This document shows positions 1 through 64,000 of a stretch of DNA of 64,000 nt, piece after piece. The notes beneath the pieces are model-generated. The model did no database searches and was not told the origin of the DNA. It saw only the letters and a list, made by a program, of their open reading frames with translations. Location: NCBI GenBank assembly GCA_028284345.1, contig JANQRY010000003.1, forward strand, positions 124,001-188,000. The letters are read 5' to 3'. The stretch is from Hyphococcus sp. GTDB lineage: Bacteria; Pseudomonadota; Alphaproteobacteria; Caulobacterales; Parvularculaceae. The position numbers and the translations under genes were made by a program. Within the stretch, counting starts at the first letter, position 1, and the number at the start of each line of letters is the position of its first letter.

Positions 1-241
1 GAATATTCAGAACCGTCTGCGGGCCGATAAGGTCGAGCAACACCATTTTCGGATAAACGAGCATCGCCACTTTCGGCTTCGGACCCGGATAGCGTTGGGG
101 CATGCGCATTTTCCCGTCCTTGTCTCTCACATGAGCATGCGCCGACGCCCCCATCGCCGTCGCCGCCAGGGCGCCGGACGTGAGGGCTTGCAAAAGAATG
201 CGTCGTTTATGGTCGATTGCGCTTTTGTCCGCTTTCGTCAC
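1..241 (-). CDS. DJ-1/PfpI family protein, partial (3' end outside window)
   Basis: This reading frame runs off the left edge, so only about 80 N-terminal residues are visible. I start it at GTG 239-241, preceded by GGAG at a suitable distance. The product begins with a signal-like segment containing KRRILL and a hydrophobic stretch ending near AHAH, probably a Tat-type leader. Next comes a beta strand reading KVAMLVYP and then LLDLIGPQ. This matches the first strand and the D-x-x-GP motif of isonitrile-hydratase-like DJ-1/PfpI proteins, and it closely parallels the neighbouring gene at 255-1109. The two genes are separated by only 13 bases and share a strand, so they are likely co-transcribed tandem paralogues. 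The catalytic cysteine would lie outside the window. Family assignment is good; the enzymatic activity is inferred. Confidence 0.75.
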   Translation of the reverse strand, partial: MTKADKSAIDHKRRILLQALTSGALAATAMGASAHAHVRDKDGKMRMPQRYPGPKPKVAMLVYPKMVLLDLIGPQTVLNI

Positions 242-254
242 AATACTTCTCCGT

Positions 255-1109
255 TCAACCAACGCGGCGCGTTGCTATCGAAATCGCACGTTCATTATAT
301 TCCGGCAACATGCTCGCAACCAGGTTCGCGGTTTCCGGCCACGCCTTTTCCGGCACGCCGGAATTAAATTCCGGCTGCGGATCGTATTCGGCAATAAGCT
401 GCAATGTTCTGGCGTAGTCGGGGCCGCGGAAGACGGTGGTCATATGCAACCCGAAATCTATGCCGGCGGTTACGCCCGCCCCCGTCACTCTGTTGCGGTC
501 CTTGACGAGACGTTCGTTGACCGGGGTTGCGCCAAAGGACGGCAGGCACGCATCGCGGACTTTCCAGTGACCCGTGGCGCGGTATCCGTCGAGCAGCCCG
601 GCCGCGCCGAGGATCAACACGCCGGTGCAAATGCTGCCGATGTATTTCGCCGATGGGCCGTGCTTCTGAAGAAAGGAGACATAGCGGTCGTCGTCCATCG
701 CATCGAGCGTGCCAACGCCGCCGCCCGGCATGAACAAAAGATCGACGCCCTTTTCGATCTCCTCGAACGTCGCCGTCGGGACCAGCGTCACATTGCGGTC
801 GCACAATACGGGGTCAGGCGTCGGCGACACGATGTCGACCTTGGCGCCCTTCATTGTCGCGAAGAAATACTGAGGGCCAAGGAGATCGAGCGCCGTCATC
901 CCCGGATACGCTACAAGGGCGATTCGTTCCGATCCTTGAGGCTTGTGCCAATAATCGCCCGAAGGGTCAGGCCGTGGACCGGCCTTCGGGCTTGCAACGC
1001 CGGTCGGACAACTTTCCTCGGCCCGCGCCGCCGTTGAAACGCCGGCGGTCGATGCGCCGGCAAGGGACAATCCAGCAAACGTAACCCTGCGTCGACTTAT
1101 TGAACTCAT
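255..1109 (-). CDS. Tat-exported DJ-1/PfpI protein, isonitrile hydratase-like
   Basis: The protein has 284 residues. It opens with SRRRVTF and a hydrophobic segment to about residue 30, which reads as a twin-arginine leader. The mature part has the DJ-1/PfpI fold pattern: VAYPGMTALDLLGP at residues 67-79, MPGGG at 127-131, and the nucleophile elbow SICTG at 159-163. Asp75, Cys161 and Thr162 are spaced like Asp17, Cys101 and Thr102 of the Pseudomonas isonitrile hydratase InhA. That enzyme hydrates isocyanides to N-substituted formamides, so the same reaction is possible here, although the superfamily is broad and amidase-like members exist. There is no C-terminal AraC-type HTH, so it is not a GlxA regulator. 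It lies first in a leftward pair with a paralogue at the window edge. A regulon-type inverted repeat sits 14 bases upstream of the start. Confidence 0.8.
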   Translation of the reverse strand: MSSISRRRVTFAGLSLAGASTAGVSTAARAEESCPTGVASPKAGPRPDPSGDYWHKPQGSERIALVAYPGMTALDLLGPQYFFATMKGAKVDIVSPTPDPVLCDRNVTLVPTATFEEIEKGVDLLFMPGGGVGTLDAMDDDRYVSFLQKHGPSAKYIGSICTGVLILGAAGLLDGYRATGHWKVRDACLPSFGATPVNERLVKDRNRVTGAGVTAGIDFGLHMTTVFRGPDYARTLQLIAEYDPQPEFNSGVPEKAWPETANLVASMLPEYNERAISIATRRVG

Positions 1110-1122
1110 TTACCGAAACCCT

Positions 1123-1138
1123 TGTTTGTATATGAACA
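1123..1138 (-). promoter_or_regulatory. Inverted-repeat operator upstream of the DJ-1 pair
   Basis: The plus strand reads TGTTTGTATATGAACA, with arms TGTT and AACA around a TATA-like centre. It closely resembles the site at 10996-11013 (TGTTTTGTATATCAAACA on the minus strand). The TATACA inside it on the minus strand could be the -10 box of the 1109 gene, so a bound repressor would block that promoter. The binding protein is inferred to be the local IclR regulator. Confidence 0.45.
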
Positions 1139-1167
1139 GTGCGGCGATCATCGCAAATCGCCGCACT
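1138..1167 (-). terminator. Hairpin between the TonB receptor and the DJ-1 pair
   Basis: AGTGCGGCGA at 1138-1147 and TCGCCGCACT at 1158-1167 form a perfect 10-bp stem with a 10-base loop, 22 bases past the stop of the receptor gene. There is no clear T tract after it on the minus strand, so it may be a weak or Rho-assisted terminator. Confidence 0.5.
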
Positions 1168-1188
1168 GATGCAAGGTGTCAGACGGTA

Positions 1189-3750
1189 TTAGTAACGAAG
1201 TCGTGTCGTAATACCGATCGTTCGCGGCCGAAACGTCGTCTGGGCGATAAAGCCTGTATCGAAGGCGCAGCCCGCGAGCGACAAGTCCGCGTTAAAGGAG
1301 CAGTTTCGACGACCTGTGTTCGTCGCAACCGTCCGGTCGTCCTGTGAGTTCAAGACATTGTCGACAAAGAGGGACACATCCCAAGCCCCGGTGCGGAAGC
1401 CGGCTCGCATCGAGAGGTATTCCGTCGGCTCGGCAATGTAGACATCCGGGGAGAACCCGTTCGTGCCCGAGCCGAAACCACGGGGATAGTCGCCTGTGTA
1501 TTGGAAATCGGCGCGACCGTAAATTTCCAAGCCCGCCGAGACCGGCATCTCGAACTGCGCGCCCAGACGGAAGCTCAGATCAGGCACAGACGCCGCGTCC
1601 CCATCCCGAATGAAAAGGGTTTCAATGCCGCTAACTTGAAGCGTCAGTTCTTCAAAGGTCGCGTCGACGTAGGAGACAGCGCCGTTGAGCGTGACATAGT
1701 CATGGAGTTGAACGACCATTCCGACATCCACGCCTTGCGACGTCATGCTGGCGGCGTTCGCGATAAACGCTGACCGGCAGTTCAGACGGGCGTTAACCTG
1801 CGTGTCCTTCCATTCAACGCGATAGGCGCTCGCATCGATGGACACACGGCCGTCGAACGGCTGAAGCTTCGTACCGATCTCGTAACTCCAGACCGAATCC
1901 GACTCATAGGGAATAGCCGGGATATCGGGGAAGCCTAACGAAGCAAGCTCAGCGTCGCAGGCCGGGCCAATCGGCGCGGGCGCAACGCCGCCGGGACGGT
2001 AGCCGCGCGTCGCCGTTGCGTAGGCCATATTGGCGTCGTCGAAGTAGTATTGCAGACCAGCCTTCGGCGACACCGCCGTTTCATTGATCTCCCCTTCGGT
2101 CAAGCCGAAGCCGTCGGTCGCTACTGTCCGACGAACCGTCGTGCCGAACGTCTCTTCCCGGTAAGCAAACCGAATGTCCGAGAAACGAACCCCGGCGAGA
2201 AGGTTAAGGCGATTGGTAATTCCAACCGTCACATCAGCGAAAAACGCCAACTCTTCTTCTGTCTGCTGGCTTTCCCGCGTGAAGTGCGCCTCGGGAAACG
2301 TATTGATCCCGAATACATCGATGGCGTCGCGGCCCTGGAGCCCCTGGAAAAGCGCATCGAGATTACCCGTCCATTGGCCGAGCGTCGTATTATCGAAGTT
2401 CTGATAGAACACGCCGGCGACAAAATCGATGCGTTCGGCGATATTACCGGTCAGCTGTAATTCCTGCGTGACGCCGCTCCGATCATTTTCAAAAAGGAAC
2501 GGGTTTCGGTAAAGCTCAATCGTTGGAATAAACGGTCGAACGCCAGTGCCGTTGAACGGCCCGAACAGGAAGAGATCCTGGAACGAGTTGTTCTTGTTGC
2601 CCGTCGTCAGATCGTGGGTGTAGGACGTGACCGACTTCAATTGCACGTCGCCAAGATCATAGGTCAGCGTCAGGCTGGGAACCAAAAGCTCCTCGTTTCG
2701 CTCTTCCAAGAGCACGCATTCTTCAACGACGTCCTGGAAGTCCTCGCCGACGTTACAATTGTTGCCTGTTCGGTACGGACCAAAAACGTCGTAAGCAGGA
2801 ACGTCGGCAGCCGGATGCGCTGGCGGAAACGGAAAGAAGGGCGACGTCGAGGGACGCGCCGGAAGCGAATAGCCGTCGACATTCGTCCAGTATTGATCGC
2901 TGTCCTTATAGGTGTTCCGTGAATAGTAGACCGACGGCTTGATGTCGAACCGATCGTTCGCACGATACAGGAAGGCTATCCGGCCCGATATCGCCTGTAC
3001 ATCGTTGGTGTTCTCATCGAGGACGCTGCCGTCGAAGCGCGAAACATGGTCAATGTAGCCGCCCACGCTCCGACCGTAGACGCTGGCCTGAAGACCAAGC
3101 TTGCCGGGAATAATCGGCGCACCGAATGACGCCCCGACTTCATAACTCGGATCGCCGTCTTTCGTGACCGCTCCCTCCGCGAGAGCCCGGATCCGGACAT
3201 CGTCAAGCGACGGCTGTGGCAGAACAAGGCGTATCGTGCCCCCGATTGAGGACCCGCCATATAGCGTGCCCTGCGGGCCGCGAAGCACCTCGACCCGCTC
3301 AAGGTCGAAAAACTGCGGAAAAGCCGTACCGTTTCCCTGGAAAGTGGAACCGTTGGCACGACGCGTGATCGGCACATCGTCGAGGAAGACGCCGACAGTC
3401 GGCGAGCCCGCCCCTGAGGTCAGGCCGCGAATAGTGATGGTTGAGCCGCCCGAGCTGTTCCCGTTTGTCACCGTCAATGACGGATCTACGCGACCCAGTT
3501 CTTCAGCGCTGTCGACGCCGAGGCCAACCATTTCATCACGGCTAACGACTGCGATACTGGCGGGAACGTCTGTAATCGCCGTCTCACGACGGGTCGCCGT
3601 TACGACAATCGTGTCGTCCCGTTCGATCGCATCGCCGCCCTGCTCGTCCTGAGCCTGCGCGGTCGTTGAAATCGCCAATGCGCTAACAGACGCCAGCAGG
3701 AAATAGCTGATACTAGCGCCACTCGATATTTTTTTAGTTTTTTCGGTCAT
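1189..3750 (-). CDS. TonB-dependent outer-membrane receptor
   Basis: The protein has 853 residues when started at ATG 3748-3750, which has GGGAGGGG just upstream; an in-frame start 28 codons earlier lacks such a site. It has a signal peptide ending near AQAQ (residue 34), a TonB-box-like DTIVVTA at 46-52, a plug domain with IRGL, FLDDVP and VEVLRGPQGTLYG motifs, and a long beta-barrel ending in the aromatic residue typical of outer-membrane proteins (final LRY). This type imports bulky organic ligands or siderophores across the outer membrane using TonB energy. It is transcribed alone, downstream of its own promoter with two inverted repeats. Location beside catabolic and transport genes suggests that it takes up the pathway substrate. 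The ligand cannot be read from sequence. Confidence 0.93.
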   Translation of the reverse strand: MTEKTKKISSGASISYFLLASVSALAISTTAQAQDEQGGDAIERDDTIVVTATRRETAITDVPASIAVVSRDEMVGLGVDSAEELGRVDPSLTVTNGNSSGGSTITIRGLTSGAGSPTVGVFLDDVPITRRANGSTFQGNGTAFPQFFDLERVEVLRGPQGTLYGGSSIGGTIRLVLPQPSLDDVRIRALAEGAVTKDGDPSYEVGASFGAPIIPGKLGLQASVYGRSVGGYIDHVSRFDGSVLDENTNDVQAISGRIAFLYRANDRFDIKPSVYYSRNTYKDSDQYWTNVDGYSLPARPSTSPFFPFPPAHPAADVPAYDVFGPYRTGNNCNVGEDFQDVVEECVLLEERNEELLVPSLTLTYDLGDVQLKSVTSYTHDLTTGNKNNSFQDLFLFGPFNGTGVRPFIPTIELYRNPFLFENDRSGVTQELQLTGNIAERIDFVAGVFYQNFDNTTLGQWTGNLDALFQGLQGRDAIDVFGINTFPEAHFTRESQQTEEELAFFADVTVGITNRLNLLAGVRFSDIRFAYREETFGTTVRRTVATDGFGLTEGEINETAVSPKAGLQYYFDDANMAYATATRGYRPGGVAPAPIGPACDAELASLGFPDIPAIPYESDSVWSYEIGTKLQPFDGRVSIDASAYRVEWKDTQVNARLNCRSAFIANAASMTSQGVDVGMVVQLHDYVTLNGAVSYVDATFEELTLQVSGIETLFIRDGDAASVPDLSFRLGAQFEMPVSAGLEIYGRADFQYTGDYPRGFGSGTNGFSPDVYIAEPTEYLSMRAGFRTGAWDVSLFVDNVLNSQDDRTVATNTGRRNCSFNADLSLAGCAFDTGFIAQTTFRPRTIGITTRLRY

Positions 3751-3786
3751 AACCCCTCCCGAATTCAAGCAATAAGTAGAAATTTT

Positions 3787-3816
3787 ACGATAAACGGAGT
3801 TTGTTTTGCTTGTCAA
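3787..3816 (-). promoter_or_regulatory. Sigma-70-like promoter of the TonB receptor
   Basis: On the minus strand a perfect TTGACA (3811-3816) is followed, after 18 bases, by TATCGT (3787-3792). Transcription would start about 30 bases upstream of the receptor start codon. The -35 box lies inside the palindrome at 3806-3820. Confidence 0.5.
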
Positions 3817-3836
3817 GCAACGTTTTGTAGACAAAA
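3806..3836. promoter_or_regulatory. Double inverted repeat over the receptor promoter
   Basis: Two perfect palindromes lie side by side. TTGCTTG-T-CAAGCAA occupies 3806-3820 and covers the -35 box. TTTTGT-AG-ACAAAA occupies 3823-3836. The second matches the GTTTTGTA core seen upstream of other operons in this region. The placement suits repression of the receptor gene. The regulator is inferred. Confidence 0.5.
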
Positions 3837-3905
3837 TTTAGTCGAAAGCACACACGACCGCAGACTCAGCGCGACGTCGCCCGCTCAACCGGCGGCGATG
3901 CCGGC

Positions 3906-5210
3906 CTAAGCCGCAGCGATTTTGCGTTGGGCGAATTTCCGACTTTTAAGCAGGGTGATTGCGCTGATCAGCGCGGCGAACAGAACATACAACGCCGGCG
4001 CCAGCTTGCTGCCGGTCATCGCGATCAGCGACGCAATGATAAAGGGCGCAAAGCCGCCGAAAAGCGTGACGGCGATATTGTACCCCATGGACATGCCCGT
4101 GGTTCGGGTTCTGACCGGAAAGAGATCAGACAAAAAGGCGGGCTGAGAGGAAAAGTAAGCCGTCAGCATCACGCCGAAAATGATTTGTACGGCGAGCAGC
4201 GTCCCCGCCGTCGGCGACGCGACGAGCCAGGCGTAGAGCGGCACCACGAGAACCGCCATGGCCACGGCCGCCGTCAACATGATCGGCGTTCGGCCAATCC
4301 GGTCGCCAAGCGCGCCAAAGGCGGGCGAAAGCGAAAACTGGATGACGCCGACGGCAAGGGTCGCGGTGAATGCAGCCGCCGGCAACATGTCGAGCTCGCG
4401 AACCGCATAGGTTGGAATAAAGAGAATCACATAGGTGGAAACGGTTCCCAACACCGTAATGCCGATGGCGCGCATGAGCGGGCTTAGCTGGGTTGTAAAC
4501 GTTTCCTTGAGCGGCGTCTTGGTGGTGTCGTCGGTGGATTCAGCAATCTGAAATTCCGGGGTTTCCGGCACGCAAAGCCGGATATAGAGCGCAACCGGGC
4601 CGATCAGCATGCCAAAGTAAAACGGCAACCGCCAACCCCAGGCTTCAAGCTCTTCCGGCGTCAAATAGGTGGAAAGCGCAACGCCGCAGCCGGAGGCGAG
4701 TAATGTGGTCAGGCCCTGACTGGCGATCTGCCAGCTGGCGAAAAACCCGCGCTTCTCTTTCGATTGCTCCGCCAGAAACGCGGTGGCGCTGGCGAATTCG
4801 CCGCCGGCGGAGAAGCCCTGGATGAGCCGCGCAAGAACAATGCCGAGCGGCGCAAGAAGCCCGATGCTCTCATAGGTCGGCATGAACGCGATCATGCCCG
4901 TTCCGATCATCATCAGCGTCGCAGCCACGGTCAGCGCTTTCATACGTCCCGCCCGGTCGGCGTATACGCCGAGAAACATGCCGCCCAACGGGCGCATGAG
5001 GAACGAGATCCCGAACGTCGCGAACGTTAAAAGAATAGCGGTCGTCGGGTTATCGGACGGGAAAAACAGCTTTGAGATCGTGACGCTCAAAAAACCGAAT
5101 ATGATGAGGTCAAACCACTCAAGCGCGTTGCCGATCGACGCGACAATGATCGCGCGCGCAGGGTGGATGCGTTTGATTTCAGGCGCCGCCGGCGTTTCTG
5201 TCGTTGTCAT
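3906..5210 (-). CDS. MFS transporter, metabolite:H+ symporter (MHS) type
   Basis: This 434-residue polytopic membrane protein has about 12 hydrophobic segments. The MFS signature GVYADRAGRMKAL follows helix 2, and the repeat GDRIGRTPIML lies in the second half. Length, the opening RAIIVASIGNALEWFDLIIFG and the overall pattern match the KgtP/ProP/ShiA group, which carries dicarboxylates, betaines, shikimate or aromatic acids with protons across the inner membrane. Its start codon is 3 bases from the stop of the M20 peptidase gene, so it is the last gene of the operon starting at 7723. The position suggests import of the substrate or of a deacylated intermediate. Substrate not determined. Confidence 0.88.
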   Translation of the reverse strand: MTTTETPAAPEIKRIHPARAIIVASIGNALEWFDLIIFGFLSVTISKLFFPSDNPTTAILLTFATFGISFLMRPLGGMFLGVYADRAGRMKALTVAATLMMIGTGMIAFMPTYESIGLLAPLGIVLARLIQGFSAGGEFASATAFLAEQSKEKRGFFASWQIASQGLTTLLASGCGVALSTYLTPEELEAWGWRLPFYFGMLIGPVALYIRLCVPETPEFQIAESTDDTTKTPLKETFTTQLSPLMRAIGITVLGTVSTYVILFIPTYAVRELDMLPAAAFTATLAVGVIQFSLSPAFGALGDRIGRTPIMLTAAVAMAVLVVPLYAWLVASPTAGTLLAVQIIFGVMLTAYFSSQPAFLSDLFPVRTRTTGMSMGYNIAVTLFGGFAPFIIASLIAMTGSKLAPALYVLFAALISAITLLKSRKFAQRKIAAA

Positions 5211-5212
5211 TA

Positions 5213-6409
5213 TTAATTACCTGCAGCTTTGCTCAGCAGAGCGTCGATGAACGTTTCACAGCGTCTGAGCTGATCCAGTTCGACAAATTCGTTGGGACGG
5301 TGCGCCTGAACAATGCTGCCCGGTCCGCAAATGATCGAAGGCACGCCAACTTCCTGAAATTGTCCCGCCTCGGTGCCGTAGGCGACCTTCTGAATGCCGT
5401 GGTCTTTGGCGAGCGCGCGAACGAGACGCGTAATTTCAGCGTTTTCATCAGCATCGAGGCCCGGCGCCGACGCAATTGTTTCAAAGGCGATGTTCGCGTC
5501 CGGCGACTCCGCCCGCATGCGCGGCAATATTGTTTCGTTAGCGTAGCGCTGAATTTCCGCGAGAATATCTGTCGCCATTGTTTGCGGAAGATTTCTGAAT
5601 TCAAAATCAAACCGGCATTCTTCCGGCACGACATTAGTCGCCGTCCCGCCCTGCACCATCCCGGTCTGCGCCGTGGAATAGGGCGTGTCGAAATATTCGT
5701 CGAACGGCCCTTCGGCCTTAAATTTGTCCGCAATGTCGCGGATAAAACAGATCAGCCGCGCGGCGTATTCGATGGAGTTCACGCCTTTTTCCGGCAAAGA
5801 ACTGTGCGCCGATTTCCCGTGCACGCTGCATCTGTGGATGTTGATGCCTTTATGGGCGACAACGACTTTCATGTCGGTCGGTTCGCCGACAATGCAGCCG
5901 CGCGGGCGCACGCCCCGGCGCACAAGCTCTTCAAGCATCAGCGGCGCGCCAAGACAGCCGACTTCCTCATCGAAAGAAAAAGCGAAATGGATCGGTTCGT
6001 GCAACGGCGCCGCGACGATGTCGTCGAGTTTCGACAACACAACGGCAATGAAGCCTTTCATGTCGGCCGAACCGCGCCCGTAGAGTTTCCCATCGCGAAT
6101 GACGGCCTTGAACGGATCGCTGTCCCAGTCCTGACCGTCAACCGGCACGACGTCGGTGTGCCCGGACAAAACAACGCCACCGGTCTCGCCGCCATTCCTG
6201 TCCGGAACGGTGGCGAAAAGATTGGCTTTATTTTTGTCGTCGTTAAGCGTCAGCCAGCAATCGACGCCGGCGCCCTTCAAGAGGTCCGCAATATGATGAA
6301 TAAGGTCGAGATTGCTGTTTCGGCTGGTCGTGTCGAAGGAAATCAGTTTCGACAGGATTTCAACGGAACGCATGTCGGACCCGGCCGACGCCACTACCGC
6401 CTCGCTCAT
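5213..6409 (-). CDS. M20-family N-deacylase, ArgE-like
   Basis: This 398-residue enzyme resembles acetylornithine deacetylase/succinyl-diaminopimelate desuccinylase. Metal-site motifs are intact: SGHTDVVPVDGQDW, YGRGSADMKGF, DEEVGC, GEPT and a late GSIVQAHRPNEF histidine. These enzymes use two zinc ions to remove N-acyl or N-formyl groups from amino acids. The genuine arginine-pathway argE normally stands alone, whereas this copy sits between a protocatechuate-dioxygenase-like pair and an MHS transporter in one operon. A catabolic N-deacylase or N-deformylase role is therefore more likely. The start ATG has GGGGAAG upstream. Family certain, substrate inferred. Confidence 0.88.
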   Translation of the reverse strand: MSEAVVASAGSDMRSVEILSKLISFDTTSRNSNLDLIHHIADLLKGAGVDCWLTLNDDKNKANLFATVPDRNGGETGGVVLSGHTDVVPVDGQDWDSDPFKAVIRDGKLYGRGSADMKGFIAVVLSKLDDIVAAPLHEPIHFAFSFDEEVGCLGAPLMLEELVRRGVRPRGCIVGEPTDMKVVVAHKGINIHRCSVHGKSAHSSLPEKGVNSIEYAARLICFIRDIADKFKAEGPFDEYFDTPYSTAQTGMVQGGTATNVVPEECRFDFEFRNLPQTMATDILAEIQRYANETILPRMRAESPDANIAFETIASAPGLDADENAEITRLVRALAKDHGIQKVAYGTEAGQFQEVGVPSIICGPGSIVQAHRPNEFVELDQLRRCETFIDALLSKAAGN

Positions 6410-6435
6410 TTTCTTCCCCTATGTCGACGGCGCAA

Positions 6436-7143
6436 TCACGACTGATCGAACATGGTGGGGCTTCGCCCGCCCACAACAATGTCGAACGTCGCTTTCGTAT
6501 CCACGCCTTCGCGCTCTGACGGCGCGACGGTTATCAGATGGCGTTCCTGCGCTTCGCCAAGAAGCTGAAAACACGGATCTTTTGCGAGGTGCTTGTCTCC
6601 CGCAAAATACATTTGCGTCACCAGACGGGACGACCCTCCAACCAACGAGAAATGCAGGTGGGACGGGCGCCATCGATCAATATCAGGGCGCGCCAGATAC
6701 GGGGCCGGATAGATGGTTCTGAAAAAATACCGCCCGTCGTCGTCGGTGACGGTCCGGCCAAATCCGAGAAAATTATCGTCAAGCGGCTCTCGCGCGGGGT
6801 CGTCCGCGTGGGTGTAGCGGCCCCATTTGTTCGCGCCCCACATTTCGATAAGCAAATTGCGCAAGGGACGGCCGAGACAATCGCGCACGGTCCCTCGCAC
6901 CTCAATGACATCGCCGGCCGCCATCGGCCGTCCGGGCGCGATGCGCGTCAAGTCGTTTTCGCCAATGCGCAACGCCGGAAGCCGTTCGATAAAGGGCGCA
7001 AAGGACGCCCGCGCCGCTTCCGGAATACGCCACAGGCGTTCCTTCGGCGTGCGCAAGGACGACGTTATATCGGTTTCGCCAACTTCCAGCTGGCGGCCCC
7101 GTTGCGCCGCAGGTCGACTGCGCTCGTCTGCCGCTTCACTCAT
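6436..7143 (-). CDS. Intradiol ring-cleavage dioxygenase, PcaH (beta)-like
   Basis: The 235-residue product aligns by motif with the beta subunit of protocatechuate 3,4-dioxygenase. The four Fe(III) ligands are visible: Tyr110 in WGRYTH, Tyr149 in YPAPYL, and His162 and His164 in RPSHLHF. RTIYP and TQMYFAGD also match the family. Such enzymes open catechol-type rings between the two hydroxyls using O2. ATG 7141-7143 lies 6 bases after GAGG and overlaps the upstream gene by 8 bases; an ATG one codon earlier is the alternative. The overlap with the alpha-like partner implies translational coupling into a heteromer. No pcaB, pcaC or pcaD is nearby, so the ring compound need not be protocatechuate itself. 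Confidence 0.85.
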   Translation of the reverse strand: MSEAADERSRPAAQRGRQLEVGETDITSSLRTPKERLWRIPEAARASFAPFIERLPALRIGENDLTRIAPGRPMAAGDVIEVRGTVRDCLGRPLRNLLIEMWGANKWGRYTHADDPAREPLDDNFLGFGRTVTDDDGRYFFRTIYPAPYLARPDIDRWRPSHLHFSLVGGSSRLVTQMYFAGDKHLAKDPCFQLLGEAQERHLITVAPSEREGVDTKATFDIVVGGRSPTMFDQS

Positions 7144-7723
7144 CATAGTCCTCGAAAAACGGCGTTTCTCCATCGCCTCGCATGACAATGTCGAGGGCGT
7201 ATGCGGGCGGTTCGCCGGGCTCGCTTTCAACTTTTTTTGCGATAAGCCGCGAACGCAATTCTTCGGGCAGGCTGCAAAGCAGCGGATCACTTTCATTGGC
7301 GTCCGCGCCTTCAAAGAAAATCTGCGTCGCGACCCGGCTGATGCCGTCGCAAAATATATTCATGGTGACGCAAGGGGCGCGCTGTCCGGAAACGCCAGGC
7401 ATAATCGTGCGCAAGCGGAAACGGCCGTCCGCGGCGTAAATGCGCGTATGGCCGTCGAACCACGCATCCATGGAGTCCCGGTCAGCGGCGTTGGGCGTGC
7501 GCCGCCGTCCGGCCGCGTCCGCTTGCCAGCATTCCACCAGCGCCGGCACAACCGGGTCTTTATTTTCGTCGAGGATGGCGACGCGCAATTCCACCGCATC
7601 GCCTTTCGGCGCGGGCCTGAGCCCCCGCCATTTGGTCAGATCGATCCTTTGCATCCCGACAAATTCCATCGGGAAGTAAGGACCCAGCGTGTCTTCCGCC
7701 GACGGTTTTAGCGGTTTCTGCAT
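7136..7723 (-). CDS. Intradiol dioxygenase, PcaG (alpha)-like
   Basis: This protein of 195 residues is shorter than the beta-like partner and lacks the His-x-His iron pair, as expected for the alpha subunit of protocatechuate 3,4-dioxygenase. It keeps SAEDTLGPYFP near the N-terminus, VECWQADAAGRR, GRFRLRTIMPG and a TQIFFEG strand. Alpha subunits shape the active-site entrance and do not bind iron. I start it at ATG 7721-7723; a TTG five codons upstream is possible but lies inside an operator palindrome. No Shine-Dalgarno is evident, so translation may depend on leader structure. It is the first gene of the operon that continues through the beta subunit, N-deacylase and transporter. Confidence 0.8.
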   Translation of the reverse strand: MQKPLKPSAEDTLGPYFPMEFVGMQRIDLTKWRGLRPAPKGDAVELRVAILDENKDPVVPALVECWQADAAGRRRTPNAADRDSMDAWFDGHTRIYAADGRFRLRTIMPGVSGQRAPCVTMNIFCDGISRVATQIFFEGADANESDPLLCSLPEELRSRLIAKKVESEPGEPPAYALDIVMRGDGETPFFEDYDE

Positions 7724-7734
7724 ATGTTTTCTGT

Positions 7735-7751
7735 ACAAAACGGCGTTTTGT
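7735..7751. promoter_or_regulatory. 17-bp palindrome in the leader of the dioxygenase operon
   Basis: ACAAAACG-G-CGTTTTGT is a perfect inverted repeat with 8-base arms, ending 12 bases before the start codon at 7723. It overlaps two copies of the regulon core in opposite directions: GTTTTGTAAGTCAAC on the plus strand and GTTTTGTACAGAAAAC on the minus strand. It may be an operator or, in RNA, a hairpin close to the start codon. Confidence 0.5.
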
Positions 7752-7789
7752 AAGTCAACTTATCTTTTCCAGCGGTGGTGCCCATCTTG

Positions 7790-7818
7790 AATAAAGGGCC
7801 ATTTAAATTCATGGTCAA
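7790..7818 (-). promoter_or_regulatory. Promoter of the dioxygenase/deacylase/transporter operon
   Basis: On the minus strand TTGACC (7813-7818) and TTTATT (7790-7795) are separated by exactly 17 bases, giving a sigma-70-like promoter. Transcription would begin near 7783, leaving a leader of about 60 bases that includes the palindrome at 7735-7751. Confidence 0.5.
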
Positions 7819-7831
7819 AACGCGATTTGAC
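7814..7831. promoter_or_regulatory. Inverted repeat between the IclR gene and the dioxygenase operon
   Basis: GTCAAA-ACGCGA-TTTGAC is a perfect 6-base inverted repeat with a 6-base spacer. It overlaps the -35 box of the leftward promoter and ends 19 bases before the IclR start codon. A regulator bound here could control both directions, including its own gene. Confidence 0.45.
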
Positions 7832-7849
7832 AGATTGTAGAATTTTTTG

Positions 7850-8692
7850 ATGACAAACGACAATACGAGCGCCGGCGGCGCGGGGCTCAACAAAAATCAC
7901 GAAAACTACTTCGTGCCCGGTCTTCAGCGGGGGCTGAGGGTGCTGGAAGCCCTCGCCAGCGAGCGGCGCCCGCTCAGCACGACGGAAATCGCGAAAATGC
8001 TCTCCCTCACGCGCTCGTCCGCGTTCCGGCTCACCTACACGCTGCGCCATATGGGCTTTCTCGAACTGGCGCCCGGCTCGAAGGATTTTATTCTCGGACC
8101 GCGCGTCCTCAACATCGGTTTCGCCTATCTGTCGTCGAAAAGCATCATCGAAACCGCGCGCCCGGAACTGGAACGACTTCGCGACAACACAAACGTCTCA
8201 TCGCATTTGGGCATTCGCGACGGCCGGGAGGTTCTTTATCTCAGTTGCGCGCAAACCCGCTCCGGGTTCTTAAGCAACATGAATGTGGGCGCGCGCGTCC
8301 CGGCCTATGCAACGCCGCTGGGCTGGCTGTTGCTGTCCGACCTGCGGCCGCGGGAAATTACGAAGCTGTTTTCTTCCGAGGATTTTGAAGCCTTCTCGCC
8401 TCATACGCCCAAAAGCATCGACGAACTCATGACGCGCGTCACCGATGCGTCCCGTCGCGGGTACGTGATCAGCAACGGCCTTGCCGAAGTGGGCGGAAGT
8501 TCCGTCAGTGCGCCGATCTTTGACGACACCGGAAACATTATCGCAGCGATCGATATCTCCGGCCCGGATTCCGCGTTCAAACTTGAAGACCTTCGCGGCC
8601 CTTACAAGGACGCCGTCACATCCGCCGCGGAACGCATCTCTACCCGGCTCGGCTATGTCGATAAAGACTTTGTAATGAGCGAACCGTCCTGA
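7850..8692 (+). CDS. IclR-family transcriptional regulator
   Basis: This 280-residue protein has the IclR layout. An N-terminal winged HTH (about residues 20-85) includes LQRGLRVLEALASERRPLSTTEIAKMLSLTRSSAFRLTYTL. A C-terminal effector-binding domain (about 90-270) includes VSSHLGIRDGREVLYL, VGARVPAYATPLGWLLL, and GYVISNGLAEVGGSSVSAPIFD. IclR proteins usually control adjacent aromatic or small-acid catabolic operons and respond to a pathway metabolite. It is divergent from the dioxygenase operon and is the only regulator in the 27-kb accessory region. This makes it the best candidate for binding the recurrent GTTTTGTA..TCAAAC sites. I prefer ATG 7850; a TTG one codon earlier is possible. No clear ribosome binding site is visible. 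Confidence 0.93.
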   Translation: MTNDNTSAGGAGLNKNHENYFVPGLQRGLRVLEALASERRPLSTTEIAKMLSLTRSSAFRLTYTLRHMGFLELAPGSKDFILGPRVLNIGFAYLSSKSIIETARPELERLRDNTNVSSHLGIRDGREVLYLSCAQTRSGFLSNMNVGARVPAYATPLGWLLLSDLRPREITKLFSSEDFEAFSPHTPKSIDELMTRVTDASRRGYVISNGLAEVGGSSVSAPIFDDTGNIIAAIDISGPDSAFKLEDLRGPYKDAVTSAAERISTRLGYVDKDFVMSEPS

Positions 8693-8742
8693 GGGCCTCA
8701 GCCGAAATTCATCCCGCAACCCGTTCCTAACGCCGGATCGCT

Positions 8743-9618
8743 TTAATCAAGCCCCAGTATTTCTTTCGCCTCGGCCGGCGTCGCCATGGATCCGCCGAGC
8801 TTCTCAACGATATCGACGCCCTTCTCGACGAGTTCCGCATTGTCGTGGGCGAGCACGCCCTCGCGGATGTAGATATTGTCCTCCAGCCCGACGCGAACAT
8901 GCCCGCCGAGCAGCCAGGCTTGCGCGAGGATGGGAAATTCGCTGCGCCCGATCCCGAACGCCGCCCATACGGCGTCCTCGGGGAGTTGCGAACTCAGATA
9001 ATGCAACGTCGCCGGATCGGCGGGGGCTGAGTATCGCACGCCAAGAACAAGCTGGATCATCGGCGGGGATTTAAGCACGCCCTTGGCGAGCAAATGCTTT
9101 GCCATCTGAAGATCGCCCGAATCGAAGAGTTCAAGTTCGGCCTTGACGCCGGCTTCATTAATAATGCCGGCCATAATCTCAACATTGCGCGGCGTATTGA
9201 TGACCACCGCGCTGCCGGAAAACATGGTGTTGAGATCGAGCGTGCAGATCGCCGGGCGGAGCGCCTTTACATGGGCGACCCGATCGGCGGGCGGCGCCAG
9301 CGTCGTGCCGGGCGCAGCCACTTTCGGGTCGTTTTCATCGGGAACGAACCGCCCGCCCTCGCCTGTCGACAGGTTGATGATGACGTCGGACCCCGACTGA
9401 CGGATGCGGTCGACGATTTCTTCAAAATAGCGAAGCTCCATCGTCCCCTTGCCGGTCTCGGGGTCGCGGGCGTGCAAATGGGCGATTGCGGCGCCGGCTT
9501 TTCCCGCGTCGACCGCCGCCGCAGCGATTTCCTTTGGCGTGATCGGCAGCGCCGGATGCTGCGCGCGCGTTGTGATGTTGCCGGTGACGGCGCAGGTCAG
9601 AATGGTTTTACGCCCCAT
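8743..9618 (-). CDS. BKACE family (DUF849) beta-keto acid cleavage enzyme
   Basis: The 291-residue TIM-barrel protein carries the hallmark start KTILTCAVTGNITT and the zinc-binding AAIAHLHARDPETG, with His47 and His49. INLSTGEGG, LELFDSGDL and VRVGLEDNIYI are further family motifs. BKACE enzymes (type: Kce, 3-keto-5-aminohexanoate cleavage enzyme of lysine fermentation) condense a beta-keto acid with acetyl-CoA to give acetoacetate and a new acyl-CoA. It lies 9 bases after the class-III aminotransferase on the same strand. A natural sequence is transamination or oxidation to a keto acid followed by cleavage. Substrate specificity cannot be read from motifs. Confidence 0.9.
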   Translation of the reverse strand: MGRKTILTCAVTGNITTRAQHPALPITPKEIAAAAVDAGKAGAAIAHLHARDPETGKGTMELRYFEEIVDRIRQSGSDVIINLSTGEGGRFVPDENDPKVAAPGTTLAPPADRVAHVKALRPAICTLDLNTMFSGSAVVINTPRNVEIMAGIINEAGVKAELELFDSGDLQMAKHLLAKGVLKSPPMIQLVLGVRYSAPADPATLHYLSSQLPEDAVWAAFGIGRSEFPILAQAWLLGGHVRVGLEDNIYIREGVLAHDNAELVEKGVDIVEKLGGSMATPAEAKEILGLD

Positions 9619-9627
9619 CAGTCCCCC

Positions 9628-10974
9628 TTATATCGCTTTGCTTTGTGCGCCGAGCACAGAATCGATCGACGCCGCCAACCGGTCGACGATCTCTTCGAGT
9701 TCGTGGTCGGCGACGATATAGGGCGGCGCAATGAGGACGTGATCTCCGCTGACGCCGTCCGCAGCGCCTTGCGACGGGTAACAGATCAAGCCGCGTTCCT
9801 GCGCTTCGCTTTTTATCGCCGCCGACATCGCAGCGGCGCGGCTAAAGGGCAGTTTGCTGCGCCGGTCCGATACGATTTCCAACGCCCACAGAAGACCGCG
9901 TCCGCGGATGTCGCCCACATGCGGATGCTTGCCAAAGCGCGCGCGCAGCAGCGTTTCGAGATAATCGCCGCGCTTGCGAACCGTGGGCAGCAGCGCCGCG
10001 GATTGAAGTTCCTCGATCACGGCGAGCGCCGCTGCGCACGCCGCCGGATGGCTCATATAGGTGTGACCATGGGCGAGCCTGCCGCTGCCCGCTCTGATCG
10101 CGCTGATCACCGTTTCGCCCGCGACAATGGCGCCGATCGGCTGAAAGCCTGCGCCGAGCCCCTTGGCGATCGTGATGATGTCGGGCGCAACGCCTTCATC
10201 CTCGATTGCGTAATAGGTCCCGCAACGCCCGGCGCCGCACATCACCTCGTCAGCGATGAAGAGGATCCCGAACTCGTCGCAAACGCGGCGAACCATGTTG
10301 AAATATCCAGGCGCAGCCGGCGACGCGCCAAGCGTCGCGCCGGAAACCGTTTCGGCGATAAAGGCGCAAACCGTATCAGGGCCGAGCGCGTCAATCGTTT
10401 GTCGAAGGTCCTGCTCAAGACGCTCGACAAACGCCTGATCGCTTTCGGCCTCGTTCTGAAAGCGATAGCGGTGGCAAGGCGCGACAAACGCCGCCTCAAA
10501 CAAAAACGGCTCGTAGCCCTCGCGCCGGGCCTTGTGTCCGCTTACCGAGAGCGCACCGAGCGTATTGCCGTGATAGCTCATCCGGCGGGCGATAAATTTG
10601 GTTCTTTTCTTATCGCCGCGCTCCACATGATACTGGCGCGCAAGTTTAAGGGCCCCCTCCACCGCTTCCGATCCGCTGCCGAAAAAGGCGGCGGCCCCCG
10701 CGCCGAAGCCCGGCGGCGCCAGATCGATCAGCTTCTGCGCCAGACGCTCGCTGGCCTCGTTGGTGAAGTAAGCGGTATGGGCGTAGTCGAGCGTCTCGAG
10801 CTGCTTAACGATCGCCTCGACGACCTTCGGATGATTGTGCCCCAGACAGGAAACGGCGGCGCCGCCCGACGCGTCGATGTACTGCTTTCCGGCCTCGTCA
10901 AAGAGGCAAATCCCCTCGCCGCGAACCGCCAGAGGCGGCGTGTGATCCAACACGCGATGCAAAACAGCGCTCAT
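9628..10974 (-). CDS. Class-III PLP-dependent aminotransferase
   Basis: This 448-residue fold-type-I enzyme keeps the family landmarks: FFGSGSEAVEGALKLAR for phosphate binding, MSYHGNTLGALSVSGH, LFIADEVMCGAGRCG with the PLP-pyridine Asp, and IITIAKGLGAGFQPIGA with the Schiff-base Lys. Class-III enzymes act on omega-amino groups (GABA, beta-alanine, taurine, diamines) or on amines generally. It is the first gene of a two-gene leftward operon with the BKACE enzyme. Together they could convert an amino acid into a beta-keto acid and then cleave it. The promoter region holds a regulon-type inverted repeat 22 bases upstream of the start codon. Confidence 0.92.
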   Translation of the reverse strand: MSAVLHRVLDHTPPLAVRGEGICLFDEAGKQYIDASGGAAVSCLGHNHPKVVEAIVKQLETLDYAHTAYFTNEASERLAQKLIDLAPPGFGAGAAAFFGSGSEAVEGALKLARQYHVERGDKKRTKFIARRMSYHGNTLGALSVSGHKARREGYEPFLFEAAFVAPCHRYRFQNEAESDQAFVERLEQDLRQTIDALGPDTVCAFIAETVSGATLGASPAAPGYFNMVRRVCDEFGILFIADEVMCGAGRCGTYYAIEDEGVAPDIITIAKGLGAGFQPIGAIVAGETVISAIRAGSGRLAHGHTYMSHPAACAAALAVIEELQSAALLPTVRKRGDYLETLLRARFGKHPHVGDIRGRGLLWALEIVSDRRSKLPFSRAAAMSAAIKSEAQERGLICYPSQGAADGVSGDHVLIAPPYIVADHELEEIVDRLAASIDSVLGAQSKAI

Positions 10975-10995
10975 AGGCCGTATTTCCTTCGAAAA

Positions 10996-11013
10996 TGTTT
11001 GATATACAAAACA
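10996..11013. promoter_or_regulatory. Operator-like inverted repeat in the divergent aminotransferase/CoA-transferase promoter
   Basis: The minus strand reads TGTTTTGTATATCAAACA, with arms TGTTT and AAACA around a TATAT centre that could serve as the -10 box of the leftward operon. It is nearly the same as the site at 1123-1138. A weaker relative, GTTGCTATCAAAAAC, lies at 11017-11031, so both divergent genes may be controlled from here. Confidence 0.5.
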
Positions 11014-11034
11014 TCAGTTGCTATCAAAAACAAG

Positions 11035-11040
11035 TATAAT
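11035..11040 (+). promoter_or_regulatory. Perfect -10 box for the rightward catabolic operon
   Basis: TATAAT matches the -10 consensus exactly, about 120 bases before the CoA-transferase start. No good -35 hexamer lies 16-18 bases upstream; the region there is occupied by the inverted repeats. This suggests dependence on an activator. Confidence 0.35.
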
Positions 11041-11159
11041 CGTTATGACTGTCGGGTATGCTTCTGGCAATTGGCGAACGCGCCAGAGTCTTTAGCGGTT
11101 TACGCCACAGCAAATCCGTCCGGGTAGATGACGAAAAACACAATAGCGACGCCCCTATA

Positions 11160-12338
11160 ATGAGCGAAAGCGCATTTTCAGCCACAAAAGTCATAGACTT
11201 GACCCATGTGCTGGCGGGCCCCTTTTGCACCTATCAACTGGCGCTGCTCGGCGCCGAGGTCATTAAGGTCGAGCCGCCCGACGCGCCCGATTGCGCCCGG
11301 GGCCGGGGCCCCTCGCGTTCGCTGAACGCGCAAGGCCTTGGCGTTAACTATCAGGTTCAGGGCGCGAACAAGCGCGCCGTCGCCCTGGATCTTAAAAAAC
11401 CCGCCGGCAAAACCGTATTCCTGCGGTTGATCGACAGCGCTGACGTGCTTGTTGAAAATTATCGCGCCGGCGCGCTCGCGAGGATCGGCCTTGGACCCGA
11501 CGATCTTTTGGCGCGCAATCCACGCCTCGTTTATTGCTCGATCACCGGATTCGGTCAGGAGGGGCCGGAAGCGGAGCGCAACGCCTATGACAATGTCATT
11601 CAGGCGGCGTCCGGCATGATGGCGCAGACCGGAGACGTGAAAAACCCAATAAAAACAGGCGCTTCGATCATCGATTACGCCACAGGCATGTGCGCCGCCT
11701 TCGCTGTCGCCGCGGCGCTGCGCGTGCGCGACAAGACGGGCGAAGGCCAGCACGTGGACTGCGCGATGATGGACGCGGCCCTCATGGGCATGGCGCCGGA
11801 ATGGTCCGCCAGTCTTTTCAAAGGCGTCAAAAACCCGACGCCGAAAGAGGCCGGCCTCGGCGTTTATGAAACGCAAGACGGCAAGCTGATGCTCGGCGCG
11901 TTCAATATTCGGCAAAATCGCCGTCTTTGGGAACTATTGGAAAATCCCGGTTTTGCGGCGCTGGAAAACTGGGAAGATCTGTGGACGAACGCCGACGCCA
12001 TGCGCGCGCAACTTAAATCCGTTTTTGCAACCGACAGCGCCGCCGCGTGGGAGAAGAAGCTCAACGACGCCGGCGTGCCGGCCCGCCGCATCCGCGCGCT
12101 CGCCGAAACGGCGCGGAACGAAGGCTTGTTACGTCCGTCGTTTCACGCGCCAGTGCGCGCCGAGGGCTGTGACGACGACGTCAGCGTTCCGCTTACCCCG
12201 TTTACGCTTGCAACGGGCGGCGCCGCAATTTCGCGCCCGCCGCCCCGATTTGGCGAACATACGCGCGACGTCCTCGCCGAACTCGGCTATTCTGAAAGCG
12301 ATATCGAAAACATGATCCGCGAGGGCGCGGCGCGATGA
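11160..12338 (+). CDS. CaiB/BaiF (class III) CoA-transferase
   Basis: The product has 392 residues from ATG 11160, chosen because homologous sequence begins directly after it (VIDLTHVLAGPFCTYQLALLGAEVIKVE). The catalytic aspartate of the family is Asp172 in GASIIDYATG. These enzymes move CoA between carboxylic acids through an aspartyl-CoA anhydride, activating acids such as carnitine, oxalate, aryl-propionates or mesaconate. It is the first gene of a rightward operon, and the next start codon overlaps its stop. Here it could activate an acid produced by the dehydrogenases or BKACE. No clear ribosome binding site is visible. Family certain, substrate unknown. Confidence 0.9.
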   Translation: MSESAFSATKVIDLTHVLAGPFCTYQLALLGAEVIKVEPPDAPDCARGRGPSRSLNAQGLGVNYQVQGANKRAVALDLKKPAGKTVFLRLIDSADVLVENYRAGALARIGLGPDDLLARNPRLVYCSITGFGQEGPEAERNAYDNVIQAASGMMAQTGDVKNPIKTGASIIDYATGMCAAFAVAAALRVRDKTGEGQHVDCAMMDAALMGMAPEWSASLFKGVKNPTPKEAGLGVYETQDGKLMLGAFNIRQNRRLWELLENPGFAALENWEDLWTNADAMRAQLKSVFATDSAAAWEKKLNDAGVPARRIRALAETARNEGLLRPSFHAPVRAEGCDDDVSVPLTPFTLATGGAAISRPPPRFGEHTRDVLAELGYSESDIENMIREGAAR

Positions 12339-13249
12339 TGTCGGGGCTGGATATCGCAACGGCGACGCTCCATGCGCGCCTTCCGGAAACGCTGCACTAT
12401 CAGGGCGAACCGACAGAATGGGTGCGCGTCACCCGTCCGGGACTGTCGCTCCATTCATTTCTAGAGGGCCCCTGCTTTGACGACGACGGGGCGTTGTGGC
12501 TCGTTGACGTGCCCTACGGGCGGCTCTTTCGCATCGGCCCCGAGGGAGATTGGGACGTCGCCCATCGCTATGACGGCGAACCCCACGGCCTCGCCTCCTT
12601 GGGGAGCGGCCGTTTTGCCATCGCCGACTACGCTAAAGGTTTGCTGCGGTTCGACGCCGGAACCGGGGCGATAGAAACGATCTGTTCAAAGACGAATACG
12701 GAAGCCTTTCGCGGCGTCGCCGATATCACGAGGGCGCCGAACGGCGATCTCTGGTTCACCGATCCCGGTCGGACCTCCCTGTCGGATCCGACCGGCCGGT
12801 TGTTTCGTCTCGCCGCCGGCGCATCGGCGCCGCAACTCGTGCTCGCGAACATCCCCTATCCGAACGGCGTTGCGCTGTCCCCGGACGGCGCCTTCGTCTA
12901 TGTCGCCGCAACGCGCGCCAATGCGGTATGGCGCCTGCTGGCGGACGCGCCCGATCCCGTCTGGCCCATGACCGGGACATATATTCAGCTTTCCGGCGGC
13001 CTCGGTCCGGACGGCCTTGCCTGCCATCCTTCCGGGCTCCTCGCCGTCGCGCATGCGCAGGCCGGGCGGGCGTTTCTCTTTAACGACATCGGCGATCCCC
13101 TCGCCGTCATCAAAACGCCGGAAGGACGCTGGACCACCGCCGTTAGGTTTACCCCGGATGGAAGCGCGCTCTGCATCGTCGAGGCCGAAACCGGCTCTGT
13201 CTACAAATTCGACGTGAACCCTTATCTTCAGAATACGGAGGTCTTGTGA
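12335..13249 (+). CDS. SMP-30/gluconolactonase-like beta-propeller protein
   Basis: The protein of 304 residues has the six-bladed propeller pattern of SMP-30/luciferin-regenerating-enzyme lactonases: LEGPCFDDDGALWLVDVPYGRLFRI, GVADITRAPNGDLWFTDPG, PNGVALSPDGAFVYVA and LGPDGLACHPSGLLAVAHA. Members are metal-dependent lactonases that hydrolyse sugar or other lactones. No signal peptide is present, so it acts in the cytoplasm. The start overlaps the CoA-transferase stop by 4 bases and its own stop overlaps the DHDPS-family start. In an operon with a DHDPS-family aldolase/deaminase, a lactonase or imine/lactam hydrolase step is plausible. Confidence 0.85.
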   Translation: MMSGLDIATATLHARLPETLHYQGEPTEWVRVTRPGLSLHSFLEGPCFDDDGALWLVDVPYGRLFRIGPEGDWDVAHRYDGEPHGLASLGSGRFAIADYAKGLLRFDAGTGAIETICSKTNTEAFRGVADITRAPNGDLWFTDPGRTSLSDPTGRLFRLAAGASAPQLVLANIPYPNGVALSPDGAFVYVAATRANAVWRLLADAPDPVWPMTGTYIQLSGGLGPDGLACHPSGLLAVAHAQAGRAFLFNDIGDPLAVIKTPEGRWTTAVRFTPDGSALCIVEAETGSVYKFDVNPYLQNTEVL

Positions 13250-14151
13250 GCCTGAAAGTTACAAACGAAACGCTGGGCGGATTCGCGCCGGCGACGCCGA
13301 CGCCCTTTGATGAGGAAGGACGCATTGAAGAGGACTCGTTCCGCGCGCTCATTGATTACCTCAAAGACATTGGCGCGCGTTCGATCTGTGTCTCCGGCGA
13401 TAACGGCGAAAGCTGGACGCTGAACGCTGCGGAACGCCGGCGCCTGACCGAGCTTGCCGTTGAACAGGCGGGCGGCGACCTGCCGATCATGACCGGCGTC
13501 AGCGCGCCGAGCCGTGCCGCCACCGTAGAATACGCCCGCGCGGCCGCGGATGGCGGCGCGTCCGCGCTTCTGCTGATGCCGCAAACTTATGTGATGAAAG
13601 CCTCGCGCGACGAACTGGTCCGGCGCTTCGAGGCGGTTGCAAAAGCCGTCAACCTGCCCATCGTTCTTTATAATTCGCCCCGCCGCACCTCCATCGAACT
13701 CAGCATGGAGGACATCGCCGCCCTGATGGATGTGAGTCCGATTGTCGGCATCAAGGAATCGCACCGGGATTTTTTCCACCTGACGCGCCTCATTGAAACC
13801 TACAAAGACAAAATCGCGATCATGATCGGCCCATGCCACTATATCCTGCCCGGCCTTGCGCTCGGGGCAAAAGGGTTCATTGCAACAGGGCCGGAACTTC
13901 TCGGCAAAGAGGCCGCGGAAATCTGCGATATCGCGCAGAAAGCGCCGGGCGAGGCCTATGCGGCGATGCATTTCAAGCTCACCCGCATCTATCAACTGCT
14001 GATGGGAACGGGCACCTGGCCGTCTTCTTTTAAGGCGGCGCTGAACCTTAAGGGTTTGCCGGCCGGCGTTCCTCGCGATCCGATTTTGCCCTTGGCGGGC
14101 GGTGAGCTTGAAAAGCTGCGCGCCGAAATGGAAAGCCTCGGCGTGTTATGA
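13246..14151 (+). CDS. DHDPS-family (DapA/NanA-type) lyase or deaminase
   Basis: This class-I aldolase-fold enzyme has 301 residues and a GTG start preceded by GGAGG. The Schiff-base lysine is Lys170 in VGIKES, and the proton-relay tyrosine is Tyr142 in LYNSP. The CVSGDNGES segment replaces the usual GTTGE of DapA, so it is not the lysine-biosynthesis enzyme. Relatives include keto-deoxy-sugar aldolases, N-acetylneuraminate lyase and the pyrroline-4-hydroxy-2-carboxylate deaminase of hydroxyproline breakdown. The last is notable because the next three genes resemble a multi-subunit D-hydroxyproline dehydrogenase. Start and stop codons overlap both neighbours, implying tight coupling. The exact reaction is not assignable. 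Confidence 0.85.
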   Translation: MSLKVTNETLGGFAPATPTPFDEEGRIEEDSFRALIDYLKDIGARSICVSGDNGESWTLNAAERRRLTELAVEQAGGDLPIMTGVSAPSRAATVEYARAAADGGASALLLMPQTYVMKASRDELVRRFEAVAKAVNLPIVLYNSPRRTSIELSMEDIAALMDVSPIVGIKESHRDFFHLTRLIETYKDKIAIMIGPCHYILPGLALGAKGFIATGPELLGKEAAEICDIAQKAPGEAYAAMHFKLTRIYQLLMGTGTWPSSFKAALNLKGLPAGVPRDPILPLAGGELEKLRAEMESLGVL

Positions 14152-14423
14152 AGGCCGACTCTTTACGCGTTACCGTGACCGCAAGCGAAACGATTCGCTT
14201 CGAATGCGACGGCGCGCCCGTTGATGCGCGCAAGGGCGAGTCGGTCGCCGCGGCGCTCCTGGCGTCCGGACGCAAGACCTTGCGCCGCGCGCCCGACGGC
14301 GCCCCGCGCGGCGCGTTTTGCTTTATGGGCGCCTGTCAGGAATGCGTCATGCGCATCGACGGCCGCATAACGGAGTCCTGCAGACAGCCCGCAACCGAGG
14401 GGCTGCGCGTAGAAAGTCTCTGA
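14148..14423 (+). CDS. [2Fe-2S] ferredoxin-like small subunit of an amino acid dehydrogenase
   Basis: This 91-residue protein carries the four cysteines of a plant-type [2Fe-2S] cluster in CFMGACQEC followed by ESCRQP. It corresponds to the small subunit of HcnABC (hydrogen cyanide synthase), octopine/nopaline oxidase and multi-subunit D-hydroxyproline dehydrogenase, and to the N-terminal domain of sarcosine oxidase alpha. Its start overlaps the stop of the DHDPS-like gene by 4 bases, and its stop shares bases with the next ATG. It would pass electrons between the FAD subunits and the acceptor. Confidence 0.88.
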   Translation: MKADSLRVTVTASETIRFECDGAPVDARKGESVAAALLASGRKTLRRAPDGAPRGAFCFMGACQECVMRIDGRITESCRQPATEGLRVESL

Positions 14424-15829
14424 TGGAAACCGAGTTCGACGTCATTGTGATCGGCGCCGGCCCCGCGGGCGCCGCCGCCGCTGTTGAAGCCGCGGCCCGC
14501 GGGCTGAAAGTGCTGGTCGTCGATGAGAACGCCGCCGGGGGCGGACAGGTCTATCGCGCCAGCGCCATTGGCAAAGAGGAAAAAGGTCCGGGTAAAGATT
14601 TACGACGAGCGTTGGCCGAGAGCGGTGCAACGGTCGTTTTCAACCGACGATGCTGGTTGATCGAGCCGGGCTTCAGGGTTCATTGCACGGCGCCCGACAG
14701 AAACGAACTCTATCATGCGCCGGCGCTCATCGTCGCCGCTGGCGCGCGCGAGCGCGTTGTGCCTGTGCCGGGCTGGACCCTGCCGGGGGTTATCGGCCTC
14801 GCCGCCGCGACCGCGCTGATCAAGGCGCAGAAAGTCCTGCCTGGCCGCCGCGTCGTCGTCGCCGGGCGCGGCCCCCTGCTCCCCTATGTCGCCTATATGA
14901 TTGTCAAGAACGGCGGCGAAGTCGCCGCCCTGATCGATCGCAACGGTCCGCAAGACTGGTTGTCGAAATCGCTGGATGTCGCCGCCCGTCCGGGCCTCGC
15001 GCTCGAAGGCGCGGGATGGATCGCCGCGCTCATCCGCGCGCGCGTTCCCTCGTATTTCAGGAGCGCCGTCAGCCGCGTCCGGGGCGACGGAGAGGCCGAA
15101 GGGGTCGACATCGTCGGGCTTGACAAAAACGGGAATGTCCGCACCCAAACGAAATCCATTGGGTGCGACGCCGTGTGCATGGGCGACGGCCTCGCGCCGT
15201 CCGTTGAAATTACGCAGCTGTTAAAGGCGGACCATGTCTTTGACGCCGTCCAAGGCGGCTGGCGCGTCACTGCCGATCCATGGGGCCGCACGTCGACGGC
15301 AAATCTTTATGCCTGCGGCGACGGAACGGGAATTAAAGGCGCGGCGGCCGCGCCGTTTGCCGGCCGCATCGCCGCCATCGCCGCCGCAAGCGATCTCGGC
15401 CGCTTGTCGAAAAAAGACGCCGAAAAGGCGATCGCTTCGCTGTCGCGCCAGCATGACCGGGCGTCGCGTTTCGGCGCCGCGATGACCGCGCTCACCGCGC
15501 CGGACGTCAGGGGCTTGTCGCTGATCGGCGAGGACACAGTCGTCTGCCGCTGCGAAGGCGTCACGCGGCGAGACATCGTTTCCGCCGTTCAGCGCGGAGC
15601 GCAGAGCGTCAACGCAATCAAGTCGGCGACGCGATGCGGCATGGGCCCCTGCGGCGCGCGCATGTGCGGCGACGTCACGGCCGCTTTGCTCAGTGCCGAG
15701 ATGAACAAACCGCTGGCGGAAATCGCCCCCATGACGCCCCGGCCGCCATTAAAGCCCGTCAATCTCGAACCCATGATGGCGGAATTTTCCTATAGCGACA
15801 TTCCGATGCCGGAGCCCGCGCCCCTATGA
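14423..15829 (+). CDS. FAD/NAD-binding subunit of an HcnB/OoxA-type amino acid dehydrogenase
   Basis: The protein has 468 residues from ATG 14423, which overlaps the preceding stop in TGATG. The N-terminal Rossmann motif VIGAGPAGAAAA binds FAD, and a second nucleotide site contains VVVAGRGPLLPYV. The C-terminal part ends with a bacterioferritin-associated-ferredoxin-like cysteine cluster (VCRCEG and CGMGPCGARMC), giving another [2Fe-2S] site. This order matches the larger flavin subunit of hydrogen cyanide synthase, opine oxidase and D-hydroxyproline dehydrogenase. It works with the small ferredoxin subunit upstream and the DAO-type subunit downstream. A dehydrogenase feeding the respiratory chain is the likely role. 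Confidence 0.9.
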   Translation: METEFDVIVIGAGPAGAAAAVEAAARGLKVLVVDENAAGGGQVYRASAIGKEEKGPGKDLRRALAESGATVVFNRRCWLIEPGFRVHCTAPDRNELYHAPALIVAAGARERVVPVPGWTLPGVIGLAAATALIKAQKVLPGRRVVVAGRGPLLPYVAYMIVKNGGEVAALIDRNGPQDWLSKSLDVAARPGLALEGAGWIAALIRARVPSYFRSAVSRVRGDGEAEGVDIVGLDKNGNVRTQTKSIGCDAVCMGDGLAPSVEITQLLKADHVFDAVQGGWRVTADPWGRTSTANLYACGDGTGIKGAAAAPFAGRIAAIAAASDLGRLSKKDAEKAIASLSRQHDRASRFGAAMTALTAPDVRGLSLIGEDTVVCRCEGVTRRDIVSAVQRGAQSVNAIKSATRCGMGPCGARMCGDVTAALLSAEMNKPLAEIAPMTPRPPLKPVNLEPMMAEFSYSDIPMPEPAPL

Positions 15830-16956
15830 CCGCCGGGGACTATGATCTTATTGTCGTCGGGGGCGGCATTATGGGCGCAAGCGCGGCGCTGCGCGCCAGC
15901 CATGGCGGCATGCGCGTGAAACTGCTCGAAGCCCTCGAAATTGGGTCCGGCGCCTCCGGCGTCAACGCCGGCACGCTTTCGCTGCAGATCAAACGCGTCA
16001 AACTCATGCCCTATGCGCTCGCAGGACATGCGCTGTGGGAGCGCGCCGGCGACGCCGTCGGCTATCGCCGCACCGGCGGCCTGACGCTCGCCTTTACCGA
16101 CCAAGAGGCCGAACTCCTTGAACATCGCATGACGTTGAAGAAAGAAGCCGGCGCGCCGATCGACTTTGTCGGCAAAAACTTCATTCGCGAAAAAGCGCCG
16201 GCGCTGACGGACGCGGTCGTCGCGGCGTCCTGGTGCGAGAGCGACGGCTACGCAAATTCGTCCCTGACCGGCGTCTATTATCGCGCGCTGCTTCGTGAAG
16301 CCGGCGTCGACTATTCGGAATTCAGTCCCGTAACGGGGATCGACCCTTCGCGAGACGGCGGCTTTTCGGTGCAAACCGGATCGGCGCGCATTGCCGGCAA
16401 GCGACTATTGCTCGCCAGCGGTTTCGGACTGCAGGAAACCATGGCGATGCTGGGCGTCGATATCCCGGTGCGCGTGCGCATCAATACGGTGTCCGTGACA
16501 GAGCGCGGCCCGAAACTTCTTGATTGCATCGTCGGACACGCGACCGGCCTTCTCACGATGAAGCAGAAAACAAACGGCACGGTGCTGATCGGCGGCGGCT
16601 GGCAGGGCGTGCGCGACGCCGAAACCGGCCGGGGCGAGGTTCGCGCCGATACGCTGAACCCGAACCTGCAACTGGCCCAATATGCGGCGCCCGGATTGTC
16701 CTCTTTCCGTCTGGTGCGCACATGGACGGGTTTTGAAGCCAATGTTTCCGATTTTTATCCGCTGGCGGGGCGCCTTCCCGGTTACGATAATGCTTTCGTG
16801 CTGGGATGCGTGCGCGGCGGATACACGATCGGCCCTTATATCGGGCAATTGATGGGCGACCTGATCCTGGGGCGCGTCCCGGAAAAACCGCTCTTCGATC
16901 CCGAACGCCTAATCGACACCACTTATGCGACATCAGGAGAGCGTCTTGGAACTTAA
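15826..16956 (+). CDS. DAO-type FAD catalytic subunit of the amino acid dehydrogenase
   Basis: This 376-residue D-amino-acid-oxidase-fold protein opens with DLIVVGGGIMGASAALRAS and keeps GASGVNAGTL and a C-terminal FVLGCVRGGYTIGP flavin segment. It matches HcnC, OoxB and the beta subunit of D-hydroxyproline dehydrogenase, which oxidise the C-N bond of glycine, opines or imino acids. It is the third of three overlapping subunit genes, so a heterotrimeric complex is very likely. The substrate is probably an N-substituted or cyclic amino acid, given the companion DHDPS-family enzyme. Glycine-to-cyanide activity cannot be excluded but does not fit the other genes. Confidence 0.9.
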   Translation: MTAGDYDLIVVGGGIMGASAALRASHGGMRVKLLEALEIGSGASGVNAGTLSLQIKRVKLMPYALAGHALWERAGDAVGYRRTGGLTLAFTDQEAELLEHRMTLKKEAGAPIDFVGKNFIREKAPALTDAVVAASWCESDGYANSSLTGVYYRALLREAGVDYSEFSPVTGIDPSRDGGFSVQTGSARIAGKRLLLASGFGLQETMAMLGVDIPVRVRINTVSVTERGPKLLDCIVGHATGLLTMKQKTNGTVLIGGGWQGVRDAETGRGEVRADTLNPNLQLAQYAAPGLSSFRLVRTWTGFEANVSDFYPLAGRLPGYDNAFVLGCVRGGYTIGPYIGQLMGDLILGRVPEKPLFDPERLIDTTYATSGERLGT

Positions 16957-17707
16957 AGGCAAAACCGCAATCATCACCGGCGGCGGCTCGGGCATCGGCC
17001 GCGCCGTCGCGCAAACGTTTCAAAAACAGGGCGCCAAAATTGTCGTCGCCGGACGCACGCGCGAAACGCTGGTCGAAACAATCGGCGACAGCGATGGAGA
17101 GGCGTTTGCGTGCGACGTGACGGATCTTACGCAGGTCGAGAAGCTTTTCGCCTTTGCGCAAGAAAAGTTCGGCCGCGTCGATGCGCTCGTCAACAACGCC
17201 GGCGGCAGCGGCCCGGTCGGATCCCTTGCCGACGTCGATATGGAGGAATGGCGCGCCTGCATCGACCTCAACATTATGGGCGCCATGCATTGCATGCGCC
17301 TCGCCGCACAGGTCATGACCGCGCAGAAATCCGGTTCGATCATCAATATGTCGTCGCTCATGGGGCTGCAGGGCTACCCGATGCGCACCGCCTATTGCGC
17401 GACGAAGTTCGCGGTGATCGGCATGACCGAAGCGCTCGCCCGGGAGGTCGGCCCGATGGGCGTGCGGGTGAACGCCATTTGTCCGGGCGCGGTGAGCGGG
17501 GAATTGATGGACCGCGTGATCGCCCGCCGCGCAGCCGCTGAAAACAGGCCCGCAAGCGAGATCATCGAAGAGAACTACACAAGCGTCGCGGCGCTCCGCC
17601 GCTGGGTCGATCCGGAAGAGGTCGCCGACGCCGCGGTGTTCTTCGCCAGCGACGCGTCGGCCGCCATTACAGGGGAAAGCCTGAAAGTCGACGCCGGACG
17701 CTTTTAG
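16946..17707 (+). CDS. SDR-family NAD(P)-dependent oxidoreductase
   Basis: This classical short-chain dehydrogenase has 253 residues. It shows the cofactor motif TGGGSGIG, NNAGG, and the catalytic Ser in NMSSLMG with YCATK. I choose TTG 16946 as the start because AGGAG lies 6 bases before it; an in-frame ATG at 16925 has no such site. Either choice overlaps the end of the flavin subunit gene. It is the last gene of the rightward operon. It may reduce or oxidise a keto or hydroxy intermediate. Its stop codon overlaps the convergent gene at 17704-18222. Confidence 0.88.
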   Translation: MELKGKTAIITGGGSGIGRAVAQTFQKQGAKIVVAGRTRETLVETIGDSDGEAFACDVTDLTQVEKLFAFAQEKFGRVDALVNNAGGSGPVGSLADVDMEEWRACIDLNIMGAMHCMRLAAQVMTAQKSGSIINMSSLMGLQGYPMRTAYCATKFAVIGMTEALAREVGPMGVRVNAICPGAVSGELMDRVIARRAAAENRPASEIIEENYTSVAALRRWVDPEEVADAAVFFASDASAAITGESLKVDAGRF

Positions 17708-18222
17708 GGCGCGTCTTCCGCACAGTTTTCATCGGCGGCGATCTCGTTCAGTTTTACGTAGTGTTCCGACCGCGCCGCCCAGACCCCCTCGCGATAATCC
17801 CATCGCGCCTGATAAACGCCGGAAGACAATCGCGCGCCGCAAGGGGCGGACCACACGCCGGTCCAACGCCCCTGCTCCGCTGCCGTCGCGCCGTCCGCGG
17901 AAATTTCGATCACGCCCGGATTGCGCAGATAGGTCACAAACGCGTCGTTGCGAAAGACAGTTTCGAAGGCGGCGCGCATCTTTTCCCGCCCGCGGATCAC
18001 CGCGCCGCCGCTGGCGATCACCATTGCGTCCGTCTCCAGATGCGCCGCCGCCCCGGTCGCATCCCTCGCGGCAATCGCCTCGTTGGACGATTGACGGCGC
18101 GTCTCGATCGCCCTGATAGACTCGGCGTCCGAATTTGGCCGCTTTTCCACCGCCGAATTGGCGGAAATCGGCAGCATGATGCCGAGCGCCGCTGCGCCCC
18201 AAAGGACGCGGCTCAATTTCAT
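17704..18222 (-). CDS. Exported SnoaL/DUF4440-like protein
   Basis: The predicted protein has 172 residues with a signal peptide through about residue 23 (MLPISANSA) and then an NTF2-like region: IRAIETRRQSSNEAIAARDATGAAAHLETDAMVIASGG, then REKMRAAFETVF and a strand-rich end. This matches the DUF4440/SnoaL fold used by small isomerases, cyclases and binding proteins. The start ATG 18222 is chosen because the signal peptide begins there; an upstream ATG adds ten basic residues. It stands alone, convergent with the SDR gene, behind a promoter that overlaps a regulon-type repeat. Function unknown. Confidence 0.75.
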   Translation of the reverse strand: MKLSRVLWGAAALGIMLPISANSAVEKRPNSDAESIRAIETRRQSSNEAIAARDATGAAAHLETDAMVIASGGAVIRGREKMRAAFETVFRNDAFVTYLRNPGVIEISADGATAAEQGRWTGVWSAPCGARLSSGVYQARWDYREGVWAARSEHYVKLNEIAADENCAEDAP

Positions 18223-18260
18223 AGGGGTTAACCGCCAACGCTTGCACCGCATAGAGAGTT

Positions 18261-18289
18261 AATATATGAAACATCCGTTTGCTTGTGAA
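18261..18289 (-). promoter_or_regulatory. Promoter of the SnoaL-like gene
   Basis: On the minus strand TTCACA (18284-18289) and TATATT (18261-18266) are separated by 17 bases. The -35 box lies within the inverted repeat at 18276-18296, which could also serve the rightward gene at 18326. Confidence 0.45.
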
Positions 18290-18296
18290 CAAAAAC
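18276..18296 (+). promoter_or_regulatory. Operator-like site shared by divergent genes at 18.2 kb
   Basis: The sequence CGTTTGCTTGTGAACAAAAA is related to the left palindrome at 3806-3820 (shared TTTGCTTGT) and to the site at 24091-24107. From CCGTTT to about 30 bases downstream it resembles the upstream region of the gene at 24182: CCGTTT, AAAAAC, CGGG and TAGG occur in the same order. Confidence 0.45.
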
Positions 18297-18325
18297 TTCG
18301 GGCCGCGGGGTAGGAGGAGGATTTC

Positions 18326-19192
18326 ATGCAGAAGGTCATTAAACGGTCAGGGGCTATCGGCGTCGTTCTCGCCGGGCTTCTTGCAACTAGCGCGCTTTCA
18401 CAGCAGCCGCCGGCGACCGTTTCCGGGATGACGAAAGAAGAAGTCGTTGCGTACACCGTCGCCGACGAAAAACTTCCCACCGCAGATTCTGACGCTGTCC
18501 CCCGAAAAAACGGCAAACCCGATTTCAGCGGGCTGTGGCTTCAGGACCAGGGCATTCTGTTTTCCGACCCGACGCCAAAGCATCACAGCGGGTCGCATCC
18601 CGGCTATTTCGATTCCATTGATCCGCCGCCCTTCAATGACGAGTACGCCGCGCGGTATATAGCGTTCAAGGCGCGCACCGCGGAAAAGGGGTATAATCGC
18701 CTCTATGACTGCGATCCCCCGGGACAACCGCGCCTGATGGCCAATCCTTTCCCGATGGAACTCATTCAGACCGATGACAAGCTCGTCATGCTCTTTGAAT
18801 ATAAGAGCCAGATACGCCGCGCCTATATGGACGGCCGCGATCATCCGAGCGGGGATGTCTTCCTTGAATCCTATAACGGTCACTCGATTGGCAATTGGGA
18901 CGGCGAAACCCTGGTCATCGCTACGACGCTGATCAGCAACTGGGACGGCAAGCTCATCCAGATCACCGGCATCGAACACAGCGATGACCTGGAAACGGTC
19001 GAACGGGTGCGTTTCCTGACCCCGGATCGTATCGAGTGGGAAATTGAGATGATCGATCCCAATGTGTTCACCGAGCCGTGGGTGCTGCGCCGCAGTTTTT
19101 CGCGCATGTCGCTTGACATCGACGTTCCGGAATATGAATGCCTCGCCGGCGACCTGATTGACGAACTCGGCTACGAGGCCCCGGAAGAATAG
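18326..19192 (+). CDS. Exported protein of unknown function
   Basis: This 288-residue protein has a signal peptide ending near LATSALSQ (residue 26) and a strong ribosome binding site (GGAGGAGG). The mature part contains NGKPDFSGLWLQDQG, YDCDPPGQPRLM, QTDDKLVMLFEYKSQIRRAYMDGRDHP and SIGNWDGETLVIATT. The PDFSGLW and GRxHP plus WxGETLVI pattern is common in uncharacterised secreted proteins of sphingomonads and gammaproteobacteria, often encoded beside PQQ dehydrogenases and DUF6152 proteins, as here. A binding or accessory role in the periplasm is likely, but no reaction can be assigned. It is followed by the DUF6152 gene 36 bases later on the same strand. Confidence 0.8.
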   Translation: MQKVIKRSGAIGVVLAGLLATSALSQQPPATVSGMTKEEVVAYTVADEKLPTADSDAVPRKNGKPDFSGLWLQDQGILFSDPTPKHHSGSHPGYFDSIDPPPFNDEYAARYIAFKARTAEKGYNRLYDCDPPGQPRLMANPFPMELIQTDDKLVMLFEYKSQIRRAYMDGRDHPSGDVFLESYNGHSIGNWDGETLVIATTLISNWDGKLIQITGIEHSDDLETVERVRFLTPDRIEWEIEMIDPNVFTEPWVLRRSFSRMSLDIDVPEYECLAGDLIDELGYEAPEE

Positions 19193-19228
19193 CGCGATGG
19201 TGAACTATAACCGTTTTAGGAGATCGTT

Positions 19229-19693
19229 ATGAATCGCAGATTTTTATTGGTCTCAGCCGCTGCGATGATTGCCGCTGCTGTGCCGAGCGCGTCGGCGCAC
19301 CACTCTCATTCGGATTTCGACGTAGAACAGATGATCACGGTCTACGGCAAACTCGTAAGCGTCCGTTTTCGCAATCCTCATGTTCGTATGGAGATCGAGG
19401 TCACCCATATTTTCACGCGCAGCTTGAGCGATGAAAAGAGCGGCGCCATCGAAATGGATGAAAATGGATTTCCCGCCGGCGAACCGGTCACCCTGGACGA
19501 ACCGCAGATCTGGAAAGTCAGCGGACCGAGCCCCATCGACTGGACCCGCGACGGCTGGCGCAAAAGCGACCTTGAAGAAGGCGCGGAGGTCACCTTGACC
19601 GGCTTTGTGCCCAAAGACGAAGGCAAGCAGTACACCACGGTCAACCTGTTCATGAACGCGGACGGCAAGATTTACGACCCCCGCGCTTACTGA
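19229..19693 (+). CDS. Exported DUF6152-like protein
   Basis: The 154-residue product has a signal peptide ending at SASAHHSHSDFD, followed by a small beta-rich domain with ITVYGKLVSVRFRNPHVRMEIEV and a C-terminal LTGFVPKDEGKQYTTVNLFMNADGK. The HHSxSxFD start of the mature protein and the YGKLVSVRFRNPH strand are typical of DUF6152. Function is unknown, and a periplasmic accessory to an oxidoreductase is a guess from context. AGGAGA precedes the ATG. It forms a short operon with the preceding exported protein. Confidence 0.82.
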   Translation: MNRRFLLVSAAAMIAAAVPSASAHHSHSDFDVEQMITVYGKLVSVRFRNPHVRMEIEVTHIFTRSLSDEKSGAIEMDENGFPAGEPVTLDEPQIWKVSGPSPIDWTRDGWRKSDLEEGAEVTLTGFVPKDEGKQYTTVNLFMNADGKIYDPRAY

Positions 19694-19785
19694 CCAATCC
19701 GCGGTTTTCATTTCATCATTCCCGGTCCTGACAGGCATCGGGACGGACCATCTGCGCGCGCAGATCTCAGCGAAGGACATCAATC

Positions 19786-20451
19786 ATGTGGCGAAACTCT
19801 TTAACGATCATGGCTCTTTCGGTCGCACTGGCCGCGTGCGGCGACAATGGCGCAACGGCGTCAACCGCAGCGGACAACGCTGAAGCGCAAACCAGCGCGG
19901 CGGCGAGCATCACCCCCGCGCCCGCCATCCAGGATGCGGACGCCGGCGCCTACGCCGTGGATCCCGACCATGGCTACATTGCCTTCTCCTATACGCATCT
20001 GGGTCTCTCGAACCCGATTTTGCGCTGGGGCAGCTGGACCGGAGATCTCGATTGGAACAGTGAAAACCCGGAAGCCTCTTCGATCACCGTCGTTATCGAC
20101 GCGACATCCGTCGATTCCGGGGTCGAACGCTTCGACGGCCACCTTCAGGGCGCTGACTTCTTCGATACGGAGACCTATCCCGAAATACGCTTTGTCAGCA
20201 CCGACATCCAGTTGACCGGCGCGGAAAGCGGGACCGTCACCGGCGATTTAACGATCAAGGGAAAAACCCTTCCCGTCGCGCTTGACGTCGTCTTCAACGG
20301 CGCCGCGGCCGGCGATAAGGACAAGATCGGCTTCTCCGCAAAAGGCGCCCTGAAGCGCTCCGATTTCGGCATGGATATATACGCCGGCGCGGCGAGCGAT
20401 AATGTCGACGTGATCGTCGAGGCGGAGTTCGTCCAGATTGTAGCCGAATAA
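19786..20451 (+). CDS. YceI-family lipoprotein
   Basis: This 221-residue protein has a lipobox VALAACG with Cys18 as the lipidation site, then a low-complexity Ala/Thr linker to about residue 48. The YceI domain (about 52-221) includes YAVDPDHGYIAFSYTHLGLSN, FDGHLQGADFFDTETYPEIRF and GDLTIKGKTLPV. YceI proteins form a lipocalin-like barrel that binds polyisoprenoids such as quinones. Anchoring in the periplasm beside two membrane dehydrogenase systems suggests a quinone-related role. It lies 92 bases after the DUF6152 gene with its own AAGGA site. Its 3' end faces that of the PepSY gene 12 bases away. Confidence 0.9.
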   Translation: MWRNSLTIMALSVALAACGDNGATASTAADNAEAQTSAAASITPAPAIQDADAGAYAVDPDHGYIAFSYTHLGLSNPILRWGSWTGDLDWNSENPEASSITVVIDATSVDSGVERFDGHLQGADFFDTETYPEIRFVSTDIQLTGAESGTVTGDLTIKGKTLPVALDVVFNGAAAGDKDKIGFSAKGALKRSDFGMDIYAGAASDNVDVIVEAEFVQIVAE

Positions 20452-20463
20452 GCCGCGCCCCGA

Positions 20464-21960
20464 TCAGGCGTCGGATCCGTCCTTGGATGAAGGACGCACG
20501 GCGCGGCGCGTTTTGCGTGCAATGCGCCGCGCGCCGAGACAAACGCCCAAGAGACACAAGGCCGTAACGCCGACGACAAGCGGCGTGACGATGACGTCCC
20601 ATATGGGCCGGCGCCGCAAGCTTTCGTGGAAATCCAAGCGATGAAGACCGTAATGCAGCCACCGATAAAGCCGCGCTGCGCGATCGGTTTTTTGCAGTAA
20701 TTCGCCCGTCCTCGGATCGAGATAATACCGCGTGCGTTCCGCATCGTCGAAAATCAATCGCAACACCGGGAAAACGCGGGACTCATGGTGGCTGTAATAA
20801 AATGAATCCGCCCTGTTGAGGACGCGCGCCTCCACAAGATCCGCATCGGGCCGCAGGCGCGCGCCAAGCGATAGAAGTTGATCGTCAGAGAGAGCCGCAG
20901 GACGCAGCGCTGAGGTCAGCCGCATGGGATCGGCCTGCGCCCGTTCTGCGATAACAATCGGCTCTCCGTTTTGCATGATAAGGCGAAAGCGAACGATCGG
21001 CTCGGCCGGCGCAACGCGGAGCGCGACGATGACGCGATTAACATCAGCGCCGGTCACCGCGCCGCCGCTGATGTTTGCGCGTTCGCGCTCAGCGCCGGCG
21101 CTTTCGAATAGCCCCCAGGGATTCATCGAAAAAAGCCCGCTGACGACCCAGGTAAAGGTGAGAACGCCAAACGTAAGGCCGGTAACATGATGGAAAAGAG
21201 ACAGGCCCCGATAGGGCGAGAGACGTCCTTTGCCGCGACCGGTCTGCAGCAGCCCGATATAAAGGCCGCTCGCTGTCAGCCCCGCGCCGAGCACCGACGT
21301 CCACACGATGAATTGATACCAGGCGCTCGCGTGCTGACGAAACGCCGTGTAGTAAAGCCAGTGCGGCACCGCGCCGAGCCAGTTCCAGAACCGCTCCCGG
21401 CCGCCCGTATCCTGCACCACCGCGCCTGTGACCGACGAGACATACAGAACGGGATCGTTGGGCGCATCAAACGCTGCTTTAAAAAGCGGCCTGTGGGCGT
21501 GAAACCGGCTGTATACCGTCCACTGATCGCGTTCGACGATTTCGACGTCCTTTACGACCGCGCCCGCCTGACCGCGGGCCGCGAAATGCATTGCGGCGAT
21601 TGTCGCGGCGTCGTTCGCAGTGAAGGTTTCGGCGACAGCGCCATTGTCTAGATAGAGAACGCGCGCTTTAACGCCCCATTCTTTCCAGCGCAGGACCGGC
21701 CGCCCGGCCAGCATCTCGATATGGGCGTCGGCAAAGACCTCTTCCGCCGGCGCCCGCCACGGCGTTGCGATAGGCGCGACGGGATCAAGGCCGGCGCGCG
21801 CTTCGTCCGCCGTCAGTTCGGGAAACGCCACATACATCATGGTGACGCCGGAGGCGGCCCACAACGCCATCAGGCCGCCCAGGAAGATCCCAAGCCATCG
21901 ATGCGCGACAAAGACAAATCGCTTCAGCGTCTTTCCCTGAATGACAGAACCGCCTGTCAT
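20464..21960 (-). CDS. PepSY-associated inner-membrane protein (iron-reductase-like)
   Basis: This 498-residue protein has an N-terminal helix (FVFVAHRWLGIFLGGLMALWAASG), large periplasmic stretches and further helices around VLGAGLTASGLYIGLL, FGVLTFTWVVSGLFSMNPWG and a C-terminal VTPLVVGVTALCLLGVCLGA. HRWLG and the WVVSGLFSMNPWG segment are typical of PepSY-TM proteins, often linked to TonB receptors for ferric siderophores or other metal ligands and thought to reduce or unload them. It follows the TonB receptor gene by 6 bases on the same strand, so it is in that operon. Redox function is inferred from family. Confidence 0.87.
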   Translation of the reverse strand: MTGGSVIQGKTLKRFVFVAHRWLGIFLGGLMALWAASGVTMMYVAFPELTADEARAGLDPVAPIATPWRAPAEEVFADAHIEMLAGRPVLRWKEWGVKARVLYLDNGAVAETFTANDAATIAAMHFAARGQAGAVVKDVEIVERDQWTVYSRFHAHRPLFKAAFDAPNDPVLYVSSVTGAVVQDTGGRERFWNWLGAVPHWLYYTAFRQHASAWYQFIVWTSVLGAGLTASGLYIGLLQTGRGKGRLSPYRGLSLFHHVTGLTFGVLTFTWVVSGLFSMNPWGLFESAGAERERANISGGAVTGADVNRVIVALRVAPAEPIVRFRLIMQNGEPIVIAERAQADPMRLTSALRPAALSDDQLLSLGARLRPDADLVEARVLNRADSFYYSHHESRVFPVLRLIFDDAERTRYYLDPRTGELLQKTDRAARLYRWLHYGLHRLDFHESLRRRPIWDVIVTPLVVGVTALCLLGVCLGARRIARKTRRAVRPSSKDGSDA

Positions 21961-21966
21961 GCCGCG

Positions 21967-23976
21967 TTAAAACGTGAACGTATAATATCCATAAAGCGTG
22001 CGCGGCGTTCCGAGCGCGTCGGCGCCGTAGGAGGTTCCGTCGGAATCCCGTCTGACCCGGCGCACCTGTGTTGCGTATTCATTGTCAAACACATTCTCAA
22101 GACGCAGGCGAATGACATGCCGGCGCGAGCGGTCGAGATAGACACGGCCGGAGAAGTCGAGCACCGCGTAATTTCCATGCTCGACGCGCCCGACCCCGCC
22201 AGAGACCCGGTCATAAACGTCGCCCACGTAATTCAGCGCCAGGCCGGCGCCGACCGGAAGCGCGTCAGGCGACCAGTCAAGCTGAAACTTCACCAGATCG
22301 ACGGGAACGTCCCGAATCTGTTCGCCGCTGTTTTCCAGTTCGGCTTCGGTATGGGTGTAATCGACAGTCGCAGTCAGGCCCTCATGGAGAACGGCGCTCG
22401 CGAAAACCTCAACACCCCAGGTCTTCACCTCTTCATCCGTATTCACCAGAAAGCCGTCAGGGAATGCGGGCAGCGAAAAGTCGATGCCGATCAGATCTTC
22501 GACGCGCCGGGAAAAGCCGATCACTTCCCATGAAAAGCGGTCCGTTCGCCCGCCGATCGCAGCCTCGAGATTAAAGCTCTCTTCGCCGACTAGGTTTGGG
22601 TTGCCCGTCTCGCAGCAGGGATCGATGACATATAATTCGTAGGCAGACGGCAGTCGGAAGGACGTTCCCACCTGCCCGCGGGCAAACAGGCCGTCGATAA
22701 TGTCAATTTCGCCGGAGACGTTCCACACGGTTTTGCTCTGTCCGTCGGACGGCATGTTGTGCCGCACGCCGGCCGCGAGGCGCGCCCCTTTTAGCAGGTC
22801 CAGATTGAGCCGCGCCTGCCCGAACGGCGCGTGAACGCTTTCGCTCTGCTGACCGATCAGGAACTCGTCGTCGCGCCCGTCATAGGTCTGAAAGTCATAG
22901 CCGATAAGAATGTCGAGATTGGACGTCGCCGCGTATTGCGACAACACGTTGACGCCCTTGTCGGTAAAGCGCCAGATGGCGGCGTCCGAAATAGTATTGA
23001 GCGCGCCCGTCGGCAGCCCGTCAACGCCGAGCACGTTGTCGATGCGCGTGAACGTCGAATCCCAGTCGTGCCAGTAGCCTTTCACGAAGACATCGAGCCG
23101 GTCGGTCGGCGACCAGTCGATCTTGGCCGAAACGATATCTTCGTTCCGGGCGTTGAACCGGACGGCGCTGTCCTCGGCCGTCGCAAAATCAAGCTCCGCA
23201 TCCGTGTGCTGCCAGGACGCCGTGAACCGAAGATCGGCGCCAAGGGCGACGCCGTATTTGGCGCCGAACGTCATGACGTCGTACCCGCGCCGGCGGTCGG
23301 TTGCGCTCGGCTGATAGTCTTCGTCGCGAAAGGGCTGGAAGCCGTCCGCTTCGTCCGCCGACCCGTAGACGACAAAGCGATGGGGCCCGAGCCCGCCGCG
23401 AGCGTAGGCGTTGAAGTGCCGCCCGCCATTGGTGTTGAACCCGCCGGTAACTGATCCTTCGGTCTCGGACGTGAAGGATTTGGTGACCACGTTGATGACG
23501 CCGGCCACGGCCTGGGTGCCGTAAAACAGCGCCTGGCCGCCCTTCAAGACTTCGATCCGCTCGACCATATTAGCGGGCAACGTGTCGAGCGGCGTGGTCG
23601 AATTATAAAGCCGGTTGGAAATGCGCACCCCGTCCACCAGCCACAGGACTTCCGTTTGACGCGACCCCTGAAGCGAGACATTGACGTAGTCAAAGGCGCC
23701 GTTTTTCGGCGCCACATAGAGGCCCGGCACAAGGTTCGAGAGCGCCTGCGAGATGTCGGCGTAGCCGCCGTCGCGGATCTGTTTGGCGGTGATGATTTCT
23801 ACGCGCGACCCGTATTCCGCAAGATCCAGCGGCAGGGATTCTTCCAGGCGCTCGCCCCAGACATAGATGGTCTCCGGGCTTTCGGGGCGGTCGCCGTCCA
23901 TGCTCTGCGCCGCGGCGCCGGCGGAAAAAAAGGCGGCGCAGGCCGCCGCCCGAACAATCCAAGCTTTCGTCTTCAT
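21967..23976 (-). CDS. TonB-dependent outer-membrane receptor
   Basis: The protein has 669 residues from ATG 23974-23976, with GGGGAGCG upstream. It has a signal peptide ending near AGAAAQ (residue 24), a probable TonB box ETIYVWG, a plug with VEIITAKQIRDGGYADISQALSNLVPGLYV and VERIEVLKGGQALFYGTQAVAGVINVVTK, and a barrel closing with YGYYTFTF. The plug resembles BtuB/FepA-type receptors for compact ligands. It is much shorter than the receptor at 1189-3750 and is not its duplicate. Its partner gene is a PepSY membrane protein. An upstream regulon-type site (24049-24067) suggests co-control with the catabolic genes. Confidence 0.93.
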   Translation of the reverse strand: MKTKAWIVRAAACAAFFSAGAAAQSMDGDRPESPETIYVWGERLEESLPLDLAEYGSRVEIITAKQIRDGGYADISQALSNLVPGLYVAPKNGAFDYVNVSLQGSRQTEVLWLVDGVRISNRLYNSTTPLDTLPANMVERIEVLKGGQALFYGTQAVAGVINVVTKSFTSETEGSVTGGFNTNGGRHFNAYARGGLGPHRFVVYGSADEADGFQPFRDEDYQPSATDRRRGYDVMTFGAKYGVALGADLRFTASWQHTDAELDFATAEDSAVRFNARNEDIVSAKIDWSPTDRLDVFVKGYWHDWDSTFTRIDNVLGVDGLPTGALNTISDAAIWRFTDKGVNVLSQYAATSNLDILIGYDFQTYDGRDDEFLIGQQSESVHAPFGQARLNLDLLKGARLAAGVRHNMPSDGQSKTVWNVSGEIDIIDGLFARGQVGTSFRLPSAYELYVIDPCCETGNPNLVGEESFNLEAAIGGRTDRFSWEVIGFSRRVEDLIGIDFSLPAFPDGFLVNTDEEVKTWGVEVFASAVLHEGLTATVDYTHTEAELENSGEQIRDVPVDLVKFQLDWSPDALPVGAGLALNYVGDVYDRVSGGVGRVEHGNYAVLDFSGRVYLDRSRRHVIRLRLENVFDNEYATQVRRVRRDSDGTSYGADALGTPRTLYGYYTFTF

Positions 23977-24048
23977 CAACGCTCCCCCTGTCGGCGAACT
24001 TAACCGGACGCCGCTTCTCGTCCGGCATCGGTGTTTAAATACGAACTA

Positions 24049-24067
24049 TAAGTTGACATACAAAACA
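24049..24067 (-). promoter_or_regulatory. Regulon-type site upstream of the second TonB receptor
   Basis: The minus strand reads TGTTTTGTATGTCAACTTA. It differs at only two positions from CGTTTTGTAAGTCAACTTA upstream of the dioxygenase operon (7744-7762, plus strand). This is the strongest pairwise match among the sites. It lies about 70 bases before the receptor start codon. Confidence 0.5.
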
Positions 24068-24090
24068 CAGCCGATAAATTTGTGCAATCC

Positions 24091-24107
24091 GTTTCGTTCG
24101 TAAAAAC
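24091..24107 (+). promoter_or_regulatory. Operator-like repeat upstream of the PQQ dehydrogenase operon
   Basis: GTTTCGTTCGTAAAAAC has GTTT/AAAC arms and resembles the site at 18276-18296 in both sequence and flanks. It lies about 75 bases before the first gene of the rightward operon. Confidence 0.4.
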
Positions 24108-24181
24108 ACCGGGGGCCGCAAATAGGCCAACGATGCGAAGGCGCCCGATCGACTGGGCGATTAAGAACGTAGGAGGCGCAT

Positions 24182-24616
24182 ATGAATTTCGTCGGCGGCG
24201 TTGTGTGGCTGGAAATTTTTCATTTCCTCGGCATCGCATTCTGGATCGGCGCGGTGGCCATGCTGAATTTCAGAATGATCGGCCTGTCAAAGAAAGTCCC
24301 CGTAGAAGCCTTTCATATCTCTACCGCGTCATTCATCGGGTTCGGACTGACGGCCGTCACGGGGCTGATGATGTATTTCCCAACAGCCCAGCTATACAAC
24401 GCGAACCCGATGTTCCAGCTGAAAGCCGTACTGCTGGTTATCGCCATTGTTTTCGGCTTTGTCGTACAGGCGAAGCAGGTTGCAAATGCTGCAGCTTGGT
24501 CGGAAGGCCCCCCGCCAAACGCGGTCCGGCTGGCCGGCGCAATTTCATTGCTTCTCTGGTTCGGCGTCCTCGCCGCGGGACGCATGATCACCTACGGCGG
24601 ATTTACGCAAGGTTAG
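24182..24616 (+). CDS. Four-helix membrane protein (DUF6644-like)
   Basis: This 144-residue inner-membrane protein has four predicted helices: WLEIFHFLGIAFWIGAVAML, FIGFGLTAVTGLMMYF, LKAVLLVIAIVFGFVVQ and LLLWFGVLAAGRMI. Conserved His (EIFHFLG) and Arg (AGRMI) residues recur in the next gene, so the two are paralogues. The arrangement suggests a small heme- or quinone-binding membrane subunit, but this is inference. A strong ribosome binding site (AGGAGG) precedes the ATG. It heads a three-gene operon ending in a PQQ dehydrogenase. Confidence 0.8.
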   Translation: MNFVGGVVWLEIFHFLGIAFWIGAVAMLNFRMIGLSKKVPVEAFHISTASFIGFGLTAVTGLMMYFPTAQLYNANPMFQLKAVLLVIAIVFGFVVQAKQVANAAAWSEGPPPNAVRLAGAISLLLWFGVLAAGRMITYGGFTQG

Positions 24617-24626
24617 GGAGGCGGAG

Positions 24627-25064
24627 ATGTTCGATTGGGTATTTGGAACGCCAAGCGCTTTCCTGTGGCTGGAGGTTTTCCATGTCCTAGGGTTCAGCCT
24701 GTGGGTCGGCTCCATCTTCATTCTTGATTTGAAGCTTCTGGGTCTCATCAAGCGCGCGCCTTTTTACCGCTATCATCTCGTACCCTGGGCGTATCTGGGA
24801 TTGGGGCTGGTGTTGCTCACCGGATTTCTGTTTGTGGCGGGCGATCCCTATTATCTCGAAAACCCCGCGCTTCAGATCAAGCTGGGTTTGGTTGTTGCGG
24901 CGGGCGTTTTTGTGATGGTCTTTCACCAGCGTCTCGTCGACACGCAGCTCGATGCAGCATCTGACGCGCCCGTTCCCGCCATCGCCAAAGTCGCCGCAGC
25001 AACATCGCTAATACTTTGGCTTGGCGTGCTGATCATGGCGCGGATGATCCCGTATCAGTACTAG
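24627..25064 (+). CDS. Four-helix membrane protein, paralogue of preceding gene
   Basis: The protein has 145 residues and the same four-helix plan as its neighbour, with WLEVFHVLGFSLWVGSIFIL, YLGLGLVLLTGFLFVAG, KLGLVVAAGVFVMVFHQRL and LILWLGVLIMARMIPY. The WLEVFHxLG and ARMI motifs align with those of the 24182 gene. A heterodimer that anchors or accepts electrons from the periplasmic PQQ dehydrogenase encoded next is a reasonable hypothesis. The intergenic gaps are 10 and 49 bases, and AGGGAGG precedes the start. Confidence 0.8.
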   Translation: MFDWVFGTPSAFLWLEVFHVLGFSLWVGSIFILDLKLLGLIKRAPFYRYHLVPWAYLGLGLVLLTGFLFVAGDPYYLENPALQIKLGLVVAAGVFVMVFHQRLVDTQLDAASDAPVPAIAKVAAATSLILWLGVLIMARMIPYQY

Positions 25065-25113
25065 CAAGAGACTTTCGCGCGACCGTCCGCAAAAAACGCC
25101 GGGGAGCCGCTGA

Positions 25114-27084
25114 ATGAACAGGGCCGCAGCCGTCAGTCTCAGCGCCGCCGCTTTAATGGCGTTCGGGGCTGCATGGTTCTTTTGGCGCCTGGACCATGCA
25201 GCGGTCGAACATCTTTCCCCCTACCCGCAGGAAACCTTCGCCCGCCAAAGCGCTGAAGGCTGGCCGACCTATGGCGGTCCGCCAGGCGGCGCCCAGTACA
25301 GTTCGCTTGATCAGATTAGTCGGGAAAATGTCAGCACGCTCGACGTCGCGTGGGTCTTCAACACCGGCGATGTTCTGACGGGAACAGACGGCTTTGACAA
25401 AACGAGCTATCAGGTGACGCCGATCTTCGCCGACGGCAAGCTTTTGCTCTGTACGCCCCGCAACAACATCATCGCCCTCGATCCGGAGAGCGGCGCGCAG
25501 AGATGGCGTTTCGATTTCGGCAAGGCGAAGACCGGCGGCATGTATGGCCAGCAGAAATGCCGCGGCGTCGCCTATTGGGAAACCGATGTAAGCGAAGAAA
25601 GCAGGGCCCCATGCGCAAAACGCGTGCTGATGGGGACCGATAACGGTTTTCTGGTCGCGGTCGACGCCGTTTCGGGCGCCGCATGCGATGATTTCGGCGA
25701 AAACGGCCGCGTCGATCTCAACGCACTGGACTATAACGGAAACGGCAAAATCTCGATCACATCCGCCCCGGCGATCTATGAAAACGTCGTCATCGTCGGC
25801 GGACAGATTATCGACAACAAATATGAGAACGCCGCGGATGGAATCGTGCGCGGCTTCGACGTCCGCACGGGCGAGGAAGTCTGGAACTGGAATCCGATCC
25901 CGGCGGATTTACGCGACAAAATCGGCAGCGCGAACGCCTGGGCCCCGATTTCCATCGACCGTGACGCCGGCCTCGTATTTCTACCGACCGGCAGTCCCAG
26001 TCATGACGTTATCGGCGTTGACCGGCTTGCGCCGGTTGAACACGGCAACGCCGTCGTGGCGCTTAACGCCTTGACGGGCGAGAAACGCTGGTCGTTCCAG
26101 ACCATTCGCCACGATCTTTGGGATTACGATTTGCCGTCGATGCCGACGCTTGTGACGCTGCACCCCAACGGCGAGCCGGTCGATGCGGTCATCCAGGCGA
26201 CGAAGACGGGCTTCATTTTCGTTTTTGATCGCGAAACGGGCGAACCGATCTTCGAAATCGAAGAACGCCCGGTTCCCGCAACGACCATCTCAGGCGAAGT
26301 CACGTCGCCCACCCAACCCGTTCCGACAAAGCCGCAAAGCATTACGTCGCAGTCCATTTCCGCCGACGACGCCTGGGGCCCGTTCGGTCTGGGCGCCGCG
26401 GAGTGTAGAGAAATGCTCTCGCAATATCGCAATGAAGGGCTTTTCACGCCGCCGGAAATTCGAGGCTCCATTCAGCACCCGACCATCTTGGGCGGATCGA
26501 ATTGGGGCGGCGTCGCTTACGATCAGGAAAGCGGGATTGCCGTCGTCAACTCGTCGAACCTCGTCGCGTCGGTGGTTCTGATGCCGCGCGAAGATTTCGA
26601 CACCATGGACGGCGCGCGGCCCAAGGGCGAATCATACGGCGAACTGCGCGGCACGCCTTATGTGGTGGCGCGAAGAATGTTGTTTTCCTCTTTTGGCGCG
26701 CCGTGCAATCCGCCGCCCTGGGGCGCGCTCACGGCGATCGATATGAATCGCGGCGAGATCGTCTGGCGCCGCCCCTTCGGACGGATGAAGCTCGCGCCGT
26801 TTGTAACGTCTCCCGCGGCGTGGGGCGCGCCGAACCAGGGCGGACCTATTATCACCGCCGGCGGCCTGATCTTTATCGGCGCCAGCCTCGACAGCCGTTT
26901 TCGCGCCTTCGACCTTGAAACCGGAAAAGAGCTATGGAGCGCGCCGACCCCCGCCCCGGCAGTTGCGACGCCGATGTCCTATGAAAGCGGCGGCAGGCAA
27001 TATGTGTTAATCGCCGCCGGCGGACATGGCGGCTTCGGCACGCCTTACGCCGACGCCATCATTGCCTACGCACTGCCGGAATAA
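25114..27084 (+). CDS. PQQ-dependent dehydrogenase (quinoprotein)
   Basis: The 656-residue protein begins with one hydrophobic segment (residues 5-24) that acts as a signal or anchor, followed by an eight-bladed propeller. Typical motifs are WPTYGGPPGGAQYSSLDQI, NVSTLDVAWVFNTGD, YQVTPIFADGKLLLCTPRNNIIALDPESG, PVEHGNAVVALNALTGEKRW, RHDLWDYDLPSMPTLV and AGGLIFIGASLDSRFRAFDLETGKELW. The family oxidises alcohols or sugars in the periplasm and passes electrons to ubiquinone. There is no C-terminal heme-c motif, so electrons must leave through quinone or another partner, possibly the two small membrane proteins before it. No PQQ biosynthesis genes are in this window. The substrate is unknown. Confidence 0.92.
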   Translation: MNRAAAVSLSAAALMAFGAAWFFWRLDHAAVEHLSPYPQETFARQSAEGWPTYGGPPGGAQYSSLDQISRENVSTLDVAWVFNTGDVLTGTDGFDKTSYQVTPIFADGKLLLCTPRNNIIALDPESGAQRWRFDFGKAKTGGMYGQQKCRGVAYWETDVSEESRAPCAKRVLMGTDNGFLVAVDAVSGAACDDFGENGRVDLNALDYNGNGKISITSAPAIYENVVIVGGQIIDNKYENAADGIVRGFDVRTGEEVWNWNPIPADLRDKIGSANAWAPISIDRDAGLVFLPTGSPSHDVIGVDRLAPVEHGNAVVALNALTGEKRWSFQTIRHDLWDYDLPSMPTLVTLHPNGEPVDAVIQATKTGFIFVFDRETGEPIFEIEERPVPATTISGEVTSPTQPVPTKPQSITSQSISADDAWGPFGLGAAECREMLSQYRNEGLFTPPEIRGSIQHPTILGGSNWGGVAYDQESGIAVVNSSNLVASVVLMPREDFDTMDGARPKGESYGELRGTPYVVARRMLFSSFGAPCNPPPWGALTAIDMNRGEIVWRRPFGRMKLAPFVTSPAAWGAPNQGGPIITAGGLIFIGASLDSRFRAFDLETGKELWSAPTPAPAVATPMSYESGGRQYVLIAAGGHGGFGTPYADAIIAYALPE

Positions 27085-27182
27085 GGCGCAGCAGCGCTTT
27101 GCCGGTCCAAGCGGCAATGGTTTTGACGTATGAGTTAATGTTTATGGATTTATTACGGTTTTTCCGCTAGCGTATACGGAAT

Positions 27183-27608
27183 ATGTTGCATTTAGCGCGT
27201 CTTATGGTCCTGATCGCGGTTGCTTTCGTAGCGGCCCGGCCGGCTATGGCCTGCTGTCTGTCAGGTCATGCGCACCCGCAAATGGCGGAAATGTCAGGCG
27301 ATGCGGCGCCATGCCATGGCGATCAGCAACACGCAGCGGGCGAAGCGGCTTCAATTTCCCAAGATATGCCGCCCGCATCGTTGATGTGTTCAGGCTGTGC
27401 GGACTGCGACGGCGCCGTCATGCAGGCGCAGATTTACGACAAAAGCGCAACGCCGGCCTCCGGTCCTTCCGAAACGCCGATCCGCATTCTCGACGCGCGC
27501 TTTGAAGGGTTTGGACATCGCGCCATTGCCCTGAAAACCGGACCGCCCGGCGATGCGCCGTTCTTACGCTCGACCCCCATTGCACTCAAACAACGCCTTT
27601 TGATCTGA
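27183..27608 (+). CDS. Exported Cys/His-rich metal-related protein heading the copper operon
   Basis: This 141-residue protein has a signal peptide ending near AMA (residue 23). The mature part is rich in Cys, His and Met: CCLSGHAHPQM at its start, PCHGDQQHAAG, then LMCSGCADCDG. Such small periplasmic proteins, often with DUF2946-like patterns, precede copper/silver efflux operons and may bind Cu(I). It lies 98 bases after the PQQ gene, with an AT-rich gap, and about 70 bases before the channel gene. TTGACG at 27123-27128 could be part of the operon promoter, but I see no convincing -10 partner. Not recognised as a named gene. Confidence 0.75.
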   Translation: MLHLARLMVLIAVAFVAARPAMACCLSGHAHPQMAEMSGDAAPCHGDQQHAAGEAASISQDMPPASLMCSGCADCDGAVMQAQIYDKSATPASGPSETPIRILDARFEGFGHRAIALKTGPPGDAPFLRSTPIALKQRLLI

Positions 27609-27677
27609 GACGGCGGCACCCGCGCATTTTCGCGCGGGATTTCGTTGCTTGTTTCATGTCAACAAGGCGTTGTTCTT

Positions 27678-28895
27678 ATGACTCATATATTGAAAAACGG
27701 ACTGCCTTTCGCCGCCTTGGCGTTGCTGTTGTTGTTCAGTCGGCCGGCCGCCGCACAATCCTTCGACGAACTGGAGGCGCGCCTCGCCGAGCACCCGTCG
27801 CTGACGGCGCTGACCTATCAAGCCGAGGGGAGCCGCGAGCGCGGCGTCGCCGCCACGGCCCTTCCCGATCCGGTCGTCTCTGTCGGCGTCAATAATCTTC
27901 CGGTCGCGAATCCCTCCTTTTCGGAATTTCTGCCCACAAACAAAGCGATCGGAATACGTCAGGATTTTCCCAACCGCGCCGGACGAAGGGCGCGCGCCGG
28001 CGAAGCCCGCGCCCTTGCGGCCCAGACCGATCTCGTTCGCGCCGCGCAGCTTTCAGCCCTTCGCGGCGAACTGATTGCGCTGCTCAACGAAAAGGCGCGC
28101 ATTGCGCGTCAACATGAACTCTTCCAGGCGCAGAACGCAAAATATGACGAGCTGGCGCAAGTGGTCGAAGCGGAAATCGACGCGGGCCGGCCTTCGGTGT
28201 TCCGCCTTGCCCAGATTGAAGCCGAGCGCGCGCGGGTTTCGCGCGTCCTTGTTAATCTTGGCCGAGAGAAAGCCGAGATCGACGCGCGCCTTATCGACCT
28301 TGTCGGGCTTGCCGCAGCGACGCCCGCGCCGGCCCTCGCGCCCATCGAATGGTCGGGCGAGGCCCGCGACTTTCACGCGGTCCGCGTCGCCGACGCCGCC
28401 ATCAACGTCGCCGACTATTCCGTAGACAACGCCAAAGCCGCATGGCGCCCGAACTGGGGCGCGCAAGTGACCTACCAGCAGCGCGAAGCCGGCGTGAACT
28501 TCGCCGGCGACGACTGGGTGTCCGGCATGGTGACGTTTACCGTTCCCCTATGGGGGGGCGGCAGCCAGGCGCCGCGCCTCAGGGCGGCGCGCGCCGACCG
28601 CGCCGGCGCCGAAATGCGCTATCAGGCGGCGGCGCGTTCATCGGCCGCGCGCTACGCCGCGCAAGCGGCCGCCTGGCGCGCCGCGCGCGACAACATCGCC
28701 GTTCTTGAACGCAATATCGCCGCCGTCGAAGACGAGATTGCCGCGCAGTTGACGGTCTATGAGGCCGGCGACGGCGGCTATGTCCCCATCATCGACGGCG
28801 AAATCGCCATCCTGAAACTCCGCGCCGACATCGCCGCCGAAGAGGCCCGCATGGCCGCTGCGATCGCGCGCATGAACGCATTGTTGACGTCATGA
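27678..28895 (+). CDS. TolC-like outer-membrane efflux channel of the Cus system
   Basis: The protein has 405 residues from ATG 27678, where a signal peptide begins (ending near AAAQSFDELE). An upstream in-frame start adds 11 residues without signal character. The body has the long alpha-helical pattern of outer-membrane efflux proteins: two repeats rich in Ala, Arg and Glu, with LPDPVVSVGVNNLP and VTFTVPLWGGGSQAPRLRAARADR. With CusB and CusA it would form the trimeric exit duct for copper or silver. Its stop overlaps the CusB start in ATGA, indicating translational coupling. It is equivalent to CusC by position, though sequence identity to CusC is likely low. Confidence 0.87.
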   Translation: MTHILKNGLPFAALALLLLFSRPAAAQSFDELEARLAEHPSLTALTYQAEGSRERGVAATALPDPVVSVGVNNLPVANPSFSEFLPTNKAIGIRQDFPNRAGRRARAGEARALAAQTDLVRAAQLSALRGELIALLNEKARIARQHELFQAQNAKYDELAQVVEAEIDAGRPSVFRLAQIEAERARVSRVLVNLGREKAEIDARLIDLVGLAAATPAPALAPIEWSGEARDFHAVRVADAAINVADYSVDNAKAAWRPNWGAQVTYQQREAGVNFAGDDWVSGMVTFTVPLWGGGSQAPRLRAARADRAGAEMRYQAAARSSAARYAAQAAAWRAARDNIAVLERNIAAVEDEIAAQLTVYEAGDGGYVPIIDGEIAILKLRADIAAEEARMAAAIARMNALLTS

Positions 28896-30634
28896 AGAAA
28901 CACGCTCTTTTCCTTGTCACCGCCGCCGCCGTTCTTTTGTCGGCCTACAGCGAGCGATCCGCCGCCCACGCGGCTGAAAGCCGCGCCGCGGCGCAAACCG
29001 CGCCCGCCTCCGAAGAGGCGGTTCAATACACATGCCCCATGCATCCGCATTACATTTCCACCGACCCCGACGGAACCTGCCCGATCTGCGGCATGGACCT
29101 TGTGCCGGTAAGCGCAGGCGGCGGCGGCGAAGGCGACCGTTCCATCACCGTCGCGCCTGAAATGATCCAGACCATGGGCGTACGGATCGTTCCGGTCGAG
29201 GTCGTCGATTTCGGACAAACCTTGCGGGCGTTTGGCATTGTCGAAACCAATGAGCGGCTGGAGACTGTCTCCGCGTCGCGCCTCGAAGGATGGATCGAGG
29301 ATCTGACCGTCCGCGCCGAAGGCGACGCGGTGCGCCCGGGCGCGCTTCTTTACCGCGTTTACAGTCCGGACCTTATCGCCGCGCAAAAGGACTATCTGAA
29401 CGCGCTCAATATCGGCAATGAAAATCGCATCGCCGCCGTTCGCCAGCGACTGCGCTCGCTCGGCATGCAAAACGCGGCCATAGAGCGCCTCAGCCGAACC
29501 CGTAGCGTCATTGAGCGCGTGCCGGTTTACGCCGAAGCGGGCGGCGTCGTCGCCGAGCTCCAAGTGCGCGAAGGGGATTATGTTCGTCCGGGCACGCCCA
29601 TTCTTCGCCTGCAGTCCTACGCCGACGTTTGGGTCATGGCCTCGGTTCCGGAAACCGACCTGCCGCTGATCGATACGGGGTTGCGCGTGCGGCTTGATTT
29701 TCCGAGCGCGCCGGACGCCCCGCCGGAAGGGGTTATCGACTATATCTATCCGACGATCGATCCGCGCACGCGCACGGCGCAGCTGCGCATCGAGGTCGAC
29801 AATGCGGCGGGTTATCTGCGGCCCGGCGCCTATGCCGACATCACGATGAACCTTGGCGGCGGGGCGCGTCTTTCGGCGCCGACCGAGGCGATCCTTCGCG
29901 ACAGCCGGGGCGCTCATGTTATCGTTGCCATGGGCGAAGGCCGCTTCGCGCCCCGCGCCGTGCGCACCGGCGTCAGCGCGAACGGCCGCACGGAAATCCT
30001 TGCCGGCCTCAACCCCGGAGATAACGTTGTCGCCAGCGGTCAGTTCATGCTCGACAGCGAGGTCAATCTTCGCGAGGGCTTTTCCAAGCTGCAGGCGCCG
30101 CCCGCAATCGCGGCCGGACCCGACACGCCGCTCTCGCAGCTTCCCATCGATGCAAGCACGCTCGCGCAAATCGACCATTTCACCGACATGGCGCTTTATT
30201 TTCATGAAGCGCTGACGGAGCGCTACCGGATCGATCCCTATTTCGTCGATCCCGCGCTCGGCCTCGGCGAAACGCTCCGAACGCGCTTCGCGAATACGGG
30301 GCTTGTACCGATCCTCGAAAATGCGGAAACGGCGTTGCGCGCCGCGAAGGAAGCCCGCGGCGGCGGCGCCCTCGCCGCCGAACTCGCGCGCCTGACGACC
30401 GCATTGGAGCCATGGTTTTTGAACGGCGCGCCGATCCACTATCGCGACGCAGGGCTCACGCTCTATCGGGAAACAGACACGGGCCGGCTTTGGCTTCAGC
30501 AAGGCGACGCGCCGCGCAACCCCTACGGCGACGGCGAAGCGACGCCCATCGCCTGGCCCGATCCGATGGCGGGCGCGGATAAAAACGCCCGCGGAGATCA
30601 TTCATCCGCCGACCCTCACGCAGGCCACAGATAG
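28892..30634 (+). CDS. cusB: CusB-type periplasmic adaptor with heavy-metal-binding domain
   Basis: This 580-residue membrane fusion protein has an N-terminal signal, then a heavy-metal-binding domain with YTCPMHPHYISTDPDGTCPICGMDLVP (residues about 48-74). The hairpin/lipoyl/beta-barrel adaptor core runs to about residue 410 (RLEGWIEDLTVRAEGDAVRPG, VREGDYVRPGTPILRLQSYADVWV). A C-terminal extension of about 150 residues resembles DUF3347-type metal-binding regions and ends in a His-rich tail (DPHAGHR). The adaptor joins CusA to the outer-membrane channel. Oddly, the signal ends in LLSAY instead of a lipobox LLSAC: Tyr19 occupies the lipidation position, a single-base change from Cys. The protein may thus be non-lipidated. 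Confidence 0.92.
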   Translation: MKKHALFLVTAAAVLLSAYSERSAAHAAESRAAAQTAPASEEAVQYTCPMHPHYISTDPDGTCPICGMDLVPVSAGGGGEGDRSITVAPEMIQTMGVRIVPVEVVDFGQTLRAFGIVETNERLETVSASRLEGWIEDLTVRAEGDAVRPGALLYRVYSPDLIAAQKDYLNALNIGNENRIAAVRQRLRSLGMQNAAIERLSRTRSVIERVPVYAEAGGVVAELQVREGDYVRPGTPILRLQSYADVWVMASVPETDLPLIDTGLRVRLDFPSAPDAPPEGVIDYIYPTIDPRTRTAQLRIEVDNAAGYLRPGAYADITMNLGGGARLSAPTEAILRDSRGAHVIVAMGEGRFAPRAVRTGVSANGRTEILAGLNPGDNVVASGQFMLDSEVNLREGFSKLQAPPAIAAGPDTPLSQLPIDASTLAQIDHFTDMALYFHEALTERYRIDPYFVDPALGLGETLRTRFANTGLVPILENAETALRAAKEARGGGALAAELARLTTALEPWFLNGAPIHYRDAGLTLYRETDTGRLWLQQGDAPRNPYGDGEATPIAWPDPMAGADKNARGDHSSADPHAGHR

Positions 30635-30643
30635 GCGGGATCC

Positions 30644-33600
30644 ATGACAGAGAACCCTGCATCCGATCTGGCGGGACGCGATCCATCGAAATCCTGGGTC
30701 GCGAGGCTGATCGGCTGGTCGGTTTCGAACCAGTTGATCGTGCTCGTCCTCGCCGCAACGCTCGCCATCGCCGGATTGTTCGCGATTGAGCGCACGCCCC
30801 TCGACGCCGTTCCGGACCTGACCGATACGCAAGTCATCATCCGCACCGACTTTCCCGGCCAGAGCCCACAGATCGTCGAGGACCTCGTCACCTATCCGCT
30901 TTCGACAAACCTGCTCGGCCTGCCGCGCACGAAAGACGTGCGCGGCGCATCCATGTTCGGGACAAGCTTCGTCTACGTCATCTTTGAAGACAACGTCGAT
31001 CTTTACTGGGCCCGTTCGCGCGTTCTCGAAGCGCTCTCGCGGCTCGGCTCGGAACTGCCCGAGGGCGCCGTTCCGCGAATCGGTCCCGACGCCACCGGCG
31101 TCGGCTGGGTCTATCAATACGCCCTGGTCGACCGGACGGGAAACACCGATCTTGCGGAGTTGCGCTCCCTTCAGGACTGGTTTTTGAGCCTTGAGCTGGC
31201 CGGCGTCGACGGCGTCGCGGAAGTCGCCTCCGTCGGCGGCTTTGTGCGCGAATATCAGATTTTCATCGACCCGAACCGGTTGCGCAGTTTCGATATCTCC
31301 ATTGCGCGCATCCGCGACGCGGTGCGCGCGGCGTCCAGCGAGGTGGGCGGCCGGGTCACGGAACAAGCGGAAACGGAATTCGTCATCCGGTCGTCAGGCT
31401 ATGTCGACGAGCGGGCGGATCTCGAAGAGGTCGTCGTTTACGCCGCCGACGGAACGCCGGTGCTGCTTCGCGACATCGCGCGCATCGTCGAAGGACCGGC
31501 CCTTCGTCGCGGCATTGTCGAGCTGGACGGCGAAGGCGAGACGGTCGCCGGCATTGTCGTCATGCGGGACGGCGAGAACGCCTTGCAAGTTATCGAACGG
31601 GTCAAGGCGAAGCTCGCCGAGCTTGAGCGCGGCCTTCCCGAAGGCGTCGAAGTCGTCACGGTCTATGACCGGGCGCCGTTAATCGAAGGCTCCGTCGATT
31701 ACCTGCGGCACAAACTTTTCGAGGAAGGCCTCGCCGTCGCCCTGGTCATCTTCATTTTCCTTCTGCACGCGCGCTCATCGCTGGTGGCGGTCATCACCCT
31801 ACCCCTCGGCGTGCTCGGCGCTTTCGTGATCATGTCATGGCAGGGCGTCACCGCGAACATCATGAGCCTCGGCGGCATCGCCATCGCCATCGGCGCCATG
31901 GTGGACGCGTCTATCGTGCTCGTTGAAAACGCCAGCCGCCGCCTGTCCGAGCTCGGCGACAAGCCTGACGGGAAGATGCGCCGCGAGGCGCTGGTCGAAG
32001 CGGCGCAGGAAGTCGGGCCCGGCATTTTCTTCTCGCTGCTGATCATCACGGTTTCGTTCCTGCCTGTGTTCGCATTGACAGGAGAAAGCTATCGCCTGTT
32101 CGCGCCGCTCGCTTTCACCAAAACCTACGCCATGGCCTTCGCCGCCATCCTGTCGGTGACATTGATCCCGGTGCTGATGCTGTATCTGATGAGAGGAAAA
32201 TTTCGACGCGAAGAGGCCAACCCCCTCAATGCGTTCTTTATCCGGGCGTACAAGCCCATCCTGCATCTGGCCTTGCGATTCAAATGGATCACCGTCGCCA
32301 TCACCGCCGTGCTGACGGCCAGCATTCTGATCCCGGCGACGCGCATCGGGTCGGAATTCATGCCGGCGCTCTATGAGGGCGAACTTCTCTACATGCCGAC
32401 CACGCTGCCGGGGGCGTCGGCGACCAAGATGCGCGAACTCCTTGGCCAGACCAATCGCGTCATCGCGACCGTGCCCGAAATCGACAGCGTGTTCGGCAAG
32501 GCGGGACGCGCCGACACGGCAACCGATCCCGCCCCGCTCACCATGATCGAAACCTGGATCCGGTTGAAACCGAAAGAGACGTGGCGGCCCGGCGTCGACA
32601 TCGACGACATTGTCGCCGAGCTTGACGCGCGCCTGCAAATGCCCGGCCTCGTCAACAGCTGGGGCTATCCCATCAAAATTCGCATGGACATGGTGTCGAC
32701 CGGCGTGCGCACGCCGGTGGGCGTCAAGATCACCGGCGACTCGCTTCTCGAAATCGAGCGCATCGCGCGGGATATTGAAGCGGTCGTCGCGGATATTGAC
32801 GGCGCCCGGTCGGCCTTTGCGGATCGGGTCCTTGGCGGCAAATATCTCGAGATCACCCCGGACCGGACCGAACTCGCGCGCCGCAATATCGACATGGGCG
32901 TATTTCAGGCCGTGGTGCAAACCGCGCTCGGTGGGATGCAGCTTTCGCAATCGGTCGAGGGCCGCGAACGGTATGACATCATCCTGCGCTATGATCGTCC
33001 GTTCCGGGAAAGCCCTGAAGACCTTGAAGACATTCTCGTGCCGACGCCGGCGGGCGCGCATATTCCGCTCGGCGAGCTGGCGACCATTGCGTATACGGAG
33101 GGCCCGCCGATGATCCGGTCGGAGAACGCCCGGCTTACCGGCTGGGTTTTCGTCGACATCGCCGGTCGGGACATGGGCGGTTATGTTGCCGAAGCAAAGG
33201 CGGCCGTGGCGAATGCGATTGACCTGCCGCCGGGTTACGCCGTTGCGTTTTCCGGCCAGTATGAGCAGTTTGAGGAAGCCAATGCGCGACTGCGGATCGC
33301 CATTCCGGCAGCCGTGGCGCTGGTCTTTCTTCTGCTGATGTTTCATTTCGGCCGCCTCGACCGCACGCTGATGATCATGGCCAGCTTGCCCTTCGGCCTC
33401 ATTGGCGGGCTTTGGGCGGTCTGGCTGGCGGGATACAATCTGTCCGTCGCCGTCGCCGTCGGTTTCATCGCCCTCGGCGGCGTCGCCATCGAAACGGCTG
33501 TCATCATGTTGCTCTATATTGACGGTGAAGTGCGCAAGGCGAAACCGCGCTCGCATGAGGCGCTGTTTAACGCTATCAGCAAGGGCGCGGCCATGCGCGT

Positions 33601-33850
33601 GCGCCCCAAACTCATGACCGTGACCACCATCTTCGCCGGCCTCGCCCCCATCTTCCTGACCGAAGGGCTGGGCTCAGACGTCATGCGCCGCATTGCGCTG
33701 CCCATGATGGGCGGCATGGTTTCGACATTGCTCCTGACCCTGATCGTTATTCCGGCCGTCTTTTACATCTGGACAGGGTTTCAACTCTCAGCCCGCGGGA
33801 ACCAGCCCGCCAATCCGGCGCCCGCGCGCGGCAAAACCGTTCATCCCTAA
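30644..33850 (+). CDS. cusA: CusA-type heavy-metal RND efflux pump
   Basis: This 1068-residue RND transporter has 12 helices and two large periplasmic loops. It begins with a helix (SNQLIVLVLAATLAIAGLFAIERTPLDAVPDLTDTQV) whose PDLTDTQV is the heavy-metal RND signature. The proton-relay Asp residues are in IGAMVDASIVLVENA. Methionine-bearing segments EFMPALYEGELLYMPTTLPG and KIRMDMVSTG match the CusA copper/silver path, as opposed to the Czc type. It pumps Cu(I)/Ag(I) from periplasm to outside, energised by protons. The gene follows cusB by 9 bases and precedes the CusF-like gene by 18. Confidence 0.95.
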   Translation: MTENPASDLAGRDPSKSWVARLIGWSVSNQLIVLVLAATLAIAGLFAIERTPLDAVPDLTDTQVIIRTDFPGQSPQIVEDLVTYPLSTNLLGLPRTKDVRGASMFGTSFVYVIFEDNVDLYWARSRVLEALSRLGSELPEGAVPRIGPDATGVGWVYQYALVDRTGNTDLAELRSLQDWFLSLELAGVDGVAEVASVGGFVREYQIFIDPNRLRSFDISIARIRDAVRAASSEVGGRVTEQAETEFVIRSSGYVDERADLEEVVVYAADGTPVLLRDIARIVEGPALRRGIVELDGEGETVAGIVVMRDGENALQVIERVKAKLAELERGLPEGVEVVTVYDRAPLIEGSVDYLRHKLFEEGLAVALVIFIFLLHARSSLVAVITLPLGVLGAFVIMSWQGVTANIMSLGGIAIAIGAMVDASIVLVENASRRLSELGDKPDGKMRREALVEAAQEVGPGIFFSLLIITVSFLPVFALTGESYRLFAPLAFTKTYAMAFAAILSVTLIPVLMLYLMRGKFRREEANPLNAFFIRAYKPILHLALRFKWITVAITAVLTASILIPATRIGSEFMPALYEGELLYMPTTLPGASATKMRELLGQTNRVIATVPEIDSVFGKAGRADTATDPAPLTMIETWIRLKPKETWRPGVDIDDIVAELDARLQMPGLVNSWGYPIKIRMDMVSTGVRTPVGVKITGDSLLEIERIARDIEAVVADIDGARSAFADRVLGGKYLEITPDRTELARRNIDMGVFQAVVQTALGGMQLSQSVEGRERYDIILRYDRPFRESPEDLEDILVPTPAGAHIPLGELATIAYTEGPPMIRSENARLTGWVFVDIAGRDMGGYVAEAKAAVANAIDLPPGYAVAFSGQYEQFEEANARLRIAIPAAVALVFLLLMFHFGRLDRTLMIMASLPFGLIGGLWAVWLAGYNLSVAVAVGFIALGGVAIETAVIMLLYIDGEVRKAKPRSHEALFNAISKGAAMRVRPKLMTVTTIFAGLAPIFLTEGLGSDVMRRIALPMMGGMVSTLLLTLIVIPAVFYIWTGFQLSARGNQPANPAPARGKTVHP

Positions 33851-33868
33851 AACAGAAGGAAAACCACG

Positions 33869-34327
33869 ATGAAACACTTACACTTTTTCGCTATCGGCGC
33901 TGTCGCGCTTGTCACCGCCGCCTGCGGCGGCGCAGAAGAGAGCGCGCCGGCGGAAAAACCTGAGGCCGCCCCGGCGCCGGAAATGGCGGACGAAACCCAT
34001 GACGCAACCGCCATGGACCACAGCGGCCATGACATGAGCGCGGCGGGGACCGCCATGGGGGGCGATGTCGGTCACGGCGTCGGCGTCATTCGCTCCATTG
34101 GCGACGACGGCTATTCCCTCGCTATCGACCATGGACCGATCGAAGGAATTGGCATGGGCGCCATGACCATGGGCTTCGAAATCATGGGCGACATCGATCT
34201 TTCCGGCTTCGCCGAAGGCGATAACGTCGCGTTCATGGTGAAACGGGGCCGCGACAACTCCTATCGCATCACGGCCATGTGCAACACCGAAACAAACGGC
34301 GCGGACTGTCTCGACGCAAGCGAATAA
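33869..34327 (+). CDS. cusF: CusF-like copper-binding lipoprotein
   Basis: The 152-residue protein has the lipobox LVTAACGG (Cys19), a Met/His-rich linker (HDATAMDHSGHDMSAAGTAMGG), and a C-terminal small beta-barrel with GVGVIRSIGDDGYSLAIDHGPIEGIGMGAMTMGFEI and VAFMVKRGRDNSYRITAM. The His plus GMGAMTMGF pattern corresponds to the CusF copper site that hands Cu(I)/Ag(I) to CusB. CusF is normally a soluble protein of about 90 residues, so the lipid anchor and linker are additions seen in some alphaproteobacteria. AAGGA precedes the start. It is the last gene of the efflux operon. Confidence 0.9.
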   Translation: MKHLHFFAIGAVALVTAACGGAEESAPAEKPEAAPAPEMADETHDATAMDHSGHDMSAAGTAMGGDVGHGVGVIRSIGDDGYSLAIDHGPIEGIGMGAMTMGFEIMGDIDLSGFAEGDNVAFMVKRGRDNSYRITAMCNTETNGADCLDASE

Positions 34328-34613
34328 CGCCGCGGGATGCCGGGCCGGACCCGGACGAGCCCATGACCCGGCTTAAATTGTCGAGCGTGTAGGTAGTGGT
34401 CTGGGCGGCGCGACTGCGAAAGTGAGGCGGATCAGGATTTGGGAACGGGCCTCCAAATCCCCGCCGAACGTCACCGCGCCGCTATTAGTGAATGTTTTCG
34501 GCGAAGCCGGATATGATGCCAGATTTGCCGTAGGCCTTGCGCGCCGGCACATGAAACTTTCTGCGGAAGTCGATGATGTCGTTCTTCATCGCCGAGAAAA
34601 AGCTCTATAGAGA
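34328..34613. other. Intergenic region after the copper operon
   Basis: I see no supported gene here. A 34-codon frame on the minus strand (34485-34589, beginning MKNDIIDF) lacks a ribosome binding site and resembles nothing I recognise. A plus-strand frame at 34422-34610 also lacks support. Confidence 0.4.
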
Positions 34614-35132
34614 TTATTTGGCGGTAAAGGCCACGGCCTGCATGTTTGTATAATAGGCTTCGTGCAGTTCGCTCGATCCAGCGACCTGTAGATATACAAG
34701 CGAAAAACGATGCTCTCCGGGTGAAACGCGAAAAACGTATGAGCCGTCGACCGATTGCCGGTCATGATCGTAGCCGTCGACATGTTGCACCATTGGCGAA
34801 CCGATATTGATGCGTTTCACGACGATGGGTTCTTGATCGTCCACCTGCAGCAGCGCGCGTACTGAGCAGGGACAGCCTTCGCCAGTGTCGACAGCGATAC
34901 CGCTGGTGAATTGTACCAGAACGTCTGACTCTTCGTCGACGGTGAGGTTTACGGACGCCGCCGTTGTCGGTTCGGTCTGGTGGATGGGTACGGGATCGCG
35001 ATTTGGAACATTGAAATAGGCGATTCCAACGCCCTCTCCTGCAAAGGACGGCATTTCATTCGCCATGGCTGGCGCGATAGCGACGGCCGCAACGCAGACC
35101 GCTGCGAAAGTCTTCCTCATATTAAAAATCAT
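34614..35132 (-). CDS. Hypothetical exported protein
   Basis: This 172-residue protein has a signal peptide (MRKTFAAVCVAAVAIAPAMANEM) and a ribosome binding site GGAAGG about 11-16 bases before the ATG. The mature part is beta-rich, with VNLTVDEESDVLVQFTSGIAVDTGEGCPCSVRALLQVDDQEPIVVKRINIG and DGSYVFRVSPGEHRFSLVYLQ. This reads like a small jelly-roll or beta-sandwich domain with a CPC pair. I do not recognise the family. A degraded tail of a related gene lies just upstream at 35164-35310. Codon use is slightly less GC-rich than its neighbours, which may mark later arrival. Confidence 0.7.
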   Translation of the reverse strand: MIFNMRKTFAAVCVAAVAIAPAMANEMPSFAGEGVGIAYFNVPNRDPVPIHQTEPTTAASVNLTVDEESDVLVQFTSGIAVDTGEGCPCSVRALLQVDDQEPIVVKRINIGSPMVQHVDGYDHDRQSVDGSYVFRVSPGEHRFSLVYLQVAGSSELHEAYYTNMQAVAFTAK

Positions 35133-35163
35133 AGATACGCTTTCCTTCCTTTTCGAGACGATA

Positions 35164-35310
35164 TCATTCTGCGTAAACTGTCGCCTGCATGTTTGAATAA
35201 GATGCGTTGACGAGCTTCGCGACGCCGTTGATTGGCAGGCAAATCAACCAAGAGCTGCGGTTTTCTGCCGGTGCATTGAAGACGTATGATCCGCCGATGT
35301 TCCGGCGATC
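35164..35310 (-). pseudogene. 3'-end remnant of a paralogue of the 34614-35132 gene
   Basis: The last 48 codons of a minus-strand frame read DRRNIGGSYVFNAP at their start and ASYSNMQATVYAE at their end. They align with DRQSVDGSYVFRVSP and AYYTNMQAVAFTAK of the intact protein, including the same distance to the stop. The upstream two thirds (signal peptide, CPC region) are absent in all frames I checked. The intact gene starts 31 bases downstream in the same orientation, so this looks like a tandem copy that lost its 5' part. Confidence 0.6.
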
Positions 35311-35476
35311 TTTGGCGGCGCTGATAGCGGTTTTCAGCGTCGTCTGTAGCGCGAAAGACAGGCTAGACCTAAATGCCGGGATAAATAACGAAGAACTCAA
35401 TGTCATGATGACGTCCCGTACTGTTGGCAGAACTGAATATTTCGCCAACAGCAGAAATCAATTATCGATAAGATAA
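35297..35476 (+). CDS. Possible small secreted protein (doubtful)
   Basis: A 59-codon frame starts MFRRSLAALIAVFSVVCSAKD, which looks like a signal peptide, and ends after SRNQLSIR. It overlaps the remnant on the other strand by 14 bases and has no clear ribosome binding site. It may be the 5' part of a gene interrupted here, or chance. I recognise no family. Confidence 0.25.
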   Translation: MFRRSLAALIAVFSVVCSAKDRLDLNAGINNEELNVMMTSRTVGRTEYFANSRNQLSIR

Positions 35477-35780
35477 GACTCTATAAGCAAACGTTATAAT
35501 ACGAGCTTCTCGCCACAGCTCCCAAGATTCTGTTTATGAAGCCTGTCAGGCTTATATGGCGAGAAAACCGAGATCAGACACATAGGCATTGCCGCTGCAG
35601 GTCGACGCCGCGCCGGTCGCTTGGAGTCTCAACAAAATAAGTCGCCGATTTTACCGGCGGGCCTGGTGGAGCAGGACGAACAAATTTCAACCAAAATAGC
35701 TTGCCAAGCGAAGCGCGTTGGAGCCCGTCTTCGCCTTTGGCTTCGCCCTAACCTCGCTTCGCTCGCTACGCTGCGAAGCC
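35477..35780. other. Gene-free stretch before tRNA-Val
   Basis: About 300 bases hold no supported gene. Composition is more AT-rich at the left end, and the right end contains repeated CTTCGC/GCTTCG runs (about 35726-35780) directly beside the 3' end of the tRNA. I see no transposase fragment or clear terminator. Confidence 0.4.
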
Positions 35781-35856
35781 TGGTGGGCGGTGACGGGTTC
35801 GAACCGCCGACCTACTGGGTGTAAACCAGCCGCTCTTCCAGCTGAGCTAACCGCCC
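35781..35856 (-). tRNA. tRNA-Val (anticodon TAC)
   Basis: The minus strand gives a full cloverleaf of 76 bases with encoded CCA. The acceptor GGGCGGT pairs with ACCGCCC, the D arm is TAGCTCAGCTGGAAGAGC, the anticodon loop TTTACAC carries TAC, and the T arm contains GGTTCGAACC. It reads GUA valine codons (and other GUN by wobble). It lies at the border between the accessory region and the core genes. Confidence 0.96.
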
Positions 35857-35973
35857 TTAGACGCGTCCCTAGGGTCCGCTTTTGGGGCGGATTTCGTAGC
35901 GCCGCCGATTGGGCGGCGCAAGGGGCGAAACGCGCCGGGGTTGGCGCATGACGCCCGCGCAATGGATGCGCCC

Positions 35974-36022
35974 AAAAAAAGAAACGCCGGCGCCGCGGGA
36001 GCGTTCCCCCGCGGCGCCGGCG
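35974..36022 (-). terminator. Strong intrinsic terminator of the HU gene
   Basis: Arms at 35985-35999 and 36008-36022 form a perfect 15-bp GC-rich stem with an 8-base loop, followed on the minus strand by TTTCTTTTTTT. It lies 22 bases beyond the HU stop codon. Confidence 0.9.
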
Positions 36023-36044
36023 CGCATTCCGAAACGGACCGGCG

Positions 36045-36317
36045 TTAGTTCAACGCGTCTTTAAGGCCCTTGCCGGCCGAGAATTTCGGCTGGATCGACG
36101 CCGCGATCTGGATCGTTTCGCCGGTGCGCGGGTTGCGGCCCTCGCGCGCCTTACGTTTTGCGGCTGAGAACGTGCCGAAACCGACGAGGCGAACATCGTC
36201 GCCGGACTTCAGCGCATTGGAAATGGCGTCGAGGACGGCGTTGACGGCGCGTTCGGCGTCGGACTTGCTCATGTCGGCCATGTCGGCGACCTTGTCGATA
36301 AATTCGTTCTTGTTCAT
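36045..36317 (-). CDS. hup: DNA-binding protein HU
   Basis: The 90-residue histone-like protein starts MNKNEFIDKVADMADMSKSDAERAVNAVLDAI and has the conserved GFGTFSAAKRKAREGRNPRTGETIQI arm that inserts into the minor groove. HU bends and compacts DNA as a dimer. ATG 36317 is chosen because HU homology begins exactly there, with GAGGA just before it; longer in-frame starts add non-homologous residues. It is transcribed alone, downstream of lon on the same strand as in many alphaproteobacteria, with a strong terminator. Confidence 0.97.
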   Translation of the reverse strand: MNKNEFIDKVADMADMSKSDAERAVNAVLDAISNALKSGDDVRLVGFGTFSAAKRKAREGRNPRTGETIQIAASIQPKFSAGKGLKDALN

Positions 36318-36587
36318 TCCTCGGACCTTTCTATTGGCTGTTAATCGGACCGTCGCTACGGAACTCAATGTCTTGGTGCGTTCCAATGTATCGCGCCGAT
36401 GGCGCCTGCACGCCAAGGAAAAACGGCATAAAATAAGGGCTTCCTTTCCACAGCCCGCGCAACCCGTTGAAATAAAAAGCATTTTCCGTCCGCTCTCATC
36501 GGGCGGAAGAACCGAAAAATGGCTTGATTCCTAGGGTTTTTCGGGCCCAACCCGCACCCATTGCGCGAAACGAGTCGAATCAGCACG
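36318..36587. other. Upstream region of the HU gene
   Basis: About 270 bases between the lon terminator and the HU start contain no supported gene. They should hold the HU promoter. I cannot pick out a confident -35/-10 pair. Confidence 0.4.
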
Positions 36588-36617
36588 AAAAACGGCGGGC
36601 GATTCCTCGCCCGCCGT
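36588..36617 (-). terminator. Intrinsic terminator of lon
   Basis: ACGGCGGGCGA (36592-36602) and TCGCCCGCCGT (36607-36617) form a perfect 11-bp stem with a TTCC-type tetraloop, followed on the minus strand by TTTTT. It lies 24 bases past the lon stop. Confidence 0.9.
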
Positions 36618-36641
36618 CTGCGTTTTTAAAGCCGGAAAAGG

Positions 36642-39047
36642 CTAGTGCGTCAGCACCGGCTCGTCGCCATCGGAACCATCGGCGCCGTCGGTCGGCGCCG
36701 CCACTGGCTCCGTCCACTCGATCGGCGTCAGCTTTTGCGTCAAGGCGTGACCGAGCACTTCGTCGATGGTGGAGACGGGGATGATTTTCAGCGCGTCCTT
36801 CACATTGTCCGGGATCTCCGCGAGATCCTTTTCGTTTTCTTCCGGAATGAGCACCGTCTTGATGCCAGCGCGCAAGGCGGCGAGCAGCTTTTCCTTAAGG
36901 CCGCCAATCGCCAGCACCCGGCCACGCAAGGAAATCTCGCCCGTCATGGCGATATCCTTGTGCACGGGCACGCCGGTCAGCACCGACACGATCGCCGTCG
37001 CCATGGCGACGCCGGCGGACGGCCCGTCCTTGGGCGTCGCCCCTTCGGGCACGTGAATGTGGATGTCGGTCTTTTCAAAGACCGGCGGCTCGACGCCGAA
37101 CTCCGTTGCGCGCGCGCGCACGTAAGACGAGGCCGCGGAAACGGATTCCTTCATCACGTCCTTCAGATTGCCGGTCGGGGTCATGCGCCCCTTGCCGGTC
37201 ATTTTGACCGCTTCAATCGTCAGGATGTCGCCGCCGACGGACGTCCAGGCGAGCCCGGTGACGATGCCGACAGCGTCCTCGCCGTCAATTTCGCCGTAGC
37301 GGAATTTCGGCACGCCGGAGAATTCGTCGAGATTGTCGGCCGATACCGTAACCGCCTCGCCCTTCTCGGTCTCAAGCTTACGAACCGCCTTCCGCGCCAG
37401 CCGCGCAATCTCCCGCTCAAGGTTGCGAACGCCCGCTTCGCGCGTGTAGCGGCGGATGAGGGTCAGGAGACCGTCATCCTCGATAACGAGTTCGTCTTCC
37501 TTAAGCCCGTGGTTTTCGAGCGTTTTCGGGATCAGGTGACGCCGAGCGATCTCAACCTTTTCATCCTCCGTGTACCCCGGAATGCGAATGATCTCCATCC
37601 GGTCCAGCAGGGGCTGCGGCATGTTGAGGCTGTTGGCCGTGGTGATGAACATCACGTCCGACAGATCGTAGTCGACTTCGAGATAGTGATCCTGAAACGT
37701 CGAATTCTGTTCCGGATCGAGCACTTCCAAAAGCGCCGAGGCCGGATCGCCGCGGAAATCGTGACCCATCTTGTCGATCTCGTCGAGCAGGAACAGCGGG
37801 TTCGATTTCTTCGCCTTTTTCATCGACTGGATAATCTTGCCGGGCATGGACCCGATATAGGTCCGCCGGTGGCCGCGGATTTCCGCCTCGTCGCGCACGC
37901 CGCCGAGCGACACGCGCACGAACTCGCGCCCCGTCGCATTGGCGATCGACTTGCCGAGCGAAGTCTTGCCGACGCCCGGCGGGCCGACGAGGCACAGGAT
38001 CGGGCCTTTCAGCTTGTTCATCCGCTTCTGGACGGCGAGATACTCAATGATCCGTTCCTTGACTTTCTCCAGACCGTAATGGTCCGCATCAAGCACCTGT
38101 TCGGCCTTCTTGAGGTCGGATTTGACTTTCGAACGATCCTTCCAAGGGATTGACGTCAGCCAGTCGAGATAATTGCGCACGACGGTTGATTCCGCCGACA
38201 TCGGCGACATCTGGCGCAGTTTTTTGAACTCGGTATCCGCCTTTGTTTTTGCTTCTTTCGACAGCTTCGTCTTGGCGATTTTTTCTTCCAGTTCGGAAAG
38301 CTCGTCCCGGCCGTCGTCGCTCTCGCCAAGCTCTTTCTGGATCGCCTTCATCTGTTCGTTGAGATAATATTCCCGCTGCGTCTTCTCCATCTGGCGCTTG
38401 ACGCGATTGCGGATCTTCTTCTCAACCTGAAGGACGCTCATTTCGCCTTCCATCAGCCCATAGACTTTTTCAAGTCGCTTGCCGATGGCGGTCAATTCCA
38501 GCAATTCCTGCTTTTCGGAGATCTTGATGTTGAGATGCGATGCGACCGTATCGGCGAGCTTCGCGTAGTCGTCGATCTGGCCGACGGAAACAATGACTTC
38601 CGGCGGAACGCGTTTGTTGAGCTTCACATAGGATTCAAACTGACCGACGACGGATCGCGCAAGCGCCTCGTTTTCGGCCTCGTCTTCGCCGCTTTCCTCG
38701 ATCAGCGTCGCTTCGGCTTCGAAGAAATCGTCGCTGCGCGTATATTCTGCGATCTTTGCGCGGGACTCGCCTTCGACGAGCACTTTGACGGTGCCGTCCG
38801 GCAGCTTCAACAATTGCAACACCGACGCGATAACGCCAACCTCGAAGATTTCATCTGTCGACGGATCGTCATCGCCAGCGTCTTTCTGCGCCACGAGCAG
38901 AATCTTCTTGTCGTTCTGCATGACGTTCTCAAGCGCGTTTACGGATTTTTCTCGCCCGACAAACAGCGGCACGATCATGCCCGGAAACACGACGATGTCG
39001 CGCAGCGGCAGAACCGGATAGATGACGTTTTCACTTAATTCACTCAT
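36642..39047 (-). CDS. lon: ATP-dependent protease La (Lon)
   Basis: The protein has 801 residues from ATG 39047 with AAGGAG upstream. It has an N-terminal substrate-binding LON domain ([23 protein letters not shown]), a coiled-coil region, an AAA+ module with Walker [13 protein letters not shown] and Walker [12 protein letters not shown], and a C-terminal protease with the catalytic serine in [12 protein letters not shown]. Lon degrades misfolded and short-lived regulatory proteins in the cytoplasm as a hexamer; in alphaproteobacteria these include CcrM and DnaA. It is followed by hup and preceded by clpX on the same strand, the usual alphaproteobacterial order. Confidence 0.98.
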
Positions 39048-39188
39048 TAACGTGCTCCTTGGCGGGCCAGGCCCGGTGACGTGGCGCCAGACCCCGCAAA
39101 ACAAAGACAACTCCGCCCCATTTGGCGGCGGTTTGCGAAGCGCCGCAACCGGGGGTTTTCCCCGAACGATCCTCCGCAAGACGCGAAA

Positions 39189-39208
39189 CGCCGCCTGATG
39201 CGGCGGCG
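39189..39208 (-). terminator. Hairpin between clpX and lon
   Basis: CGCCGCC-TGATGC-GGCGGCG makes a perfect 7-bp stem, about 70 bases beyond the clpX stop. On the minus strand it is followed only by TTTCGCG, so it is a modest terminator or attenuator before lon. Confidence 0.5.
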
Positions 39209-39278
39209 CTCGCGAGAATTATGTGGCGTTCCGTTTCATCATTTCAAGGCGCGATTTAGAGCCTTGAATTGCAAAGAC

Positions 39279-40565
39279 TTAGGCGCTTGCATCCGCCTCG
39301 ACTTTGTCTTTCTTACGGTCCGCGTAAATATAAAGCGGCGTAGCGTTGCCTTCGACGACTTCGCCGTTGACGACAACTTCGACCACGCCTTCGAGCGTTG
39401 GCAGTTCAAACATCGAATCGAGGAGGATGCCCTCCATGATCGACCGCAGGCCCCGAGCGCCGGTCTTGCGGGCAATGGCCTTGCGCGCGATGGCGGACTT
39501 GGCGTCGTCGGTGAAGGTGAGCTTGACGTCCTCCATCTCGAAGAGACGCTGATACTGCTTGACGAGGGCGTTTTTCGGCGTCGTCAGGATCTGGATCAGC
39601 GCGTCTTCGTCGAGATCTTCAAGCGTCGCAATCACCGGCAGCCGGCCGACGAATTCCGGGATAAGACCGAATTTCAGCAGGTCCTCCGGCTCAACTTCCT
39701 GCAGGATGTCGCCAATGCGCCGATCGTCCGGCGTTTTGACGTCGGCGCCGAAACCGATTGACGAGCCGGCGCCGCGCTGTGAGATCACTTTTTCAAGCCC
39801 GGCGAAAGCGCCGCCGACAATGAACAGGATGTTGGTCGTATCGACCTGCAGGAACTCCTGTTGCGGATGCTTGCGCCCGCCCTGGGGCGGCACCGAGGCG
39901 ACGGTGCCTTCCATGATTTTGAGAAGCGCCTGCTGCACGCCCTCGCCCGAGACGTCGCGGGTGATGGAGGGGTTGTCCGATTTGCGGCTGATCTTGTCGA
40001 CCTCGTCGATATAGACAATGCCGCGCTGCGCCCGCTCGACGTTATAATCAGCGGACTGAAGAAGCTTCAGAATGATGTTTTCAACGTCCTCGCCCACATA
40101 ACCCGCTTCGGTAAGCGTCGTCGCGTCGGCCATGGTGAACGGCACGTCGAGAATGCGCGCCAGCGTCTGCGCCAGCAGGGTCTTGCCGGACCCGGTCGGG
40201 CCGATCAGCAGGATGTTCGACTTCGCCAGCTCCACATCGTTGTTTTTCGCCGAGTGGTTGAGGCGCTTGTAATGGTTGTGGACGGCGACCGCGAGCACGC
40301 GCTTGGCCTGCGCCTGCCCGATTACGTAATCGTCCAGAACTTTGTGAATCTGCTGCGGGCTCGGCACGCCGTCGCCCGACTTCACCAGCGAGGATTTCGA
40401 CTCCTCGCGAATAATGTCCATGCACAGCTCGACGCATTCATCGCAGATGAACACCGTCGGACCGGCAATCAGTTTGCGCACTTCATGCTGGCTTTTGCCG
40501 CAGAACGAGCAGTACAGGGTGTTTTTCCCGTCACCGCCCCCGGTTTTTCCGCCGATCTTGCTCAC
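39279..40565 (-). CDS. clpX: ClpX ATPase subunit of the ClpXP protease
   Basis: The 428-residue protein has a zinc-binding domain (YCSFCGKSQ and [10 protein letters not shown]), Walker [13 protein letters not shown], the pore loop [11 protein letters not shown], Walker [11 protein letters not shown] and the SIGFG loop that docks into ClpP. It unfolds tagged or regulatory substrates and feeds them to ClpP. All functional motifs are intact and the length is normal for the family. It lies between clpP (184 bases upstream) and lon (downstream) on the same strand. Confidence 0.98.
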
Positions 40566-40749
40566 TCGCTCTCGAACTCCTTATCAGCCCCGTCGATCTC
40601 GACGACCCGAAATCAACGGCGCCGCCAGCTGTCGCCGGTTCGCTGCACTTTCTGCGCCAGACGCCTTACGCTGCGCCATATTCGACCATATTCCGGCCCG
40701 ATCAATCAAGAAACCATTTCCCTTCAGTATTAACGCCCTCGCGTTAATA

Positions 40750-41382
40750 TCAGGCGTCGTTTTCCTCCGGGATTGTCCGGTTCGTCAAAATCTTGTCGAT
40801 CAGGCCGAATTCGACCGCCTCCTCGGGCGTCATGAAGTGGTCCCGATCAAGGGTTTTCTCAATAGTTTCATAGGACTGGCCGGTGTGTTCCACATAGATT
40901 TCGTTAAGGCGCCGCTTCAATTTGATGATGTCCTGGGCGTGCCGCTCGATATCGGAGGCCTGGCCCTGAAAGCCGCCTGAGGGCTGATGCACCATGACCC
41001 GCGAATTGGGCAGCGAAAAGCGCATATCCTTGTCGCCGGCGGCCAGCAGGAGCGATCCCATGGAGGCGGCCATGCCGACGCACATGGTCGAAACGGCCGG
41101 CCGGACATAGCGCATGGTGTCATAGATGGCGAGGCCGGAGGTTACGACGCCGCCCGGGGAGTTAATGTAAAAGGCGATCTCCTTTTTCGGGTTATCGGCC
41201 TCCAGAAACAGGAGCTGGGCGACGATCAGGGTCGACACGGCGTCGTTCACGGGCCCGGAAAGGAAGATAATCCGCTCTTTCAACAGGCGGGAGTAAATGT
41301 CGTAGGCGCGTTCGCCGCGGCTTGACTGCTCGACCACCATGGGCACGAGCGTGTTCATAAATACGTCCTGCGGATCCTTCAT
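40750..41382 (-). CDS. clpP: ClpP protease subunit
   Basis: This 210-residue serine peptidase has Ser in [11 protein letters not shown], His in [12 protein letters not shown] and Asp in [11 protein letters not shown], the full ClpP triad. It forms the tetradecameric chamber used by ClpX and ClpA. ATG 41382 has AGAGGA upstream and gives the usual N-terminus (a second ATG eight codons in is possible). The gene lies between tig and clpX, the standard tig-clpP-clpX-lon order. Confidence 0.98.
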
Positions 41383-41520
41383 GTCGTCCTCTTTTGCAGG
41401 GCCCGGTTTCGCGCGGCTCTCCGGCGCTTTGGGCCAATTCGGCGGGCGCGCCAAGGGCGCGGAAGTCGTTAACGGCTTTCCTTAACATGGGGGCTCGATC
41501 GCGAGACGCCAGCCCCCCTT

Positions 41521-41562
41521 CCGAAAGCTTATCCTTTCGGCCTTAAGCGAGAGTTATTCTCT
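41521..41562. repeat. Two adjacent hairpins between tig and clpP
   Basis: CCGAAAG-CTTATC-CTTTCGG (41521-41540) is a perfect 7-bp stem. AGAG-TTATT-CTCT (41550-41562) is a shorter one. Neither has a T tract on the minus strand. They may terminate tig in part or structure the clpP leader. Confidence 0.4.
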
Positions 41563-41640
41563 TGAAAAGGCAAGCCGTTTCTCGCCGCGCCCCAATCCGG
41601 GACGCGGGGGCCGCCGCGATCGGGAAGCGTCCCTATCAGG

Positions 41641-42981
41641 CTAGGCCGCGGGGTCGTCGCCCTCGGGGTCCTCCATGAGCTTTTCCTTGGAGACGTTCTT
41701 TTCCGTCACCTCGGCGCGCTCAAGGATGTAGTCGACCACCTTTTCCTCAAACAGCGGCGCGCGAAGCTGCTGCATCGCCGCCGGGTTCTTCTGGTAAAAC
41801 TCAAGGACTTCCTTTTCCTGACCCGGGTAAGACCGCGCCGTATTGATCAACTGACGCTGCAGGTCCTCGTTCGGCACGGTCACCTCGGCGCGCTGGCCGA
41901 TTTCCGCGAGGACAAGACCGAGGCGCACGCGCCGTTCGGCAATCTTCCGGTATTCGGCTTTCAACTCGTCTTCCGACTTGTCCTTGTCTTCTTCGTCAAG
42001 GTCGGCCGATTCCACCTGCCGCCAGATCTGATCGAATTCCGCATCGACCATGCCATTGGGCAGGTCGAAATCGTGGGCCTCGTCGAGCTTGTCGAGAAGC
42101 GCGCGTTTCACGTGGCCCCGGCTCAATTGCTTGTATTCGGTCTCGATCTGCTCCGTCACGCGGGCGGTCAGATCATCAAGGGACTCTAAGCCCACCTTCT
42201 TGGCCAGCTCGTCGTCAATGGCCACCGCTTCGGGACCGCGCACCTCGCTCACCGCGACATCGAACACCGCTTCTTTGCCGGCGAGCTCCTTGGCGTGATA
42301 GTCCTCCGGGAACGTCACCTTGACCTCGACGTCGTCTCCGGTCTTCGCCCCAACCAGTTGATCTTCAAAGCCCGGAATGAATTGCCCGGCGCCGAGCACC
42401 AGTTCGAAACCGTCGCCTTTGCCGCCTTCAAACGGCTCGCCGTCGATCTTACCGACGAAGTCGATGACAAGTTGATCTTTTTCCTCGGCTTTCACCGTTT
42501 TCGCCTTGGCCGCATAGGTAGTCTGCTGGTCGGCGATGCGCTGCAGCGTTTCGTCGATATCCTTCTTCGGCACCTCGGCGACCGGCTTGACCAGCTTCAT
42601 GCCGGCGACGTCGGCCGGTTCGAATTCGGGAAGGATTTCGGCGCGCACGTCGTATTCAAGGTCGGCGTTGCCTTCGATCACGGCGTCCATGTTTTCGGGA
42701 AAATCGTGATGCGGCTGCGTCGCCGGTTTCAGGTCGCGCTCGGAAAATGCTTTTTCGGTGGTCTCGGTCACCAGCTCCTGAACGATTTCGGACATGACGC
42801 CCTTGCCGTAGAGCTTCTTCAGATAGGAAACCGGAGCCTTGCCCTTGCGGAACCCTTTCAGGTGCACCCGCCCCTTAATCTCGGCGAGCTTGGCCGAAAG
42901 TTTGTCGTTGAGTTCCGAGGCCGGCACCTTGACCTGAAAATGGCGATCGAGGCCTTCAGCGCTTTTTTCCGTGACTTCCAT
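41641..42981 (-). CDS. tig: Trigger factor, ribosome-associated chaperone
   Basis: This 446-residue protein has the N-terminal ribosome-binding signature GFRKGKAP, a central FKBP-type prolyl isomerase domain (QLVIDFVGKIDGEPFEGG to VAVSEV), and a long helical C-terminal chaperone domain. It binds near the ribosome exit tunnel (protein L23) and shields nascent chains. The ATG has AGCGAGAAGAA upstream. It is the first gene of the tig-clpP-clpX-lon set. The acidic tail (DPEGDDPAA) is typical. Confidence 0.98.
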   Translation of the reverse strand: MEVTEKSAEGLDRHFQVKVPASELNDKLSAKLAEIKGRVHLKGFRKGKAPVSYLKKLYGKGVMSEIVQELVTETTEKAFSERDLKPATQPHHDFPENMDAVIEGNADLEYDVRAEILPEFEPADVAGMKLVKPVAEVPKKDIDETLQRIADQQTTYAAKAKTVKAEEKDQLVIDFVGKIDGEPFEGGKGDGFELVLGAGQFIPGFEDQLVGAKTGDDVEVKVTFPEDYHAKELAGKEAVFDVAVSEVRGPEAVAIDDELAKKVGLESLDDLTARVTEQIETEYKQLSRGHVKRALLDKLDEAHDFDLPNGMVDAEFDQIWRQVESADLDEEDKDKSEDELKAEYRKIAERRVRLGLVLAEIGQRAEVTVPNEDLQRQLINTARSYPGQEKEVLEFYQKNPAAMQQLRAPLFEEKVVDYILERAEVTEKNVSKEKLMEDPEGDDPAA

Positions 42982-43145
42982 TCTATTCTTCTCGCTTCTT
43001 TCGGCTCATGCCGATTTTATTTTCGCCATCTCGGCGTTTGCCTCGGCTTCAAGAACGATGCCGCCGCCGCGCCGAACGCCTATTTCGCTCGCAGCGGTCG
43101 CTGATTTCGCCGAGCTGCGTTTGCTTCGCAAACGGTCTCGGCTCA

Positions 43146-43230
43146 TGGTGCGGATGAGAGGACTCGAACCTCCACGGGTTGCCCCACTGGAACCTAAATC
43201 CAGCGCGTCTACCAGTTCCGCCACATCCGC
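43146..43230 (-). tRNA. tRNA-Leu (anticodon TAG)
   Basis: On the minus strand, 85 bases including CCA fold as a class-II tRNA: acceptor GCGGATG/CATCCGC, D arm GGCGGAACTGGTAGACGC, anticodon loop with TAG flanked by CTGGA/TTCCAG, a long variable arm GTGGGGCAACCCGT, and T arm GAGGTTCGAGTCCTC. It reads CUA leucine codons and probably CUG by wobble. Confidence 0.96.
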
Positions 43231-43309
43231 ATGGCCGGCCGGCAAATTAGCGAAAGGGGCTCGCGCCGCGCGCCGCCGCCGGCCGCGCCCGACCCCTTGA
43301 AAGCGGGCT

Positions 43310-43337
43310 TCTATAGCAGGGAATCCGCCGCTGTCGA
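43310..43337 (-). promoter_or_regulatory. Putative promoter of tRNA-Leu
   Basis: On the minus strand TCGACA (43332-43337) and TATAGA (43310-43315) are 16 bases apart, about 80 bases before the mature 5' end. The region between is very GC-rich. Confidence 0.4.
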
Positions 43338-43342
43338 GGGTG

Positions 43343-43837
43343 CTAGAGACGCTTCTCGAACCACATAACGCTGTGATAGCGCCCGAACTTGCGGCCGACT
43401 TCGTCGAGGGTCGCCACATGGGCGAATCCGAACCGTTCATGCAGGGCGACGGAGGCCGGATTGGGCGCGACAATGAGGGCGTAGGCACGATGAATGTCCG
43501 CGCCGGAAAGCGCCTCAAAGAGCGCTTCATAGAGGCCCCGACCAACGCCTTTTCCGGCCGCATCCGGGGCGACGAAAACGCTGGTTTTCACCGATGTCCT
43601 ATAGGCCGCGCGGGAATCGAACGGCGCGGCGTTGGCGAAGCCGCAGACAGCGCCGGCGCCGTCTTCGGCCACCAACGCCGGGTAGCGCGGATCGCCCGCC
43701 AACCGGTCGAGCCAGGCGCGCCGATCAGCATCGGTAATCGGTTCGGTCTCAAACGTAGCGGCGCTTTCAAGGATGAACGGATTATAGACGGCGTTGATCC
43801 CGCCGGCGTCGTCCGGCGTCGCGCGCCTGATCTTCAT
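43343..43837 (-). CDS. GNAT-family N-acetyltransferase
   Basis: The protein has 164 residues from ATG 43837, whose codon overlaps the stop of the preceding gene as ATGA. It resembles phosphinothricin/methionine-sulfoximine acetyltransferases: IRRATPDDAGGINAVYNPFILESAATFETEP, the acetyl-CoA loop VAPDAAGKGVGRGLYEAL, and ALIVAPNPASVALHERFGF near the end. It transfers acetyl from acetyl-CoA to an amine of a small molecule. Translationally coupled to the NAD(P)H-hydrate repair gene. Confidence 0.87.
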   Translation of the reverse strand: MKIRRATPDDAGGINAVYNPFILESAATFETEPITDADRRAWLDRLAGDPRYPALVAEDGAGAVCGFANAAPFDSRAAYRTSVKTSVFVAPDAAGKGVGRGLYEALFEALSGADIHRAYALIVAPNPASVALHERFGFAHVATLDEVGRKFGRYHSVMWFEKRL

Positions 43838-45351
43838 TCGCCCGCCCCGTCGCCCGGCGTCGTCCCTTCCTGCGCGGGCGGGGTCAGCAGGGAGCGGAGG
43901 ACCGCCGGCACGGCGTTCGGCAGATCGTCGGCGACCAGCCCCGGACCGACAGCGAGCGCCGCAGCGCCATGGAACCACGCGCCGGCGGCGGCGGCTTCAA
44001 ATCCCGGCGCCCCGTTGGCGGCGACGCCGGCGATGAGCCCAGCAAGCACGTCGCCGGACCCGGCCGTCGCAAGGTCCGGCGGCGCATTGACCGTAATCGC
44101 CGCGCGCCCGTCCGGCGCGGCGATGATCGTATCGGCGCCTTTCAACACGCAGACGCAGCCCGCCTTCGCCGCCGCGGCGCGCGCAGCCTCAATGCGGCTT
44201 GTCGCTGCGATGTTGCCAAAGAGCCGCGCGAATTCGCCTTCATGGGGCGTGATGACGTCTTCCGGCCGCAACGCGTCAAACAGGGCCGACGGATCGTTCT
44301 CGAAACTCGTCAGCGCATCGGCGTCGACAACGGCGGACGCGCTCGCCCGCAGCGCCGCGAGTGTTTTCGCTTTCGTCTCGTCGCCGACGCCCGCGGCGGG
44401 GCCGATCACGGCAACGCGGGCATATTGCCCCTTGTCGGCGATCGCGCGCGCCATATCGTCGGCGCCGTCTGCAACGCGCAGCATGATCGATGTCAGATGC
44501 GCAGCGTTGATGTCGGCTGCATTGGCGGGCGACAAAACCGTGACCAGCCCCGCGCCGATCCGTTGCGCGGCTTGCGCCGCAAGGCGCGCGGCGCCGGTAT
44601 TGTGCGGCCCGCCTGAGGCAACGAAAACATGACCGCGGTGATATTTATGCGTTCGCCAGGTCGGCCGCGCCAGCGCGCGGCCCCAAAGCGCCGGCTGGTT
44701 TTCAAACGTGTTGAGCCCGACGCCGTCAAGCGCCGACGGCGCGATGCCGATATCCGCAACATCGACGGCGCCGCAGACCGCACGGCCGGGAAACAGAACA
44801 TGGCCGGGCTTGCGCGCAAAAAACGTAACCGTGCGCGCGGCGCTCACGGCGACGCCCATGACGGCGCCCGTATCGGCGTTCACGCCCGACGGCAGATCGA
44901 CGGCAAGCGCCGGCGCCGGGCTGGCGTTCATGGCGTCGATCGCGGCGCGCATGGCACCCTCAACGGGCCGCATCAGGCCCGTGCCGAATATGGCGTCGAT
45001 AATCAGCCCCGCATTGCCGAGCGCCGCCGGGGAAAACGCCGCGATCTCCCCGTCATAGAGATCGGCCATCAGCTTTGCGTCGCCCTTTAACGCCGCACGG
45101 TCGCCAAGAAGCAGGACGCTGACCGGCCAGCCGGCTTCGCCAAGCCGGCGCGCCGCGACGAAGCCGTCGCCGCCATTGTTGCCCGGCCCACAAACGACCG
45201 CGACCGGGCGCTTCGACCAGCCTTTCATGGCGATCTGAGCCACCGCGTCGCCGGCTTTTTCCATTAGCGCCGCAGAGGCGACGCCGGCGTTGATCGCCGC
45301 CGCCTCCGCCGCGCGCATCTGGTCGGCGCTCAATAAAACGACGCTCGCCAC
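43834..45351 (-). CDS. nnr: Bifunctional NAD(P)H-hydrate epimerase/dehydratase (Nnr)
   Basis: The 505-residue protein joins an N-terminal YjeF_N epimerase domain (CGPGNNGGDGFVAARRL) with a C-terminal ribokinase-like dehydratase (HKYHRGHVFVASGGPHNTGAARLAA and DLATAGSGDVLAGLIAG). It repairs hydrated NADH and NADPH: the epimerase converts R to S hydrates and the dehydratase removes water using ADP or ATP. I choose GTG 45351 because AGAGGTG lies just upstream and homology (SVVLLSADQM) starts there. It is encoded back to back with glnB and overlaps the GNAT gene by 4 bases. Confidence 0.95.
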   Translation of the reverse strand: MASVVLLSADQMRAAEAAAINAGVASAALMEKAGDAVAQIAMKGWSKRPVAVVCGPGNNGGDGFVAARRLGEAGWPVSVLLLGDRAALKGDAKLMADLYDGEIAAFSPAALGNAGLIIDAIFGTGLMRPVEGAMRAAIDAMNASPAPALAVDLPSGVNADTGAVMGVAVSAARTVTFFARKPGHVLFPGRAVCGAVDVADIGIAPSALDGVGLNTFENQPALWGRALARPTWRTHKYHRGHVFVASGGPHNTGAARLAAQAAQRIGAGLVTVLSPANAADINAAHLTSIMLRVADGADDMARAIADKGQYARVAVIGPAAGVGDETKAKTLAALRASASAVVDADALTSFENDPSALFDALRPEDVITPHEGEFARLFGNIAATSRIEAARAAAAKAGCVCVLKGADTIIAAPDGRAAITVNAPPDLATAGSGDVLAGLIAGVAANGAPGFEAAAAGAWFHGAAALAVGPGLVADDLPNAVPAVLRSLLTPPAQEGTTPGDGAGE

Positions 45352-45357
45352 AGTTGA

Positions 45358-46429
<1,072 letters not shown>

Positions 46430-46433
<4 letters not shown>

Positions 46434-47371
46434 CGATTGGCGTAGCGTTTCAGGATTTCCGCGGCGATCTCTTCCGTGGCGTCCGTCGGCGCGGCCTCAA
46501 ACGGCGGCGCATCGCCGTCAAACAGTCTAACGCGCCCCGCGTCCTCGAGTTCCGCGACAAACCCCTCAAGCTTGCGCGCCAGGCCCGCCGGTCGCCAGGC
46601 GTAGACGCCGGCCCTGGTCGCCGCCGCTTCGCTCATCATATTGTGGGAGTCCGCGGCGACGATGAGGGTTTCTGCATTGCCAAGTATGTCAGTATAGGGA
46701 TTTTCTCCCTCGCCAGCCCAGATAAACAACGCCGGCGCGTCCAGTTTTTGCGCTAACGCATCGACGAAGTCTTTCGGCGTGCGCCGCGACGGCGTGACGG
46801 CGAGCGATCCGTAGGACGCAGCGGCGCGATTCAACCGTTCGGCAAGCGCCGTCGCCGCCGCGCGATCATAGCGCGCGCCGCCGCTCGGTCCGCCCAGCAC
46901 GACGCCCAGCATCGGTTTCGGCAGGGCGGCGACCGGCCCGCCCGCATTCGCGGCGGCCGCGGCAATCTTCGCGGAAAGCCCGTGCGGCGATGTCAGCGTC
47001 GCGACAACGTTCTCGCCGTCGCGCCGATCATGGCGCGGCGCCCAGATGAGATCGGCAAAGCGCGCGCGGATGCGGGGGTCTTTCAGGAGGACGACGAATG
47101 TCTTGCCGCCGCTCGCCCGCTTGACTGTGCGCGCATAGGGAACGGCGCGCCGGCCCGATGCGATCAGGATGTCGGGAAACGGCGGCGCGATCGGGCTCGC
47201 CTCGGCTTCGGGCGCGTCGCGGGGATCGATCGGACCGTAAGGCGCGGTCCAGGCAAAAGCGGCGCGCGGGGTGATAATCTTGTCCGTACGTTCCCCGCCC
47301 AGCGCCGCGGCGACCCCCGCGCATTGCACCCGGTCGCCGATCTTGCCGTCCGTCAGCGTCCAGACTCTCAT
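46430..47371 (-). CDS. ELM1/GtrOC1-like family protein (DUF1022)
   Basis: The 313-residue protein begins WTLTDGKIGDRVQCAGVAAAL and contains FPDILIASGRRAVPYARTVKRASGGKTFVVLLKDPRI, VLGGPSGGARYD, VTPSRRTPKDFVDALA and AADSHNMMSEAAATRAGVYAW. This is the alphaproteobacterial family related to plant mitochondrial ELM1. Its fold resembles GT-B glycosyltransferases, and it is often near lipid or envelope genes. It may act on a nucleotide sugar, but biochemical function is not established. It lies between glnB and glnA on the opposite strand. Confidence 0.85.
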
Positions 47372-47657
47372 CGCACCCCGTCGTCCGCCGCTGCGAAGAA
47401 AAAAGCGCCGCTGTCATATTTTACGGCCCTCACCCGAACCGTAATCGCATTAGCGATTTCTAGCGAAATTTGACTATATGGTAGCATAAAATAGCAAATA
47501 TATACAGTTTTATTGCAAAGTTTGCGATAGCGATGCTGCAGTGCAATAATACGCTTGTCAGGCCAAGGGCTTATGACGCAATTATTAACGAGCACGCGCG
47601 CCGCATACCGATTTAGGGCGGTTCATAAGACGGCACAAACAAGGAGCGAAGGATAAA
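47372..47657. other. AT-rich upstream region of glnA
   Basis: This 286-base region is distinctly AT-rich for the window and should contain the glnA promoter. It includes AATCGC-ATTA-GCGATT (47443-47458), a perfect 6-base inverted repeat, followed by a related TAGCGA half. No sigma-54 box is clear. No gene is supported. Confidence 0.4.
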
Positions 47658-49064
47658 ATGAGCGCTGACGCTGTATTAAAGCGGATCAAGGACGAAAACA
47701 TCAAATATGTTGATCTTCGCTTCACCGATCCGAAGGGGAAGTGGCAACACGTAACGTTCGACCAGAGCCTGGTCGACGCCGACTTCTTCGCCGACGGCTC
47801 CATGTTCGACGGCTCGTCGATCTCCGGCTGGAAAGCGATTAATGAATCCGACATGGTGTTGATGCCGGACCCGGCGTCCGCGGTGATGGACCCCTTCTTC
47901 GCCCAACCAACGCTTTCGATCTTCTGCGATATTCTGGAGCCGTCCACGGGACAGCCCTATGGCCGCGACCCGCGCACCACGGCGAAGGCGGCGGAAGCCT
48001 ATCTCAAATCTTCCGGCGTCGGCGACAACGCCTTTTTCGGTCCGGAAGCGGAATTCTTTGTCTTTGACGACATTCGCTGGTCGTCGGAACAGAACAATAT
48101 CGGCGTCGCCATCGACTCCGTAGAAGGCCCGTATAATTCGTCTACGGATTACGACGCCGGCAATCTCGGCCACCGGCCGGGTCCGAAAGGCGGCTACTTC
48201 CCGGTGCCGCCGGTCGACAGTTGCCAGGACATGCGTTCGGAAATGCTCTCCGTCATGACGGAAATGGGCATCGAGCCGGAAAAGCACCACCATGAAGTGG
48301 CGCCGTCGCAGCACGAACTCGGCATGAAGTTTTCGACGCTGACGACCATGGCCGACCGGCTGCAGATCTATAAGTACATCGTGCATCAGGTCGCCGCCGG
48401 CTACGGCAAAACCGCGACCTTCATGCCCAAGCCGATTTTCGATGACAACGGCTCCGGCATGCACGTTCACCAGTCGATCTGGAAGAACGAACAGCCGCTT
48501 TTCGCCGGCGACCGCTATGCGGACCTTTCTGAAACCTGCCTTCACTATATCGGCGGCATCATCAAGCACGCGAGAGCGATCAACGCGTTCTCGAACGCCA
48601 CGACAAACAGCTATAAGCGTCTGGTGCCGGGCTTTGAGGCGCCGGTGCTGCTCGCCTACTCCGCGCGCAACCGCTCCGCGTCCGTGCGCATCCCCTGGGT
48701 GGCCTCGCCGAAAGGCAAGCGCCTCGAAACGCGCTTTCCGGACGCCTCGGGCAATCCTTACCTCACCTTCTCGGCCCTTCTCATGGCCGGTCTCGACGGC
48801 ATCGAGAACAAGATCGATCCGGGCGATCCCATGGACAAGGACCTCTACGATCTGCCGCCGGAAGAACTCAAAGACATCCCGACCGTCTGCGCGTCCTTGC
48901 GCGACGCGTTGACCGCGCTCGATCACGACCGCGAGTTCCTGAAGAAAGGCAACGTCTTCAACGACGATCAGATCGACGCTTATATCGATCTGAAGATGGA
49001 AGAAGTGCAGCGTTTCGAAATGACGCCGCACCCGGTCGAATTCGCGATGTATTACTCTGTGTAA
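47658..49064 (+). CDS. glnA: Glutamine synthetase, type I
   Basis: The 468-residue enzyme makes glutamine from glutamate, ammonia and ATP as a dodecamer. Conserved segments include [15 protein letters not shown]-type beta-grasp start, [49 protein letters not shown] and [10 protein letters not shown]. Tyr397 in DLYDLPPEE is the adenylylation site, so activity is expected to be controlled by GlnE and P-II. AAGGAGCGAAGG precedes the ATG. It has its own promoter region and a strong terminator downstream. Confidence 0.98.
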
Positions 49065-49091
49065 CCACCGTCTGCTGCGGTAAAGTAAGAA

Positions 49092-49129
49092 CGGCCGGGT
49101 CGCGACAGCGCCCCGCCCGTTTTCTTTTG
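49092..49129 (+). terminator. Intrinsic terminator of glnA
   Basis: CGGCCGGG (49092-49099) and CCCGCCCG (49112-49119) pair with one mismatch, followed by TTTTCTTTT. It lies 27 bases past the glnA stop. Confidence 0.8.
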
Positions 49130-49151
49130 TTCAGACAACAATAATGACGAC

Positions 49152-49180
49152 TTGACGGCGCAGTGTTTAACATGTAACCA
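49152..49180 (+). promoter_or_regulatory. Promoter of the ArsR/SRPBCC operon
   Basis: TTGACG (49152-49157) and TAACCA (49175-49180) are 17 bases apart. The -10 box lies inside the left half of the operator at 49165-49198, fitting autorepression by ArsR. The -10 match is weak. Confidence 0.4.
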
Positions 49181-49198
49181 CTTAGTTACATGTTAAAC
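49165..49198. promoter_or_regulatory. 34-bp palindromic operator over the arsR-type start codon
   Basis: GTTTAACATGTAAC and GTTACATGTTAAAC are perfect 14-base arms around CACTTA. The right arm contains the first possible start codon of the ArsR gene (49190). The symmetry strongly suggests a dimeric winged-HTH binding site used for autoregulation. Confidence 0.7.
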
Positions 49199-49567
49199 GA
49201 CCGCCATATGGACGCCGTCTTTCAGGCGCTCGCCCATGAGAGCCGCCGCCATATGCTCGATATCGTCAAGGAGGAACCGGGCATCGGCGTCGGGGCCCTC
49301 GCCGCCGCATTCGACGTCAGCCGCATTGCCGTCATGAAACACCTCGCGGTTCTGGAAGAAGCCGGGCTCATCGTTTCGGAAAAAGACGGACGCACAAGGC
49401 GGCTCTATTTCAACGCCGCCCCGATCCAGATGATCCACGACCGCTGGACCACGGACTACAGCGCCTACTGGGCGGGGCAGATGACGCGGATCAAATATCT
49501 CGCCGAGGCCCGCGACGCCGATAGCAATACGGAAAGCGCCAATAAAAAAAGGGGACGGAAAAAGTGA
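49190..49567 (+). CDS. ArsR-family winged-helix regulator
   Basis: This 125-residue protein has the ArsR HTH: HMDAVFQALAHESRRHMLDIVKEEPGIGVGALAAAFDVSRIAVMKHLAVLEEAGLIVSEKDGRTRRLYFN. The end is a basic Lys/Arg tail. It lacks the metal-binding Cys pair of true ArsR and belongs to the type paired with SRPBCC (AHSA1) proteins. The start may be ATG 49190 inside the palindrome or ATG 49208, where homology begins. The stop overlaps the next gene's GTG. It probably represses its own operon. Confidence 0.9.
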   Translation: MLNDRHMDAVFQALAHESRRHMLDIVKEEPGIGVGALAAAFDVSRIAVMKHLAVLEEAGLIVSEKDGRTRRLYFNAAPIQMIHDRWTTDYSAYWAGQMTRIKYLAEARDADSNTESANKKRGRKK

Positions 49568-50097
49568 GCGACAAAAAATACGCCGAGAAACAGATATACC
49601 GCGTGCTGATCGAAGCGCCCATCGAGACGGTTTGGTCGGAACTCGTCAACCAGACAAAGCCGCGGCCTTTCTTCTGGGACGGAAGCTGGGACACGCCGGA
49701 GTTTGCGCCGGGAAATCCCTACCGGGTGACCGGCAACAACGGCAAAATGGCGCCCGTTATCGGCCGCATTCTTGAAATGGACCCGCCCCACCGGCTCGTA
49801 ACGTCGTTTCGTCTGACCAATCTTAGCGACCCGCCGTCAAAAACGACATATACGCTGGCGGAAAAGGACGGCGGCACCGAGTTCTGTCTGATTACGGAAA
49901 ACGTCCTCGCCGGCTCGAAGAGCGAAAAGTCCATGGCCGATGGATCGAAATTCATTGTCGAAAATTTCAAGGCCTATGTGGAAACGGGAAAAGTCACCTT
50001 CGGCGCGCGCATCATGCTCGCCATGTTCTCACTGATGGCGCCGTTGACGCCGAAATCCATGAGCGTCGAAAACTGGCCGTTCGACAAGGCTGAATAA
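49564..50097 (+). CDS. SRPBCC (AHSA1-like) domain protein
   Basis: The 177-residue protein has the START/Bet v 1-like helix-grip pattern: YRVLIEAPIETVWSELVNQTKPRPFFWDGSW, GRILEMDPPHRLVTSF and GGTEFCLITENV. These domains bind hydrophobic ligands and often form toxin-antitoxin-like or effector pairs with ArsR regulators, but the ligand is unknown. It starts with GTG overlapping the ArsR stop, implying coupled translation. The membrane protein gene follows 12 bases later. Confidence 0.88.
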   Translation: MSDKKYAEKQIYRVLIEAPIETVWSELVNQTKPRPFFWDGSWDTPEFAPGNPYRVTGNNGKMAPVIGRILEMDPPHRLVTSFRLTNLSDPPSKTTYTLAEKDGGTEFCLITENVLAGSKSEKSMADGSKFIVENFKAYVETGKVTFGARIMLAMFSLMAPLTPKSMSVENWPFDKAE

Positions 50098-50109
50098 GGG
50101 AGGATTCCA

Positions 50110-50547
50110 ATGTCTCAAAGTCTCGCAAAACCGCCGGTCTGGTTCTGGATCGTCGCCGGCGCGGCGCTCATCTGGAACATCATCGGCGTCATGTCTTTTA
50201 TCGGACTAGTCACCCTGACGCCGCAGGCCATCGCTGAAATGCCGGTCGCGGAGCAGGCGCTTTTTGAAAACACGCCTCTTTGGTCGACGGTCGCGTTCGC
50301 CGTCGGCGTCTTTGGCGGCGTCTTCGGCTGCGTCTTTCTGCTGCTCAGAAAAAATCTCGCCATGACGTTCTTCGTTGCATCGCTTGTTGGCGTCATTGCG
50401 CAGTTCACATACTGGCTGTTCATGACAGACGCTGTCGCCGTCTATGGCGCGCAACACGCTTATGCGATGCCCGCCGCCGTCACGATCATCGCGATCGCGT
50501 TGGTCTGGTTTACAATGATGGCGAAGGGCAAGGGCTGGATCGGTTAG
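50110..50547 (+). CDS. Four-helix inner-membrane protein
   Basis: The 145-residue protein has four hydrophobic segments, near residues 12-33, 57-79, 84-104 and 119-138. They include VWFWIVAGAALIWNIIGVMSFI and STVAFAVGVFGGVFGCVFLLL. GGGAGGA-like sequence precedes the start. It is the third gene of the ArsR operon and is probably controlled by the 34-bp operator. No functional family recognised. Its 3' end overlaps that of the flavin oxidoreductase on the other strand. Confidence 0.8.
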   Translation: MSQSLAKPPVWFWIVAGAALIWNIIGVMSFIGLVTLTPQAIAEMPVAEQALFENTPLWSTVAFAVGVFGGVFGCVFLLLRKNLAMTFFVASLVGVIAQFTYWLFMTDAVAVYGAQHAYAMPAAVTIIAIALVWFTMMAKGKGWIG

Positions 50548-51827
50548 CGCCGCAGCCTTTTCGCCGCCTTCAACTCATGGCGTTGCTGCCGGACAAAGGC
50601 CGGGAGCAGCGCCATTTGTTCCTTTGCGTCGCGATCATCGGCAAGGCGGAACAGGTTCCGGTAGAAAAACGCCATCGTCGCAAAACCGTTCAGGGCGCGA
50701 ATGACGTCAACGCCCGAGGCCGGCCCGAGAAGGCCGGGGCCGATGCGCAACGCCTTTTCGTAGGACGGCGCCGTTTCAACTTCGCCGCGCAAAAGCTTCG
50801 CCGGGATCGCCGGATCGACGCAGAGCGGGCGGGCAATACCGATCACGTCGCAGGAGCCCGACGCCAGCGCCGCTTCCATGCCGGCGCGGCTGCGAAAACC
50901 GCCGGTGACCATCAGCGGGGTTTTCACCGCGGCGCGCATTTCCTCCGCATAGACGAGGAAATAGGCCTCGCGCTTCCGTGTCGAAGCGCGCTTTTCCTCT
51001 TCGTAGCGCGCCTCGATCCCGTCCATGTCCATCATCACGGGTTGCTCGTAAGACCCGCCGGAAACCTCGATCAGGTCAACGCCGGCGGCCTCCAGCCAGC
51101 GCGCGACCTGGATCGCCTCTCCCGGCGCAAAGCCGCCTTTTTGAAAATCGGAGGAGTTGAGCTTGACGGAAACCGTAAATCCGGACCCTACCTGCGCGCG
51201 CACCGCCTCAACAATGCGCAGGAGCAGGCGCGCCCGGTTCTCCAGCGCGCCGCCCCATTCATCGCCGCGCAGGTTGGCCCGCGGGTTTAAAAACTCCGAC
51301 ACCAGATAGCCATGCGCCCCATGCACCTGCACGCCGGTGAACCCCGCCTGTTTGGCGATGCTGGCTGCATTGGCGAAGCGCGCGATGACGTCTTCGATCT
51401 CGCTCGCCAGCAGCGCCCGCGGCGGCGCGAACTGGCCGCCCGGCAAGTCGATCGCCACGGCCGACGGCGCGACCGGTTCGGCGTTGATGAATTTCGGCGT
51501 CTGGCGCCCGGCGTGTGAAAGCTGCGCCCATATGTCGGCGCCCCCTTCCCGCGCCGCGCCGGTCCAGGCGCGCAGCCGCGCAAGCTGATCGTCCGAGGGC
51601 AGACCATCGAAGACAACATTGCCCGGCCGCTCAAGGTAACGCCGGTCGACCATGATGTTGCCGGTGATCAGGAGCCCCGCCCCGCCGGCGCCCCAGCGCC
51701 GGTAAAGGGTCTCATGGCGCGCCGTCGCCCGGTTCTCCGCATCGGCGAGCCCCTCGGTCATCGCCGCCTTGGCGATCCGGTTTTTGAGCGTCTGGCCGCT
51801 CGGCAGGGTCAGGGAGGATTCCAGCAT
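50544..51827 (-). CDS. NADH:flavin oxidoreductase (Old Yellow Enzyme family)
   Basis: This TIM-barrel flavoprotein has 427 residues from ATG 51827. It shows LKNRIAKAAMTEGLAD at the start, WAQLSHAGRQTP, FTGVQVHGAHGYLVSEFLNPRANLRGDEWGG with the FMN-site His/Gly pattern, and a late VTGGFRSRAGMEAALASGSCDVIGIARP phosphate-binding strand. It reduces activated C=C bonds using NAD(P)H and FMN. An in-frame ATG 15 codons earlier is possible, but family similarity starts at the chosen site. No [4Fe-4S] domain follows, so it is a single-domain type. Confidence 0.92.
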   Translation of the reverse strand: MLESSLTLPSGQTLKNRIAKAAMTEGLADAENRATARHETLYRRWGAGGAGLLITGNIMVDRRYLERPGNVVFDGLPSDDQLARLRAWTGAAREGGADIWAQLSHAGRQTPKFINAEPVAPSAVAIDLPGGQFAPPRALLASEIEDVIARFANAASIAKQAGFTGVQVHGAHGYLVSEFLNPRANLRGDEWGGALENRARLLLRIVEAVRAQVGSGFTVSVKLNSSDFQKGGFAPGEAIQVARWLEAAGVDLIEVSGGSYEQPVMMDMDGIEARYEEEKRASTRKREAYFLVYAEEMRAAVKTPLMVTGGFRSRAGMEAALASGSCDVIGIARPLCVDPAIPAKLLRGEVETAPSYEKALRIGPGLLGPASGVDVIRALNGFATMAFFYRNLFRLADDRDAKEQMALLPAFVRQQRHELKAAKRLRR

Positions 51828-51926
51828 CGGCGATCGATATTTCCACAGGGGCCCCAGCGCAGCATAGCGCATTGGATCGATTCGGCGTATGGGAGCCGCC
51901 CATTTTCCGGTAAACAGTAAAGCGCA

Positions 51927-53930
51927 ATGGCCAAAAACGCAGCGAGAAAGAAGGACGACGCCGACCTCTTCGGCGATTACTCAGCGAAGGATATTGAGGT
52001 CCTTGAGGGCCTTGAGCCGGTGCGCAAGCGCCCGGGCATGTATATCGGCGGCACGGACGAGAAGGCGCTGCACCATCTTTTCGCGGAAGTCCTCGACAAC
52101 GCCATGGACGAGGCGGTCGCCGGCCACGCCAGCCGCATCGAGGTCGAACTCTATGACGACGGCTATCTCTCGGTCACCGACAATGGCCGCGGCATTCCCG
52201 TCGACCCGCATCCGAAGTTCAAAAAGAAGTCCGCTCTCGAAGTCATCATGACGACGCTGCATTCGGGCGGAAAGTTCGACGGCAAGGCCTATGTGACGTC
52301 GGGCGGCCTGCACGGCGTCGGCGTGTCGGTGGTGAACGCGCTCTCCGACGACATGATCGTGGAGGTTTACCGCGCGCGCACCGCCTGGCAGCAGACCTAT
52401 GCAGAGGGCAAGCCGCGCTCGAAACTTGAAAAAATCGGGCCCGCCCACAACAAGCGCGGCACCCACGTCATGTTTCATCCCGATCCAAAAATTTTCGGGG
52501 CGAAGGCGGCGTTCAAGCCAGCGCGGCTTTTTAAAATGGCGCGCTCAAAAGCCTATCTTTTCGGCGGCGTCGAAATCCGCTGGAAATGCGCGCCCGAACT
52601 GATCAAGGACGAGACGCCCGCGGAAGAAGTCTTTCATTTTGAGCGCGGGCTCTCCGACTATCTAAAGTCGCTGGTCGGCGCCAAGCCGACGGTCACCGCC
52701 GACATGTTCACCGGCAAGGCCGAACAGAAAGGCGAAGGCGGCCACGGCAATTGCGAATGGGCTGTCGTCTGGGGCGCCGCCGGTTTCGGCGCCAAGGGCG
52801 CGGAGTCCGACGGGTTCGTCAATTCCTATTGCAACACCGTGCCGACGGCCGAAGGGGGCACGCACGAGGCGGGCCTGCGCTCGGCGCTGACCAAGGGCCT
52901 TAAGGCCTATGCCGAGCTTGCGGGAACCAAGAAGGCGAATGTCATCACCGCGGAGGACGTGCTCGGCACCGCCGGCGCCCTCCTCTCCGTCTTTGTGCGC
53001 AATCCGGAGTTTCAGGGGCAGACCAAGGACAAGCTGGCGACGGCGGAGGCGCAGAAGATTGTCGAGAACGCCGTGCGCCCCGCCTTCGACCACTGGCTGG
53101 CCTCAAACCCCAAGGAAGCGGGCCAGCTTGTCGACTGGGTCATCGACCGCGCCGACGAACGGGTGCGCCGGCGCAAGGAAAAGGAGGTCTCCCGCCAGAC
53201 GGCGACGCGCAAGCTGCGCCTGCCGGGCAAGCTCGCGGACTGTTCCTCGCCCGATCGTCTGACGACGGAGATTTTTCTTGTGGAGGGCGACAGCGCCGGC
53301 GGCTCAGCGAAACAGGCGCGCAACCGCGCGACGCAGGCGATTTATCCCATGAAAGGCAAAGTCCTGAACGTCGCTTCGGCGAGCCGCGACAAAATTCTTA
53401 ACAACGAAGAACTTCAAAACATTATTCAGGCTCTTGGCGCTGGCGTCGGCGCAAAATTCGACATCGAAAAGCTGCGCTACGGCAAGATCATCATCATGAC
53501 CGACGCCGACGTCGACGGCGCCCATATCGCCGCGCTCTTGATCACCTTCTTCCATCAGGAAATGCCGAACCTTATTCACGAAGGCCGGCTCTATCTGGCG
53601 CAACCGCCGCTCTTTCGCCTCTCGGCCGGGGGCAAGTCGGTTTACGCCATGACCGAATACGAACGCGACCGCCTGTTGAAGCAGGAATTCAAGGCGAACC
53701 AGAAGGTCGAGGTCGGACGCTTCAAGGGCCTCGGCGAAATGATGCCGGCGCAGCTCAAGGAAACCACCATGAACCCGGAAACGCGCACCCTCGCCCGCGT
53801 CGTCATCGCCGAAGACAAGCTCAAAGAAACCGACAAACTCGTCGACCGCCTCATGGGCAAAAAACCCGAAGCCCGCTTCCAGTTCATTCAGGAGAACGCG
53901 GCGTTTGTGGGGGACGCGCTGGATATTTAA
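51927..53930 (+). CDS. parE: DNA topoisomerase IV subunit B
   Basis: The 667-residue subunit has the GHKL ATPase (LDNAMDEAVAG, VTDNGRGIPVDP, GGLHGVGVSVVN), transducer domain, and TOPRIM domain with EGDSAGG and DADVDGAHI. The length and the missing GyrB-specific insert support ParE rather than GyrB. It decatenates replicated chromosomes with ParC. The ATG follows AGTAAAG. It is divergent from the Old Yellow Enzyme gene by about 100 bases. Confidence 0.96.
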   Translation: MAKNAARKKDDADLFGDYSAKDIEVLEGLEPVRKRPGMYIGGTDEKALHHLFAEVLDNAMDEAVAGHASRIEVELYDDGYLSVTDNGRGIPVDPHPKFKKKSALEVIMTTLHSGGKFDGKAYVTSGGLHGVGVSVVNALSDDMIVEVYRARTAWQQTYAEGKPRSKLEKIGPAHNKRGTHVMFHPDPKIFGAKAAFKPARLFKMARSKAYLFGGVEIRWKCAPELIKDETPAEEVFHFERGLSDYLKSLVGAKPTVTADMFTGKAEQKGEGGHGNCEWAVVWGAAGFGAKGAESDGFVNSYCNTVPTAEGGTHEAGLRSALTKGLKAYAELAGTKKANVITAEDVLGTAGALLSVFVRNPEFQGQTKDKLATAEAQKIVENAVRPAFDHWLASNPKEAGQLVDWVIDRADERVRRRKEKEVSRQTATRKLRLPGKLADCSSPDRLTTEIFLVEGDSAGGSAKQARNRATQAIYPMKGKVLNVASASRDKILNNEELQNIIQALGAGVGAKFDIEKLRYGKIIIMTDADVDGAHIAALLITFFHQEMPNLIHEGRLYLAQPPLFRLSAGGKSVYAMTEYERDRLLKQEFKANQKVEVGRFKGLGEMMPAQLKETTMNPETRTLARVVIAEDKLKETDKLVDRLMGKKPEARFQFIQENAAFVGDALDI

Positions 53931-54005
53931 CAGGCGCAAGATTGAGAGCGCGGCGCCGACGCCTCATATGGCGACGATGCGAAATCGAATTTCATCGGTC
54001 GTCTC

Positions 54006-54824
54006 ATGAACGGCGCAACCGTTCTTCTACTGATTATTGTCGGGGCCGCGCTGTTTTACGCAACGCGCCTGATGCAGCGTCGACGCCGTCGCGCCGCGCT
54101 GATGCAGACGCCGCTCGATGAACGCCACCGCGCCATCATTACCCGGCGCATTCCGTTGTATCAAAAAGTTCCCTTATATTTGCGCGGGCGCCTCGATGGA
54201 TTGATCAATCGCTTCCTCGACGAAATCCAGTTTGTCGGTCGTGACGGATTTGAGGTCTCCGAAGACGCGCGCGTCGTCATCGCGGCTCAGGCGTGTCTCC
54301 TCATTATGGGCCAGTCCCATCGCTGGTTCCCGACCCTCAAAAGCGTCATTCTTTATCCCGCCGCCTTTAAATCCAAGGCGAAAAAATTTGACGGCTATAT
54401 CCAGCATGACGGAACGCCGGTGCACACGGGCGAAAGCTGGATGCGCGGGCCTGTTGTTCTCGCCTGGGACCACGCCGCGTTCGGCGCCCTCGTCGATGAC
54501 GACGGACGGAATCTGGTGCTCCATGAATTCGCCCACCAGTTGGACGAAGCGACCGGGGTCGCCGACGGGGCGCCGCTGCTCGGCGAAGACCAGAACGCCG
54601 CGGGTTGGGGCCGCGTGTTTCAGGAGTCGTATGACCGTTTACGGCGCGACGTCGAAACCGGGCGGCCAACGGTATTCGACGCCTATGGCGCCAGCGCGCC
54701 AGCGGAGTTCTTCGCCGTCGCGGTCGAAACATTTTTCGAAAAGCCGCGCGACATGCACGCAGAGGAACCGCAAGTCTACAAAGAGATGACGCACTATTTC
54801 GGGTTCGACCCGGCGAAGTGGTGA
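54006..54824 (+). CDS. mtfA: Zinc-dependent peptidase MtfA-like, membrane-anchored
   Basis: This 272-residue protein has an N-terminal transmembrane helix (VLLLIIVGAALFYATRL) absent from E. coli MtfA. The MtfA domain follows, with IQFVGRDGFEVSEDARVVIAAQACLL, ESWMRGPVVLAWDHA and the zinc motif HEFAHQLDE. In enterics MtfA binds the Mlc repressor and affects sugar uptake. Here the membrane anchor may give another role. The start has no strong ribosome site. It stands between parE and the YggT gene. Confidence 0.9.
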   Translation: MNGATVLLLIIVGAALFYATRLMQRRRRRAALMQTPLDERHRAIITRRIPLYQKVPLYLRGRLDGLINRFLDEIQFVGRDGFEVSEDARVVIAAQACLLIMGQSHRWFPTLKSVILYPAAFKSKAKKFDGYIQHDGTPVHTGESWMRGPVVLAWDHAAFGALVDDDGRNLVLHEFAHQLDEATGVADGAPLLGEDQNAAGWGRVFQESYDRLRRDVETGRPTVFDAYGASAPAEFFAVAVETFFEKPRDMHAEEPQVYKEMTHYFGFDPAKW

Positions 54825-54855
54825 ATTGTCATGCGTGCGACGGCCAATCCCTGCC

Positions 54856-55152
54856 TCACACGCCAATGCGCAGGGCGATCCACTGGTTCATCATCTGCAG
54901 GAAATAGATGCCGAACAGGAGAATGAGCGGCGAGAGATCGAGCCCGCCCATATTGGGCATGGCGCGCCGGATCGGTCCGAGCAGCGGTTCGGTAAGCGCC
55001 ACAAGCGTGCGCCAGATCATGTCAACAATCTGGTTGTGGCGATTGATGACGTTGAAACCGATCAGCCAGGACATGATCACCATGGCGATGATCACGAAAA
55101 TATAGAGATCGAGGATCATGTCGATCAGGCTGAACACCGGCATCGGAATCAT
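54856..55152 (-). CDS. YggT-family membrane protein
   Basis: The 98-residue protein has two long hydrophobic segments (LYIFVIIAMVIMSWLIGF and LSPLILLFGIYFLQMMNQWI) around a loop containing PLLGPIRRAMPNMGGLDLSP, the YggT signature. YggT proteins are linked to cell division and envelope processes, but the mechanism is unclear. It lies on the opposite strand from mtfA. Confidence 0.92.
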   Translation of the reverse strand: MIPMPVFSLIDMILDLYIFVIIAMVIMSWLIGFNVINRHNQIVDMIWRTLVALTEPLLGPIRRAMPNMGGLDLSPLILLFGIYFLQMMNQWIALRIGV

Positions 55153-55224
55153 GGGTCCGCTCCGAAGGTCTTAAAAAAGGGTCAGCCGCCGACTTAGGGG
55201 CGCCCGCGGCGATATTCAACCGAA

Positions 55225-55620
55225 TCAAGGGGCAAGGGCGCGTCGTCGGCACAGAAGCGGGCTGGCGATGGCGCCGACGCGGACGAAACCGACGCCGTCG
55301 CGGGCGACGATCATCAGCGAGATATCCGCCGTCGCCGCCTCGTTGGTGGAAAACGGCACGCCGTCGGCGGCCCATAGAAGCCGGCCCCCGACATTCGCCA
55401 TGGCCGTCTGTCCTTCCCAGCAGCCCGTATAGGCGCAGACCGAAAAACGCCCGTCGGCGCGCGCGGCGATGGCCATGGGCGTCGTTTCGGTCTCCGGCTT
55501 GGCGGCGCAGGAATCGACGGTGCACCAGACCTCGATGTCGTTGGCGCAGACCCAGCGATCAGGCGGGATCTCCGACTTAGACGACGACATCAGCGCAGCG
55601 AGAATGAGGGCGAATTTCAT
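55225..55620 (-). CDS. Small exported cysteine-containing protein, unknown function
   Basis: The 131-residue protein has a short hydrophobic N-terminus (MKFALILAALMSSS) and then a region with paired cysteines: RWVCANDIEVWCTVDSC, SVCAYTGCWEG and LLCRRR. Even cysteine spacing suggests disulfides in the periplasm. I do not recognise a family. Codon use is ordinary for the window. It sits between the YggT gene and tRNA-Ala with no clear operon partners. Confidence 0.7.
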   Translation of the reverse strand: MKFALILAALMSSSKSEIPPDRWVCANDIEVWCTVDSCAAKPETETTPMAIAARADGRFSVCAYTGCWEGQTAMANVGGRLLWAADGVPFSTNEAATADISLMIVARDGVGFVRVGAIASPLLCRRRALAP

Positions 55621-55757
55621 GGCGGCCTCCGGCTTCGAACCCGGGCAGCCTATCGCGCGCCCGCGCCGATTGACAGGTCCGCCGGCAAGGCCCTAAGACG
55701 CCGCTTCCCAAATGCGGGGCCTTTCAGCGACAGCGTCGCCCGCCCCGCGCCCGGATC

Positions 55758-55833
55758 GGGGCTGTAGCTCAGTTGGGAGAGCGCTACGTTCGCAACGTAG
55801 AGGTCAGGGGTTCGATTCCCCTCAGCTCCACCA
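55758..55833 (+). tRNA. tRNA-Ala (anticodon CGC)
   Basis: 76 bases including CCA fold normally: acceptor GGGGCTG/CAGCTCC (one G-T pair), D arm TAGCTCAGTTGGGAGAGC, anticodon stem CTACG/CGTAG with loop TTCGCAA, and T arm AGGGGTTCGATTCCCCT. CGC reads GCG alanine codons, useful in this GC-rich genome. Confidence 0.96.
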
Positions 55834-55890
55834 CCCTTCGCCTGCCGCGCGGGCTACGTTGCATCAGTGGATCGTGCTACCACGCGCGAC

Positions 55891-56685
55891 ATGACCCTTC
55901 TCGACGCCCTCCTTTTCTCCCTCGTCAATCTCGCCGTCGTCCTGGCGCTCCTGACCCTTCTCTGGGTCGTCAGTGTGCGCATCAAGGACGCAAGCATCAT
56001 TGATATCGCCTGGGGGCCGGCTTGCGCGCTGCCGGCGGTTCTGACCTATTTCCGGCTGGAGACGCCGGACCCGCACGCCGCGCTGTTGGCGGCGCTGGTC
56101 TCGCTCTGGGCGGCGCGGCTTGCGATCTATCTCGGGCGGCGCAATCTCGGCCACGGCGAAGACGTTCGCTATCGCAAGATGCGCGAGGCGCAGGGCTCGG
56201 ATGCGGCTTTCGCGCGCTGGTCGCTGCCCTGCGTTTATTGGCTGCAAGGCGCGGTCGCGTGGTTTGTCTCCCTGCCGGTGCAGTGGGGGCAGTTCGGCGG
56301 CGGCGATCTCGGTGTTCTCGCCTGGATCGGAACCGGGGTTTTCGTGATCGGTCTCTTTTGCGAAGCCATCGGCGATCTTCAGCTTGCCGCCTTCAAGGCC
56401 GATCCCGCCAATAAGGGCAAGCTCATGACGGAAGGTCTGTGGTCGTGGACGCGCCACCCGAATTATTTCGGCGACGCCGCCGTCTGGGTCGGGCTGACGC
56501 TGATCGCCCTTGAAAGCCCCCTTGGGCCGTACACGATTTTGTCGCCGGTGGTGATGATTTTCTTCCTCGTCGCCGTTTCCGGCAAGGCGCTGACCGAGCG
56601 CATGCTGGAAAAGAAATACCCGGACTACGCGGCCTACAAACGCCGCACGTCCGGCTTCATTCCCTGGCCGCCCGCGCGCAACTGA
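55891..56685 (+). CDS. DUF1295 (steroid-reductase-like) membrane protein
   Basis: The 264-residue polytopic protein ends in the DUF1295 signature: GLWSWTRHPNYFGDAAVWVGL then LLEKKYPDYAAYKRRTSGFIPWPP-like sequence. RHPNYFG is the isoprenylcysteine methyltransferase/steroid 5-alpha-reductase-type cofactor region. Substrate is unknown; roles in quinone or lipid modification are possible. I choose ATG 55891; an in-frame GTG at 55867 adds eight residues. It follows tRNA-Ala by 57 bases. Confidence 0.88.
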   Translation: MTLLDALLFSLVNLAVVLALLTLLWVVSVRIKDASIIDIAWGPACALPAVLTYFRLETPDPHAALLAALVSLWAARLAIYLGRRNLGHGEDVRYRKMREAQGSDAAFARWSLPCVYWLQGAVAWFVSLPVQWGQFGGGDLGVLAWIGTGVFVIGLFCEAIGDLQLAAFKADPANKGKLMTEGLWSWTRHPNYFGDAAVWVGLTLIALESPLGPYTILSPVVMIFFLVAVSGKALTERMLEKKYPDYAAYKRRTSGFIPWPPARN

Positions 56686-56751
56686 CAAAAGAGGAAGCCG
56701 CAACGCCGGCGCCGCGCTAAGGTCCCGTTACAACGTCAGGGAGCAGATCGC

Positions 56752-58359
56752 ATGACCGGCGCGCGCGACCCCCGCGAGTCTATCGGCGAATTCGACTATG
56801 TCATTGTCGGCGCAGGCTCTGCGGGCTGCGTCCTCGCCAATCGCCTTTCCGCCAACCCGAAAACCCGCGTCTGCCTCCTTGAGGCCGGCGGCCCCGACAA
56901 GGACCCGCTCATTGACGCACCATTGGGGTTCGCATTTTTTCCGCCCTGGTCGACGGTGAACTGGAAATTCGATACGGCGCCGCAAAGGCATCTCAACAAC
57001 CGGACCTGTTTTCAACCGCGCGGCCGCGTCCTCGGCGGATCGAGCGCGATCAACGCCATGATCTACATTCGCGGCAGCCGCCGCGACTATGATCGCTGGG
57101 AGGCCGCTGGCGCAAGCGGCTGGGGCTGGGACGATGTCCTCCCCTATTTCAAGAAGGCGGAAAACAACGAACGAGGCGAAGACGCGTTTCACGGCGCCGG
57201 CGGCCCATTGAACGTTGCGGATCTGCGCTATAAAAATCCGTTGTCGGATATTTTCCTGAAAGCCGCCGCCGAACTGCAACTGCCCGCCAATGACGACTTT
57301 AACGGCGCGGCGCAGGACGGCGTCGGGTTTTATCAGGTGACGCAAAAAGACGGCCGGCGCTGGTCGTCGGCGCGCGCCTATCTTGACGCCGTCAAGCCCC
57401 GTCGAAACCTGCATATTGAAACAGGCGCGCACGCCGAACGCGTTCTCCTTGACGGCAAGCGCGCCATCGGCGTCGCCTTCCGGCAGGGATCGGAACATAA
57501 AACCGTTTCGGCAAGGGCGGAGGTTGTTCTCAGCACCGGCGCGTTTCAGTCGCCGCAGCTGCTTCAGCTTTCTGGCGTCGGCGACGACGCGCATCTGCGC
57601 GACAAGGGCGTCGACGTCGTTGTCGATCTGCCGGCGGTGGGCCAAAACCTCCAGGACCATCTCGACTGGACGGCGATCCACAAAGCGAAAACGCCCCATT
57701 CGGTCGGTCTCCATGCGGGCTTTGCGGGCGCGCTGCCAAAATCCATTAGCGCCTACCGCAAGAAAGGCGAAGGGCCGATCACCTCGAACCTCGCCGAGTG
57801 CGGCGGGTTCTTGAGAACCGATGCGTCCGAAGACGAACCCGATATCCAACTGCATTTCGTGACCGGCATGGTCGACGATCACGGGCGCAAGCGCCATCTG
57901 GGCGCGGGGATTTCGTGCCATGTCTGCATCCTGCGCCCCCGCAGTCGCGGAACCGTGACGCTGGCGTCGGCGGACGCGATGGCGCCGCCCGTAATCGATC
58001 CGAACTTCCTCAGCGATGAAGACGACCTCGTCCGTCTCATGAAGGGCGCGCGCATTGTTGAGCGCTTATTCGCCGCGCCGGCGTTTGAAGGGATTATCGG
58101 CGAGCGGTTCTATTCAAAACCCGGTTGCGACGACGACGCGCTCGAAGCTCATATCCGCGCCCACGCCGACACGATCTATCACCCCGTCGGCACCTGCGCC
58201 ATCGGAACGGTCGTCGATCCGCAATTGCGCGTTAAAGGCGTTGGCGGGCTACGCGTCGCCGACGCCTCCGTGATGCCGCTGCTCGTTTCCGGCAACACTA
58301 ACGCCCCGTCGATCATGATCGGCGAAAAGGCGTCAGATTTAATCTTATCCGCTCACTGA
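56752..58359 (+). CDS. GMC-family FAD oxidoreductase (choline/alcohol dehydrogenase-like)
   Basis: The 535-residue flavoprotein has the Rossmann motif DYVIVGAGSAGCVLANRLS, the GMC signature GRVLGGSSAINAMIYIRGSRRDYDRW and the C-terminal catalytic region TIYHPVGTCAIGTVVDPQLRV...GNTNAPSIMIGEKASDLI. It oxidises primary alcohols, as do choline dehydrogenase and AlkJ, donating electrons to the respiratory chain. GGGAG lies upstream of the ATG. No betaine aldehyde dehydrogenase is adjacent, so choline specificity is not supported. Its end overlaps the ATP-grasp gene on the other strand by 15 bases. Confidence 0.93.
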   Translation: MTGARDPRESIGEFDYVIVGAGSAGCVLANRLSANPKTRVCLLEAGGPDKDPLIDAPLGFAFFPPWSTVNWKFDTAPQRHLNNRTCFQPRGRVLGGSSAINAMIYIRGSRRDYDRWEAAGASGWGWDDVLPYFKKAENNERGEDAFHGAGGPLNVADLRYKNPLSDIFLKAAAELQLPANDDFNGAAQDGVGFYQVTQKDGRRWSSARAYLDAVKPRRNLHIETGAHAERVLLDGKRAIGVAFRQGSEHKTVSARAEVVLSTGAFQSPQLLQLSGVGDDAHLRDKGVDVVVDLPAVGQNLQDHLDWTAIHKAKTPHSVGLHAGFAGALPKSISAYRKKGEGPITSNLAECGGFLRTDASEDEPDIQLHFVTGMVDDHGRKRHLGAGISCHVCILRPRSRGTVTLASADAMAPPVIDPNFLSDEDDLVRLMKGARIVERLFAAPAFEGIIGERFYSKPGCDDDALEAHIRAHADTIYHPVGTCAIGTVVDPQLRVKGVGGLRVADASVMPLLVSGNTNAPSIMIGEKASDLILSAH

Positions 58360-59361
58360 CGTTTCTGGCGCCGCATCGGCTTTCGCCGCCGCCGCCTCAC
58401 CCGCCAAGGGCGATGCCGGCGCCGCCGCCGCCAGTTCCTTCGCGATTTCGACGCGCCGGGCGGCGGAATGATTTTCCAGCGAAATTTTTTCCGCCTGCTG
58501 CAAGACAAAGCGCATGCCGCGGCGATTGGCGATTTGGATGGAGATGCCGGGCCGGCCGTTCAGCTCCAGGAGCAGCGGCCCGCGCTCGCGGTCGAGCACG
58601 ATATCGACGCCGATATAGCCGAGACCGGTAACGTCGTAGGAGCGCGCGGCCATCATCAGAATATCGTCCCAATACGGCGCCTGCACGTTTTCAAGGGGAT
58701 GGGCGGTGTCGGGATGCAATTCGATGAGCTGGTCGTGCTGCATCGCCTGGCGCGTAAACCCCGTCGCAATGTCGATGCCGACGCCGACGCCGCCGCGATG
58801 CAGATTGGCCTTGCCGTCGGACTCCGCCGTCGGCAGGCGCAGCATGGCGAAGACGGGAACGCCGCGCAACACGATAACGCGAATATCGGGAACGCCCTTG
58901 AAAGAGATCTTGCCGAAAACGTCATCGAACTTCACGCGATATTCGACCATCGCGACGTCCGTTTGCCCGCCCAGCGAATACATGCCCGAGAGGATGTTGT
59001 TGATCTGAAAACGGATGACATCCATCGTGATGCGCCGCCCGCTCGCCATGCGCCAGCCGCCGCGCAGGGGCGAATCGACAACGATGATGCCCTTGCCTTG
59101 CGAACCTTGCGCCGGCTTGATGACGAAGCCGTCGTCGCGCATGAGGAGATCCGGAAGATGCTTCATGTCGCGCGCATCGCGCACGACGCCGAAGAGCTCC
59201 GGCGTTGGGATCATCGCCGCCTGGGCCACGCGTTTTGTCTCAAGCTTGTCGTCGACAAGGCGAAGCAGCTTGCGCGGATTGTTCGGGTTGACGTAGTTGA
59301 TGTTGCGTTCGTTGATGCCGATGACGCCGTTTTGCCGAAGTTTTCGGATCGATTTCAGCAT
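58345..59361 (-). CDS. RimK-like ATP-grasp ligase (alpha-L-glutamate ligase-like)
   Basis: This 338-residue ATP-grasp enzyme shows GVIGINERNINYVNPNNPRKLLRLVDDKLETKRVAQAAMIPTPELFGV at the start, GFVIKPAQGSQGKGIIVV as the nucleotide lysine loop, and LLLELNGRPGISIQIANRRGM with the metal-binding Glu/Asn. It belongs to the group annotated alpha-L-glutamate ligase-like and probably forms an amide bond with an amino acid. An Ala-rich tail of about 25 residues follows the domain. It is the last gene of a leftward trio with the transglutaminase-like and retropepsin-like genes (3 bases between this and the transglutaminase). Confidence 0.9.
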   Translation of the reverse strand: MLKSIRKLRQNGVIGINERNINYVNPNNPRKLLRLVDDKLETKRVAQAAMIPTPELFGVVRDARDMKHLPDLLMRDDGFVIKPAQGSQGKGIIVVDSPLRGGWRMASGRRITMDVIRFQINNILSGMYSLGGQTDVAMVEYRVKFDDVFGKISFKGVPDIRVIVLRGVPVFAMLRLPTAESDGKANLHRGGVGVGIDIATGFTRQAMQHDQLIELHPDTAHPLENVQAPYWDDILMMAARSYDVTGLGYIGVDIVLDRERGPLLLELNGRPGISIQIANRRGMRFVLQQAEKISLENHSAARRVEIAKELAAAAPASPLAGEAAAAKADAAPETSVSG

Positions 59362-59364
59362 CGC

Positions 59365-60906
59365 TTATCTCGAAAGCTCCCGAAAGCGCCATAACTCGGA
59401 GAGGCGCAGCCCCGTATACCGGCCCATCAACACGCACAGCCCCATCAGCACCAGAAGCAGTTCCGGGAACTGGTACATCCAGTATTCCACAAAATCGTTG
59501 GTCATGGCGAGATAGGTGACAGCAGCGACGGCAAGAGAGCCCAATCCCTGCTTGATCGCCTCGCCGGCGGAGGTCTCCTCCCAGACGATCGACATGCGCT
59601 CAATGGTCATGGTCAGGATGACGATGGGGAACAGGGAGATGGACAAGCCGATGGCCTGATTGGAATTGGTCAGCGCGATGGTGATGCCGGCCATGACCAT
59701 GACGATAAAAATGACAACGACGGCGAGCCGCGGCACCAGCAGCAATTGCAACCGTTCCAGATAAAACCGCAGGGCCAGCCCCAGCGCGATCAGCAGCGAG
59801 AATAACAACAGCCCGTTGAGAAGCGCCGTCTCGCGGAACGCAATGCCGATGAGCACCGGCATGAAGGTGCCCAGGGTTTTAACGCCGATGAACTGGCGCA
59901 GAAAGACAAGGATCGTAATCCCCACCGGGATCGTGATCAGCACCTTGTAGACAAGCTGGGTCGTCAGGGGCAGATCGCTGAAAGTGAAAATGTGCTCAAG
60001 CCCGCCCCAACGATCATCGCCGCCGCGCTTGACGAGTTCGACAGCAGAATTGCGCCGTTCCTGCAGGGCCAGTTGAACGGCGACGTCGCCGACGCCGGTC
60101 GCCCGGACAAGATCGCGGGCGCCGTACCAGATCGTGAAGAAGCGCGATTGCGGGCCTTCCGGAAAGAAACGGAAATCCTCGCCGTCCATGTGGTATTCGA
60201 GCCAGTGTTTCAGCTCGACGCGGCGGCGGCTTTCGGTCAGGAAAACGCCGTTGGCGATGCGCGCCGGCACGCCGGCGGCGCGTAAGGTTTCCGTCGCCAG
60301 TTCAAGACGACTGAGATTGCCCGGGCCGTCGAGCAGGACGGCCAGTTCGTCGGCGTAGAGTTCGCCTTCGTCGCGGGGTTTGAAGATTTCCGCGATGGCG
60401 AGGTCCACATAGGACCGGTCGTCCGCCGAACGCCGGCGCAGATCGCCCGTCCAGACGATAAACGCCTGGCGGCGGATCGGCTCTTCTTCAAAACCCGCCG
60501 GCTCCGGGTCAGCGGCGCGAAAGGCGCCCGGCAACGGCGTCGCCGCCGTCTCACCGGTCGTCTGCGCCGTATAGCGCAACACCTTGCGGTTGTTCGGATA
60601 GCGATAGGTCCAGATCGCCTTGCGGTTGCGGGTCTGGCGTTCCGTCGACAGGCTGAGGCCGAAGGGTCCGTTGTAAAACTGCTCCTGCGGAAAGGTGCGC
60701 GCCACGTCGCCCGCCGGCAGGTAGACTTCAATGCGCGCCGGCTCGTCCTGGCCTTCGAATTCAAGATAGATCTCGAAATCCCAGACGCTCGTCATGACGC
60801 CCGGCGCAACCGGATATCCCAGCGAAATCGTCTTGATGCAGAATATGGCGCCGCCTGCTGCGATCAGGGCAAAGCCCAGCAGAATGGCGTGGCGAATGCT
60901 ATTCAT
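59365..60906 (-). CDS. Inactive transglutaminase fused to seven transmembrane helices
   Basis: The 513-residue protein has an N-terminal anchor (HAILLGFALIAAGGAIFCI), a periplasmic transglutaminase-like domain (LELATETLRAAGVPARIANGVFLTE and HWLEYHMDGEDFRFFPEG), then about seven helices from ITIPVGITILVFLRQFIG to the C-terminus. The position where active transglutaminases carry the nucleophilic Cys holds GNLSRLELAT, so catalysis is unlikely. It may be a receptor or scaffold for peptides. Its ATG overlaps the retropepsin stop by 8 bases. The trio is a conserved gene set of unknown role. Confidence 0.9.
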   Translation of the reverse strand: MNSIRHAILLGFALIAAGGAIFCIKTISLGYPVAPGVMTSVWDFEIYLEFEGQDEPARIEVYLPAGDVARTFPQEQFYNGPFGLSLSTERQTRNRKAIWTYRYPNNRKVLRYTAQTTGETAATPLPGAFRAADPEPAGFEEEPIRRQAFIVWTGDLRRRSADDRSYVDLAIAEIFKPRDEGELYADELAVLLDGPGNLSRLELATETLRAAGVPARIANGVFLTESRRRVELKHWLEYHMDGEDFRFFPEGPQSRFFTIWYGARDLVRATGVGDVAVQLALQERRNSAVELVKRGGDDRWGGLEHIFTFSDLPLTTQLVYKVLITIPVGITILVFLRQFIGVKTLGTFMPVLIGIAFRETALLNGLLLFSLLIALGLALRFYLERLQLLLVPRLAVVVIFIVMVMAGITIALTNSNQAIGLSISLFPIVILTMTIERMSIVWEETSAGEAIKQGLGSLAVAAVTYLAMTNDFVEYWMYQFPELLLVLMGLCVLMGRYTGLRLSELWRFRELSR

Positions 60907-61456
60907 CGGCGTCCTTGCCGCAGGGCCGATCAGACGTGAAGGTCTTCCCCGGATCGACGATGATGCGGTTGGCCAGAAATTCGCGGCCGACCAGCACGTC
61001 ATATTCAAACTCGGCGCGATTGGCGAGGTTGATTTCCGCGCGCCCCTCGACGCCGCCGACGCAGATCGGCATACGGATTACCGGCCGGCGGATGGTGCCG
61101 CCGACTTTCTTCTTGATTTGCACAAAGCGAATGACGTTCTGATCGTACCGGATCGACCGGCCGCCGCGACCGACAAGGCGAAAGCGAACCCAGTTGTCGC
61201 GTTTGCCGCGCTTGTAGACTTCGACGTCGCGCGCGTGGATTGAACTGGTGTCGGCGCCGGTGTCGAGCTTGCCTTTGAGTTCGAGGGCGAGATTGCCGAT
61301 CTGGACGTTTTCCAGATAGCCGAGCCGGACCGGGTCTTCGAGATCTGCCGCCGCCGCCCCGGCCTCAACCGGATCATCCTTAGCGCGCGCCTCGGCCGAC
61401 GCAAACGCCACCGCGGCGGCTATGGCGGCCGCAAAAAATTGAACCCGGAATACCAT
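60899..61456 (-). CDS. Retropepsin-like aspartyl protease (RimB/COG4067-type)
   Basis: The 185-residue protein has a signal peptide (FFAAAIAAAVAFASAEARA) and a single retropepsin domain with the catalytic LDTGADTSSIHARDVE, where Asp-Thr-Gly is visible, then FEYDVLVGREFLANRIIVDPG. It is expected to dimerise in the periplasm to form a full active site. Misnamed ATP-dependent zinc protease in databases. I start at ATG 61456, where the signal peptide begins and GAAGG lies upstream. First gene of the trio. Confidence 0.87.
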   Translation of the reverse strand: MVFRVQFFAAAIAAAVAFASAEARAKDDPVEAGAAAADLEDPVRLGYLENVQIGNLALELKGKLDTGADTSSIHARDVEVYKRGKRDNWVRFRLVGRGGRSIRYDQNVIRFVQIKKKVGGTIRRPVIRMPICVGGVEGRAEINLANRAEFEYDVLVGREFLANRIIVDPGKTFTSDRPCGKDADE

Positions 61457-61638
61457 GGCGCCCTTCTTTACCCGCCCAGTGTTAAGAACCGAGGGCATTA
61501 TCAGACAAAACTGAGAAGTAAATAAAGGCCGCGCGAATCGTCGCGCGAGCCCGCCGGCCCGTTTGACCCGCCGGACGGGCCGTATTACGCAACCCTGAGC
61601 CGCGTCACCCTGAGCGCGGAACAGCCGCAGAACATCCG

Positions 61639-62775
61639 ATGTCCACACCGTTGCAGGCGATTGAGCGATTGAGCGGCTGGTTCCGAAACGACGCCGCGCC
61701 GCGCTGGGCGCGCGCCGCCTGGGACGACGCACATGGCGGCTTTTTCGAGGCGCTGGATTTTGACGGAAAGCCGGTCCGGGGACCGCGCCGGGTGCGCGTC
61801 CAGTCCCGGCAAGTTTACACATTTTCAATGATCGGCAAGCGCGGCTGGCATGCGGACGCCGAATCGATCGCCGCCAAAGGCTTCGACTATTTAATCCGCC
61901 GGGCCTGCCCGGAGGACGGCGCGCGCGGCTGCGTCCATCTTCTCGCCGACGACGGCGCAGTCCTCGACGACCGGCGCGACCTCTACGATCAGGCGTTTCT
62001 GCTCCTCGCCTGCGCGGCCCGAATTACAGCGGCGAAATGCGATCGCGCAGCGGCGCTCGCCGAACGAACCGTCGCCTTTCTGGACCGCGAACTGGCCTCG
62101 CCCCACGGCGGCTGGCGCGAAAGCGACAGGGGCGAACTGCCGCGCCGGCAGAACCCGCACATGCATTTGTTCGAAGCCTTCATGGCGCTCTACAGCGCGA
62201 CGGCCGACGCCGCGTGGCGCGACAAGGCTGACATCGTTGCGGGCTTATTCGATCTTGCCTTTTACGATGCTGCGACCGGCGCATTGATCGAGTATTTGTC
62301 CGACGACTGGAAAGAGCGGGATCCTGAACGGGGTCAAGCGATCGAACCCGGTCATATGATGGAATGGGTTTGGCTGTTTGGTCTTTATGAACCCATCGCC
62401 GGCGCCGACAGAAGAAATATTATGCATGCGCTTTATGAATCGGCGAAGCGGCACGCTGGCGATGGATTTCTTCCCGACGCCGTCGGCGTCCGGAGCGCGT
62501 CGGGCGAGCGGCGGCTCTGGCCCCAGACCGAATATATAAAAGCCGCCTTCATGCTTTCCGCGACGCCCGACGACGATTTCGCGAAAGACGGCGCCGCCAT
62601 GATCGACGCCGTGTTCGGGTCCTATTTGAAACAGCCTGTCGCCGGACTCTGGTGCGACCAATTTAACGGCGCGGGCGCGCCCATAGCCGCAGACGTCCCG
62701 GCCAGCATCCTTTACCATTTGTTTGAAGCCGTCGCAGAAACTGAACGCTACGCACGGAAGATAAAAGAGCCATGA
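61639..62775 (+). CDS. AGE-family sugar epimerase/isomerase
   Basis: The 378-residue (alpha/alpha)6-barrel protein has DDAHGGFFEALDFDGKPVRGPRRVRVQSRQVYTFSMI, DLYDQAFLLLA, RRQNPHMHLFEAFMALY and EPGHMMEWVWLFG, all typical of N-acylglucosamine 2-epimerase and related aldose isomerases. Some members act as mannose-6-phosphate isomerase. Its stop overlaps the start of the GDP-mannose pyrophosphorylase gene, which lacks a phosphomannose-isomerase domain. A mannose-forming isomerase is therefore the likely function. ATG has CCGATG context and no strong ribosome site. Confidence 0.9.
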   Translation: MSTPLQAIERLSGWFRNDAAPRWARAAWDDAHGGFFEALDFDGKPVRGPRRVRVQSRQVYTFSMIGKRGWHADAESIAAKGFDYLIRRACPEDGARGCVHLLADDGAVLDDRRDLYDQAFLLLACAARITAAKCDRAAALAERTVAFLDRELASPHGGWRESDRGELPRRQNPHMHLFEAFMALYSATADAAWRDKADIVAGLFDLAFYDAATGALIEYLSDDWKERDPERGQAIEPGHMMEWVWLFGLYEPIAGADRRNIMHALYESAKRHAGDGFLPDAVGVRSASGERRLWPQTEYIKAAFMLSATPDDDFAKDGAAMIDAVFGSYLKQPVAGLWCDQFNGAGAPIAADVPASILYHLFEAVAETERYARKIKEP

Positions 62776-63824
62776 AGATTCAACCGGTGATCATGTCCGG
62801 CGGCGCCGGCACGCGATTGTGGCCCATGTCCCGCGCGGCCCGCCCGAAGCAGTTCCTGAAACTCGTCACCGACAAAACGATGTTTCAGGAAACGGCGCTG
62901 CGCGTGGCGCCGCAGACGGACGACGCGTTTTCGCCGCCTGTCGTCATCGCCGGCGCCGGACATGGCGCGGTTATCGCCGACCAGCTTGCGGAAATCGATA
63001 TCCTCCCCGGCGAGATCATCCTCGAACCGGCGCCGCGCAACACCGCCGCCGTCGCCGCCGTCGCCAGCGCCTGGGTCGAGGCCCATGGGGAGGACGCATT
63101 GATCCTCCTGATGCCGGCCGATCACCATATTGAGGATGCGGCGCGCTTCCGGCGCGCCGTCTCCCTCGCCGCGCGCGCCGCCGAGGACGGGTTCATCATG
63201 ACCTTCGGCATCAAGGCGAACCGTCCGCATACGGGCTATGGCTATATTGAGGCCGGCGAGACGATCTCGGACGGCGTCTGCCGCGTCGCCGCGTTTAAGG
63301 AAAAGCCAGACAAAAAGACGGCGCAATCCTATCTCGATAAAGGCGGGTTCTATTGGAACGCCGGCATCTTCCTGTTCCGCGCCAGCGACATGCTGGGCGA
63401 GCTGGAAAAGCACGCGCCGGAAATCCGCAAGGCGGCGACCGACGCCCTCGCCGAAAGCGTCATGTCCGGCGCGGCGCGGCGTCTCGACGAAGATCGCTTC
63501 GCCGCCTGTCCGGCAAATTCAATCGACTATGCGGTGATGGAAAAAACGGACCGCGCCGCGGTCGTCGCTCCTGTCGATGTCGGCTGGACCGATATTGGAA
63601 GCTGGAGCGAGGTCGCCTCGCAGTCCGGCGCGCCGGACATTGTTGACCTCGGCGACCGCAACATCATTCGCACGGACGGCACGGTCGTGGCGGCGGCCGG
63701 CGTCAGCGACCTGATCATCATTGCGACCGGCGACGCGGTCCTCGTCGCGCGCAAGGACAATGCGCAGGAGGTGCGCGCCGTCGTCGAAGAACTGAAGAAG
63801 CGCGGCCGCGAAGATTTGCTGTGA
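62772..63824 (+). CDS. manC: Mannose-1-phosphate guanylyltransferase
   Basis: The 350-residue nucleotidyltransferase has the signature SGGAGTRLWPMSRAARPKQFLKL, followed by ILEPAPRNTAAVAAVA, LLMPADHHIED, FKEKPDKKTAQSYLDKGGFYWNAGIFLF and VGWTDIGSWSE. It makes GDP-mannose from GTP and mannose-1-phosphate for polysaccharide or O-antigen. It lacks the C-terminal isomerase domain of bifunctional AlgA/ManC, which agrees with the separate AGE gene upstream. A galE start follows 14 bases later on the same strand. Confidence 0.95.
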   Translation: MKIQPVIMSGGAGTRLWPMSRAARPKQFLKLVTDKTMFQETALRVAPQTDDAFSPPVVIAGAGHGAVIADQLAEIDILPGEIILEPAPRNTAAVAAVASAWVEAHGEDALILLMPADHHIEDAARFRRAVSLAARAAEDGFIMTFGIKANRPHTGYGYIEAGETISDGVCRVAAFKEKPDKKTAQSYLDKGGFYWNAGIFLFRASDMLGELEKHAPEIRKAATDALAESVMSGAARRLDEDRFAACPANSIDYAVMEKTDRAAVVAPVDVGWTDIGSWSEVASQSGAPDIVDLGDRNIIRTDGTVVAAAGVSDLIIIATGDAVLVARKDNAQEVRAVVEELKKRGREDLL

Positions 63825-63838
63825 AGGCGTAAGAAATC

Positions 63839-64000
63839 ATGACCCAACGAATCGTCGTCACCGGCGGCGCCGGCTACATCGGCAGCCATGTCTGCGTCGA
63901 GCTTCTCGCCTCGGGGCGGGACGTCCTGATTGTCGATGATTTTTCAAATTCGCACCAGCAAGCGGTCGCGCGGATCGAGGAGCTTGCACAACGCGGCGTT
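63839..64000 (+). CDS. galE: UDP-glucose 4-epimerase, partial (5' end)
   Basis: The window ends after 54 codons, which read MTQRIVVTGGAGYIGSHVCV, then ELLASGRDVLIVDDFSNSHQQAVARIEELA. The TGGAGYIGSHVC nucleotide-binding motif and DDFSN are diagnostic for GalE, which interconverts UDP-glucose and UDP-galactose. It follows the GDP-mannose gene in the same operon, supporting a surface-polysaccharide locus continuing to the right. Confidence 0.9.
   Translation, partial: MTQRIVVTGGAGYIGSHVCVELLASGRDVLIVDDFSNSHQQAVARIEELAQRGV

Follow-up and report, generated by a model that had tools for sequence, protein, structure and literature searches.

The closest described counterparts of the control system reported here belong to the IclR family. 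For group 1 of the family the operator consensus GKTYCRYW3-4RYGRAMC has been given, and in 94 of 181 orthologous groups of the family the sites are predicted to be tandem palindromes 18 to 22 nt apart (Suvorova and Gelfand 2021, PMC8222616). PheR of Sphingobium sp. SHPJ-2 is an IclR repressor of an aromatic operon, and transcriptomics indicates that its deletion raises the expression of TonB/ExbBD and of a TonB receptor (PMC13273656).

We analyzed a 64,000-nt stretch of Hyphococcus sp. DNA (the window), the first 27 kb of which hold a catabolic cluster. Since predicted operators lie before most operons of the cluster and recur with the same regulator gene in distant bacteria, control of the whole by one IclR-type switch is very probable. 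Its genes are as follows.

255 to 1109, minus strand: DJ-1/PfpI family protein (PF01965)
1189 to 3750, minus strand: TonB-dependent receptor 1 (PF00593, PF07715)
3906 to 5210, minus strand: MFS metabolite symporter (PF00083, PF07690; TIGR00883 below cut-off)
5213 to 6409, minus strand: M20 deacylase, acetylornithine deacetylase-like (PF01546; NF005710 and TIGR01892 above cut-off)
6436 to 7143, minus strand: intradiol dioxygenase, beta-type (PF00775)
7136 to 7723, minus strand: intradiol dioxygenase, alpha-type (PF00775)
7850 to 8692, plus strand: IclR-family regulator (PF09339, 6.2e-15, 55.2 bits; PF01614, 2.3e-32, 112.4 bits)
8743 to 9618, minus strand: beta-keto acid cleavage enzyme, BKACE (PF05853, 6.9e-98)
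9628 to 10974, minus strand: class III aminotransferase (PF00202; NF005685 above cut-off)
11160 to 12338, plus strand: class III CoA-transferase, first gene of a rightward catabolic operon, start uncertain (PF02515)
12335 to 17707, plus strand: rest of the CoA-transferase operon (Pfam matches), namely SMP-30 lactonase-like protein, DapA-like protein, 2Fe-2S protein, NAD/FAD oxidoreductase, DAO-type oxidase and SDR, in a gene order kept in relatives
17704 to 18222, minus strand: SnoaL/DUF4440-like protein (Pfam)
18326 to 20451, plus strand: protein without a Pfam match, DUF6152 protein and YceI protein
20464 to 23976, minus strand: PepSY-TM protein and TonB-dependent receptor 2 (Pfam)
24182 to 27084, plus strand: two DUF6644/DUF2214-like proteins and a PQQ-dependent dehydrogenase (Pfam)

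The regulator carries an N-terminal HTH_IclR domain and a C-terminal IclR effector domain, both above cut-off, which places it in the IclR family. TIGR02431 is its best NCBIfam match, with a score (175.5 bits against a cut-off of 284.75) too low for the PcaR/PcaU/PobR subfamily, and the BhcR profile NF045644 likewise gives 144.6 against 350 bits. YTLRHMGF, a stretch of the HTH, is shared by 14 of the 16 regulators in an alignment without L051, L052, L056 and L064. In agreement with the original prediction, a Pfam search of the 25 proteins encoded in 1 to 27 kb found this IclR as the sole regulator, the first protein of the 18326 operon being without a match. The nearest solved chains of the beta-type dioxygenase are protocatechuate 3,4-dioxygenase beta chains; because both subunits fall under the TIGR02422/TIGR02423 cut-offs (beta, 173.5 vs 296.4; alpha, 111.5 vs 126.25 bits), we name them only intradiol dioxygenase and give no substrate. 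The PQQ-dependent dehydrogenase scores 637 bits with TIGR03074, under the cut-off of 832.65. Sarcosine-oxidase, quinate and hydroxyproline pathway names, considered from profile matches, were dropped as unproven.

The motif that had been described as GTTTTGTA-N2-TCAAAC is instead a 16-bp, even-centred, AT-rich palindrome of approximately GTTTKRTATAYMAAAC, with the half-site GTTTKRTA. The usual operator combines a strong and a weak copy with 19 bp between their centres. Six predicted operators were located, with scores in bits from a matrix of other genomes described below.

1123 to 1138, O1: single palindrome TGTTTGTATATGAACA before the DJ-1/PfpI-family gene, score 16.9
3803 to 3837, O2: tandem before the first TonB receptor gene; weak copy 3803 to 3818 (8.8), strong copy 3822 to 3837 (16.6), tandem 25.4
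7726 to 7760, O3: tandem between the divergent dioxygenase alpha-subunit and IclR genes; 17.7 and 9.9, tandem 27.6
10997 to 11031, O4: tandem between the divergent aminotransferase and CoA-transferase genes; 24.0 and 8.0, tandem 32.1
18257 to 18291, O5: tandem between the SnoaL-like gene and the 18326 gene; 17.1 and 3.9, tandem 21.0
24032 to 24066, O6: tandem between the second TonB receptor gene and the DUF6644/PQQ-dehydrogenase operon; 10.0 and 15.7, tandem 25.7

Five of the six have the 19-nt tandem (3803/3822, 7726/7745, 10997/11016, 18257/18276 and 24032/24051), within the 18 to 22 nt between centres that is usual, not obligatory, for the family. O1 is a single site, its would-be partners scoring -9.7 at -19 and -12.5 at +19. 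O4 is the top-scoring site of the window, and its 16-mer is the only place in the genome with 0 mismatches to GTTTKRTATAYMAAAC. Site centres lie 10 to 83 nt before the nearer start codons (O1, 21.5 nt upstream of the DJ-1/PfpI gene).

Most of the previously listed sites correspond to genuine AT-rich repeats (1123-1138, 3803-3837, 7726-7760, 10997-11012, 18276-18291 and 24051-24066), and 7744-7762 does differ from 24049-24067 at 2 of 19 positions. We rejected 24091-24107 (score 10.1, absent from the 25 best tandems), and the supposed overlapping copies at 7735-7751 proved to be two adjacent 16-mers, 7726-7741 and 7745-7760. Positions 3806, 18276 and 7745 each mark the weaker half of a tandem, and two halves had escaped notice: a strong one (18257-18272) and the partner of the 24051 site (24032-24047).

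The repeated motif is real. The pattern GTTTTGTANNTCAAAC, allowing up to 3 mismatches, has 7 matches in the window, compared with a mean of 2.05 and a maximum of 6 in 100 shuffles. The matrix was derived from 10 operator pairs found in relatives (13 loci), with the window and the Sphingobium locus L048 kept out and the identical pairs of L050, L051, L052 and L056 entered once; its training sites were chosen by eye with the window motif already known, so that step was not blind. It detects six sites of at least 15.7 bits in the window, all within the 11 gaps that the first 27 kb contain and none in the rest of the 64 kb; the next best single site scores 12.0. This count was reached by 0 of 2,000 column-permuted matrices and 0 of 2,000 dinucleotide shuffles of the gaps, at a threshold that is post hoc because 15.7 is the score of the sixth site (thresholds of 12, 13.5, 15.7, 18 and 20 were all chosen with scores known). 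The top five window tandems score 21.0 to 32.1 and the next 9.0. The copper operon and later genes (25,001 to 64,000) lack the operator, as had been proposed: their best tandem is 7.3, and no single site reaches 15.7 (best, 12.0 at 27680).

Hits scattered at random over the genome had been named as counting against the proposal, and on this point the evidence is mixed. Single sites with up to 3 mismatches number 35, against 47 for the reversed control; this is chance level, and we discarded such counts as a measure of specificity. Only the tandem form proved specific to the cluster within the DNA examined. In 38 other stretches of the same genome (420,749 bp), which were mostly chosen for motif matches and therefore are not a random background, 12 single sites reach 15.7, none has a 19-bp partner, and the best tandem is 12.8; the stretches cover 30 of 31 outside single-site matches, C7:878312 being left out. 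The pairs C4:631431/631789 and C5:989688/989921 were rejected as further regulon members, no tandem of at least 15 being present there. An Infernal profile of 20 relative tandems placed three of four own-genome matches in the cluster (150 of 210 candidates scored), namely O3, O4 and O5 with weak E-values of 0.44 to 1.3, and one outside it (C5:386641, E 0.505). Matches at E<=1 occur in 5 of 59 other related genomes, none of which has the IclR gene at E<=1e-40. The asymmetric consensus GTTTTGTATGTCAAAC has 19 matches, compared with 2 for its control, a result given little weight because it was fitted to window sites.

We considered whether the repeats might be merely AT-rich, sigma-70-like promoter elements, alike as promoters are. 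O4 does hold TTGATA-N17-TATCAA, at each of the six sites the best hexamer pair, inside or adjoining, matches 8 to 10 of 12 consensus bases, and most gaps are lower in G+C than the window's 61%. However, the permuted matrices and shuffled gaps fall short of the observed counts, three of the five tandems still exceed all 838,914 background tests with the hexamers masked, and the other DNA of this genome, with nothing above its 12.8-bit tandem, must hold promoters too. This explanation is thus most improbable.

The same operators recur in other genera at corresponding promoters beside orthologous IclR genes, which upholds the original reading of one regulon under IclR. In seven held-out loci, none used in training (L048, L055, L059, L064, L094, L101 and L102; IclR 46 to 73% identical), a site was found at the equivalent promoter in five, while L055 (a short contig) and L064 (a partly deleted cluster) have none of at least 13.5. 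L095 (44%) and L103 (39.7%) stand outside the seven by an identity limit fixed afterwards; with L095, which has no site of at least 12 in 3.8 kb, the tally is five of eight. The HTH differs in L095, but also in the operator-bearing L094. In Rhizobium leguminosarum the AT3/CaiB (aminotransferase/CoA-transferase) tandem scores 41.0 bits and the dioxygenase/IclR site 19.3 bits, and in Sulfitobacter 35.5 and 23.1 bits; nearby amino-acid ABC transporter genes of R. leguminosarum have no site of at least 13.5. A plasmid search matched 31 records, all below 60% identity, three of which were inspected. The Novosphingobium plasmid record (39.7% IclR) was without the core cluster in the 16.8 kb examined and has a 20.2-bit site before another operon.

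True operators of a different regulator encoded elsewhere, whether another IclR or a different HTH family, would also give such repeats. Palindromes of this size suit many HTH families, and this genome encodes five IclR-family proteins. Yet the loci of the other four (3.4 to 3.5 kb) have no site of at least 12 bits; three of these proteins are about 22% identical to the 7850-8692 protein and one does not align. The operator accompanies orthologues of this IclR in several genera, and in four partly annotated regions (L048/L100, L050, L101 and L102) the IclR alone was seen in all, the others being MarR (two), LysR (two), GntR, AbrB and AraC-like (one each). The 19-bp tandem is moreover an IclR-family trait as described in PMC8222616. 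We therefore regard control by another protein as improbable, and it is highly likely that the sites are operators of the 7850-8692 regulator and that the region is one regulon.

How far this regulon extends can be judged from individual sites. O3 and O4 are common to most relatives (the O3 equivalent is present in L048, L059, L061, L101 and L102, and the O4 gap likewise holds a site), as expected if IclR controlled a conserved core of dioxygenase/IclR and AT3/CaiB alone and the TonB2, 18326 and DJ-1 sites were chance or decayed. The 18257 and 24032 tandems also weaken under hexamer masking, the 1123 site is single, and in L048 two closer DJ-1 homologues have no site of at least 13.5 in front. 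In Sphingobium subterraneum, however, sites precede TonB1, dioxygenase/IclR, the 18326 homologue, a PQQ dehydrogenase and AT3/CaiB, and a further one lies in the gap beside a DJ-1/AraC-type gene. The TonB1 site is at L048:5691-5725, two sites (17687-17721 and 17791-17806) precede a gene of L048 72% identical to the 18326 gene, and a 22.1-bit single site (L099:3789-3804) lies upstream of a PQQ-gene homologue (37% identical). All four Infernal rows (three places) in S. subterraneum fall in its own cluster, one place being outside the training set. The window tandems at 24032 (25.7) and 18257 (21.0) also stand far above the next best 9.0. A regulon limited to the core is thus unlikely, and we prefer the wider one.

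Binding of these sites by the 7850-8692 protein is what we infer from their form, specificity and conservation with the regulator, all obtained by computation. The 19-bp spacing is about two helical turns, so two dimers or one tetramer would fit the same face of the DNA. The operators would serve the dioxygenase operon and the regulator's own gene, the aminotransferase, CoA-transferase and 18326 operons, both TonB receptor genes, the PQQ-dehydrogenase operon and, through a single site, the DJ-1 gene, a placement by which the region would respond as one regulon joining uptake and PQQ-dependent oxidation to intracellular breakdown. The regulator probably represses, a proposal weaker than that of binding, given the position of the centres close to the start codons and the -35-/-10-like hexamers in both O4 palindromes. 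A pathway compound would release the regulator from DNA. Our guess at the substrate is a catechol-type or hydroxyaromatic molecule that has an amino-acid-like portion.

More tentatively, the regulon may be portable and serve a catabolic pathway not described before, with one IclR and an AT-rich variant operator wired to host-specific uptake systems. Its enzymes would be the intradiol dioxygenase, BKACE, class III aminotransferase, CoA-transferase, DapA-like and sarcosine-oxidase-like proteins, carried on large genome contigs and on plasmids. In this genome and in Sphingobium the uptake partner would be a TonB receptor with an MFS symporter; Oceanibium would have an NMT1-like binding protein in that role, and a MAG one of family 3 (amino-acid type). 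This suggests that uptake systems are swapped while the pathway core is conserved and the operator stays the same. With the -35- and -10-like hexamers of the core promoter inside both palindromes, repression by occlusion would be direct. For a group of IclR regulators the analysis yields an operator model tested by computation; it also proposes pathway membership for otherwise seemingly unrelated genes, including outer-membrane receptors and the PQQ dehydrogenase, and narrows a direct binding test to one protein and a few promoters. The cluster is not named in the titles and abstract openings returned by literature searches; the supplementary tables of PMC8222616 may already include this regulog.

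Among known systems, PcaR/PcaU/PobR of the beta-ketoadipate pathway share the best profile match, TIGR02431, and intradiol dioxygenase gene neighbors, whereas our regulator is below the TIGR02431 cut-off. The pca operons have a gene set unlike that of this cluster, with its BKACE, CoA-transferase, DapA-like protein and DAO-type oxidase. PheR is similar as an IclR regulator of an aromatic operon linked to TonB receptor expression, but its essential motif, as described, is GCAACG within a 44-bp footprint (PMC13273656). The operator departs from the group 1 consensus, the core C/G being T/A, and its GT-12-AC geometry fits subgroup iv. With the group 1 subgroup NGTYCRAW4TYGRACN, as presented in PMC8222616, it shares the even center, the GT-12-AC geometry, the AT-rich center, tandems 18 to 22 nt apart and the location of most sites 20 to 80 nt before the start codon, while the conserved C/G of the published core is T/A here. 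The type of control system is thus already known, and what is new, and well supported, is an IclR regulon for this catabolic cluster.

Seventeen loci with related IclR genes (49 to 73% identity) were located in named genomes. Nine of them share the gene order IclR, beta-keto acid cleavage enzyme (BKACE), aminotransferase, divergent CoA-transferase, SMP-30, DapA-like, 2Fe-2S, and two oxidoreductases, while the remaining loci hold parts of it. The gap upstream of the aminotransferase gene of these relatives (in L060, upstream of the CoA-transferase gene) contains a pair of palindromes with 19-bp spacing. A symmetric, 16-column matrix was derived from 10 distinct pairs from 13 of the 17 loci, with the window and L048 excluded; the training sites were picked by eye with the originally predicted motif, GTTTTGTA-N2-TCAAAC, already known, so that their selection was not blind.

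In the window, this matrix scored at least 15.7 bits at six places, 10997 (24.0), 7726 (17.7), 18257 (17.1), 1123 (16.9), 3822 (16.6), and 24051 (15.7), all within gaps of the catabolic region (the first 27 kb); the seventh-ranked site reached only 12.0 bits. Among partner spacings of 12 to 40 bp, 19 bp was far ahead (mean of 5.14 over the six sites; runner-up, −3.02), and the five tandems with a second copy at this distance scored 32.1, 27.6, 25.7, 25.4, and 21.0, the following one scoring 9.0. The candidate operators and the regulator gene are as follows.

1123..1138, single palindrome (O1)
3803..3837, tandem (O2)
7726..7760, tandem (O3)
7850..8692, + strand, IclR-family regulator gene
10997..11031, tandem (O4)
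18257..18291, tandem (O5)
24032..24066, tandem (O6)

The maxima were 4 gap sites and 4 tandems for 2000 column-permuted symmetric matrices, and 2 sites and 1 tandem for 2000 dinucleotide shuffles of the gaps. An unfiltered run of a tandem profile on just the window listed 14 matches at E ≤ 10; 12 of them, including the eleven best, came from the six operators. The original prediction, at least eight AT-rich promoter-gap sites, is essentially correct but inaccurate in places: the matrix scan lends no support to a site at 24091, and the strong site 18257 and the partner at 24032 are additions. IclR, which had been proposed as the only local regulator, is the sole one shown by Pfam among the region's 25 proteins (the protein encoded at 18326 has no match). 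Elsewhere in the window, an AT-rich inverted repeat at 49164-49198 (TGTTTAACATGTAAC ... GTTACATGTTAAAC), in the gap upstream of an open reading frame at 49190, is perhaps a candidate operator of a different regulator.

Sphingobium subterraneum (L048, L099, L100) lies outside the matrix training, as do Sulfitobacter sp. SK012, Rhizobium leguminosarum GLR17, L094, L059, L055, L064, and L095, described below. Its cluster has sites upstream of the homologue of the first TonB-dependent receptor gene (TonB1) and between dioxygenase and IclR, two sites in the gap preceding the homologue (72% identical) of the gene at 18326, a single 22.1-bit site upstream of a PQQ-dehydrogenase gene, and a tandem in the aminotransferase/CoA-transferase gap. 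Another tandem (L100:7132-7166) has a PLP-enzyme gene on one side and, on the other, a DJ-1/AraC-type gene whose mechanically called start it overlaps; ornithine cyclodeaminase-like and PLP-enzyme genes adjoin an operator here (L100:5088-7081). In L048, neither of the two closer DJ-1 homologues is preceded by a site of at least 13.5 bits; located downstream of TonB1 on the same strand, both may belong to its operon.

In Sulfitobacter sp. SK012 and Rhizobium leguminosarum GLR17, where the core cluster is plasmid-borne, the aminotransferase/CoA-transferase tandem scores 35.5 and 41.0 bits and the dioxygenase/IclR site 23.1 and 19.3 bits, respectively; the amino-acid ABC transporter genes in the vicinity of the R. 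leguminosarum cluster lack a site of at least 13.5 bits. The Sulfitobacter cluster adjoins sulfatase-like genes, a formylglycine-generating enzyme, and a tripartite tricarboxylate transporter, a hint of a sulfated substrate in that organism. L094 (same class; IclR, 61%) has a 32.3-bit tandem directly upstream of the aminotransferase gene, and L059 has a single 25.0-bit site between dioxygenase and IclR. In relatives, operators also precede other uptake genes: the site at L063:6742-6776 stands upstream of a gene at 6790 for an NMT1-like binding protein, and that at L049:2303-2318 upstream of a gene at 2392 for a family 3 solute-binding protein. A 23.2-bit tandem (L049:5237-5271) lies at the 5′ end, as called, of an open reading frame matching an ABC transporter permease. 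No site of at least 13.5 bits was found in L055 (a 3.6-kb contig) or in Bosea lupini (L064), where the IclR match is in two pieces and the cluster is partly deleted, perhaps a decaying copy; BKACE abuts a dioxygenase beta match there. L095 (IclR, 44% identical) has no site of at least 12 bits in 3.8 kb. On Novosphingobium resinovorum plasmid pHR1a, a 20.2-bit site (L103:11193-11208) lies upstream of an operon that encodes an aromatic ring-hydroxylating dioxygenase, with two IclR genes nearby; the motif may be common to related regulators.

The HTH stretch YTLRHMGF occurs in 14 of 16 aligned regulators. Since the exceptions are L094 (YTLQLTGF), with an operator, and L095 (YTLESLGF), without one, this stretch is not by itself predictive of the site. 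The regulator gene was found in none of 59 other related genomes at E ≤ 1e-40 and in 2 of 384 other genomes sampled across the class at E ≤ 1e-60 (with no more than 6 candidates scored in each). This patchy distribution of the cluster, taken together with its occurrence on plasmids, is suggestive of horizontal spread.

Genome-wide, a pattern search for the single palindrome with up to three mismatches returned 35 places versus 47 for the reversed control, and such matches therefore carry little meaning; only 10997 matched without mismatch. Thirty-eight own-genome stretches (420,749 bp), selected mostly because of motif hits, contained 12 single sites of at least 15.7 bits, none with a 19-bp partner (best tandem, 12.8), and no site of at least 12 bits occurs within the loci of the four other IclR proteins found in the genome. 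An Infernal profile of 20 tandems of relatives, applied to the whole genome with 150 of 210 first-look candidates scored, gave four matches at E ≤ 10, namely O3, O4, O5, and one outside the cluster (C5:386641; E = 0.505), and did not reach O1, O2, or O6. Such E-values are weak: with the same model under stricter filters, E ≤ 1 was reached in 6 of 60 related genomes, this one included. In the whole S. subterraneum genome, four rows at E ≤ 5 correspond to three places, all inside the cluster; two are in the profile's training set, the PQQ site being outside it. The TonB1 site (itself a training member), the 17791 site, and two L100 sites were missed.

The repeats could merely be promoter elements, as O4 holds TTGATA-N17-TATCAA. 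With the hexamer columns masked, however, 7726, 10997, and 3803 remained above all 838,914 background tests, while 18257 was equalled or exceeded by 15 under one mask and fell out of the top ten under the other, and 24032 had 25 and 84 tests at or above it. The repeats therefore exceed promoter elements, two operators depending partly on promoter-like columns. Site centers lie 10.5 to 82.5 nt upstream of the nearer start codons and 97 to 156 nt upstream of IclR, the CoA-transferase gene CaiB at 11160 (start uncertain), and the first DUF6644-like gene. Because of these positions and the embedded hexamers, control by repression is more likely than activation, although unproven.

From the enzymes and transporters, we would guess at a substrate that combines an amino-acid-like with a catechol-like moiety; BKACE homologues reportedly often occur together with protocatechuate 3,4-dioxygenase genes (PMC6449761). 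Within 24182-27084, two small DUF6644/DUF2214-like proteins are encoded upstream of the PQQ dehydrogenase, whose TIGR03074 alignment begins only at position 118 of 783; our guess is that they may act as a separate membrane anchor.

Comparison among genomes supports well the predicted operators and their assignment to one regulon, with the IclR protein encoded at 7850 as the putative binder of the motif, some site details apart. Such a regulon would be ordinary in kind. PMC8222616 describes IclR regulators as binding DNA as dimers or tetramers and predicts tandem palindromes 18 to 22 nt apart for 94 of 181 IclR orthologous groups, which the 19-bp tandems fit closely. The GT-12-AC geometry of subgroup iv, as described there, is also present here, although the core is C/G in that subgroup and T/A in these operators.
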